DNA of 34,674 nt from Caulobacteraceae bacterium (GTDB lineage: Bacteria > Pseudomonadota > Alphaproteobacteria > Caulobacterales > Caulobacteraceae), in contig PLRV01000092.1 of assembly GCA_003164925.1 (NCBI GenBank), forward strand, positions 1 through 34,674, read 5' to 3'. The notes beneath the pieces were generated by a model, which was not told where the DNA came from, made no database searches, and was given only the letters and a program-made list of their open reading frames with translations. The position numbers and the translations under genes were made by a program. Shown here piece after piece: positions 1-34,674 of the stretch. The first letter of the stretch is position 1. Each line of letters begins with the position of its first letter.

Positions 1-238
1 AGCTCCTGGGCTCTGGCCCTTCGGTGAAGGGGTCGCGCAGTCGGTCGTCCCCACGCCCCATCGACCTGGCTGCAGAAACCCGAGTCGAGGGCAGCGCGAC
101 ATCTGTTGGCCCCGCAACGCTACGGTCGATCGAACCCTGAATTGAACGCGGTTCGCTCTACCGCTGGGTCTGCACGCCGACCTCAGTCGAGCCTACTGCT
201 GGTCGGCCATCGTGTGACGGCTGGGCCAGCTCTGTTGG
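1..238. other. Left edge, no gene recognised
   Basis: This stretch lies beyond the stop codon of the minus-strand DUF6010 gene. A plus-strand frame opens around position 106, but its translation is Arg/Ser-rich, resembles no family I know, and overlaps the end of the DUF6010 gene. No RNA gene, clear terminator or repeat is visible. It is probably the intergenic tail of the DUF6010/TetR unit. Confidence 0.4.
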
Positions 239-682
239 CTATGCAGCGCCTTCATCGAGAAGCCGGTCGGCGGCGGCGACCCACGGATAGGGTGAAGGGG
301 CGCCCGTAAAATACCAGGCGGCTAGACCCAGATCGCAGATCGCGCAGCCTGCCGATGACATTGGCAGGAAGGGCACGATCGGGTTGCCGTACAGATGGTG
401 CACAACATCCCAAAGGGTGTGGAGAACCCAACCCGCTCCTATGAATCGGTAATCTTGTAGCCCCCGATAGGCGATAAATGTGAGCAGAGCGCAGAACCCG
501 AACTCCCAAATGCCGAGGCCGCCGCCAAGGTATGCGGCGCCTGCCCCCGCTATCATGATGGCGCTGAAATGCCGACGAGCCGGTTCTTTCAACAAGCCGC
601 AAAGCAGGATGAACCCGCCGGCGACGACAAGCGGTGAGATCATCAGGGGCAAGGTGAACGGGGGCCGGGGCTGGAGGGTCAT
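239..682 (-). CDS. DUF6010 family membrane protein
   Basis: This is a 147-residue, strongly hydrophobic protein with several predicted membrane segments, including LVVAGGFILLCGLL near the N-terminus. It has the motif HTLWDVVHHLYGNP, which I associate with DUF6010, a small inner-membrane family of unknown function. I start it at the ATG at 682 because that codon overlaps the TGA stop of the upstream TetR gene in a 4-base ATGA junction, typical of translational coupling. A longer reading frame to 727 would only add a Pro/Arg-rich stretch overlapping TetR. Co-translation with the repressor suggests the pair shares one autoregulated transcript. No catalytic residues can be assigned, although the clustered His residues could bind metal. 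Confidence 0.75.
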   Translation of the reverse strand: MTLQPRPPFTLPLMISPLVVAGGFILLCGLLKEPARRHFSAIMIAGAGAAYLGGGLGIWEFGFCALLTFIAYRGLQDYRFIGAGWVLHTLWDVVHHLYGNPIVPFLPMSSAGCAICDLGLAAWYFTGAPSPYPWVAAADRLLDEGAA

Positions 683-1326
683 TGTTCCTCTGGGGCGGAG
701 AGCGGGGGGCTCGGGCCTCTGGGCCATGGGCCTTGAGCCCTGCGAAGGAGGGCCTCAAAGGCGGTCAATGCGCGGCGATCGGCGCCTGGATCTCTCAGGA
801 ACCGGCTGGAGGCGTGATGGCTCAGGTAGATCCCGCACAGCTCCCAGACAAACTGGTCGACGTCCAGGTCAACGCTCAGCTCACGCGAGGCCACGGCCTC
901 GCAGACGAGCGCTTTTAGCAGCTCGCGCCACCGCCCCTCCATGGCGACGACCTCGGCGCGGACGTCTCCGTCGATGTCGTCCAGCTCAAACAGAGCCGCG
1001 GCGACCGGACAGCCTCCGCGCAAGCCGGCCTTTCTGCTCCAGCCCAGCCAATTTTCGACCAGTGTCGTCAGACGAGCCAACCCTGGCGGCTGCTCCAATG
1101 CTGGCGCGACGACCACGGCGTTGGCCAGCTGCGCCATTTGCCGCAGCAGGGCGAGCTGAACAGCTTCCTTGGAGCGAAAGTGAGCGAACAGGCCGCTCTT
1201 CGACATGCCCACGTCAGCGGCCAGGACGCCGAGGGTGACGCCCGATAGCCCAACCGCGCTCAGCAGGTCGAGCCCGTGTTCCAAAATCCTGTCCCGCGTC
1301 GCCGGGTTGGTCGTTGCCATCCCCAT
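679..1326 (-). CDS. TetR/AcrR family transcriptional regulator
   Basis: This is a 215-residue one-component repressor. The N-terminal helix-turn-helix region is clear: residues about 10-60 include TRDRILEHGLDLLSAVGLSG, VLAADVGMSKSGLFAHF and RSKEAV. The C-terminal ligand domain contains GGCPVAAALFELDDIDGD, which is common in regulators of small-molecule catabolism or efflux. The ATG at 1326 is used; a second ATG at 1320 is possible. A perfect 18-bp palindrome starts two bases upstream of the start codon, so autorepression is very likely. The same operator lies between this gene and the divergent secreted NTF2-like gene, so both directions may respond. The stop codon overlaps the start of the DUF6010 gene. 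The ligand is unknown. Confidence 0.92.
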   Translation of the reverse strand: MGMATTNPATRDRILEHGLDLLSAVGLSGVTLGVLAADVGMSKSGLFAHFRSKEAVQLALLRQMAQLANAVVVAPALEQPPGLARLTTLVENWLGWSRKAGLRGGCPVAAALFELDDIDGDVRAEVVAMEGRWRELLKALVCEAVASRELSVDLDVDQFVWELCGIYLSHHASSRFLRDPGADRRALTAFEALLRRAQGPWPRGPSPPLSAPEEQ

Positions 1327-1328
1327 TA

Positions 1329-1346
1329 AGTACGACCGGTCGTACT
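1329..1346. promoter_or_regulatory. Palindromic operator, probable TetR site
   Basis: The sequence AGTACGACCGGTCGTACT is a perfect 18-bp inverted repeat. It sits between the TetR start codon and the divergent gene that starts at 1481. Size, symmetry and position match TetR-family operators. Binding by the adjacent repressor is inference. Confidence 0.8.
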
Positions 1347-1480
1347 ATTTGCCAAGCGCTTTGATGCTTGAGCGCTTCCTCGGAGTCCGCTGGCCACCTG
1401 ACTCAAGCCGCACTAGCGTTCGCTATCAAGCGGTTGGCTTGACAAAGGCGACCGCACCTAAACCAGGAAGGAAGATGGTC

Positions 1481-1999
1481 ATGAAGTTTTCGATCGCCCG
1501 CTGGCTCACCGGCCCGATCGCCCTGGCGGCGCTGGCCTTTGGCGGCGGCGTCAGTCCGGCGGCGGCCAAACCAGCCTATACGCCGACGATGGCGGACATG
1601 ATGTCCATCCAAAGGACCATCCACCACTACATGCTCGGACTCGAGAAACACGACACCAAGGCCGAGGCGAGCGCCTTCACCGACGACGGGGTCTTGGCGG
1701 TTTTCCACTATGATCGGGAAGTGGTGCGCCTTTCGGGCCGCAAGGCCATCGAGGGCGCGATGTCGGCCGACGAAATCTGGGATTTCTACGGCAACGATTA
1801 CTTCGAGTTCCAAAGCCCGACGCACGCCACCCACTACGCCTATTGGCTCGACGTGCATCCGCCCAAAGGCGGCGGCGATGACCCGAGCCTTGCCCAGTCG
1901 TCGACGGTCGGCATTCCCGGCCATTACGAAGACGTCCTGGTGAAGGAGCGCGGCGAATGGCTGTTCAAACAGCGCCTCGTCTATGTGGGAGTGAAATAG
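1481..1999 (+). CDS. Secreted SnoaL/NTF2-like protein
   Basis: This is a 172-residue protein. A Sec signal (MKFSIARWLTG...SPAAAKPAY) is followed by an NTF2-like cone domain. Residues MADMMSIQRTIHHYMLGLEK and ASAFTDDGVLAVF match the usual opening helices and first strand, and the end (ERGEWLFKQRLVYVGVK) matches the last strands. SnoaL-like proteins act as cyclases, isomerases or dehydratases on small polycyclic molecules without a cofactor. The ATG at 1481 is preferred over 1475 because AGGAAGGA lies at the right distance only from 1481. The gene is divergent from TetR across the palindromic operator, so it is a candidate target of that repressor. A second secreted NTF2-like gene occurs at 22395-22946. 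Confidence 0.82.
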   Translation: MKFSIARWLTGPIALAALAFGGGVSPAAAKPAYTPTMADMMSIQRTIHHYMLGLEKHDTKAEASAFTDDGVLAVFHYDREVVRLSGRKAIEGAMSADEIWDFYGNDYFEFQSPTHATHYAYWLDVHPPKGGGDDPSLAQSSTVGIPGHYEDVLVKERGEWLFKQRLVYVGVK

Positions 2000-2032
2000 A
2001 GCACTCTTCCATCCGATGAGGCCGGATCCCCG

Positions 2033-2932
2033 TCAGACGCACCCGAGCGCCGCCGCGGGCGCCGTCAGTCCAACGACAACTTGTCTCCTCTTGGCCGCAG
2101 TTAGGTCCGGGGAATTGTGGCCTGAGGCCATGACCTGCCGCCACTCGGCCAGGGCGGCTGAGCGGTGCTGGCAGTCTAGGGTCCGGCTTTTACCGATTCC
2201 CATGCGGGCGAATTCGGCGTGTTTGTCGATCATCTGGTGCTTGAGGGCGCCGGCTATGTGCAGGAAGAGTAAGCCGAGCAGCAGCCAACCGCCCACGGTA
2301 TGCCAGCTGACAAATTCCTCATGCAGTTTGTGTTGGGGCGGGAGCCCGCCCGGCTGCTCGCCGACCGCCTCGATGGGAGTGATCGCGGGCATGGGGATCA
2401 CGTACCAGATCATCAGCCCCCCGCCTTGCGGTCGCGCCGACATGGCCACAGGGGGAGCAGCGCCAAGCTTCAGTCCTACCCGCGGGGCGGCGGGCGTCGG
2501 TCGGCTGGCGGCGGCCCTGGCGGCCGCGCCGGGAGAGCCCGGAGGCGGATGCGCCGAGAGAATGGCCCAGCCCGTGAGCGGCATCAGCACCATGGCCGCA
2601 TAAAGCAAGAAGTGGGCGAAGTGCGCCGTGTGTCGCTCCCAAGGCTTCATTCCGGCCGGATAGGGCGGCGGCGGATTGACAAGTCTCCAGACGACCCGCG
2701 CCACGGTGAGCGCCAGCACCGTCAATCCCGACGAAAGATGTAGCTGCAGAGCGAACAATCTGACCGGGGTCGGCCAGCTTTCCATGAAAAAGCCGGTGGC
2801 AAGATTGAAGATGATGAAGGCGGCGATCGCCCAGTGAAGCGCGATCGCGACCCGCGTGTACCGGTCGCTGCGCGAGCGGGCGTTTTCGGAATCCACATTG
2901 GCGGGTGCACTGCCGGCGCGTGAAATGGTCAT
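2033..2932 (-). CDS. Cytochrome b561-type membrane protein
   Basis: This is a 299-residue four-helix di-heme b cytochrome of the b561/Ni-hydrogenase b-subunit type, expected to move electrons between quinol and a periplasmic partner. Likely heme histidines are H33 (ALHW), H65 (QLHLSSG), H211 (SWHTVGGW) and H225 (FLHIAGALKH). About 80 Pro/Ala/Gly-rich residues lie between helices 3 and 4 (about 128-205), longer than in compact relatives. After KHQMIDKHAEFARMGIG, where homologues normally end, about 50 unrelated-looking residues follow, which suggests a lost stop codon. The start at 2932 is supported by AGGACGAG upstream. The gene is convergent with the NTF2-like gene, 33 bp away. Confidence 0.88.
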   Translation of the reverse strand: MTISRAGSAPANVDSENARSRSDRYTRVAIALHWAIAAFIIFNLATGFFMESWPTPVRLFALQLHLSSGLTVLALTVARVVWRLVNPPPPYPAGMKPWERHTAHFAHFLLYAAMVLMPLTGWAILSAHPPPGSPGAAARAAASRPTPAAPRVGLKLGAAPPVAMSARPQGGGLMIWYVIPMPAITPIEAVGEQPGGLPPQHKLHEEFVSWHTVGGWLLLGLLFLHIAGALKHQMIDKHAEFARMGIGKSRTLDCQHRSAALAEWRQVMASGHNSPDLTAAKRRQVVVGLTAPAAALGCV

Positions 2933-3210
2933 GTCTCGTCCTGAGAGTCTGACTTCTGTAACGGGCCTTCCAGTGTCAATCCCTTTTGCGCTTCATCCTG
3001 TCGCCGGGGTCTTGCTTCTGTACGCAGTCGACGCAAGGCCGCTGCTCTATGGGGTCGGAGAGGATAAGCTGGCCTATCTCAACAAGCGCAGTCATCTTGC
3101 GAGCTGCGTCAGACTCTGCGGCCTAACTTGATCCATCGTCCCGGCGAAGGGACTGAGCTGGGAGGGCTGATGGTGATGGCCCGCCCGAAGATGTGTCGTC
3201 TCCTCTCGGT
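2933..3210. other. Intergenic spacer before IS110
   Basis: This 278-bp stretch lies between the cytochrome b561 start and the 3' end of the IS110 recombinase. It must hold the cytochrome promoter and one end of the IS110 element, but I could not place the element boundary. No gene, repeat or strong hairpin is evident. Confidence 0.4.
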
Positions 3211-4251
3211 CTAGGCGGCGGCCATAATTGGCGCGGCCTTGTGGGTGACGAAGTCGGTTTGGTCGCGCAGCATCCGATGCAGCACGACGGAAAGCTTGCG
3301 CGCGAGGGCTACTTTCGCCTTGCGCATACCGGCGCGCTTGGCGACGCCCAGCGCCCAGGTCTTCAGATCTGATCCCCTGACCGGTTTGGTCAGGATGACC
3401 TGCGCTGCTTCGTAGAGCGCGGTTCGGACGCTGGCGTCGCCGATCTTGGAAATACGTCCGGTGTAGTCCGTCTCGCCCGATTGATACTTCTTCGGCGTCA
3501 GGCCGAAGTGGGCGCCAACCATCCGAGACGATCGGAACCGGTCGGTCTCGTCGATGGCCGAGACATAGGTCAGGGACACGAGCACGCCGATCCCTGGCGT
3601 GGTCATCAGACGCCGAGCTCGTTCATCGTCGCGGGCCATCTTGCGTACGCGGCGCTCAAAGCCGCGCAGTTCGTCGGCCAGGACCCCACGCGCCTTCAAT
3701 AGCGCCTCGGTGATCACCTCGAGCGTGGGGTGGCCTTCCGCCAAGGCCTGGACTCGCGGAGCATAGGTCCTCGGCGTCGTCGGGCCCACCTTCAATCCAA
3801 AGCCCCGCAAGATCCCCCGTATGCTCATTTCGACGTCGTGAAGCTTGCCCTGCAGCAGCTTGCGCGCCGTCAGCACCGCGCGCACTTCCTGGGCCGGCAG
3901 CGACTTGCAATGCACCGAGCGGAACCATCCCAGGCGCATCAATTGCGCAATCCCGCGGGCGTCTTTCTTGTCTGTCTTCACCGGCATGATCTTGAAGGCG
4001 GTGCGCACATGGCGGGTCTCAAGCAGCTCCACCGCTAAGCCCGCCTTCGCCATCGCTGCATAGAGCCACTGTGACAACGGTCCAGCTTCCAGGCCAATCC
4101 GCTCCATAGGCGCCTCGTGTTTGCTAAACCAGGCGATCAGCGCCTCCGGCTCGCTAGCCACTTTCGTCTCCCGGACAATCTTGCCCTGCGCGTCCACAAC
4201 GCAAACGCTGGAGGTTTCCAATGAGACGTCGATTCCTGCATAGTGCTGCAT
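3211..4251 (-). CDS. IS110 family transposase (RNA-guided recombinase type)
   Basis: This is a 346-residue full-length IS110-family enzyme. The N-terminal RuvC-like DEDD domain shows D8 (YAGIDVSLE), E55 (GLEAGPLSQW), and D94 and D97 (KTDKKDARG). The C-terminal Transposase_20 domain runs from about 214 (LMTTPGIGVLVSLTYV) to 290, with candidate nucleophile serines S241/S242 (FRSSRMVGAHFGLTP). I chose the ATG at 4251 because GAGGAACGACC precedes it; the reading frame stays open to 4332. IS110 enzymes are known to use a bridge RNA encoded in a non-coding end of the element. In the IS110 subgroup that is the region upstream of the gene, here 4252 to about 4340. The open reading frame is intact. 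A damaged IS5 copy lies immediately upstream. Confidence 0.93.
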   Translation of the reverse strand: MQHYAGIDVSLETSSVCVVDAQGKIVRETKVASEPEALIAWFSKHEAPMERIGLEAGPLSQWLYAAMAKAGLAVELLETRHVRTAFKIMPVKTDKKDARGIAQLMRLGWFRSVHCKSLPAQEVRAVLTARKLLQGKLHDVEMSIRGILRGFGLKVGPTTPRTYAPRVQALAEGHPTLEVITEALLKARGVLADELRGFERRVRKMARDDERARRLMTTPGIGVLVSLTYVSAIDETDRFRSSRMVGAHFGLTPKKYQSGETDYTGRISKIGDASVRTALYEAAQVILTKPVRGSDLKTWALGVAKRAGMRKAKVALARKLSVVLHRMLRDQTDFVTHKAAPIMAAA

Positions 4252-4342
4252 GGTCGTTCCTCGGTGATGCTTGGCGCAGGCCCAACACCTGACGCCGTTG
4301 CTGATGACACCATCATTCTGAGGGACGACCACCCAACCTCAA
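4252..4342 (-). ncRNA. Possible IS110 end with bridge-RNA region
   Basis: This short non-coding stretch lies upstream of the IS110 recombinase. In well-studied IS110 elements this position encodes the structured bridge RNA. I see short complementary segments here but did not establish a two-loop fold. The space is small, and the neighbouring IS5 copy begins near its outer edge, so the RNA region could be truncated. The call is positional only. Confidence 0.25.
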
Positions 4343-4397
4343 GAGGTCAGGGCTTCCGGCCGGCCCGTTACCCCATCTCATAACTCGCTGGGAAGTT

Positions 4398-5221
4398 CTA
4401 CGGCCTGACGATCCGTCGCGTTAGTCGGCGGATATGGGCGATGAATATCCACGCTGCGGCGCTTTCGATGGTGGCTTCGAAGTCCTTGGCGAGCCTGCGG
4501 CAGCGGCCAAGCCAGGCGAAGGTGCGCTCGACCACCCAGCGGCGGGGAAGCAGTTCAAACCCCTTGGCGACGTCGGACCGCTTGATGATCTCGATGGTCC
4601 ATTTTCCAATCTGGGCCAGGGCGTCACGCAGTTTGTCGCCGGCATAGCCGCCATCGGCGAAGACGTGCCGCAGCCACGGATAGAGCGAACGGATCGAGGC
4701 CAGGACATCGACCGCACCGTCGCGATCCTGGATGTCGGCGGAATGGACCAGCAGCCCGACGAGATTACCCTCGGTGTCGGTCACGATGTGTCGCTTGCGG
4801 CCTTTGATCTTCTTGCCGGCGTCGAAGCCTCTGGGACCACCGCATTCGGTCGTTTTCACCGACTGACTGTCGATGACGCCGCCCGACGGGCTGGCCTCGC
4901 GCCCACCTTCTCTCGCAGCGCCATGACCAGCATGTGATTGATCTACGCCAACAATCCCCGGTGCGACCACGCGTAGAAATAACCCTGCACTGTCGAATAG
5001 GGTGGAAACTCCTTGGGAATGGCGCGCCATTGGCAGCCGGTCGAAGCCATATACAGGATCGCCTCGACCAGCCTGCGCAGATCGGTCTTGCGCGGACGCC
5101 CCACCTTCGCCGGCGCCGGCAGAAACGGTTCGATCAGCGCCCATTCCGCATCCGTCAGATCGCTTGCATAGCGCAGACCCTCGCGCCGATACTGCCGCCG
5201 GGTGGTTTCGGTCCAAGCCAT
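4398..5221 (-). pseudogene. IS5 family transposase, disrupted
   Basis: The first part (5221 to 4943) encodes MAWTETTRRQYRREG... LTDAEWALIEPFLP... ending HRGLLA, the normal start of an IS5/IS427-group enzyme. An in-frame TAG at 4943-4945 then interrupts it. The same frame continues afterwards with the expected INHMLVMALREKVG, and then a one-base loss relative to the family's VGREASPS moves the rest into another frame. That frame encodes GVIDSQSVKTTE, FDAGKKIKGRKRHIVTDT, FADGGYAGDKL and RRWVVERTFAWLGRCRRL, and stops at 4398. IS5 elements can use programmed frameshifting, but there is no slippery run here and the nonsense codon is additional, so I call it inactive. Element ends are probably near 4343 and 5299 (both outward sequences read GAGG), not proven. 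Confidence 0.88.
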
Positions 5222-5299
5222 CGTGTCCTCCATTGAGCTTCGCAACCCAACGGAATCACAACCGATTGAAATCACCCACCTTCTTTTTCAGTCAGCCTC

Positions 5300-5701
5300 T
5301 GAGGGCTATCGATTACGGCGCTCGGTCTCAGCATTGCCCGCAGCCTTGCACCCCTGACGCCAGTCAAGATCGTTGAGAGATAGCTTGACCAGAAACTTAG
5401 CTGCTTGTCCCCACAGTTTTCCATCCGACTGAACCAATGCAGCTATGCGCGAAGCCCAAAAGGCAAAGGCTCATGGCCGCGCGCGCGGACATCGGCCGGC
5501 AACAATGGGTGCGGCAAACTCATAGCTGCTTTGCAAAAGATGCCGTGTTTGGCGCTGAGGATGGCGCCTATCCTACTTGAATAAGTTGACGCGAAAGAGG
5601 GCGCTAAATGAGCGTCCTGTTCGCGGCTTGAAGCCTGCTTGAGAAGCGGTGGATGCGTTCCTGTCGCGTCCATCGAGAGACGCTATAGGGAAGGGACGTT
5701 G
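5300..5701. other. Intergenic region upstream of the DUF6152 operon
   Basis: About 400 bp separate the IS5 remnant from the first gene of the plus-strand run. It holds one copy of the recurring intergenic box (5411-5460) and therefore probably the operon promoter. A 76-codon minus-strand frame (5443-5673) has no recognisable motif and no clear ribosome site, and I do not call it a gene. Confidence 0.5.
5411..5460 (+). repeat. Recurring intergenic box, copy 1
   Basis: The stretch contains GTTTTCCATCCG, then CTGAACCAATGCAGC, TATGCGCGAAGCCCAAA. It closely matches copies 2 and 3 at 11521-11588 and 11890-11957 over about 46 bp. It lies 240 bp upstream of the DUF6152 operon. Confidence 0.7.
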
Positions 5702-6142
5702 ATGGTAATGCGTAATCGCCAGGGATGGAGCCGTCTTGCGTCGAGCTTGATCGGCTTGGGATTGGCAGCGACCGCCCCTTTCCCCTTGGCTACGATCGCC
5801 GCGTACGCTCATCACTCCACCGCTCTATTCGACGCAACGCGTCGGGAGACAGTGACCGGCACGGTCTCGAAGGTCGAGTGGGCCAACCCGCACACCTATA
5901 TTTTCATGGTGGTCAATAAGGATGGCGTCGACCAGACTTGGTCGATCATTTCAGGAACGCCGCAGCTCAACATACGCAATGGTTGGAAGCGCGATGACGT
6001 GAAGGTCGGCGACAAAGTGACCATCGTGATCAATCCGCAGCGCGACGGCGGCCCAGCGGGCATCCTGTGCAGCATTAAACTGCCTGACGGCCGTACGCTC
6101 GAAGGGCCGCGTGATTTTCTTGTCGTTCCCAAGGCGGGATAG
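5702..6142 (+). CDS. DUF6152 family secreted protein
   Basis: This is a 146-residue protein with a Sec signal (RLASSLIGLGLAATAPFPLA) and probable cleavage after AYA, which would leave His-His-Ser at the mature N-terminus (residues 37-39). The domain shows VTGTVSKVEWANPHTYIFM, GVDQTWSIISGTP, GDKVTIVINPQRDG and GILCSIKLPDGRTL, matching DUF6152. Function is unknown for the family. The terminal His pair plus the internal His of NPH (H64) invite comparison with copper-binding histidine braces, which is inference. The start at 5702 follows GGGAAGGGA. It heads a run of five plus-strand genes. A second copy at 16200 is interrupted by IS256. Confidence 0.88.
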   Translation: MVMRNRQGWSRLASSLIGLGLAATAPFPLATIAAYAHHSTALFDATRRETVTGTVSKVEWANPHTYIFMVVNKDGVDQTWSIISGTPQLNIRNGWKRDDVKVGDKVTIVINPQRDGGPAGILCSIKLPDGRTLEGPRDFLVVPKAG

Positions 6143-6199
6143 ACCTCAAGGGCCGCGCGCCGGACCATCGGATCATTAAGTGTTTTTCGGAGGGAATGA

Positions 6200-7018
6200 G
6201 TGAGGATCGTCCTGGGCTGTCTGCTTGGCCTGTGCGTAGGGGCAGGAGCCGTTGGCGACGCCAGCGCGCAGCCCGCGATGTCGTCATTTCCCATTCCAGG
6301 CGCCGCCAGCAGCGCGCCGAGAATTCCTTACTTTTCCGGCGATGTGATCACGCCGCTGGAGGCAGGGTTGCCGCTGCCTTCCAAGAATCCGCGTAACTTC
6401 GAGGGGACTTGGGCTAGTCTCGGCCACCCGATCAATGCGGACGGCACGCCGCCTCCCTACCGGCCGGACATTCTGGCCGAGATGACGCGGCTGAGAAAGC
6501 TCAACGACGCGGGCATGCCGGAGGTGGCGAAGAATACGCTCTGCCGGCCCAATGGTCCTATCGCCATGACTGGCAATCAATTCCCCACGCAAATACTTCA
6601 GCGCCCGGAGAAGATACTCTTCTTGGCAGAGGAGGGGCGGACGATATGGGAGGTCGACATGAGCGGTCGGCCTTCCTCCGACACGAAGCTGGCCTACGGC
6701 GGCCACAATGTCGGGCATTGGGAAGGCAATACCCTGGTGATCGAATCCAAGGGCCACAAGCCGCATATTCCCAGCATTTTCTCTGCCGGAAACTCGGACA
6801 AGCTGCATATCGTAACGAGGATCACGCGCGCCAATACGGGCGATCCGCTTAATGACGAGCGACTGGTGATCTATCAGACAATCGACGATCCCGGCGTCTA
6901 TACCAAGCCCTGGACGGCGGTGAACGTCGCCCGCTGGCGGCCTGATATGCAGGTTCTCGAATTCAATTGCGAGGAGAGCTCAGACGAGGACGTGAGCCGG
7001 GGGCTGACGGTGAAATGA
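6200..7018 (+). CDS. GHWEGD-family secreted protein, subtype A
   Basis: This is a 272-residue protein of unknown function with a Sec signal cleaved near DASAQ. Family landmarks are NFEGTW (66-71), LCRPNG (114-119), GHWEGNTLVIES (172-183), IDDPGVYTKPWT (228-239) and FNCEES (255-260). The mature protein has only two cysteines, C115 and C257, 142 residues apart, so one disulfide is likely. It starts at a GTG, chosen because GGAGGG sits five bases upstream. The next gene encodes the B-type partner 40 bp downstream. The same A/B pairing recurs at 16832-18490 and 20616-22306. The fold is probably beta-rich; an enzymatic role has not been shown to my knowledge. Confidence 0.8.
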   Translation: MRIVLGCLLGLCVGAGAVGDASAQPAMSSFPIPGAASSAPRIPYFSGDVITPLEAGLPLPSKNPRNFEGTWASLGHPINADGTPPPYRPDILAEMTRLRKLNDAGMPEVAKNTLCRPNGPIAMTGNQFPTQILQRPEKILFLAEEGRTIWEVDMSGRPSSDTKLAYGGHNVGHWEGNTLVIESKGHKPHIPSIFSAGNSDKLHIVTRITRANTGDPLNDERLVIYQTIDDPGVYTKPWTAVNVARWRPDMQVLEFNCEESSDEDVSRGLTVK

Positions 7019-7058
7019 GCGCTGCATCCCTAACTGCTCTGTCGCCGAGGTGACCGCA

Positions 7059-7751
7059 ATGTTGAAGACAAACGGACTGGTGTTGTGCGCGGTCGGCCTG
7101 TTCCTTGCCGGGCCGGCGTTCGCGGCCCCGGACTTTACCGGAGTTTGGCGCCTCGATGGCGATGCGACAGCCCTGCGGTCGATTTCCGGAAAAACGCCGC
7201 CGCTCACGTCGTGGGGCCGCGAGCAGTACGAGCACAATCAGGCGGCCTTCGCGCGCAAAGACTATAGCGGCGATCTGACCCGGCTACAGTGCGCGAGCGC
7301 TGGCGCGGTCCGCTTGATAACGCTGCCTTATCCGGTGGAATTCTTCCAACGCCCCTTTCAGCTAACGATGCTGTTCGGCTGGAATCACGAATATCGACTG
7401 ATCAATCTCAGACCGACGGCCATGACGACGCCCTATGAGTTGGCGATCGGCATCTCGAACGGCCATTGGGAGGGCGACACGTTGGTCGTGCGCACCACCG
7501 ACCTGACGGACAATACGCTTCTCGACTCCGCCGGCCTTCCTCATGGCGACAAGACGATCGTGACCGAGCGGATTCGCATGCTCGACCGACGCCACATGGA
7601 AGACGTCGTGACGATCACCGACCCCAAGGCCTATTCACGGGATTGGTCGTTTCGGCTTGGCTATCACAAGACGGCGGCTAAAGGCGTGGCCGAGGATGTT
7701 TGCCTCGACCGCATGGCGGCCGGTGGTCCTGCGCTAGAGAATCCGCAGTGA
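7059..7751 (+). CDS. GHWEGD-family secreted protein, subtype B
   Basis: This is a 230-residue secreted protein (signal MLKTNGLVLCAVGLFLAG, cleavage near AFA-APDF). Landmarks are FTGVW (26-30), LQCASAG (77-83), LFGWNHEYR (105-113), NGHWEGDTLVVRTTD (134-148), TITDPKAYSRDW (185-196) and EDVCLDR (212-218). The two mature cysteines, C78 and C215, are 137 residues apart, exactly as in the B proteins at 17726-18490 and 20616-21317. The ATG at 7059 is preferred to the GTG at 7050 because GAGG lies eight bases upstream of it. It follows its A-type partner and precedes the ModA-like gene. Function is unknown; constant pairing with an A protein suggests a heteromer. Confidence 0.8.
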   Translation: MLKTNGLVLCAVGLFLAGPAFAAPDFTGVWRLDGDATALRSISGKTPPLTSWGREQYEHNQAAFARKDYSGDLTRLQCASAGAVRLITLPYPVEFFQRPFQLTMLFGWNHEYRLINLRPTAMTTPYELAIGISNGHWEGDTLVVRTTDLTDNTLLDSAGLPHGDKTIVTERIRMLDRRHMEDVVTITDPKAYSRDWSFRLGYHKTAAKGVAEDVCLDRMAAGGPALENPQ

Positions 7752-7813
7752 CGGATCGAGACCGGTCGACAATGGCGGATATGCTCGGCCAACCGAGCGG
7801 AGATGGAGAGACT

Positions 7814-8665
7814 ATGCAGTCCTTGAAGGCTTTTTCGGCGACATGCGCTTCCGCCGTGTTCGTATTGGCGGCTGCAAGCACGCCCCTTCATGCCCAACCG
7901 GCCAATCCTTCGTCGGCGGCGCCCGGCCCCGCGGCCGGTTCGATGGCCCCACTGCCGGGGGCGATGACCGAGAAGCTGGCGGATGCGAAACCCGGCGAGC
8001 TGCGCGTGTTCGCGAGCGCCGCCATGTACCTGCCGTTGGAATCGGTCAGGAAGCAGGCTGAAAGCGCCGTGGGAGCGCCGGTGCGCATTCAGTACGGTTC
8101 CGCCCGTGGCGACCTCAAATCTCATATATCCGACGGTCAGGCGTTCGATGTCGCCATCCTGTTGCCCGACGTCATTCATGACCCAGGCGTCGCCAGCAAG
8201 GTCGACCCCCACGAGTATCCTTTAGCCACCATTCCGGTCGGCATCGCCATGCGCGGCGACGCACCGTCGCCGGACGTGAGCACGCCGGCCGCGCTCCGAA
8301 CCGCGCTGCTCAATTCGCGCGCCGTGAAATACGCCCCGACCGGGGCGGCGCGAGCCACGGTCGATCGCGTGCTCTCCTCCCTGGGCGTCGCGGACAAGAT
8401 CAACGACGTGAGCGGCGTGCTCTCCAACGTCACCCTGGCGCCGGGCGAATATGAGATCGACTTCTTTCCTATCAGCGAGATTTTGCCGAACCACCGGCTC
8501 AAGAACCTGGGCCTTGTGCCGGAGCCGCTTCAAGTTCCCGTTCAGATCGAGGCCGTGATCGCGCGTGGAGCCGACGTTGGCGCTGCGCAAGCCTTTGTGC
8601 GGTTTCTGGAGGGGCCGGCCATCGACCCGCAGTTGAAATCAAGCGGGATGGTCAAGGCGCGCTGA
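7814..8665 (+). CDS. ModA-like periplasmic substrate-binding protein
   Basis: This is a 283-residue secreted protein of the type 2 periplasmic binding fold (SBP_bac_11/ModA-like). After the signal (VFVLAAASTPLHAQ) and a Pro/Ala linker come ELRVFASAAMYLPLESV, RIQYGSARGDLKSHI, FDVAILLPDV, the hinge-region KYAPTGAARATVDRVL, YEIDFFPISEILP and AQAFVRFLEGP near the end. These correspond to the order of ligand-binding loops in ModA relatives. No ABC permease or ATPase is nearby, so it may be an orphan receptor or ligand carrier rather than a molybdate importer. The start at 7814 has GGAG five bases upstream. The ligand is unknown. Confidence 0.78.
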   Translation: MQSLKAFSATCASAVFVLAAASTPLHAQPANPSSAAPGPAAGSMAPLPGAMTEKLADAKPGELRVFASAAMYLPLESVRKQAESAVGAPVRIQYGSARGDLKSHISDGQAFDVAILLPDVIHDPGVASKVDPHEYPLATIPVGIAMRGDAPSPDVSTPAALRTALLNSRAVKYAPTGAARATVDRVLSSLGVADKINDVSGVLSNVTLAPGEYEIDFFPISEILPNHRLKNLGLVPEPLQVPVQIEAVIARGADVGAAQAFVRFLEGPAIDPQLKSSGMVKAR

Positions 8666-8805
8666 CTTTCGCCAAAACTGGGGGCTGCGCTCGCCGAAAT
8701 TGATCCTCGGCGCGGTCATGGCCCCGGCGTCGGTTTCGCCCTTTCGACATCTTGCGGTCAGGCGCAGCTGGAACACAGCCGGGCCATTCGTGGAGAGAAG
8801 ACGCG

Positions 8806-9570
8806 ATGAACAGCAGCGGGCGATCTGGCTCACGGGTGATGGCGGCGGCGTGCGTGATGGGAAGCCTGCTCCTGTCGCCGGCGGCGGCGCAGGCGCAGCG
8901 CCGCATGGATCCCATCCCGGCCGACAAGTTTACCGCCGAGCAGAAAGCGGCTCTGCAGATCTATCAGGACACACGCGGCCGGCCGCTGACCCGTTCGCTC
9001 TTCATGGACCTGCTGCGCGTGCCTGATGCGATGATCGCCACCCTGCGGCTACGCGAGCACGTCCAGAACCGCAACCTGTTCGGTGACAAACTCACCGAGT
9101 TTGCGCTGCTCATCACCCTTCGAGAATGGTCGCAGCGGCAGGAATGGAGCGGCCACGCCTTCGTCGCCGAGCGTGTCGGCCTTGAGCCGGAGGTCGTCAA
9201 TGCGCTCGCCGAAGGCCGCTATCCCCGGACGATGACCGACGAGGAATCGATCATCTACGATTTCACGACCGAGCTGGAGCGGACGCACGGCGTCAGCGAC
9301 GAGACCTACAACCGGATGGTGCGACGCTTCGGCGAGGAGGGCGTGATCGAAGCGATCACCATCGCCTCGCTCTACACGACGGTTGGCATGACGCTGAACA
9401 CCGTGCGTGAGCCCATTCCGGCCAGATACAACGAACTGCCCGATCTGCCGCAGGAGCACTCCTTGCCGGCGGGCGTCTACGAGCATCCCATCGCGCAGAC
9501 GGATCCGCCGCCGCCGATGACGCCCTTCCGACCGACGCCGCCGCCGCCGCAGCCACAGCCACAGCACTGA
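8806..9570 (+). CDS. Secreted carboxymuconolactone decarboxylase-like protein
   Basis: This is a 254-residue protein with a signal ending AAAQAQ and an all-helical CMD/AhpD-type domain (about residues 55-215). The core reads ITLREWSQRQEWSGHAFVAE, with E107, W114 and H117 in the family positions. The Cys pair of AhpD peroxidase relatives is absent, so a redox role is unlikely; a decarboxylase- or lactonase-like reaction is more plausible. The C-terminus is a Pro-rich tail (PPPPMTPFRPTPPPP) that could be a flexible tether. It starts at the ATG at 8806 after GGAGAG. It is the last gene of the plus-strand run that begins with DUF6152, and its stop overlaps a short hairpin shared with the convergent gene. 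Confidence 0.8.
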   Translation: MNSSGRSGSRVMAAACVMGSLLLSPAAAQAQRRMDPIPADKFTAEQKAALQIYQDTRGRPLTRSLFMDLLRVPDAMIATLRLREHVQNRNLFGDKLTEFALLITLREWSQRQEWSGHAFVAERVGLEPEVVNALAEGRYPRTMTDEESIIYDFTTELERTHGVSDETYNRMVRRFGEEGVIEAITIASLYTTVGMTLNTVREPIPARYNELPDLPQEHSLPAGVYEHPIAQTDPPPPMTPFRPTPPPPQPQPQH

Positions 9571-9584
9571 GCTCGCGCGCTCAG
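9567..9584. terminator. Short hairpin at convergent stops
   Basis: CTGAGC and GCTCAG pair across a six-base loop. The hairpin includes the stop codons of both converging genes (plus stop at 9568-9570, minus stop at 9581-9583). There is no T-run, so it may act only as a transcript-end structure. Confidence 0.35.
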
Positions 9585-10387
9585 CGCAGCCGCGAATAGG
9601 GCATGGGGCGATGAAGGTCGATCGTCTCGGTGGGATAGATGGCTCGCATCGCCGCCTGCAGCTGGACGGCGTCGGCTGATCTGGCGATCGCGTCGCGCGA
9701 GGACCAGTAATGGTCCATGCTTCGGTAGCGCCAGACATGCAGCATGTATGACGGGGTCCAACCGAAGAAGGTTTCGAAGGCTCCGTGCAGTTCCGCACCC
9801 GTACTGGCGGCGAGCGCCAGGTATTCGCCCATCAGGCGCGCATGAGATTGCCCGTCCCTCATCAGCGGCCGCACGATGCGGTGGGTGACGATGACGCTGT
9901 CGTCGCCGTGCGTCGCCGGGAGCGGCTGCTCCGGATGATAGGGCAGGGGCGTCATCACAGCCGAGAACAACACCTCCTCGATCGGCACCACGGCCGCCGC
10001 CGCGGCGCCGCCGGCGCGCGGGTTCGATCGCACCTTCGCCATGGCCTGGTAGTGCGCCAGATCGCGATAGGCCCATTGGTGCGTCGCTGCATCCTGTTGG
10101 CCGGTAAGGCCGTACCAAGCGGCCCACAGCGACTGGCCGCGCGCTTCGAGCGACACGACGTTCTGGGTCCAGAACTTGATCCAGTCCTCAAGCTTTCCGG
10201 CGGGATAGCGGACGTAGATGTCGAACATCATGCCGCCCGGCGCGTCCGATATCGGCGCACTGGTCTGCGCGGCGGCGCCATCGGCCAGAGCCGCCGTCAT
10301 GGCCGTTCCACCGGCCACGGCGGTCAGGAACAGATCGCGCCGGGTCGTCCCCAAGGCGTTTTCTGCCCTATTTTCGATGGCGGCCAT
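9581..10387 (-). CDS. Tat-exported NIPSNAP/ABM-like protein
   Basis: This is a 268-residue protein with a twin-arginine signal (TTRRDLFLTAVAGGTAM). The mature part starts with MFDIYVRYPAGKLEDWIKFW and contains WAYRDLAHYQAMAKVRSNP, a pattern like the NIPSNAP or dimeric ferredoxin-like (ABM) fold. A second similar half may follow (GEYLALAASTGAELHGAFE, MLHVWRYRSMDHYWSSRDA), giving a tandem arrangement. Such proteins are often small monooxygenases or cofactor-independent enzymes on hydrophobic substrates, but no active site can be assigned. AGGAGAG precedes the start at 10387. It is the second gene after the SMP-30-like gene, 46 bp away. Fold assignment is moderate; the Tat signal is clear. Confidence 0.6.
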   Translation of the reverse strand: MAAIENRAENALGTTRRDLFLTAVAGGTAMTAALADGAAAQTSAPISDAPGGMMFDIYVRYPAGKLEDWIKFWTQNVVSLEARGQSLWAAWYGLTGQQDAATHQWAYRDLAHYQAMAKVRSNPRAGGAAAAAVVPIEEVLFSAVMTPLPYHPEQPLPATHGDDSVIVTHRIVRPLMRDGQSHARLMGEYLALAASTGAELHGAFETFFGWTPSYMLHVWRYRSMDHYWSSRDAIARSADAVQLQAAMRAIYPTETIDLHRPMPYSRLR

Positions 10388-10433
10388 TTTTCTCTCCTTT
10401 GAACAGCCCGCGTTCGGGGACTGCGCGTTCCGT

Positions 10434-11339
10434 TCAGCTCCAAGCGAGCTTGAGGCCGGGGCGCGGCCATCTGAGCCGGACCAACTTGCCGGCGGGAGTC
10501 ATGGTTGCGTAGACGGTTCGGCGATCGGGCCCGGCAAAGGCGAGATTGGTCACCCAGCCGGGGAAGGGGACGCGCTCGACGAAATCCCCATCCGGCGACA
10601 GCACGGTCAACGCACCTTGCTGCAGCGTGCCCACGACGATATTTCCGCACGCCTCGACTTTCATCGAATCGAACTCGATGTCGCCGCCGAGGCTGGCGAG
10701 GATGCGGCGCGCGGGCCGGCCGTTTGGCAGGGTCGTGACCGTTCCTGGTTGGGTGATCGTATAGGCGAGCACTTGGCGTGTGTCGGTCAATGCGACGTAG
10801 AGCGTCCGCCCGTCCGGCGACAAGGCGACGCCGTTTGGGGTTATGAGGCCCCGGTCGATCTCGCGACATTCCGATCCATCCGCGCGGGCCCAACAGAGGC
10901 TGCCCAGATCCATGCTGCGCTGGCCGATCTTGCCCATGTCGGTGAACCAGAAGCCGCCATCGGCGTCGAACACCAGATCGTTGGGGGCGCGCAGCTGCTG
11001 CTCGCCGACGCGGTCGTATAGCGTCGTCACCGCCCCGCTGGCCAGATCGACACGCTGGATTGAGCCGTTCGGCGGCGGCGGTGCGCCGCCTTCACCGAAT
11101 TGCATCACGCGCTTGCCGTTGACCATCTTGCTCAGATAGCCGCCGTTGTTGGCGACGAAGCAGGCGCCGCCAGGGCCGATCGCAGCGCCGTTCGGCCCCC
11201 CGCCGGTCTGGGCGACGACCCGCCGGCTGCCGTCCGGCAGGATCTTCGTCAGCCGACCACCCAATATCTCGCAAACGAGCACCGACCCGTCGTCGAAGGC
11301 GATCGGCCCCTCTGGCGCCTCAAGGCCATCCGCCACCAC
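10434..11339 (-). CDS. SMP-30/gluconolactonase family protein, start uncertain
   Basis: This is a six-bladed propeller lactonase/paraoxonase-like protein. EGPIAFDDGSVLV supplies the first metal-ligand Glu, RAPNDLVFDADGGFWFTD the Asn of blade 3, and ITPNGVALSPDGRTLYV the conserved Asn/Asp pair. Family members hydrolyse lactones or esters with a bound Ca2+. The only standard start in frame is GTG at 11339, giving 301 residues without a signal. The open frame continues upstream to about 11483 and there encodes a convincing Tat signal (RPGRRTFLRGLGAA, ALASTTGSALAAP). No ATG, GTG or TTG exists in that part; an ATA at 11481-11483 followed by ACC ATT TCA looks like a mutated ATG. Export is therefore in doubt. 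Confidence 0.85.
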   Translation of the reverse strand: MVADGLEAPEGPIAFDDGSVLVCEILGGRLTKILPDGSRRVVAQTGGGPNGAAIGPGGACFVANNGGYLSKMVNGKRVMQFGEGGAPPPPNGSIQRVDLASGAVTTLYDRVGEQQLRAPNDLVFDADGGFWFTDMGKIGQRSMDLGSLCWARADGSECREIDRGLITPNGVALSPDGRTLYVALTDTRQVLAYTITQPGTVTTLPNGRPARRILASLGGDIEFDSMKVEACGNIVVGTLQQGALTVLSPDGDFVERVPFPGWVTNLAFAGPDRRTVYATMTPAGKLVRLRWPRPGLKLAWS

Positions 11340-11520
11340 GTTCGCCGAGGTGATCGCTAAGGGCGCCGCAAGGGCGCTTCCCGTCGTGGAGGCCAGGGCG
11401 GCGGCGCCTAGCCCCCGGAGGAAGGTGCGTCGACCGGGTCTTTCGGCCGGATACAGGGCGTTATCGGAGGGTGAAATGGTTATGCCTCATGGTGGCGAAG
11501 GCGGTCATTATCGTTGGCGG

Positions 11521-11588
11521 AGAACTTCGCTGTTTGGCCGCCGGTTTTCCATCCGGCTGAGCCAAAACAGCTATGCGCAAAGCTCATG
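11521..11588 (+). repeat. Recurring intergenic box, copy 2 (left arm of inverted repeat)
   Basis: This arm reads AGAACTTCGCTG, then GGCCGCCGGTTTTCCATCC, GGCTGAGCCAAAACAGC and TATGCGCAAAGC. It matches the reverse complement of 11890-11957 at 61 of 68 positions. Within it, GTTTT and AAAAC form an outer dyad separated by 15 bases (11544-11568). Confidence 0.85.
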
Positions 11589-11657
11589 GCCTCGGTGTCG
11601 CTGCTGGTGTGGATCGCGGCGATTTTCTGCCGACGCGGGATCGCCTACGCGATCTGA
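11571..11657 (+). pseudogene. C-terminal relic of a DUF6644-like membrane protein
   Basis: The frame reads AKLMASVSLLVWIAAIFCRR, then GIAYAI and a TGA stop at 11655. One hydrophobic helix followed by a Cys/Gly, an Arg and a short aromatic end is how DUF6644-type proteins commonly finish. The rest of the gene is missing; the repeat arm sits in its place. Identification rests on short similarity recalled from the family. Confidence 0.4.
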
Positions 11658-11690
11658 AACGGCCCTGTGCAGTCCATTGAGAGCAATTCC

Positions 11691-11786
11691 ATGACTTGGG
11701 CCACTATCCTGCAGAGCATCTACGATTCCCCAGTGGGATCGAGCATTCGCCAAAGCGGCGTGCGCATGCTGCGACCAGCTGTCTAA
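11691..11786 (+). pseudogene. N-terminal relic of a DUF6644-like protein
   Basis: This 31-codon frame begins MTWATILQSIYDSPVGSSIR, continues QSGVRM, and soon hits a stop. The pattern LQ..xDTPVG.xIRxS is typical of DUF6644 N-termini, before the first membrane helix. The rest of the gene is lost. Together with the preceding C-terminal fragment this looks like a deleted pair of tandem DUF6644 genes. Confidence 0.4.
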
Positions 11787-11889
11787 CGACCAATTCGTCC
11801 AGGCCCAGCGCCGGGCCATGCTCAAGCAAAACCGGATTTTCGTCCGACGGCCAAAGCCTATTCCGAACTCATAAAAAGCAACACCCGGC

Positions 11890-11957
11890 TTTGGGCTTTG
11901 CGCATAGCTGTTTTGGCTCAGCCGGATTGAAAACCGGCGGCCGAACAGCCAAGTTCC
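11890..11957 (-). repeat. Recurring intergenic box, copy 3 (right arm of inverted repeat)
   Basis: This is the inverted partner of 11521-11588, with 61 of 68 positions identical. The core on the minus strand is GCCAAAACAGCTATGCGC. The arms enclose about 300 bp, giving a 437-bp MITE-like arrangement. Confidence 0.85.
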
Positions 11958-12221
11958 AAACCGGCTTACATGTCAGGGGTGACATCGAGGACGTCTCGCT
12001 GATGGTGCAAATCGCGTCGCCTATGTCGCATGGGCGGCGGAGTTGTTCTTTTCGCGCAAGTGTCATGCAAGTTGTTCATGCGCCATGCGAAAGAAGTCTG
12101 CATAAGTAGCGTAGAGTTACCGCCTACAGCTCGTGATTGGTCCTATTTCACAGCTGGATGGCGGGCATATAGCGAAGGACGCGTAAGGCGTTCGGGATTT
12201 CACACAATATGGGGAAACATC

Positions 12222-14459
12222 ATGAAGAGTAGATTCAAAGGCATTATTCTGAGCAGCTCATGCGCAACCGCGCTGGCCGTCTTTATGCTTCCGGTCGGAG
12301 CGGCGAACGCCCAGACGACCACGAGCCCCCAAGCTGGCGCCGCGCACGTAGAAACCTTGGGCGAAGTCGTCGTGACCGCCGAGCGGCGTACGAGCACGGC
12401 GCAGAAGACCGCCGCGTCGGTCAGCGTCCGCTCGGGAACCCAGCTGCTTCAGCAGGGCAGATATCAGCTCAGCAACATTATTGAAGATGTTCCGGGCATC
12501 GCCGGCGGCGCCAAAGTGGATGGCGGCAGCTCTGCCATCCCGGGAAGCGACAATCCGGCCGCAGGTTTGATCATCCGCGGCATCCCGTCCAACACACCGG
12601 GGGGCGGCTCCATCACCTCGGCCGCTGCGGCGGCGGCGCTCTACGTCGACGATGTCTACAACGGCGTCGGCGGCGGCTATGACCTCGACCGGGTTGAGGT
12701 GCTGCGCGGACCGCAGGGCACGCTCTACGGTCGCAGCGCCACCACGGGCGTCGTGGCGATCCACACCGGCGATCCAGATCTGCACAAACTCGGCGGCAAT
12801 ATCTCCGCCGAGGACGGCACCGCCAATCTGCACCGCGTTTCCGGTGCGGTGGATGTGCCGATCATCGACGACAAGGTCGCCCTCCGCATTTCGGGCAGCC
12901 GGTATGAGCGGGACGGCTTCGATACGCCTCAAGGCGCCCGTACCACCAGCTCCGATGGGCGTGTGAAACTCCTGGTCAAGCCGACCGACAATTTCACCGC
13001 TCTGTTCGGCGCGGCATGGGAGGACAATATGCTCAGGACCGGCGGCCTGAACATGACTGAGTTTCCGCTGGGCGTTTATACCTATACGCCCGTCGGCATT
13101 CAGGAAGTCGACACCCGGAATCGTCAGCTCTGGACGAATATGAACCTCGACCTTGGCGGCGTGGGCCTGACCTATATCGGCGCCTATCGCAATTTCCAGG
13201 CGAGCGGCGGGGCTAACCTTGGCACCCTCAACCAGACCATCAGCGTGCCGTCGGATCATTTCTGGACGAACGAATTCCGCGTCCATTCGCAGAATGACTC
13301 CACCCTGCAATGGCAGGCGGGGGTGACCAGCTATTTGAACGATATGCACGACCAGAATTTGATCGTAAGTCCCTCCACCGGAACGACCAGCGCCGATTCT
13401 ATCGAGCATAAGAAAACCACCGCCGTAGGCGCCTTCGCCGAAGCGACGTGGCACGTCTTGCCCAACACGCGGATCACCGGCGGCCTTCGCTACGACTATA
13501 CCGACGTGCAAAACGACGAGATCTACAGCCAGTCGATTTCTTCGTTTCCGCCCATCCCGGCGTTGATCACCTCCACGATCTCCGGAGACACCGGGCACCG
13601 GACGTTCGGCAACGTCACTTACAAGGCCCGCATCGAGCAGGACCTTACCCCGGTGAACATGCTCTACGCCATGGCTTCAACCGGCTTTTCGCCGGGCGAT
13701 GTCGCTCTGGCGACCAATGCCGGCGGCGCCCCGGTGGTGACCAGCTTCCAGGCCGAGACCCTGTACGCCTATGAGGCCGGTTCCAAGAATCGCTTCTTCG
13801 ACAACCGCCTGGAGGTCAACGCCGACGTCTATTACGAGGACTACGGCGGCTTTCAGACTGCGGTCAACGTCGGCTCGGCTTTTGCGGGCATCTATAGGTC
13901 GGTCCTCACACCGATCACCGCCTATGGCGGGGAATTTGAGGCTATTGCGCGGCCCTGGACGGGCGGTCAGATCGGCTTAAATATGGACTATGTGTTCTCG
14001 CGCTACCACAATATCGATCCGCTGTTCCAGCCTTTCTTTGCCCGCAGTGAGATCGTCGGCGTCGTCCCATTCAAGCTGACGCTGTCGGGGGATCAGGCCT
14101 TCCCGCTGGGGGAAAGCACCACCTTCTCGGTGCATGGCGACCTTCGCTACCACTCAGCCTATGATGCGGCCCGGCTTCAGACGAATCAGCTGGCCTGGTT
14201 GCCCTATGCGGTGGACCCGGCCGGCGTGATCGAAGATATCAGCGCGACGTTGTCGTTCGACCACAACCGCTACGCTCTGACCGGCTATGTCCGCAACGTC
14301 GGCAATCTGCGGCAGCTGAACGCCAACGTTCCTTTCGTCTTCATTTCGAACACCCCCGCCGCCAGCCCCCTGCCCACGCCCCCCTTCCTACCCGCGAGCA
14401 GCGGCATGCAGCTGACCGATCCGCGGACCTTCGGGGTCGTGGCCACGGCGAAGTTCTAG
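12222..14459 (+). CDS. TonB-dependent outer-membrane receptor
   Basis: This is a 745-residue receptor. A Sec signal (cleavage near GAANAQ) is followed by a TonB box-like LGEVVVTAERR (about 46-56) and the plug domain: SNIIEDVPGIAGG, LIIRGIPSNTPGG, ALYVDDVY and DRVEVLRGPQGTLYGRSA. The 22-strand barrel ends with TFGVVATAKF and a terminal Phe, as expected for Bam-assembled barrels. The start at 12222 has GGGGA seven bases upstream. Plug and barrel type fit the large group of receptors for organic substrates (iron complexes, sugars, aromatics); the cargo cannot be deduced. It stands alone on its transcript but sits centrally among secreted catabolic genes, so import of their substrate is the likely role. 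Confidence 0.95.
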   Translation: MKSRFKGIILSSSCATALAVFMLPVGAANAQTTTSPQAGAAHVETLGEVVVTAERRTSTAQKTAASVSVRSGTQLLQQGRYQLSNIIEDVPGIAGGAKVDGGSSAIPGSDNPAAGLIIRGIPSNTPGGGSITSAAAAAALYVDDVYNGVGGGYDLDRVEVLRGPQGTLYGRSATTGVVAIHTGDPDLHKLGGNISAEDGTANLHRVSGAVDVPIIDDKVALRISGSRYERDGFDTPQGARTTSSDGRVKLLVKPTDNFTALFGAAWEDNMLRTGGLNMTEFPLGVYTYTPVGIQEVDTRNRQLWTNMNLDLGGVGLTYIGAYRNFQASGGANLGTLNQTISVPSDHFWTNEFRVHSQNDSTLQWQAGVTSYLNDMHDQNLIVSPSTGTTSADSIEHKKTTAVGAFAEATWHVLPNTRITGGLRYDYTDVQNDEIYSQSISSFPPIPALITSTISGDTGHRTFGNVTYKARIEQDLTPVNMLYAMASTGFSPGDVALATNAGGAPVVTSFQAETLYAYEAGSKNRFFDNRLEVNADVYYEDYGGFQTAVNVGSAFAGIYRSVLTPITAYGGEFEAIARPWTGGQIGLNMDYVFSRYHNIDPLFQPFFARSEIVGVVPFKLTLSGDQAFPLGESTTFSVHGDLRYHSAYDAARLQTNQLAWLPYAVDPAGVIEDISATLSFDHNRYALTGYVRNVGNLRQLNANVPFVFISNTPAASPLPTPPFLPASSGMQLTDPRTFGVVATAKF

Positions 14460-14488
14460 GGAGCGTCATCGCGTCTTAAGTCTCAGGG

Positions 14489-14537
14489 CGAGGACGGCGA
14501 AGAGCTAGCGCCCTTTGTCGTCCTCGTCTTGCGTTTT
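14489..14537 (+). terminator. Probable terminator after TonB receptor
   Basis: CGAGGACG (14489-14496) and CGTCCTCG (14519-14526) form an 8-bp stem. T-rich sequence (TCTTGCGTTTT) follows. It lies 30 bp downstream of the receptor stop. Confidence 0.55.
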
Positions 14538-14716
14538 GCGGGCGCCAAGGCGAGGTGGTCCATCAGTCATGCCAACTATCGCAAGCCATATGGATGCTGA
14601 TCGGCCGAGCCAGCATTCATTCATGTTGCTCGTCGTAAAAACTCAATTATAGCGCTTTTGAGCCTTGGATTTGCCGGTCCTGACCGGCGAGCCGGTAATC
14701 TTCGTTGGAGAGTTCC

Positions 14717-14788
14717 ATGAAACATCGATCTATTGCCTATCAGCTGGGCCTTTCCGCGGCGGCGATCGTGTCCCACTCCGTGGTGTAA
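14717..14788 (+). pseudogene. Severed signal-peptide start of a DUF6152 gene
   Basis: An ATG with GGAGAG five bases upstream encodes MKHRSIAYQLGLSAAAIV and then runs into the IS256 end and stops. The Lys/His/Arg start plus hydrophobic core is half a Sec signal. The missing half (AAFAAAPAFA, then HHSFNAYD) lies beyond the IS256 element at 16200. The two are best read as one gene split by insertion. Confidence 0.75.
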
Positions 14789-16190
14789 CTGCGACGTGGT
14801 GATCGCCACGATCTCCGGCGGGGCCGGATCGGTCAGGCTGCCGCTATGGGCAGGCTGACGAAGGGATCATCGCTCAGCGGGGCGACACTTTCCACTGTCA
14901 TGTAGCGCGACCTCTGGACGGCCCACTCGTCGTTCTGTTCGAGCAGGATGGCGCCGACGAGGCGGGTGATGGCGGCCTCGTTGGGGAAGATGCCGACCAC
15001 GTCGGTGCGCCGCTTGATCTCGCCGTTGACCCGCTCGATCGGATTGTTGGAGTGCAGCTTGGTGCGATGCTCCTTTGGGAAGGTCATGTAGGCGAGCACG
15101 TCGGTCTCGGCCTCATCCATGACGGCGGCGAGCTTGGGCACGCGAGGCCGCAGCTGATCGGCGACCTGCCGCCATTGAGCCTTGGCGGCGGCCTCGTCAT
15201 CCTGGGCGAAGGCTGTTCCGACGAAGGCGGAGACGACCCGGCGCTGGGTCTTGCCGGCGTGGGCCAGGGCGTTGCGCATGAAGTGCACGCGGCAACGCTG
15301 CCAGGTCGCGCTGAGCACGCGGGACACGGCCGCCTTGATGCCTTCGTGAGCATCGGAGACCACCAGCTTGACGCCGCGCAGGCCGCGCCGAGTGAGCTTA
15401 CGCAGGAACTCGATCCAGAACGTCGCCGCCTCCGAGACACCGATGTCCATGCCCAGGATCTCGCGCCGGCCGTCGCTGTTGACGCCCACGGCGATGATCA
15501 CCGCCACCGAGACGATGCGCCCGTTCTGGCGGACCTTCAGATAGGTGGCGTCGATCCAGATGTAGGGCCAGTCGCCCTCGATCGGCCGATCCAGAAAGGT
15601 GTGGACCCGCTCGTCGATCTCCTCGCAGAGCCGCGAGACTTGGCTCTTGGAGATGCCGCTCATCCCCATGGCCTTGACCAGGTCATCCACCGAGCGGGTC
15701 GAGATTCCCTGGATGTAGGCCTCCTGGATCACCGCCGTCAGCGCCTTCTCCGCCAGCCGCCGCGGCTCCAGGAAGCCGGGGAAGTACGATCCCTTCCTCA
15801 GCTTGGGGATGCGCAACTCCACCGTCCCGGCCCGGGTCTCCCAGTCACGATCGCGGTAGCCGTTGCGCTGAACCAGCCGCTCGGCGCTCTTCTCGCCGTG
15901 GACGGCCCCGGTCAGGGCGCCCACCTCCAGTTCCATCAACCGCTCCGCGGCGAAGCCGATCATCTCGCGCAAGATATCGGTGTCCGCGCTCTTCTCCATC
16001 AGCCCACGCAGGGCCATCATGTCGTTGGTCATCTTCGGTCTCTCAGTTGGGGTGTGTGTTGCAACCCAACCCTACCGAAGATCGTGGATGACCACCGCGC
16101 AGCCGCTCACTCGCTACGGCGCCCAATGGGGGCGCGCTTCGCGAGCGGCTCCGCTACCGTCGGCGAGCTACACCACGTCCGGGGACACGA
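14762..16190. mobile_element. IS256 family insertion sequence
   Basis: The element is about 1.43 kb. Terminal inverted repeats are 14766-14790 (TCGTGTCCCACTCCGTGG...) and the complement of 16166-16190 (TCGTGTCCCCGGACGTGG...), matching at 20 of 25 positions. CCGCGGCG occurs on both flanks (14754-14761 and 16191-16198) and may be the 8-bp target duplication. That would leave four extra bases outside the left repeat, so the left boundary is uncertain by a few bases. It encodes one transposase on the minus strand and splits a DUF6152 gene. Confidence 0.85.
14833..16032 (-). CDS. IS256 family transposase
   Basis: This is a 399-residue, apparently intact mutator-type (IS256) DDE transposase. Catalytic residues are D161 ([10 protein letters not shown]), D227 ([14 protein letters not shown]) and E333 ([14 protein letters not shown]), with the family C-x-x-H motif at C247-H250 ([12 protein letters not shown]). 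Length matches the family, and no frameshift or stop is seen, so the element may still be mobile. The start at 16032 follows GAGAGACC. It is transcribed opposite to the split DUF6152 gene. Confidence 0.96.
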
Positions 16191-16199
16191 CCGCGGCGC

Positions 16200-16592
16200 A
16201 TGGCAGCCTTCGCGGCCGCTCCGGCCTTCGCCCACCACTCCTTCAACGCCTATGATATGAGCAAGACCGAGGCGGCGTCGGGCTCCATTAAGGAGTTTCG
16301 CTGGGGCGCGCCCCATTCGTCGGTGGTGCTGCTTTTCCTGGACAAGGACGGTCAGCAGCAGACCATGTCCTTGGTCAGCGGCAGCCCGTTGGCGTTCTCC
16401 AAGCAAGGGTTCGCGCCGCGCGATTTTCATCGCGGGGATAAGGTGACCGTCAGCTACCATCCCAACACCGGCGGCGCTCCCGGCGGGGCCCTGGCCAGCC
16501 TGACCCTGCCCGATGGCAAGACCTACAAGGACGCCGAAGTCGCCGCCGCGCCTGCCGATGCGGCCGCTCCCGCTGGTCCTCCAGGCAAGTAG
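16200..16592 (+). pseudogene. DUF6152 family protein, 5' end lost to IS256
   Basis: The open frame gives 130 residues starting MAAFAAAPAFA then HHSFNAYDMS, which is the last part of a Sec signal and the whole DUF6152 domain (SGSIKEFRWGAPHSSVVLLF, QTMSLVSGSPLAFSK, GDKVTVSYHPNTGG, ASLTLPDGKTY) with an Ala/Pro-rich tail. The ATG at 16200 is only an internal Met with no convincing ribosome site. The positive N-region and most of the hydrophobic core of the signal are at 14717. If translated, the product would probably stay in the cytoplasm. The mature domain keeps the His-His start and the W..PH motif. Joined directly at the proposed target repeat, the two halves are one base out of frame. Confidence 0.8.
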
Positions 16593-16831
16593 GCGGAGTT
16601 CCGCCTACGAGGCCGTCGCGCCGTCCTGGCCGGCGCCCTCGTGGCCGCCGGATCACATCGTCGCCATTCAGGTCGCGATTGTCTTGCGCGCAGATGCGCC
16701 GCCGGGCGCAAGCACGCCGGACGGGCTGTTCAATGCGGCGCCGTGTTCGCGCGCACGCTCTGGTTCTGACCGCTTCATTGCAGCGGCCGCGCATCACCGC
16801 CAGGCGATGCGTAGCCGCTCTCGCCTCTTAA
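16593..16831. other. Convergent intergenic spacer
   Basis: This 240-bp stretch lies between the DUF6152 fragment and the 3' end of the minus-strand GHWEGD A gene. It is GC-rich, with no gene or strong terminator recognised. Confidence 0.35.
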
Positions 16832-17701
16832 TCAGTCCTTCGGCTCGGGGATCAGGCCGGCGTCGGCGTCGACGCTCGGATCGCCAATCTGCTCCTCGCA
16901 GTTATACTCCTTCATCACCGCGCGGTTCGGGCGCCAGTGATAGCGCCGCGCGACGGTCCAGGGCCGCGTGTAGTAGGTCGGATCGTCGATGGTGATCAGA
17001 ACCTGCAGATAGGGGTTGCGGTCGCCCGTATTCACCTTGCGGATGCGGTACGTCAGCTTCCCGGACGCGGAAAAAGGGGTCCCGTCTGCGTCGAGCCAGA
17101 AATCATGCGCAAAGTCCTTGGTCTCGACCACCAGGGTGTCGCCTTCCCAATGTCCCTCCGAGCGGCCCATGTAGGCTTTTTCCTTGGGGACCGGCACGGC
17201 GCGCGGATCCAGAACAACGTTCCAGGTTCCATGGAATTCCTCGAACACCCACTCCATCCCCAGCTTCGATTGGAAGATATGGAAGGGGAAGTTCAGGTCG
17301 AGCTGCCAGAACTGGCCGGGCGGACGGCAGATCGCTGAAGCGTTGATGTACGGCGATTTAGACTTCACCCGCCGCGCCAGGACCTTGGCGCCCGCGTCGT
17401 TGAACGGCGGGTAAAGCGCGTACATGTCGCGCACATTGCGGAAGATCAGGTCGTCAATGTGCATCCACGTGCCGGAGAAATCGTGCGGATCGGCCGACGG
17501 CATGGGCGCATTGGCCGGAAGCGGCGGCGGTTGCCGATTATCGAGAGGTTTGGGAGGCCGCAGGCCGGTGACCGTCTGCAGGGCGGGCGAGAGAGGCGGA
17601 TGTGTGAACTGCGCCAGGGCGCTGTCGCAAAAGGCAAGTTGCGAGGCGACGGCGAGCCACAGGCTGGTTTGCCGGGCGGACAGGGCTGTACGAAGTCTCA
17701 T
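16832..17701 (-). CDS. GHWEGD-family secreted protein, subtype A
   Basis: This is a 289-residue protein with a Sec signal ending CDSALAQ. Landmarks are HDFSGTWM (73-80), ICRPPGQFWQ (124-133), SEGHWEGDTLVVETKDF (181-197), TIDDPTYYTRPWT (237-249), WRPN (256-259) and YNCEEQIGD (266-274). Mature cysteines are C125 and C268, 143 apart. AGGAGATATTCA precedes the start at 17701. It follows its B-type partner by 24 bp on the same strand, so the order here is B then A. It is about 40% similar by eye to the A protein at 21314-22306 and shares the C-terminal DADAGL..EP ending with it. Function is unknown. Confidence 0.8.
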   Translation of the reverse strand: MRLRTALSARQTSLWLAVASQLAFCDSALAQFTHPPLSPALQTVTGLRPPKPLDNRQPPPLPANAPMPSADPHDFSGTWMHIDDLIFRNVRDMYALYPPFNDAGAKVLARRVKSKSPYINASAICRPPGQFWQLDLNFPFHIFQSKLGMEWVFEEFHGTWNVVLDPRAVPVPKEKAYMGRSEGHWEGDTLVVETKDFAHDFWLDADGTPFSASGKLTYRIRKVNTGDRNPYLQVLITIDDPTYYTRPWTVARRYHWRPNRAVMKEYNCEEQIGDPSVDADAGLIPEPKD

Positions 17702-17725
17702 TGAATATCTCCTAAGCCGCTGCGG

Positions 17726-18490
17726 TCACTTGCCCGCCAATATCGCGTCGTAGCTCTTCAGCCGGTCCAGGCAGACGTCCTCCGGGAACATCGCCGCGGG
17801 CTGGCGCTTGTAGGTGATCACGCCGCCCCAGGGATGGGTGTAATAGGCCGGATCCTCGACGGTGATGCGGTCTTCCAGGGTGTCGTGATCCACAAGGCGG
17901 AAGCGCTCGATGATCTTGGCGTCGAAAGAGCGCGGGGTAAGGTCGTCCAGCAGCGCCCGTTCCGATCCGTCCGTGGTCGTTGCGACCAGGGTGGCGCCGT
18001 CCCAGCGGCCGATCGAACGGCCGGTCATCGTCGGCGCGTCCAAGGGCGGGGTGTCGATCCCGCGCATGTCGATCTGGCGCTGCGCGCGATTCCATTCATA
18101 GACGAAGGTCAGCACCCCTTGCCGCTGCCAGATCTTGAAGCGCAGCGGCGTCAAGCCAAGGCGTGGAACGCCGGGGTTGGAGCAACGCGACGTGTAGATG
18201 TCGTAATCGTCGTAGTCGCCCTTGGCGCGATAGGCCTTGTTCTCGTCGTACTCCTTGCGGCCCGCAGGGGTGAAGGGGATCGCTTCGGCCGGCTGCAGCG
18301 TCGACCGCGGCTTGGCGATCTTCCACACCCCTTCAAAGTTGGCGCCGGCCCGAGGTATCGCCGAATCCTTTGGCGCCACCATCGATTCCGGCGCCATTTG
18401 GGCATGTACCGGCGCAGCCAGCATGGCCGCGGCCCACAGGCCAACGGCGACCCTGCCCGCCCATCCCAAACGCAAGTCGATCATCGTCAT
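17726..18490 (-). CDS. GHWEGD-family secreted protein, subtype B
   Basis: This is a 254-residue protein with a Sec signal ending APVHAQ. Landmarks are NFEGVWKI (51-58), SRCSNPGVPRLGLTPLRFKI (101-120), YEWNR (131-135), GRWDGATLV (161-169), VEDPAYYTHPW (211-221) and PEDVCLDR (236-243). Here the signature motif has changed from GHWEGD to GRWDGA, so the His is not essential to the fold. C103 and C240 are 137 apart. The ATG at 18490 is chosen because AGGAA lies five bases upstream; GTG at 18508 and ATG at 18502 or 18484 are alternatives. It is 43 bp downstream of the EthD-like gene and 24 bp upstream of its A partner. Confidence 0.8.
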   Translation of the reverse strand: MTMIDLRLGWAGRVAVGLWAAAMLAAPVHAQMAPESMVAPKDSAIPRAGANFEGVWKIAKPRSTLQPAEAIPFTPAGRKEYDENKAYRAKGDYDDYDIYTSRCSNPGVPRLGLTPLRFKIWQRQGVLTFVYEWNRAQRQIDMRGIDTPPLDAPTMTGRSIGRWDGATLVATTTDGSERALLDDLTPRSFDAKIIERFRLVDHDTLEDRITVEDPAYYTHPWGGVITYKRQPAAMFPEDVCLDRLKSYDAILAGK

Positions 18491-18533
18491 CGGTTTCCTC
18501 ATGTCCACGCCGAAGCGGCGAGCGGCCCGTTTC

Positions 18534-19361
18534 TCACTTCACCTCAGGCGACGCGGCGGTGGCCATGAAGCCCTTTCCGTGTTGGGTGCCAAAAGCATCG
18601 GACATCACCGTGATCTTCTCCTTGATCCTCCGGCCTATCTCGCTGTTCGTCGCTTCAAGACTGCGGCTATAGAAGTGGAAGATCACCAAGTAGCGAGGGA
18701 AGTCGGTCTCTCCGCCAATCCGAATGAAGCGTTGCGCCGAGGCGAAGCCAGGCACGCGCAAAACGTCGGGCACGTGTTGGAGATCGTACCAACGATTGTA
18801 AGCGTCTTCCTTTTCTGGCGTGGCCGGATCGCTGAAGACCACGAGGTAATGATCCTGCAGCGGACCGTCGCCGAGCGGCGTGGGATTTGTGCCGGGGATC
18901 TGCTTGGCAAGGACGACGGGCCAAAGCGGACGCAACAAAACGCGTTGGGTTTGCGCGGGGTCAACAGAAGGGTCCTGAGAAAGGCGACCATCCTTCGTGA
19001 GCTGTTCGATCCGCTGGTCTAGTCTGGACGTCTCGCCGGCCTTGACCACATAGAACGTCACACTGGCGGGCAGATTGTGATGGGCGTTGCCGGTCAGCTC
19101 GATGTTGTATCGCTGGCCGCTGACGACGCCTGGAACAGCCGCCAAGTCTCGCAGATGGCGTTCAGACCATTGGGCGAAGGCCTGCTCTTGACCCGGCTTG
19201 GCTTGGCCGAACTCCACCCATAGATCCTGATCTGACGTCACCGGCACGGTTACGGAGGCGGGCGCGACCGTCTGCGCGTTGGGCGCTGTCGGAGCCGCGA
19301 ACAGCGCCGCCGCGAAGGCCACGGAACGGAATAGGGCGGGCGCTTTCATTAGGCGACTCAT
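18534..19361 (-). CDS. Secreted tandem EthD/ABM-like protein
   Basis: This is a 275-residue protein with a signal ending APNAQ and two ferredoxin-like (dimeric alpha-beta barrel) units. Unit one is about 45-150 (LWVEFGQAKPGQEQAFAQW, then HLRDLAAVPGVVSGQRY). Unit two is about 170-265 (YLVVFSDPATPEKEDAYNRW, then YDLQHVPDVLRVPGFASAQR). The F/YNRWYD..HVPDVL.VPGF pattern is that of EthD-type proteins, used in cleavage or oxygenation of ethers, quinones and polyketides. A second member is at 23731-24372. It is the first gene of a likely three-gene minus transcript with the following B/A pair. The start at 19361 has AGGAAG upstream. Substrate is unknown. Confidence 0.78.
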   Translation of the reverse strand: MSRLMKAPALFRSVAFAAALFAAPTAPNAQTVAPASVTVPVTSDQDLWVEFGQAKPGQEQAFAQWSERHLRDLAAVPGVVSGQRYNIELTGNAHHNLPASVTFYVVKAGETSRLDQRIEQLTKDGRLSQDPSVDPAQTQRVLLRPLWPVVLAKQIPGTNPTPLGDGPLQDHYLVVFSDPATPEKEDAYNRWYDLQHVPDVLRVPGFASAQRFIRIGGETDFPRYLVIFHFYSRSLEATNSEIGRRIKEKITVMSDAFGTQHGKGFMATAASPEVK

Positions 19362-19684
19362 GCGTTCGTCTTCCTGGTCAAGGTCGAGCGTGTGGCAATG
19401 GAGTTAGACCGCGCTCTGCGCCGAAAGCGGGCAGGCGGCGCAATCGCATGATGTCCGGCCGAAATCTTGAAGACCCGCAGAGCCGCCCTGCCTTGTCGGC
19501 GCGTCGGCTAAGAAGATCGACAATGAATCAATAAACCGCCGGATCAAGAATAGCTCCAGCGCCTCCTCCGACGATTATTTTGCTGACAGAGCAGCTATGT
19601 AGCTTTGCTAACACTGTCGCCGGAGCACTAGCAATCGAAACCAAATTGCATTTTGAGCATATCTGCTTTGATTTTGGTTGTCGG
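19362..19684. other. AT-richer promoter region for the EthD/B/A genes
   Basis: This 323-bp gap contains a relatively AT-rich island (19560-19680). On the minus strand it reads CAACCAAAATC, then GCAGATATGCTCAAAATG, a weak match to the recurring box. On the plus strand GAGCAGCTATGTAGC (19588-19602) is another partial match. It probably holds the promoter for the genes ending at 16832. No coding sequence is supported. Confidence 0.4.
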
Positions 19685-20599
19685 CTAAGGTGTTCCGATA
19701 TCGCCGAGTGCTCTGAAGGTCTTCGCATCATAGTGAGCGAGGCATCGGCGCGCCCGCTCTTCGGGCTGGCTGGCTAGGATGAACGGAAGCGCGGCGTCCG
19801 TGAACGCAGCGGGTTGATCCCATTGCGGCGTATGCGACGCGTTCTCCAGCACGACCAATCGTGCATCGTGCATCTTCTCCACCATTCTCGCCCCTTCAGC
19901 CGGCGATTTTCCATGGTCCTCGGCGCCCTGGATGATCAATGTCGGCGCCGTAATTTCCCCGAGGCGCTCATAGGTGCTCCAGTTCTGGTTCGAGGTGTCG
20001 GCCTCCACACCCGCATCACGGTTCATGCGGTCGAACGCCTCGTAGAAGAGGCCGGCGTACGCCTTTGGCGGCTTTTTGGCGAAAAAGAACCCGTCAATCG
20101 TCGCGGACGTGCGCCAGGAGGCAAGCTGGGCCTCGCGGGTTCGTGGCGCGGGGTAGGTCGACCGAGAGGCGGTCGCGATGAGCACAAGTCTCTCGGTCAG
20201 GTCCGGATGATTCAACGCCACGTATTGCGCGACCGTGCTGCCCATCGCGCCGCCGACGAGGGTTGCCGAGCTAAGACCGCGCGCCTGCATGAATTGCGCG
20301 ATCGTTTCCGCCAGCGCCGGGATCGTATACGGCCCAGGCGCGTCGGCTGACCGCCCGAAGCCGGGAAGATCAAAAGCGATGGCGTGAACGCCGCAATCGC
20401 CCAGGAGCTGCATCCAGGGCGTCCAATAGTCGGCGGATTGGCCAAATCCATGAATGAAGATCACGGCGTGCGCGCCATGCCCGCGCTCGACATAGCGCAT
20501 GCTCGTGGCGCCGGCGCCCGCCGCCATGGCCGGGCCCACGACCCCGGCGAACAGCGCGCCCGCCATCAGAGCCTTTAGGAATGTGCGCAGGATCATCAT
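19685..20599 (-). CDS. Secreted alpha/beta hydrolase-fold protein lacking nucleophile Ser
   Basis: This is a 304-residue protein with a Sec signal ending PAMAAG. The fold is clear: IFIHGFGQSADYW (oxyanion loop, about 47-59), AFDLPGFGRS, LIIQGAEDHG with acid D228, and NASHTPQWDQP with H256. The nucleophile elbow, normally G-x-S-x-G, reads GGAMG (116-120), so Ala118 replaces the serine. Classical ester hydrolysis is therefore unlikely; a lyase, dehydratase, decarboxylase or cyclase role, or a binding role, would fit. It is the last gene of a minus-strand operon after the NTF2-like gene and an A/B GHWEGD pair, 16 bp after the B gene. ATG at 20599 or 20596 could start it. Confidence 0.85.
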   Translation of the reverse strand: MMILRTFLKALMAGALFAGVVGPAMAAGAGATSMRYVERGHGAHAVIFIHGFGQSADYWTPWMQLLGDCGVHAIAFDLPGFGRSADAPGPYTIPALAETIAQFMQARGLSSATLVGGAMGSTVAQYVALNHPDLTERLVLIATASRSTYPAPRTREAQLASWRTSATIDGFFFAKKPPKAYAGLFYEAFDRMNRDAGVEADTSNQNWSTYERLGEITAPTLIIQGAEDHGKSPAEGARMVEKMHDARLVVLENASHTPQWDQPAAFTDAALPFILASQPEERARRCLAHYDAKTFRALGDIGTP

Positions 20600-20615
20600 G
20601 TTCCCCGTCGCTGGT

Positions 20616-21317
20616 TCAAGGTAGAGGCATCTTGCCGGCGTCCCGGCGGTCCAGGCACACGTCCTCTGGGAAAGCTAAGTCCGGTTGGCGCTGGTAGGTC
20701 GCCTGCGTGTGCCAAGGGCGGGTAAAAAACGCGGGATCGCTAATGGTGATTTGATCGCGGAGGGTGTTTGGACCCGTAAGGCTCCAGCGCTCCTCCACGA
20801 CCATGTCCGAGTCGTGCGGCGTCAGGTTGTCGATCAGCGTGTTCTCGTCGAAGTACTGCGACTTGATGACGAGCGTCTTGCCTTCCCAATGACCCCGCGA
20901 AACCCCGACCGCCGGGCCGACAAACGGCTGTTCGGCAGTGCGGCCTGTCATGTCCACTTCGCGGTGAAGCCGGTTCCATTCGTATTCAAACACCACGAAC
21001 CGCGCACGCGGCCAGATGCGGAACCGCCAGGGCGTCAAGGAAAGCCGTGGCACGCCGGGCGAAGCGCAGCGCGACTGGGTGCGGTCGAAGCTGAAATCGC
21101 CTTTGGCCAGGGCGGCCTTGTTCTGCTCGTAGGCTGTTTGGCCCGCCGCGGTGAAGGGGATCGGGCCATCGATCGGCGTGAAGGCGCTCCGGGGGCTGGT
21201 GATTTTCCAGACGCCTTCGAGACCATTGTCCCGAGAGGCTGCGTGGGACGAAAGCGGCAGCAAGGCCAACGCCAGCGCCGCAACGACCAAGCCTCGGGCG
21301 GAAGGTGCGGTCCTCAT
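20616..21317 (-). CDS. GHWEGD-family secreted protein, subtype B
   Basis: This is a 233-residue protein with a signal ending SSHAAS. Landmarks are GLEGVWKITSPRSAF (32-46), SRCASPGVPRLSLTPWRFRI (82-101), YEWNRLHREVDM (112-123), GHWEGKTLVIKS (142-153), ISDPAFFTRPW (192-202) and FPEDVCLDR (216-224). C84 and C221 are 137 residues apart. The ATG at 21317 overlaps the TGA of the upstream A gene (ATGA) and has GGAGGA seven bases upstream, so tight translational coupling with its A partner is expected. It is clearly paralogous to the B protein at 17726-18490 across its whole length. Confidence 0.85.
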   Translation of the reverse strand: MRTAPSARGLVVAALALALLPLSSHAASRDNGLEGVWKITSPRSAFTPIDGPIPFTAAGQTAYEQNKAALAKGDFSFDRTQSRCASPGVPRLSLTPWRFRIWPRARFVVFEYEWNRLHREVDMTGRTAEQPFVGPAVGVSRGHWEGKTLVIKSQYFDENTLIDNLTPHDSDMVVEERWSLTGPNTLRDQITISDPAFFTRPWHTQATYQRQPDLAFPEDVCLDRRDAGKMPLP

Positions 21318-22306
21318 TGTGCGTCCTCCGGCGGCTCTGGCACAAGGCCAGCATCGGCGGGCACAGATTTGTCGCCAATCTGCGTCTCGCAATCATACTC
21401 TTCCAATACTTCCATGTCTGGCCGCCAAGCGAAGGTTTGCATCAAACTCCATGGGTGGGTGTAATAAACGGGGTCATCAATAGTCGTTACAATTTCCAGG
21501 AACCAATGGCCCTGATGAACCTTGCGAATGCGCTGGGTGATGATGGCGTCCGCCGAGGCGGGCGTGCCGACAGCGTCCAGCAAGGTTGGGATCTTCATTC
21601 CTTTGGTGACGACCACCAGGGTGTCGCCAACCCAGTGGCCGACGGAAACCCCCATGTAGCTCTTGTGATCCGCCGGCGGCGCTTTAGCGGGATCTAGATA
21701 GATCGTCTCGCGCCCGTGATAATCCTGAAACAGCAGCTCCAGCCGATCCTTGGATTGGAGCAGCACGAAGGGATAGTTTATTTCCTGCTGCCAGAGCACG
21801 CCGGGCGGGCGACATAGGGCAGCGGCGTTGGAATAGGGCTTGCCGATCCCCTGCGCCTTCACACGGCGCGCAAGCAGTTTGTGGCCGCGCGCCGTGTAGG
21901 GCGGCGGGTTGTCGTACATGTCGTGCTGGAATTCGAAGCCCAGCATTTGGTCGTGGACCCACGCTCCTTCCAGATTGTGCGGATCGGGAGAAGGATCGGG
22001 CAGCCCCGCCGGGAGCGGCGGCACCAGTTGGGCCAGCAGCCTCTTTCCGCTCAGCCCGGGATGCAGTTCTTTGGGCGGCGGCGGCTTCAGGTCGGCGTTC
22101 TCAGGGATGTCCCAAGGCTGAGCGCCCACAGCTGGGGGAGGAGCACCGCCGGCGGGAGGAGCGCCGCTGACGCCTGGACCCGACGGTTGACCTTGCGCGG
22201 CGGGGGCGGCGAGCAACGCCAGGCCCATGGCCGCCGTGCAAAATAGGGCCGACGGGACACCCGGGCGAAGATGATTGAGCATTCGGCGAATGGGCTTTTC
22301 CTTCAT
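21314..22306 (-). CDS. GHWEGD-family secreted protein, subtype A
   Basis: This is a 330-residue protein, the longest A member because of a Pro/Gly-rich linker (about 41-115) after the signal (LALLAAPAAQGQ). Landmarks are HNLEGAWVHD (110-119), LCRPPGVLWQQ (164-174), GHWVGDTLVVVTKG (223-236), TIDDPVYYTHPW (275-286), WRPDMEV (294-300) and YDCETQIGDKS (304-314). C165 and C306 are 141 apart. The reading frame extends to 22498, but the MKEKPIRR start at 22306 gives a proper signal peptide. The stop is ATGA-coupled to the B gene. The NTF2-like gene upstream ends 88 bp away. Function is unknown. Confidence 0.8.
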   Translation of the reverse strand: MKEKPIRRMLNHLRPGVPSALFCTAAMGLALLAAPAAQGQPSGPGVSGAPPAGGAPPPAVGAQPWDIPENADLKPPPPKELHPGLSGKRLLAQLVPPLPAGLPDPSPDPHNLEGAWVHDQMLGFEFQHDMYDNPPPYTARGHKLLARRVKAQGIGKPYSNAAALCRPPGVLWQQEINYPFVLLQSKDRLELLFQDYHGRETIYLDPAKAPPADHKSYMGVSVGHWVGDTLVVVTKGMKIPTLLDAVGTPASADAIITQRIRKVHQGHWFLEIVTTIDDPVYYTHPWSLMQTFAWRPDMEVLEEYDCETQIGDKSVPADAGLVPEPPEDAQ

Positions 22307-22394
22307 GTCGTGGAGATCATTCCTGGTTTCGCGAACCGGGCCCGCATCGGCGCTTCCACCTGAGCCGACGGAACATCCCGATCCGATGGGTTGA

Positions 22395-22946
22395 TTACTG
22401 CGATGGGCCCGTTGGCGGAGCGCCGGCGGAGGACGAACGTATCGGCGGCCCGCCCGAGGCGCCATCCCAATGCTCGACGAGCTTGCCATCCGCCACACGG
22501 AATACGTTGAAGATGAAGGCTTGCTTGGACTGTCCGGTGGCCGGGTCTAGTGTTTCACGGTCGGTCATCATCATGACGCGATCTCCGTCCGCCATGAGGG
22601 CCAAGGTCTTTGGCGTAGGCGTGGGGCTGGCTGATGGCGTGCGCGACTGGAACATCCGCATGAGTTTGTCGCGCGGGGTGCCCGGGCCGGGAAGATGGGC
22701 ATACACCTCGGAATGCTGTGTATAGTCGGGGCTCAGGTATCGCTCGACGATGCCTTGAGCCTTCTCCTTCATCGTTCCGGTGGCTTCAGCCTCGTTCAAC
22801 GCGGCGTAGAAGTCGCGCACAGCCTGCATATTGGCCTTTTCCGCCGGCGTGTATTCGGCGCCCACTGCCGGTGAGGCAACCGCCACACCGAGTGTCAGCA
22901 GCAAGCCCAGCCCGTAAAGGCGCAGAGATTTGAGCGGATAGCGCAC
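22395..22946 (-). CDS. Secreted SnoaL/NTF2-like protein
   Basis: This is a 183-residue protein. A signal (LYGLGLLLTLGVAVASPAVG) is followed by an NTF2-like domain: ANMQAVRDFYAALNEAEATG, IVERYLSPDYTQHSEVYAHL, LMADGDRVMMMTDRETLD, then FIFNVFRVADGKLVEHWDGA. The closing VFRVADGKLVEHWD is a very common SnoaL-like signature. The C-terminal tail is Ser/Pro-rich. A GTG start at 22946 is supported by GAGGAG seven bases upstream. It heads the minus operon NTF2-like, GHWEGD A, GHWEGD B, alpha/beta hydrolase. SnoaL-like enzymes catalyse isomerisation, cyclisation or hydration by acid-base chemistry; the substrate is unknown here. Confidence 0.85.
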   Translation of the reverse strand: MRYPLKSLRLYGLGLLLTLGVAVASPAVGAEYTPAEKANMQAVRDFYAALNEAEATGTMKEKAQGIVERYLSPDYTQHSEVYAHLPGPGTPRDKLMRMFQSRTPSASPTPTPKTLALMADGDRVMMMTDRETLDPATGQSKQAFIFNVFRVADGKLVEHWDGASGGPPIRSSSAGAPPTGPSQ

Positions 22947-22965
22947 GAATGTTCTCCTCAGGAAC

Positions 22966-23017
22966 TAGAGCCTGATCGGTCCAGATCGGAACGATCTGGC
23001 GCGTGAATCAGGCTCTA
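22966..23017. repeat. TAGAGC-type cruciform repeat, copy A
   Basis: The outer arms TAGAGCCTGAT and ATCAGGCTCTA are perfect inverted repeats. An inner hairpin CCAGATCG/CGATCTGG lies between them. Copies B (23029-23081) and C (24423-24475) share the same ends. It is a short interspersed palindromic element in an intergenic site. Confidence 0.85.
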
Positions 23018-23028
23018 AATGTTTGAAT

Positions 23029-23081
23029 TAGAGCAAGGATTCACGCCTAGGATTGATTCAATCCAAGGCGATCTTGCTCTA
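23029..23081. repeat. TAGAGC-type cruciform repeat, copy B
   Basis: Outer arms are TAGAGCAAG and CTTGCTCTA, with an inner hairpin GGATTG/CAATCC. It contains GGATTCACGC, which reads in the opposite sense as GCGTGAATCC in copy C. It lies 11 bp from copy A. Confidence 0.8.
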
Positions 23082-23267
23082 GGGCAATGGGAAAAACGTG
23101 GATTGGGCATGGCTCCAGATTTTTCATTCCCCCCGCCCGGCTCCCACATTTGTGTTGGTCGGTGATTATATCATCGGAAGCCCCGATGTTGGCGCGCAAG
23201 AAGATAGCGGATTTCGGCCGCGAACCAATGGGCCTGAAACCTCATCCTCCCGGTCCGGAGGAGGATA

Positions 23268-23408
23268 ATGAACCGCTCAAGCGGAAGAGCGTTAGCTCAG
23301 ACAAGAAAAAAGCCTAATATAAGGCAATATATGTGTCAACTCGTGGCAAAAATAATGAATTCACGCGTCCATTTCATAATTGTGGCGCCATGTTTTTGCC
23401 GAATATGA
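23268..23408 (+). CDS. Possible small basic protein
   Basis: A 46-codon frame begins MNRSSGRALAQTRKKPNIRQ and ends IIVAPCFCRI. A near-ideal GGAGGAGG ribosome site lies just upstream of the ATG, which is why it is listed. The region is lower in GC than its surroundings. I recognise no family, and the frame may be chance. Confidence 0.2.
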   Translation: MNRSSGRALAQTRKKPNIRQYMCQLVAKIMNSRVHFIIVAPCFCRI

Positions 23409-23433
23409 GACGCGACATCGCGCTTGTTGAATG

Positions 23434-23455
23434 CCCAAATCAGCTTTGCATAGAA
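23434..23455 (+). repeat. Recurring intergenic box, weak copy
   Basis: CCCAAATCAGCTTTGCATAG resembles the core CCAAAACAGCTATGCGC, with several mismatches. It lies about 280 bp upstream of the EthD-like gene at 23731. Confidence 0.35.
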
Positions 23456-23730
23456 TTCATTTCTGCGGCGCGCCGGCCGAAGCGTGCTCCGCTGCTCAGC
23501 CGCGGCCAAGCGCAACGAAACGTCTTGTGGCTTTTGCATGGCTGAATTGACCCACCACGCTTGAGCCCGCGCGGGCTGCGGATAACGTCTGGCCGCGCCT
23601 ATCAAAGCTGCGGTTGCGCACGACAGCGAGCCCGGTTTGGCTGTCGCATTTGCCGCGCAATTACGAGGGAGGATTTGGTTTGCAGCAGTCCAGGATAAGC
23701 GCTGGTGCGCTCAAGGTAGGAAGAATTGGG

Positions 23731-24372
23731 ATGCGTGGCTATTTAACCGCGCTTGCCGCCGCCGTCAGCCTCGGCGCTCTGGCGGGTTACGCGAGCGCGG
23801 ACACGCCGCCGGGCGCATCTGCTGTGGAGGCCTCTGGGCCTTCAGGCATCGGACCGCACGGCAAGAAGCTTTATTACTTCATGGTGTTTGCCAGCGCGAC
23901 GCCTGGTCAGGATGAGGAATTCAATCGCTGGTACGACCGTATCCACGCGCCGGTGATGATCGAGACCGGGGATTTCATCTGGGCTCAGCGTTTTAAATTG
24001 AGCGCGGAGCAATTCGTTCCGGAGCGGTTGGGCAAGGACGCGCCAGCCGAGTCGAGTCGTCGTCAGTACCTCGTCATCTTCGCGGTCGAGACCGACGACA
24101 TCAAGAAAGTGATCGCAGACGCAAATCGCCGCTTGGCCTTGCCGCGCAATGTCTCCAGCAAGGCGATCCAATACGGGACGCTGCAAGGCCCCCTCTACGA
24201 GGCGCTCGGCCCGCAAATCACCCAGAAGCAGGCGCAGGCCATGCTCGCCGAGGAAACCGCCGCCGGTCGGGTGCCGGGACCGGATGTGCCTGCTCCCCCG
24301 AAAAAGAAGAGCTTCCCGATCGGAAACGATGCGGCAGGAACAGGGCCGGCGTCGGGAACGCCACCGCAATAG
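23731..24372 (+). CDS. Secreted EthD/ABM-like protein
   Basis: This is a 213-residue protein with a Sec signal (MRGYLTALAAAVSLGALAG, cleavage near ASADT). The domain opens with KLYYFMVFASATPGQDEEFN and RWYDRIHAPVMIETGDFIWA, then QRF, the same EFNRWYD..H.P layout as the protein at 18534-19361. It continues with QYLVIFAVETDDIKKVIADA. The C-terminal 60 residues are Pro/Ala/Lys-rich (VPGPDVPAPPKKKSF) and probably disordered. The start at 23731 gives a normal signal; the frame is open to 23614. It stands alone on the plus strand between repeats. A ferredoxin-like-fold monooxygenase or isomerase role is possible, unproven. Confidence 0.75.
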   Translation: MRGYLTALAAAVSLGALAGYASADTPPGASAVEASGPSGIGPHGKKLYYFMVFASATPGQDEEFNRWYDRIHAPVMIETGDFIWAQRFKLSAEQFVPERLGKDAPAESSRRQYLVIFAVETDDIKKVIADANRRLALPRNVSSKAIQYGTLQGPLYEALGPQITQKQAQAMLAEETAAGRVPGPDVPAPPKKKSFPIGNDAAGTGPASGTPPQ

Positions 24373-24422
24373 GCGCGGCGATCGTTTCGCTGCCGCCGCC
24401 AATGGATTTGAGCGGCGCAGAC

Positions 24423-24475
24423 TAGAGCCTGATCGGTTCAGATTGGAACGATCTGGAGCGTGAATCCTTGCTCTA
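24423..24475. repeat. TAGAGC-type cruciform repeat, copy C
   Basis: It begins TAGAGCCTGATCGG, has an inner AGATTGGAACGATCT, and ends GCGTGAATCCTTGCTCTA. The left half matches copy A and the right end matches the complement of copy B. It lies between two gene ends. Confidence 0.8.
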
Positions 24476-24481
24476 GGCGGA

Positions 24482-24520
24482 AACAAAAACAGGCGCTGAT
24501 CTCGAGGAGATCAGCGCCTG
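24482..24520 (-). terminator. Rho-independent terminator of the carboxylesterase gene
   Basis: CAGGCGCTGATCTC and GAGATCAGCGCCTG form a perfect 14-bp stem with a 3-base loop. Reading on the minus strand, the stem is followed by TTTTTGTTT. It ends the transcript of the esterase whose stop is at 24591. Confidence 0.9.
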
Positions 24521-24590
24521 GATTCATTGGGGTCGAGAAAGGGAGGTGAGGATTTCAACCGAAACCCCAAGGCGACAATTCAGCGTCGGC

Positions 24591-25703
24591 TTACGGCTTG
24601 GCCGACTGACCGAGGTTTTTATCCAGGAACGCGAAGAAGGTATCGAGAACTTGCTTGGCCTGCTCCCTGGTCGCGCCGTTGAAATAATGGTTGGCGCCCT
24701 TGATGACCTCGATCTGGGCCGGAACACCTTTGGCGCGCAGCGCATCATACAGGATCTGGCTCTGCTGCCACGGCGTCGCCTCATCGACGCTGCCCGCCTG
24801 AAGCAGGAAGGGGGTGTGGTCCGCGCCGCCCTGAGCGACATAGTACAACACGTTGGCCCTTTGCACCGTGGCCGCATCGCAGGTTGTGTTGAGAGCACAC
24901 CCCAAAACGCGAGATTGCGAGGAAACGGGCGTGTTATGGACCAGCTTGGCGAACGACTCGCTCTGCGCGTCGAGTTTTGAGAAGTCGGTGGTGGCATGCC
25001 ACCCCACGGCCGCCTGCACACAACTGGATTGGCTGGCGAACTGGTCCTGCAACGCCGGAAAACTATTGCCGTAAATGCCCCGGTTTTCCTGCTTATCAAA
25101 CTCCTTGACGCCGCAGGTCGCTCCCACCATCGCGGCGATGTGGCCGCCGGAGGATTCACCCCATACGCCGATACGTTGCGGATCCACGCCGTATTTGTCG
25201 GCATTGCCCCGCACCCAGCGGATCGCGGCCTTCACATCCTCAAGCTGAGCGGGCCATTTGGCTTCGTCCGCGAGCCGATAGGTAACCGCGATCACCACAT
25301 AACCGTGCGACGCGATGTAGGCCATGAAGGCGTCTTCTTCGCCGAAAACCGGGTTGATGTCGTTCCGGGGATCGCCGGCGACGTAGCTGCCGCCATGAAC
25401 ATAGATAATCGCCGGCTTTGGTCCCGCATTGGGCACGCGATAGATGTCGAGCGTCAGAGGCCGTGCGCCCGACACGTGGGCATAGGTCAGATCGAAAGTT
25501 GCTTCGACGTTGCCTGGGTACTGCTCGGTGAAAGCCTGCCGCACAAAGCCCGGAGAGACGAACTCCTTGCCTACCGGCTTGGATACGACGGGCAGTGATC
25601 GACTGCGGGGCGGCGGCTGACTAGAGGGCGTCTGGGCCAAGCCCGCGCTCGCCGCAGTCAAGCAGACCAGAGCCATTAGTCCTGATTTCAAAGCCCTACG
25701 CAT
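24591..25703 (-). CDS. Secreted carboxylesterase (BD-FAE/HSL-like alpha/beta hydrolase)
   Basis: This is a 370-residue protein with a Sec signal ending AGLAQ. The oxyanion motif HGGSYVAGD is at 103-111, the nucleophile elbow GESSG at 182-186 (Ser184), and the catalytic His at about 339 (GANHYFNG); the acid is likely the Asp of GSVDEATPW. A complete triad indicates a working esterase. Cysteines in ATCG, SSCVQ, LGCALNTTC suggest disulfides. The same cysteine-bearing segments occur in the paralogue at 31534-32583, so the two form a distinct subgroup. It starts at 25703 after AGAGGAACG. Transcription is alone and ends at a strong terminator. It may release an acid or alcohol from the imported substrate. 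Confidence 0.9.
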   Translation of the reverse strand: MRRALKSGLMALVCLTAASAGLAQTPSSQPPPRSRSLPVVSKPVGKEFVSPGFVRQAFTEQYPGNVEATFDLTYAHVSGARPLTLDIYRVPNAGPKPAIIYVHGGSYVAGDPRNDINPVFGEEDAFMAYIASHGYVVIAVTYRLADEAKWPAQLEDVKAAIRWVRGNADKYGVDPQRIGVWGESSGGHIAAMVGATCGVKEFDKQENRGIYGNSFPALQDQFASQSSCVQAAVGWHATTDFSKLDAQSESFAKLVHNTPVSSQSRVLGCALNTTCDAATVQRANVLYYVAQGGADHTPFLLQAGSVDEATPWQQSQILYDALRAKGVPAQIEVIKGANHYFNGATREQAKQVLDTFFAFLDKNLGQSAKP

Positions 25704-26268
25704 GCGTTCCTCTTTAAGTCTTGGTTTTATTTTGCGGGCAAATTAGCTGGCCAAATCCTGCCGTCGAGAAGCTCATCGCCAATTCAGCTTTGCGATTTGC
25801 AGAAGACGCACGCCAGGAAAGACGCGGGCTGACGCCTCATCTTCACCCTAGCCCAGATATGGGCGGCGCGTCCGACCGCATGGTTTCAACCAAAACTGAT
25901 ATGCGCGAAGCTCAAGTTGTATTCCGACGCGTCCGATGGGCCTTTGGCTTGGTGGAAAACTCGACCTCCCGTTCAGGATTTTTTGATGCCAATTCGGCTG
26001 CCTTGGGGGCCGCGCAAAGACGCCAAAAACCCTTTCGGCGCAAGGCCTAGGCCTTAAGTCCTCTTTCCCGAATGCCGGATCGACACGGCCCTTGGTCGCG
26101 CGGAAGGCGGGCGTGACCCGAGCCGATCGGGCGGCTCTTGATCTGTGCCAATGGCCTTTTTTCCTGCCGGGAGCGGCCGTTGATTTCTGAAATTGGCTGG
26201 GTCTAAAGGTCGAGGAAATTGCGGTTGTCAATTGCGCCTGCCGATCCGGCAGGTGGAAGGAGTTTGCT
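25704..26268. other. Divergent promoter region, esterase and DUF35/thiolase
   Basis: This 565-bp stretch contains one good copy of the recurring box (25881-25915), a weaker one (25778-25800, GCCAATTCAGCTTTGCG) and a perfect 14-bp palindrome AAGGCCTAGGCCTT (26042-26055). Both flanking transcripts should start here. A 109-codon plus-strand frame (25721-26050) shows no family motif and is probably not coding. Confidence 0.5.
25881..25915 (+). repeat. Recurring intergenic box, copy 4
   Basis: TGGTTTCAACCAAAACTGAT is followed by ATGCGCGAAGCTCAA. It matches copies 1-3 over the core. It also contains TGGTT/AACCA as a short dyad. Confidence 0.6.
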
Positions 26269-26691
26269 GTGTCAGGTCGTCGCCCCGTAAGGGATGGGCT
26301 CTTGGTTGGGAACCTGGAAACGGGGGAGGCCGTCGGACTGGCCGGCGCCCGATGCAGGGCCTGCGGCGAGGCCACCCTGGGCCGTAATCTGCTGTGCCCC
26401 AATTGTGGCAGCGAGGACGTCGAACCGCTCGCACTGTCCGCAAAGGGCAAGGTCTGGACCTATACCGTGGTCCGCTACCCGCCCCCAGGCGACTACAAGG
26501 GAGCGGACCCGTTCCGTCCTTTCGCGCTTGGCCTGGTCGAACTTCCTGATGGCCTGAGGGTCCTAGCGCCGCTCGCCTGCGCGCCTGAGGAAGTCCGAAT
26601 TGGCATGGATGTTGTTTTTCAGCCCCGGGTTCGGCCTGACGGGGTCGTCCAGTTCGAATATGCGTTGGCTAGCGAAGGGACGGCTCAATGA
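26269..26691 (+). CDS. Zn-ribbon/OB-fold protein (DUF35 family)
   Basis: This is a 140-residue protein. A rubredoxin-like zinc ribbon has C29, C32, C43 and C46 (CRACGEATLGRNLLCPNCG). An OB-fold (WTYTVVRYPPPGDYKGADPF, FALGLVELPDGLRVLAPLA) follows. DUF35 proteins are obligatory partners of SCP2-type thiolase-like enzymes, for example ChsH2 with the retro-aldolase Ltp2 in steroid side-chain degradation. The GTG start at 26269 has AGGAG seven bases upstream. The stop overlaps the thiolase start (ATGA), so the two are co-translated and probably form a complex. Cytoplasmic. Confidence 0.9.
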   Translation: MSGRRPVRDGLLVGNLETGEAVGLAGARCRACGEATLGRNLLCPNCGSEDVEPLALSAKGKVWTYTVVRYPPPGDYKGADPFRPFALGLVELPDGLRVLAPLACAPEEVRIGMDVVFQPRVRPDGVVQFEYALASEGTAQ

Positions 26692-27833
26692 GTGACGTTG
26701 TCATCATCGGCGCGGGCATTCACCCCTTCGGGCGTTTCGACAAAAGCGCGGAAGAGATCGGGTCGTTCGCGGCTCGGGCGGCGCTGCAGGACGCCGGGGT
26801 CGCATGGGCGGATGTCCAGGCCTCGTACCTGTCCAGGATGTATCTGCCGGCCACCTCAGGCGCACGGATTCTGCGGCGGCTGGGTGGAACAGACATGCCG
26901 ATCGTCGACGTCGAGGCGGCGTGCGCGAGCGGGGGCGCGGCCCTTCATCAGGCGCTGCTGGCCATCCGCTCCGGCGAATGCGAGGTCGTCATGGTGCTCG
27001 GAGCGGAAAAGATGCCGCGCGGTTTCATGGATCCGCGCATGATCTACGCCGACTGGCAGATCGAGATGGGCATGTCGCTCAACCCGGCCTATTGGTCGAT
27101 GCGCGCCATGCGCCACATGTATGAATTCGGCACGACCGAACTGCAGATCGCCAAGATCGCCCACAAGAACCACAACAATAGCGTCCACAATCCAAACGCG
27201 ATGTACCAGAAGGCCTTCTCCCTGGAGGAGATCTTGAACTCGCCGCTGGTCTGCGACCCCATCCGGAGGCTGGAAATCTGCGCGCCTGACGATGGGGCGG
27301 CCGCGGTGGTCGTCGCGTCGGCCGACTTCGCCAGACGGATCGGCGCGCGCAAGCCGATCCGGATCGCCGCCTGCGTCCACACGATCGCGCGGTATTCCGC
27401 CGACTTCCGCTGTCCGGCCGACAGCATGAGCGCGACAGCCCATAACGATGGGCCGACGGAAGTCACTGCCGCCAAGGCTTACGAAAGGGCAGGCCTGGGA
27501 GCGTCCGACGTCAACTGCTTCGAGGTTCAGGACACCGATGCATTTTGCGAGCTGGAGATTTACGAGGAGCTGCAGCTTTGCCCTCTGGGCGAGGGCGGGC
27601 GACTCATCGACGAAGGCGTGACGGAGATCGGCGGCAAGCACCCGGTGAACATGAGCGGCGGGCTGATCAGCAAGGGCGAGCCCGTGGGCGCGTCCCATCT
27701 GGGACAGGTTGTCGAACTGGTGGCTCAGCTGCGAGGGGAAGCGGGGCCGCGCCAGGTTGAAGGGGCGAAGGTCGGGTTGGGCCACGTGCTCGGGGCCGGC
27801 GGCAACTGCGCCGTGACGATCCTCCAGCGCTGA
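26688..27833 (+). CDS. SCP2-type thiolase or retro-aldolase
   Basis: This is a 381-residue thiolase-fold protein. The acyl-enzyme Cys is C79 (VEAACASGGAAL). GGKHPVNMSGGLISKGEPVG and GASHLGQ are typical of the SCP2/lipid-transfer thiolase branch, and GAGGNCAVTIL provides the late Cys. The segment that reads HDCF in true thiolases is here EVQDTDAFCELEIYEELQLC, so the catalytic His is not in its usual place. Together with the fused-in-operon DUF35 partner, this favours an aldolase-like C-C cleavage (as in Ltp2) or an atypical thiolysis of a CoA thioester. The gene is translationally coupled to DUF35. Cytoplasmic, downstream of the periplasmic steps by inference. Confidence 0.9.
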   Translation: MSDVVIIGAGIHPFGRFDKSAEEIGSFAARAALQDAGVAWADVQASYLSRMYLPATSGARILRRLGGTDMPIVDVEAACASGGAALHQALLAIRSGECEVVMVLGAEKMPRGFMDPRMIYADWQIEMGMSLNPAYWSMRAMRHMYEFGTTELQIAKIAHKNHNNSVHNPNAMYQKAFSLEEILNSPLVCDPIRRLEICAPDDGAAAVVVASADFARRIGARKPIRIAACVHTIARYSADFRCPADSMSATAHNDGPTEVTAAKAYERAGLGASDVNCFEVQDTDAFCELEIYEELQLCPLGEGGRLIDEGVTEIGGKHPVNMSGGLISKGEPVGASHLGQVVELVAQLRGEAGPRQVEGAKVGLGHVLGAGGNCAVTILQR

Positions 27834-28088
27834 TACGCGCGCCTACGGTCCCGCATCCGCCGACGGCCGATTAGGCCTGCCCCTTGCGACCTAAAGGCCT
27901 CTCGCTTCGCGCCAAACCTGCTTTGCGGATGGCCTGACGCGGAGGTCGACGAGGCCCGACACTATGGCTTCGTTGGCGAACGGGATCGGTCAATGGCATG
28001 GGGATCGATTTCGGTTCCTTGTTGTCGCTTCCGGTCTCGGGCATCCACCGCTTGTCTCGCCGACCTCCCGGGCGAGGGACAAGCCCTT

Positions 28089-28112
28089 AGCCGCGGCCCT
28101 CGGGCCGCGGCT
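28089..28112. terminator. Stem-loop between convergent genes
   Basis: AGCCGCGGCCC and GGGCCGCGGCT form a perfect 11-bp GC-rich stem. It lies between the thiolase end (27833, plus) and the hydrolase end (28129, minus). The T-run is weak on both sides, so bidirectional termination is likely but not certain. The rest of 27834-28128 shows no gene. Confidence 0.6.
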
Positions 28113-28128
28113 CCTTTCGATCCAAGCG

Positions 28129-29052
28129 TCAATGAGCGTTGAGGAAAGCCACAAGGGCTTTGTTGTACGCGTCCGGGGCCTCCCAATAGGCCGTGTGCCC
28201 GCTGTCGGGGATGACAGCCCCTTGGGCGCCTTTCAAGCGGGCCACGAACTCACGCATGATGCCCGGCGGCGTATAGGGATCAGCGTCGCCGGTAATCATC
28301 TCGACCGGAACGGTGAGCTGGTCCAGCCTCGCCCAAGTCACGGGGGGAAGACCAGCGCCGGGAGGTTGGGACGGGGCCGTCGGGCTCGGGGCCGTCGGCA
28401 TTGGGGCGCTCCCCTCGGCCTTGGGCTGCTGAGCAGCCACGAGCGGCGCTGGGGGCGAGGCGACCATCTCCAACCACTGCTTCACCCCATCGGGGTGGAG
28501 CGCGCGATAGGTCGGTCCCAACTCCTTCCATTCGCGGGGCATGGCGTCAAACTGGGGAGAGCGCAACCGCGCCTCGATCTCGTTGAAGTCCTTGTCCCTG
28601 AGGCCCGCCAAGCTATTGCTGACCACCAGGCTGCGAACCTGGTCCGGATGCTCCAACGCGAACTGGGTGGCGGCCACGCTTCCGCCTGCCGTGCCCACCA
28701 GATGGAATCGGGGCAGGGCGAGCGCCTGGACCGTCTGCTCTATGCGCGTATTAGAACTCACCCCGGCTGGCAGGGCAGGACCCCCAGGGCCACGGTAGTC
28801 GATGGAAATGAAGCGGTATCCGGCCTTGATTAAGGCCGGGATTTGCTGGTCCCACATCATGCCGTTGATCGGATGAAGGAACACGACAGGCACGCCGCGC
28901 CCACCGGAATCCCTGACGAAGACAGGTCCGCTGTCCAGCATGAGAACCTGGTTCGTCACCTGAGGGGGCGGCGCGGCAACCGCCGAGGACAGTCCCACGA
29001 CCGCCGCCAGAAGCACTGCGTAGCGGAAGGCCCTGATCGAAGGCGCCGCCAT
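28129..29052 (-). CDS. Secreted alpha/beta hydrolase-fold protein lacking nucleophile Ser
   Basis: This is a 307-residue protein (from the Met at 29052) with a signal AVLLAAVVGLSSAVAAPP. Fold markers are VVFLHPINGMMWDQQ, ISIDYRGPGGP, TGDADPYTPP (acid D256 or D258) and DSGHTAYWEAP (H286). The nucleophile elbow reads GTAGG (120-124), so Ala122 stands where Ser is required. A Pro/Ala-rich insert (about 200-237) precedes the last strands, in the lid position. The start is uncertain: ATGs at 29064, 29106 and 29130 are in frame, and none has a good ribosome site. It is last in the minus transcript esterase, hydrolase, MFS, hydrolase. A lyase-type or binding role is more likely than hydrolysis. Confidence 0.83.
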   Translation of the reverse strand: MAAPSIRAFRYAVLLAAVVGLSSAVAAPPPQVTNQVLMLDSGPVFVRDSGGRGVPVVFLHPINGMMWDQQIPALIKAGYRFISIDYRGPGGPALPAGVSSNTRIEQTVQALALPRFHLVGTAGGSVAATQFALEHPDQVRSLVVSNSLAGLRDKDFNEIEARLRSPQFDAMPREWKELGPTYRALHPDGVKQWLEMVASPPAPLVAAQQPKAEGSAPMPTAPSPTAPSQPPGAGLPPVTWARLDQLTVPVEMITGDADPYTPPGIMREFVARLKGAQGAVIPDSGHTAYWEAPDAYNKALVAFLNAH

Positions 29053-29230
29053 CCCTCGACACATTCGCTGGGTTGAACCTATCCAAAGCTCGAGGACGTC
29101 CTTCATGAAGTCACGCATCTGTATCTGCATAGGCGGTGACCAAGCCCGCTGGGGCAGTCGAAGGGGCTTGCTGGCTCCCGCATCAGCGAGCGCCAGCGCC
29201 GCTGCTGGGGCTCTGATTCCCGCTCGCGCC

Positions 29231-30535
29231 CTACGCCGGTGTCCCATCGCCGTGGCTCCGCGTGAATTTGGGCAGGCGAGTCAGAAGCACCATGCCGAGC
29301 ACGGTGACTACGACCAACACCCCGAGGGGAGGGCCGAAATGGCCGGTCACCGCGGCGCCCCACGACAGCACTAGGGGACCCGTACTGCTTCCCACTGCAT
29401 AAAGGGCGAACTGGGTGGCGTAGATGACGCCGAAGTGCCGAAGCCCGAAATAGCGACCGAGCAGATAAGCCAACACATCGCCTTCCGCCCCGGTCGCCAC
29501 ACCCACCAGCATCGCCGCGCCGAACGCCGCCGGACCGTGGGCGCCGAGCGCCAGCATCGCCGCGCCAATGACGCAGGGCGTCAGGAAGGCCAAGGCGACC
29601 CGGGGGGCGAAGAAGCGGTCCATCAGCCAGCCCGTGCTCAGGCGCCCTAGGACCATCGCTGACCAGATGGAGGCTTGCGCCGCGGCCGCGGTTTGCGCGG
29701 TGACGCCTTCGCTGCGAAGGATGCTGACCAGATTTAGCTGCACGCCGTAGGTGACGCAGGCGATCGTGAAGAAGGTCGCCAGGACCAGCCAGTAGCGGTA
29801 GTCCCGCATGGCTTGGGGCAGGGTCAGACCCCAAACTTCAGCCTTGACCCCACCCTCCGCAGGCGCCTCGCCATCGGGCGCCTGGCCCATGGCTTCCGGT
29901 GAATTCTTGAGAACCAGCAGCATGGCGGGAAAGAGAACCACCACCAGGAACGCGCCCATATAGAGGAAGGCGTCCCGCCAGCCCACGGCGTCGAACAGCC
30001 ATTGGGTGATGAGCGACCAGGCGGCGCCGCCGACGCCGACGCCGGCAAAAGCGATGCCCAAGGCCAAACCGCGCCTCTTGTCGAACCAGCGCGAGATCAC
30101 GGCGGAGAAGGCCACCGCAGTCGTCCCCGTACACAACGCCGCCAACGCGAAATAGCGTGCGTAGAAGAACCAGATATTGCCGTCGACATAGTGCATGGAC
30201 GCAATGATCAGGCCTTCGATGAGAAAGGATAGGGCGATGATCCGTCTCGGCCCGAAGCGGTCGACCAGTGCTCCGGTCAGGGGGGCGGCGGGCACGGTGA
30301 ACACGGTCGCGAAGATGAGGGCGAACATCACCTGCGGCGGGCTCCAGCCAAATGCCTCGCGAAAGGGCGAGACCAGCAGGCCGGTGGTCGCTGGAATGAA
30401 AACTGAGATCCCGAAGGCCAGTCCAACAGCGGAAGCGAAGGCCACTACCCAGCCATAGAAGGGCTGCCGCGGGGCCAACCGGCTGTCGGCGCCCCGCAGC
30501 GTTGGGGAGGGGGCGTTCTGGCTGTCGGACGGCAT
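29231..30535 (-). CDS. MFS transporter (monocarboxylate/OFA-like)
   Basis: This is a 434-residue protein with 12 predicted membrane helices and a large cytoplasmic loop in the middle (about 205-230, PEAMGQAPDGEAPAEGG). The first helix region FYGWVVAFASAVGLAFGISV, followed by FIPATTGLLVSPFREAFGWS, and the later PLTGALVDRFGPRRII are typical of the oxalate:formate/monocarboxylate branch of the MFS. It probably moves a carboxylate product across the inner membrane. It sits between two Ser-less alpha/beta hydrolases in one minus-strand run (gap to the upstream gene 41 bp). AAGAGA precedes the start at 30535. Substrate is not determinable. Confidence 0.9.
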   Translation of the reverse strand: MPSDSQNAPSPTLRGADSRLAPRQPFYGWVVAFASAVGLAFGISVFIPATTGLLVSPFREAFGWSPPQVMFALIFATVFTVPAAPLTGALVDRFGPRRIIALSFLIEGLIIASMHYVDGNIWFFYARYFALAALCTGTTAVAFSAVISRWFDKRRGLALGIAFAGVGVGGAAWSLITQWLFDAVGWRDAFLYMGAFLVVVLFPAMLLVLKNSPEAMGQAPDGEAPAEGGVKAEVWGLTLPQAMRDYRYWLVLATFFTIACVTYGVQLNLVSILRSEGVTAQTAAAAQASIWSAMVLGRLSTGWLMDRFFAPRVALAFLTPCVIGAAMLALGAHGPAAFGAAMLVGVATGAEGDVLAYLLGRYFGLRHFGVIYATQFALYAVGSSTGPLVLSWGAAVTGHFGPPLGVLVVVTVLGMVLLTRLPKFTRSHGDGTPA

Positions 30536-30576
30536 GGTTGTCTCTTCACAAGTGAGCGGCGGCGAAACGCGGGCCT

Positions 30577-31497
30577 TTACCGATGGGGATCACGTCCTGA
30601 TCGCGGGGAGGTCTTCGTCAGGAAATCGTTCAAGATGGGGATCACCAACTCGGGTGCGGCGATGGTTGCGAAATGTCCCGTTTCGACAGGCACAATCCGG
30701 CCCCTCGGAATGGCGTCGGAGAGTTCCTTGAAAGACGCGAACGAACGCATCCACATCGTGGTGGCCACGATGGTCACGGGGCAGCGAATCTTCGGCAGGA
30801 CATCGGCAAACCCGAAGGAATAGACAGCGCGCGTGCTTGGCGCGCCGCCGCTGGCGCCCGAGGCCGTGATCGCCAGGTACTTGGCGTAGCGATCCGGATG
30901 GGCCTTTTGCAGCACCAGGGGGTAGGCGGGATCGTCTGCGCCGGGGGCGCGGACGTTCGAGGCAGGACCCGGCTGGTTAGGATCTGCGGACGCTTTGAGC
31001 CGGTCCAGCTGGGGCGTCATGTAGGCTGCGGGGCTGATCGCGACAACGCCCTCGACCTCGTCCGGGTAGGTCGCGGCGTAGAGCAAGGCGATCGCGCCCC
31101 CGATGGCCCCACCGATCAGAGTGACCTTGCCCTTGAGGCCGAGCGCGGCGAGCAAGGCGCGCAAATCCTCGACCTCATCGGCCAGGGTGATCTCGCCCCG
31201 GATGCGCTCGGATAGGCCGAAACCTCTCAGGTCGTAACGCAACACACGGTAATGCCGGGCCAAGGCCGGGGCGATTACATCCCAGCTTTCCATGGTCGTG
31301 GTCATTTCGTGTAGCAGCACGACGGTGCGGGGGCCGGCCCCCGAAAGTTCGTACCTTAGAAAGACGCCATTGGCCTTAGCCCAGGCGGTGGTCTTGGGCG
31401 CTGAAGGCCGATCGGCCGCCTGCGCCGTGACGAAGCCGCTCGGCAAAAGCGCGGCCAGGCTCAAAGCTGCGAGAAGCGTTCGCCTGGATGGCGTCAT
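30577..31497 (-). CDS. Tat-exported alpha/beta hydrolase-fold protein lacking nucleophile Ser
   Basis: This is a 306-residue protein with a twin-arginine signal (MTPSRRTLLAALSLAALLP). The core shows VVLLHEMTTTMESW, where HG of the oxyanion loop has become HE, then YDLRGFGLSERI, and the late His H275 (VETGHFATIAAPE). The elbow is GGAIG (129-133): Ala131 replaces the nucleophile Ser. The usual acid position also looks altered (VATTMWMRS, no Asp). This is the most divergent of the three Ser-less members and is unlikely to be a hydrolase. AGGAGACCGCA precedes the start. It lies 36 bp after the carboxylesterase gene and 41 bp before the MFS gene, so all are probably one transcript. Confidence 0.85.
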   Translation of the reverse strand: MTPSRRTLLAALSLAALLPSGFVTAQAADRPSAPKTTAWAKANGVFLRYELSGAGPRTVVLLHEMTTTMESWDVIAPALARHYRVLRYDLRGFGLSERIRGEITLADEVEDLRALLAALGLKGKVTLIGGAIGGAIALLYAATYPDEVEGVVAISPAAYMTPQLDRLKASADPNQPGPASNVRAPGADDPAYPLVLQKAHPDRYAKYLAITASGASGGAPSTRAVYSFGFADVLPKIRCPVTIVATTMWMRSFASFKELSDAIPRGRIVPVETGHFATIAAPELVIPILNDFLTKTSPRSGRDPHR

Positions 31498-31533
31498 TGC
31501 GGTCTCCTGCGGGGATTTAAATCCAAGCCCAAC

Positions 31534-32583
31534 TCAGGGCTTGGAAGGCGCACCTACGGTGGAGTCGAGAAAGCCGATCGTCGTATTCAGGATGTCGCGG
31601 CCCTGTTCCACGGTCCCCTTATCGAAATAGTGACCCACCCCGGGGACTAGGACGAGCTTCGCCGGCACGTCCCGCTTGCGCAGTTCGTCATAGAGCAACT
31701 GGGACTGCTTCCAGGAGACGGCGCTGTCCGAGGTCCCGTGCACGATCAGGAACGAGACCTTCTTGGTTCGATCGTCGATGTAATGGATCGGATTGGCTCT
31801 TTGCACGACCTCCGAAGGGCAGGTGTAGTGCAAGACGCAGCCCAAGGTCTGGCTCTGAGTAGAGTCGGCGCTGAAATGCACCAGATAAGGCGATATTTCG
31901 GGTGTGGACGCGGCCATGGTGTCCAGCTGGGACATGTCAGACACGCCGAACCAGCTGACCGCCGCCTTGACGCAGCTGGACTGATCCGAATTAGCGCCTT
32001 TCAACGTGGGCTCGTCGAACTCCGCATAGCCGCAGGTCGTGCCGATCAGCGACGCCAGGCTGCCGCCCACCGAGTCTCCAAAGACCGCGATACGGTCTGG
32101 ATCCACGTTGTACTTCGCCGCGTTGGCCCGCACCCAGCGGATCGCGGCCTTGACGTCTTGCAGCTGTGCTGGGTAGCGGGCTTCGGCGGCCAGCCGATAC
32201 TCGGGGCCGAACACCACATAGCCATGCGACGCTAGCAGGGCCATCAATCCATCCGCGCTGCCCATCAGACCATTGGCCATCCGATTGCTGCCGGCCTGGA
32301 AACCTCCGCCGTGGGTGTACACCACGGCCGGCCGCAGCCCCGTGGCCGCCTTGGGGCGATAGATATCCAAAGTCAGCGGCCGGTACCCGGAGCGGACTAG
32401 ATAGGGGATGTCCAGCAGAGCTTCGACGCCGTTTTGCAGTTGGAGCACCGGCGCCGGGGGACGGACAATCTCCGGAACGGAGACCGTCGACATCTGGGCG
32501 TACGCAACAGCAAATGGCGCGGTCAGCGCGGCCGCAGCGGCGAGCCCAACAGCCCGCAGCGAAAGTTTACTCAAGATCGTCAT
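31534..32583 (-). CDS. Secreted carboxylesterase (BD-FAE/HSL-like alpha/beta hydrolase)
   Basis: This is a 349-residue protein with a Sec signal ending VAYAQ. HGGGFQAGS is at 91-99 and the nucleophile elbow GDSVG at 169-173 (Ser171). HGTSDSAVSWKQSQLLYDEL supplies the acid region and VPGVGHYFDKGT the His. It is paralogous over its whole length to the esterase at 24591-25703, including the Cys-bearing segments TTCGYAEFD, SSCVKAAVSW and LGCVLHYTC. The triad is intact. The ATG at 32583 is preferred to 32586 because AGGA is then six bases away; the frame runs on to 32691. It heads the four-gene minus transcript and faces the PdxH-like gene across the box-containing promoter region. Confidence 0.9.
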   Translation of the reverse strand: MTILSKLSLRAVGLAAAAALTAPFAVAYAQMSTVSVPEIVRPPAPVLQLQNGVEALLDIPYLVRSGYRPLTLDIYRPKAATGLRPAVVYTHGGGFQAGSNRMANGLMGSADGLMALLASHGYVVFGPEYRLAAEARYPAQLQDVKAAIRWVRANAAKYNVDPDRIAVFGDSVGGSLASLIGTTCGYAEFDEPTLKGANSDQSSCVKAAVSWFGVSDMSQLDTMAASTPEISPYLVHFSADSTQSQTLGCVLHYTCPSEVVQRANPIHYIDDRTKKVSFLIVHGTSDSAVSWKQSQLLYDELRKRDVPAKLVLVPGVGHYFDKGTVEQGRDILNTTIGFLDSTVGAPSKP

Positions 32584-32586
32584 CAT

Positions 32587-33052
32587 TGTTCCTTTCCGGC
32601 GACCTTGGCCCGCCGGCTCCCCCCACCTAGTTCGGTCCGCCCCAACCCGCGGCCACTCGGCCGCCTCAGGACGCATGACCTGCGCCGCCAAGACTGACGC
32701 TCGGCTGGTCCAACGCTATCGTTCCGCTCCAAAGGCGTTCCAATCAACGGCCTGAGCACCAAAGCGGGTTTGCTCAATGCGCAAATGGGCTCGTCACGAC
32801 GAGACTATCGCAGCCGAAAAGCGCAACATCGCTTAGAACGATTTTGACGTCCAGAAGGCCTCGGGCGAGGTCTTTCTCCATGCCCTACGCGCAATGCTGT
32901 TTTGGTCCTCGCGCCGCCAATCGCCTGCGCCGTAATGCTATGGATTTAGGGTCGGAGCAGCGACCTCGGACGCCGAACCAGAGCAAGGCCGACCGACGGG
33001 CGAAGCCGAAATCAGCGGCCGCTCCAGACAACAACTTCCGAAGGGAGGCCCT
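32587..33052. other. Divergent promoter region with two box copies
   Basis: This 466-bp stretch lies between the esterase and the PdxH-like gene. A plus-oriented partial box is at 32758-32787 (ACCAAAGCGG, then TTTGCTCAATGCGCAAAT) and a minus-oriented one at 32886-32908. They form a loose inverted pair like copies 2 and 3. No gene is supported here. Confidence 0.5.
32886..32908 (-). repeat. Recurring intergenic box, copy 5
   Basis: On the minus strand the sequence reads GACCAAAACAGCATTGCGCG. It matches the core CCAAAACAGCTATGCGC closely. It lies about 145 bp upstream of the PdxH-like gene. Confidence 0.55.
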
Positions 33053-33889
33053 ATGCCCAGCCGGAGAAATCTGTTGAATTTGGCCGTCGTAGCGGCGGCC
33101 GGCGTCCCCTTCCTTCGCTCAAGGGCCTCAGCGCAGGCCGCGCCTGTCGAATTGGACACTCCGCCCGTTCTTGGCCGCAGCCGGGGCAGTCCTCCGGGGC
33201 CCTGGGAGCTGCCTAGCGACCACCCCGATCTCAGCAAGGCCGCCGGCTTTCGTCCGGCGCCGGCGGGTCAATCCATCAAACATGCGGAATTCGCGCTGTC
33301 GCTGGACTCCGATCCGATCCAGCTGTTCGTGACCTGGTTCAAAGCGGCCCGCACCGCGGGCGAGGCCGCGCCCGAAGCGATGGTGTTGTCGACCGTGGAC
33401 GGCCAGGGCATGCCCGACTCTCGCATGATGCTGCTGCATTGGATTAATGACGGTCGCTTCCAGTTCTCCAGTTATTCGACCTCGACCAAGGGCAAGGAGC
33501 TGAGCGCCAACCCGAAGGCGGCGCTGCTGTTCTATTGGAAGGCGACCGGCCAACAGGTTCGGGTGCGCGGAACAGTCACGCCGTTCTCTGGGCCGCAGAA
33601 CGAAGAATTGCGGCCTTTCAAGCGTCCCACCACCGACCTGAGGCTTCACGACTGGGCGTTGCACCAATCGGAGGTCTTCCACTCCGCCGAGGAACTGGAG
33701 ACGCAGTTGAGCCAAGCCCGCGCCCGATTCCAAGGCGATGTGCCGATCCGCGATTGGACGGGATACTTTCTCGTCCCGGAGAGCATCGAATTCTTCCGAC
33801 CAGTCGCGGCCGACGTGAACGCCGAGCGTGTACGTTATTTCCGCCGTTCCCGCAGCGCGTCGTGGGCGGCCGAACGGCTGGTTCCGTAG
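33053..33889 (+). CDS. Tat-exported pyridoxamine 5'-phosphate oxidase-like flavoprotein
   Basis: This is a 278-residue protein. A twin-arginine signal (MPSRRNLLNLAVVAAAG) is followed, after a linker, by a PNPOx split-barrel domain: LFVTWFKAARTAGEAAPEAM, VLSTVDGQGMPDSRMMLLHW, FSSYSTSTKGKELSANPKAA and LLFYWKATGQQVRVRG. The C-terminus YFRRSRSASWAAERLVP matches the PdxH/PhzG dimerisation tail. Cytoplasmic PdxH lacks a signal, so this is a periplasmic, probably FMN-carrying relative; Tat export would allow folding with the cofactor first. GGAGG lies five bases upstream of the start. It is convergent with the enoyl-CoA hydratase gene, 23 bp away. A PhzG-like oxidation of a small substrate is plausible. 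Confidence 0.88.
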   Translation: MPSRRNLLNLAVVAAAGVPFLRSRASAQAAPVELDTPPVLGRSRGSPPGPWELPSDHPDLSKAAGFRPAPAGQSIKHAEFALSLDSDPIQLFVTWFKAARTAGEAAPEAMVLSTVDGQGMPDSRMMLLHWINDGRFQFSSYSTSTKGKELSANPKAALLFYWKATGQQVRVRGTVTPFSGPQNEELRPFKRPTTDLRLHDWALHQSEVFHSAEELETQLSQARARFQGDVPIRDWTGYFLVPESIEFFRPVAADVNAERVRYFRRSRSASWAAERLVP

Positions 33890-33892
33890 CGT

Positions 33893-33922
33893 GGGCCGCA
33901 GCCGGCGGGACGTCAGCGGCCG
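33893..33922. terminator. Short inverted repeat at convergent gene ends
   Basis: GGCCGC and GCGGCC pair across about 16 bases between the PdxH-like stop and the crotonase stop. There is no T-run. This is a weak candidate. Confidence 0.25.
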
Positions 33923-34671
33923 ACAAAAACCGGGGTGCGCTTTTCGACAAAGGCTCGGGCGGCCTCGCGCCCGTCCTCGGCGCGCATCAGTTTGGTGCTG
34001 AAAGCCTGCTCGCAGGCGTAGCCCTCTTCGAGAGGCAGCGTCTCAGCCAAACCCAAGGCCTGTTTGCCAAGCCGCAGACCCAGCGGACTCTTGCTTGCGA
34101 TCGCCGCCGCCAGGGCCTGGGCCTCGTCCAAGAGCCGCTCGGGTTCCACCAGGACATCCACCAGGCCTATGCGATAGGCCTCGGCCGCGCTGATGGGCTC
34201 GCCGGTAAAGGCCATCCGCCGCAATGCGCCCTGGGGAATCAAACGGCCCAAATGCGCGCCGCCGCCACAGCGCCCCACATTGATTTCGGGCAGGCCGAAG
34301 GTGGCTTTTGGGGAGGCCATCCGAATGTCGCACACCGAAGCAATCACGCAGCCGGCGCCGAGCGCGGGACCATTGACGACCGCGATCACAGGAATGTGGC
34401 AGTGGAGGATGGCGGAAAAAGCGGTCCGGACAATCAGCGCTTGGGCCGGATCGTCTTCGACCGTCGTCGCCAGAAACTCATTGAGATCCTTGCCGGCGCT
34501 GAACGCCTTCTCGGAGGCTGAAACAAGCAGAGCGCAATGCACCGACATGTCCTTGCCCAGCAGGTTGAACAGTTCGCCGAGCTCGACATAGAGCGCCGAT
34601 GTCAGAGCGTTCACGGGCGGACGGTCCAGGGTGACTGTCGCAACGCCGCCGCGGTTTTCAGCTCTGATCAT
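33913..34671 (-). CDS. Enoyl-CoA hydratase/isomerase family protein
   Basis: This is a 252-residue crotonase-fold protein, complete at the window edge with ATG at 34671. GVATVTLDRPPVNAL opens the fold. The first oxyanion loop is SASEKAFSAGKDLNEF. The second is VNGPALGAGCVIASVCDIRM, followed by ATFGLPEINVGRCGGGAHLG carrying the second acidic residue. The first catalytic Glu of classical hydratases (in GGGCELA) is replaced here (GAGCVIA), so isomerase, lyase or ring-cleaving chemistry is as likely as hydration. It is cytoplasmic and could act on the CoA thioesters handled by the thiolase at 26688. Upstream sequence is outside the window. Confidence 0.9.
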   Translation of the reverse strand: MIRAENRGGVATVTLDRPPVNALTSALYVELGELFNLLGKDMSVHCALLVSASEKAFSAGKDLNEFLATTVEDDPAQALIVRTAFSAILHCHIPVIAVVNGPALGAGCVIASVCDIRMASPKATFGLPEINVGRCGGGAHLGRLIPQGALRRMAFTGEPISAAEAYRIGLVDVLVEPERLLDEAQALAAAIASKSPLGLRLGKQALGLAETLPLEEGYACEQAFSTKLMRAEDGREAARAFVEKRTPVFVGR

Positions 34672-34674
34672 GGG

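Follow-up and report, generated by a model that had tools for sequence, protein, structure and literature searches.

We describe a family of secreted-type proteins with two conserved cysteines whose members fall into two paralogous types, A and B, encoded side by side, and find that the A–B pair is real, old and co-inherited. A and B probably form a heterodimer of two calycin barrels, and genes of a further uncharacterised family, DUF6152, lie close to many of theirs. We combined genome searches, structure prediction, phylogeny and neighbourhood analysis to place the pair in its evolutionary and genomic context.

Six paired proteins and their predicted fold

The stretch of DNA that was analysed (the window, 34,674 nucleotides) is one contig (C33) of a host assembly of 3.44 Mb in 100 contigs. 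The assembly yielded no 16S gene; an alpha-type tmRNA (242 bits), matched by Caulobacter alone of 14 control genomes, assigns the host to the Alphaproteobacteria. Open reading frames (ORFs) were defined mechanically, and signal-type N-termini were judged by eye. We found the six ORFs where an earlier, sequence-only reading of this DNA had placed them:

A1, 6200..7018, + strand: A-type secreted two-Cys calycin-like protein
B1, 7059..7751, + strand: B-type, partner of A1
A2, 16832..17701, − strand: A-type; residues 31-289 modelled, mean pLDDT 82.3
B2, 17726..18490, − strand: B-type, partner of A2
B3, 20616..21317, − strand: B-type, partner of A3; residues 27-233 modelled, mean pLDDT 92.6
A3, 21314..22306, − strand: A-type; ATGA-coupled to B3

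All six have signal-type N-termini and exactly two cysteines in the mature protein, extra cysteines being confined to the N-terminal signal-type stretches. The translations agree with the Cys–Cys spacings read earlier (142, 143 and 141 in A1, A2 and A3; 137, 137 and 137 in B1, B2 and B3), and the one coupled pair is A3–B3, whose genes share the ATGA at 21314-21317. A fixed spacing stands for these six proteins but not genome-wide, where it ranges from 130 to 145 in 23 A-type and from 136 to 167 in 21 B-type proteins.

None of the six matches a Pfam or NCBIfam family at E < 1, curated FABP and lipocalin profiles included, and queries of Pfam, NCBIfam, PHROGs and the PDB with A and B, as single sequences and as profiles, returned nothing convincing (best PDB E value 0.03). 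Within the host genome, A1 as sole query retrieves 53 matching places and B3 retrieves 55, and each query also picks up the other type, A1 hitting B3 at E = 1e-7. As each query thus recovers more than 50 places across both types, the motifs that the sequence-only reading had seen in A and B alike reflect true homology and not chance. Sorting the family ORFs of the host genome gave 60, of which 23 are A-type, 21 B-type and 16 others; one of these others (L022_3585) was a spurious frame and was dropped from the family seed, and L029_6901 was added by profile, which brought the number back to 60. Two genomes of the same genus, like the host genome, carry 50 or more family genes each.

The cysteines on which the earlier proposal depended are conserved. 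In a tree of 309 domains (9 of 318, covering <60% of the columns, were left out), the first cysteine column holds Cys in 307 of 309 domains and the second in all 295 with a residue there. Both are present in 295 of 295 domains with both columns, a count that leaves out the 14 of 309 without a residue at the second column, among them the two that lack the first Cys.

Modelled separately with AlphaFold, A and B yield the same calycin-type antiparallel β-barrel, nearest to lipocalins, FABPs and avidins, so that both types share one predicted fold, as the earlier proposal implied. The best fold matches of both models are fatty-acid- and retinol-binding proteins, at 7-18% identity in the fold alignments. 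The G-x-W motif is well conserved (G in 290 of 291 domains, W in 269 of 292), and its G9 and W11 lie on the first barrel strand of the B model (strand 9-13). In calycins, an Arg or Lys of the last strand packs on the Trp of G-x-W. R184 of the B type, a last-strand residue conserved to 90% or more, is a candidate for this role; an equally conserved equivalent was not seen in A. Confidence in the predicted calycin fold is high for B and fair for A. Like FABP/CRBP and the wider calycins, both types would combine an antiparallel barrel with helices between the first and second strands and G-x-W on strand one; unlike FABP/CRBP, they are secreted-type bacterial proteins with a conserved Cys pair, without a Pfam match and encoded as heterotypic pairs.

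Pairing, co-duplication and fusion of A and B

In the host genome, 20 of 23 A and 20 of 21 B genes directly adjoin a gene of the opposite type on the same strand, giving twenty pairs, with the order A-B in 7 and B-A in 13. The three pairs first noticed in the window are therefore real but understate the extent of pairing, being 3 of 20. Among the unpaired A genes, L022_9153 is the second A within an A-B-A run and that at L016 lies beside a B remnant (roughly 50 C-terminal residues, up to 90% identity); at L025, one A and one B lie about 2.3 kb apart. Counting as a couple any same-strand family ORFs <200 bp apart, a definition under which genes in runs are counted more than once, 8 of 25 own couples of all types have partners joined by an in-frame ATGA/GTGA overlap.

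To look beyond the host genome, we searched with one B-type pattern, which gave at least 551 confirmed matches, and used the best 80 as named loci; many of these loci run off the end of a contig. In the tree, the 23 own A proteins fall inside a clade of 31 (support 0.99) and the 21 own B proteins inside a clade of 25 (support 0.73). All four foreign B-clade genes from named genomes abut an A-type gene, as does a B-like gene just outside the clade (L034), whereas among the 8 foreign A-clade genes, 5 have a B gene as direct neighbour and 3 have none. Adjacency, which the sequence-only reading had proposed to follow across genomes, thus extends to every foreign member of the B clade but to only part of the A clade. 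Its term 'obligate' is too strong for the superfamily as a whole: the calycin gene has a DUF6152 gene but no calycin partner in 24 of the 80 named loci, and neither in 8.

Distances among the A proteins of the 20 own pairs track those among their B partners (Mantel r = 0.891), and the same holds for 20 of the 23 couples in the same-genus genomes G002 and G003 (r = 0.750); in neither test did any of 9,999 permutations reach the observed value. These tests omit the second A of L022 and the same-genus couples L152, L159 and L178. We also compared the two partners within 108 adjacent couples or fusions: in 105, both are nearer to relatives encoded at other loci than to one another, and only 3 fit an origin of the pairing by recent tandem duplication. 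Partners that function as a heterodimer would be kept, moved and duplicated together in this way.

Four genes (L045, L051, L098 and L106) encode single-chain fusions of 523-619 amino acids with two barrels and four family cysteines. Read along the tips of the tree, the first halves of these fusions fall among the first genes of unfused pairs and the second halves among the second genes. CrtC, a carotenoid hydratase, is reportedly also a two-domain calycin-like protein with two barrels in one chain. The four fusions share this layout with CrtC and with DUF2006/NE1406; A and B differ from both in being usually two genes, each with its own Cys pair, and Pfam searches detected no sequence relation. 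DUF2006/NE1406 is a two-domain calycin-like protein with both barrels in one chain, according to the available part of its description (PMC2954199).

DUF6152 and the genomic setting

Other genes of the window place the pairs among candidate partners:

DUF6152 (PF19649), 5639..6142, + strand: E value 3e-33, 114 bits against a gathering cut-off of 27; same strand as A1-B1 and upstream of it
TonB-dependent receptor, 12030..14459, + strand: longest mechanical ORF, Plug domain at 12399-12752; possible uptake partner
DUF6152 (PF19649), 16200..16592, + strand: E value 3e-19, 69 bits against a gathering cut-off of 27; convergent with B2-A2
Secreted-type alpha/beta hydrolase, 19685..20599, − strand: PF00561, E value 1e-27, signal peptide by eye; immediately downstream of A3-B3
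Secreted-type SnoaL-like protein, 22395..22946, − strand: PF12680, E value 5e-10, signal peptide by eye; upstream of A3

The host genome holds 23 copies of DUF6152. For 19 of them the nearest family gene is no more than 500 bp away, a zone that takes up 2.6% of the genome; seen from the pairs, only 9 of 20 have a DUF6152 gene within that distance. Around the 80 named loci, no more than two neighbouring ORFs per locus were taken, each within 600 bp, and 143 of these 153 were tested; 37 of the 143 encode DUF6152 and the next family accounts for 4. We gathered 99 DUF6152 proteins with a domain-limited profile, having discarded an earlier one that drifted into the calycin family, probably through DUF6152–calycin fusions. 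Seven of the 99 are fused to a calycin. Of the other 92, 82 have a calycin gene no farther than 500 bp away, which is on the same strand in 77 cases; all of these loci had been chosen for their calycin.

Both families are present in the same 8 of 21 relatives. A check independent of the chosen loci, on 72,556 plasmid records, gave matches to each family in 8 records, the same ones for both and all from Sphingomonadales. Of six plasmid stretches, the three that carry annotation show DUF6152 overlapping or abutting the calycin, and a TonB receptor, monooxygenases or CoA-degradation genes are close by. The two do not form an all-or-none unit: 9 of 11 class genomes with a DUF6152 match had no calycin match, and one genome had the reverse, in a comparison where ten of the 11 DUF6152 genomes had one weak match and at most 18 calycin candidates were scored per genome, so that some may be missed. 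As DUF6152 accompanies an unpaired calycin in nearly a third of the named loci (the 24 above), its tie to the calycins may be older than the A–B pairing. We also considered DUF6644 as a fourth partner, but just two of its 8 genomic matches, C7:162646 and C7:163128, neighbour a calycin pair.

In 98 of 99 DUF6152 proteins, a His-His follows directly on the hydrophobic stretch, with A, G or S at position −1; because the profile behind the set includes these residues, the proteins were not selected independently of the motif. A further conserved histidine lies in an xPH motif in 98 of 99 (NPH in 86), and in an alignment of 28 both histidines of His-His as well as P84 and H85 are invariant. A search of the PDB found no convincing relative (best E value 0.054). 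LPMO and CopC, with their histidine brace, are N-terminal-histidine metalloproteins. In the available part of a study that searched for metalloproteins by the His that signal cleavage leaves at the N-terminus, such a residue occurs in 2.6% of signal-peptide-cleaved proteins of a SignalP set, and the proteins so found include DUF4198, DUF6702 and anglerases (PMC12537917). Like these, DUF6152 has His at its presumed mature N-terminus and further conserved His downstream, and by this analogy it may hold a metal site resembling the N-terminal-histidine type. DUF6152 is absent from the main text of that study as available (PMC12537917), and our search of a literature of 5.39 million papers found no mention of it; for the calycin family, which has no searchable name, we make no such claim.

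TonB plug domains are likewise concentrated near the family: the regions up to 5 kb from a family gene make up 8.7% of the genome and contain 13 of the 30 plug domains. Among the neighbours of the own pairs (109 of 113 ORFs), the 25 of 98 families listed include DUF6152 (7), TonB barrels (7), SnoaL-like proteins (4 and 3), GntR (4) and alpha/beta hydrolases (3). Several neighbours in the window match SnoaL-like, solute-binding, NIPSNAP or hydrolase families of Pfam and look secreted by eye. This set of neighbours fits ligand-specific uptake and catabolic loci.

Candidate functions of the A–B pair

From the predicted fold and the setting together, we lean, by a modest degree, towards A and B being secreted heterodimeric, disulfide-tied binders of hydrophobic or aromatic substrates that act with a metal-binding DUF6152 at uptake and catabolic loci. 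A and B would be paralogous, disulfide-tied and secreted, probably periplasmic, calycin barrels of FABP or retinol-binding shape, in a unit often completed by a DUF6152 whose mature N-terminus would be His-His. A hydrophobic or aromatic compound would pass the outer membrane through the TonB-dependent receptor and be bound by the A–B barrel pair, which would hand it to the secreted enzymes of the locus (hydrolases, SnoaL-like proteins). DUF6152 would supply a bound transition metal whose role would be either redox chemistry on the ligand or delivery, and the ligand would differ from one genomic copy to the next. A bolder version, which we think quite unlikely, is a widespread and as yet undescribed three-part periplasmic machine in which DUF6152 is a histidine-first (copper-type) oxidant seated on a substrate-selecting A–B heterodimer, in some twenty ligand-specific copies.

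A partial precedent for such binders is VtrA/VtrC, the bile-salt receptor of Vibrio, described in the available part of its report as a co-encoded obligate heterodimer whose periplasmic calycin-like barrel binds a hydrophobic ligand; VtrA has a different fold and gives a strand to the VtrC barrel, and both are anchored in the membrane and pass their signal to a virulence regulator (PMC4933562). A–B resembles it in its co-encoded partners, calycin-like barrel and presumed heterodimer, and differs in that A and B are each predicted to be a complete barrel and show, by eye, no anchor beyond the signal peptide.

An enzyme rather than a carrier is an unlikely alternative, in which A and B would form a CrtC/AttH-like two-barrel hydratase, isomerase or cyclase with one active site and DUF6152 as a metal-dependent accessory. 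The single-chain fusions of two calycins recall those of NE1406 as far as described (PMC2954199), several neighbour genes encode enzymes, and charged residues are conserved besides the motif glycines (R in 265 of 309 domains, E in 272 of 308, R in 266 of 308 and D in 304 of 307). However, the CrtC, AttH and lipocalin models of Pfam are unmatched, as is every other Pfam model at E < 1, and the B model puts GHWEG on the tip of a hairpin formed by strands 113-119 and 122-128.

Siderocalin, a calycin, binds a metal chelate, and it is conceivable, if improbable, that the pair serves metal or metallophore acquisition, with the calycins binding a metal chelate, DUF6152 taking the metal and the TonB receptor acting as the outer-membrane port. 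The His-His and Pro-His of DUF6152 and the clustering of plug domains point this way, as does the N-terminal-His protein DUF4198, which binds nickel and sits near TonB receptors according to the available part of PMC12537917. Yet twenty A/B pairs, some beside hydrolases, SnoaL-like or CoA-degradation genes, seem excessive for metal uptake, and no metal-responsive regulator appears among the 25 of 98 neighbour families listed. That adjacency is without function, tandem duplicates merely staying together with each barrel acting alone, is very improbable: in its favour, all genes are paralogues of one family and unpaired calycins occur in 24 of the 80 named loci with DUF6152 and in 8 without it, but the partners' closer kinship to genes elsewhere, the occurrence of both gene orders, the correlated distances and the fusions joining both types argue against it.

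The checks on pairing, cysteines and fold that the sequence-only reading had named as able to refute it all turned out in line with it, and its interpretation is partly supported. Our analysis adds to that reading a predicted fold, co-duplication, fusions and DUF6152 as a third partner. Calycins mostly act as single barrels, and if A and B are heterodimeric ligand binders, they represent an unusual calycin design and open a route to the substrates of many environmental bacteria, as the family, judging by record titles, also occurs in Acidobacteria, Gammaproteobacteria, sphingomonads and Gemmatimonadetes. The link to DUF6152 turns two uncharacterised families into one testable hypothesis, the metal-dependent periplasmic handling of organic substrates. 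Should the three-part machine prove true, bacteria would possess a modular toolkit that uses a metal to attack hydrophobic or aromatic compounds prior to their entry into the cell.

DUF6152 joined to calycin genes

The candidate third partner, the putative metal-binding protein DUF6152, is fused to a calycin-like domain in a single reading frame in seven proteins from six loci (numbered L; coordinates local to each):
L042:6417-7505
L045:1797-2918
L050:6626-7777, first of two
L050:7832-8881, second of two
L076:5278-6495
L078:5263-6498
L090:550-1716

A separate calycin subfamily comprises six single genes, each without a calycin partner, and a DUF6152 gene overlaps or abuts five of the six:
L012:4527-5396
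L017:6580-7485
L019:5639-6670
L020:539-1420
L028:7292-8236
L028:10317-11198

Irregular genes and window neighbours

L016 holds a broken pair, in which an intact A gene adjoins a B-gene remnant (7596-7784) retaining roughly 50 C-terminal residues. The signal peptide of a B-type gene (L024:8024-8770) contains a Leu-Ser repeat run, a possible slippage-prone stretch.

Three insertion-sequence transposases adjoin pairs 1 and 2 in the window (3211-4332, 4398-5275 and 14833-16032), which we take to be IS110-, IS5- and IS256-like; the IS5-like one is split across two frames. Three secreted-type neighbours (8752-9570, 18534-19361 and 23614-24372) had no Pfam match at E < 0.01, yet look like carboxymuconolactone decarboxylase and EthD-type proteins.

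DUF6644 near the units

Two adjoining genes for DUF6644 membrane-type proteins lie at, or at most one or two genes from, DUF6152–calycin units in three places, the first on contig C7 of the window's own genome (G000):
G000:C7:162646-163523
L182:5352-6327
L185:11283-12301
DUF6644 is possibly a further partner of these units.
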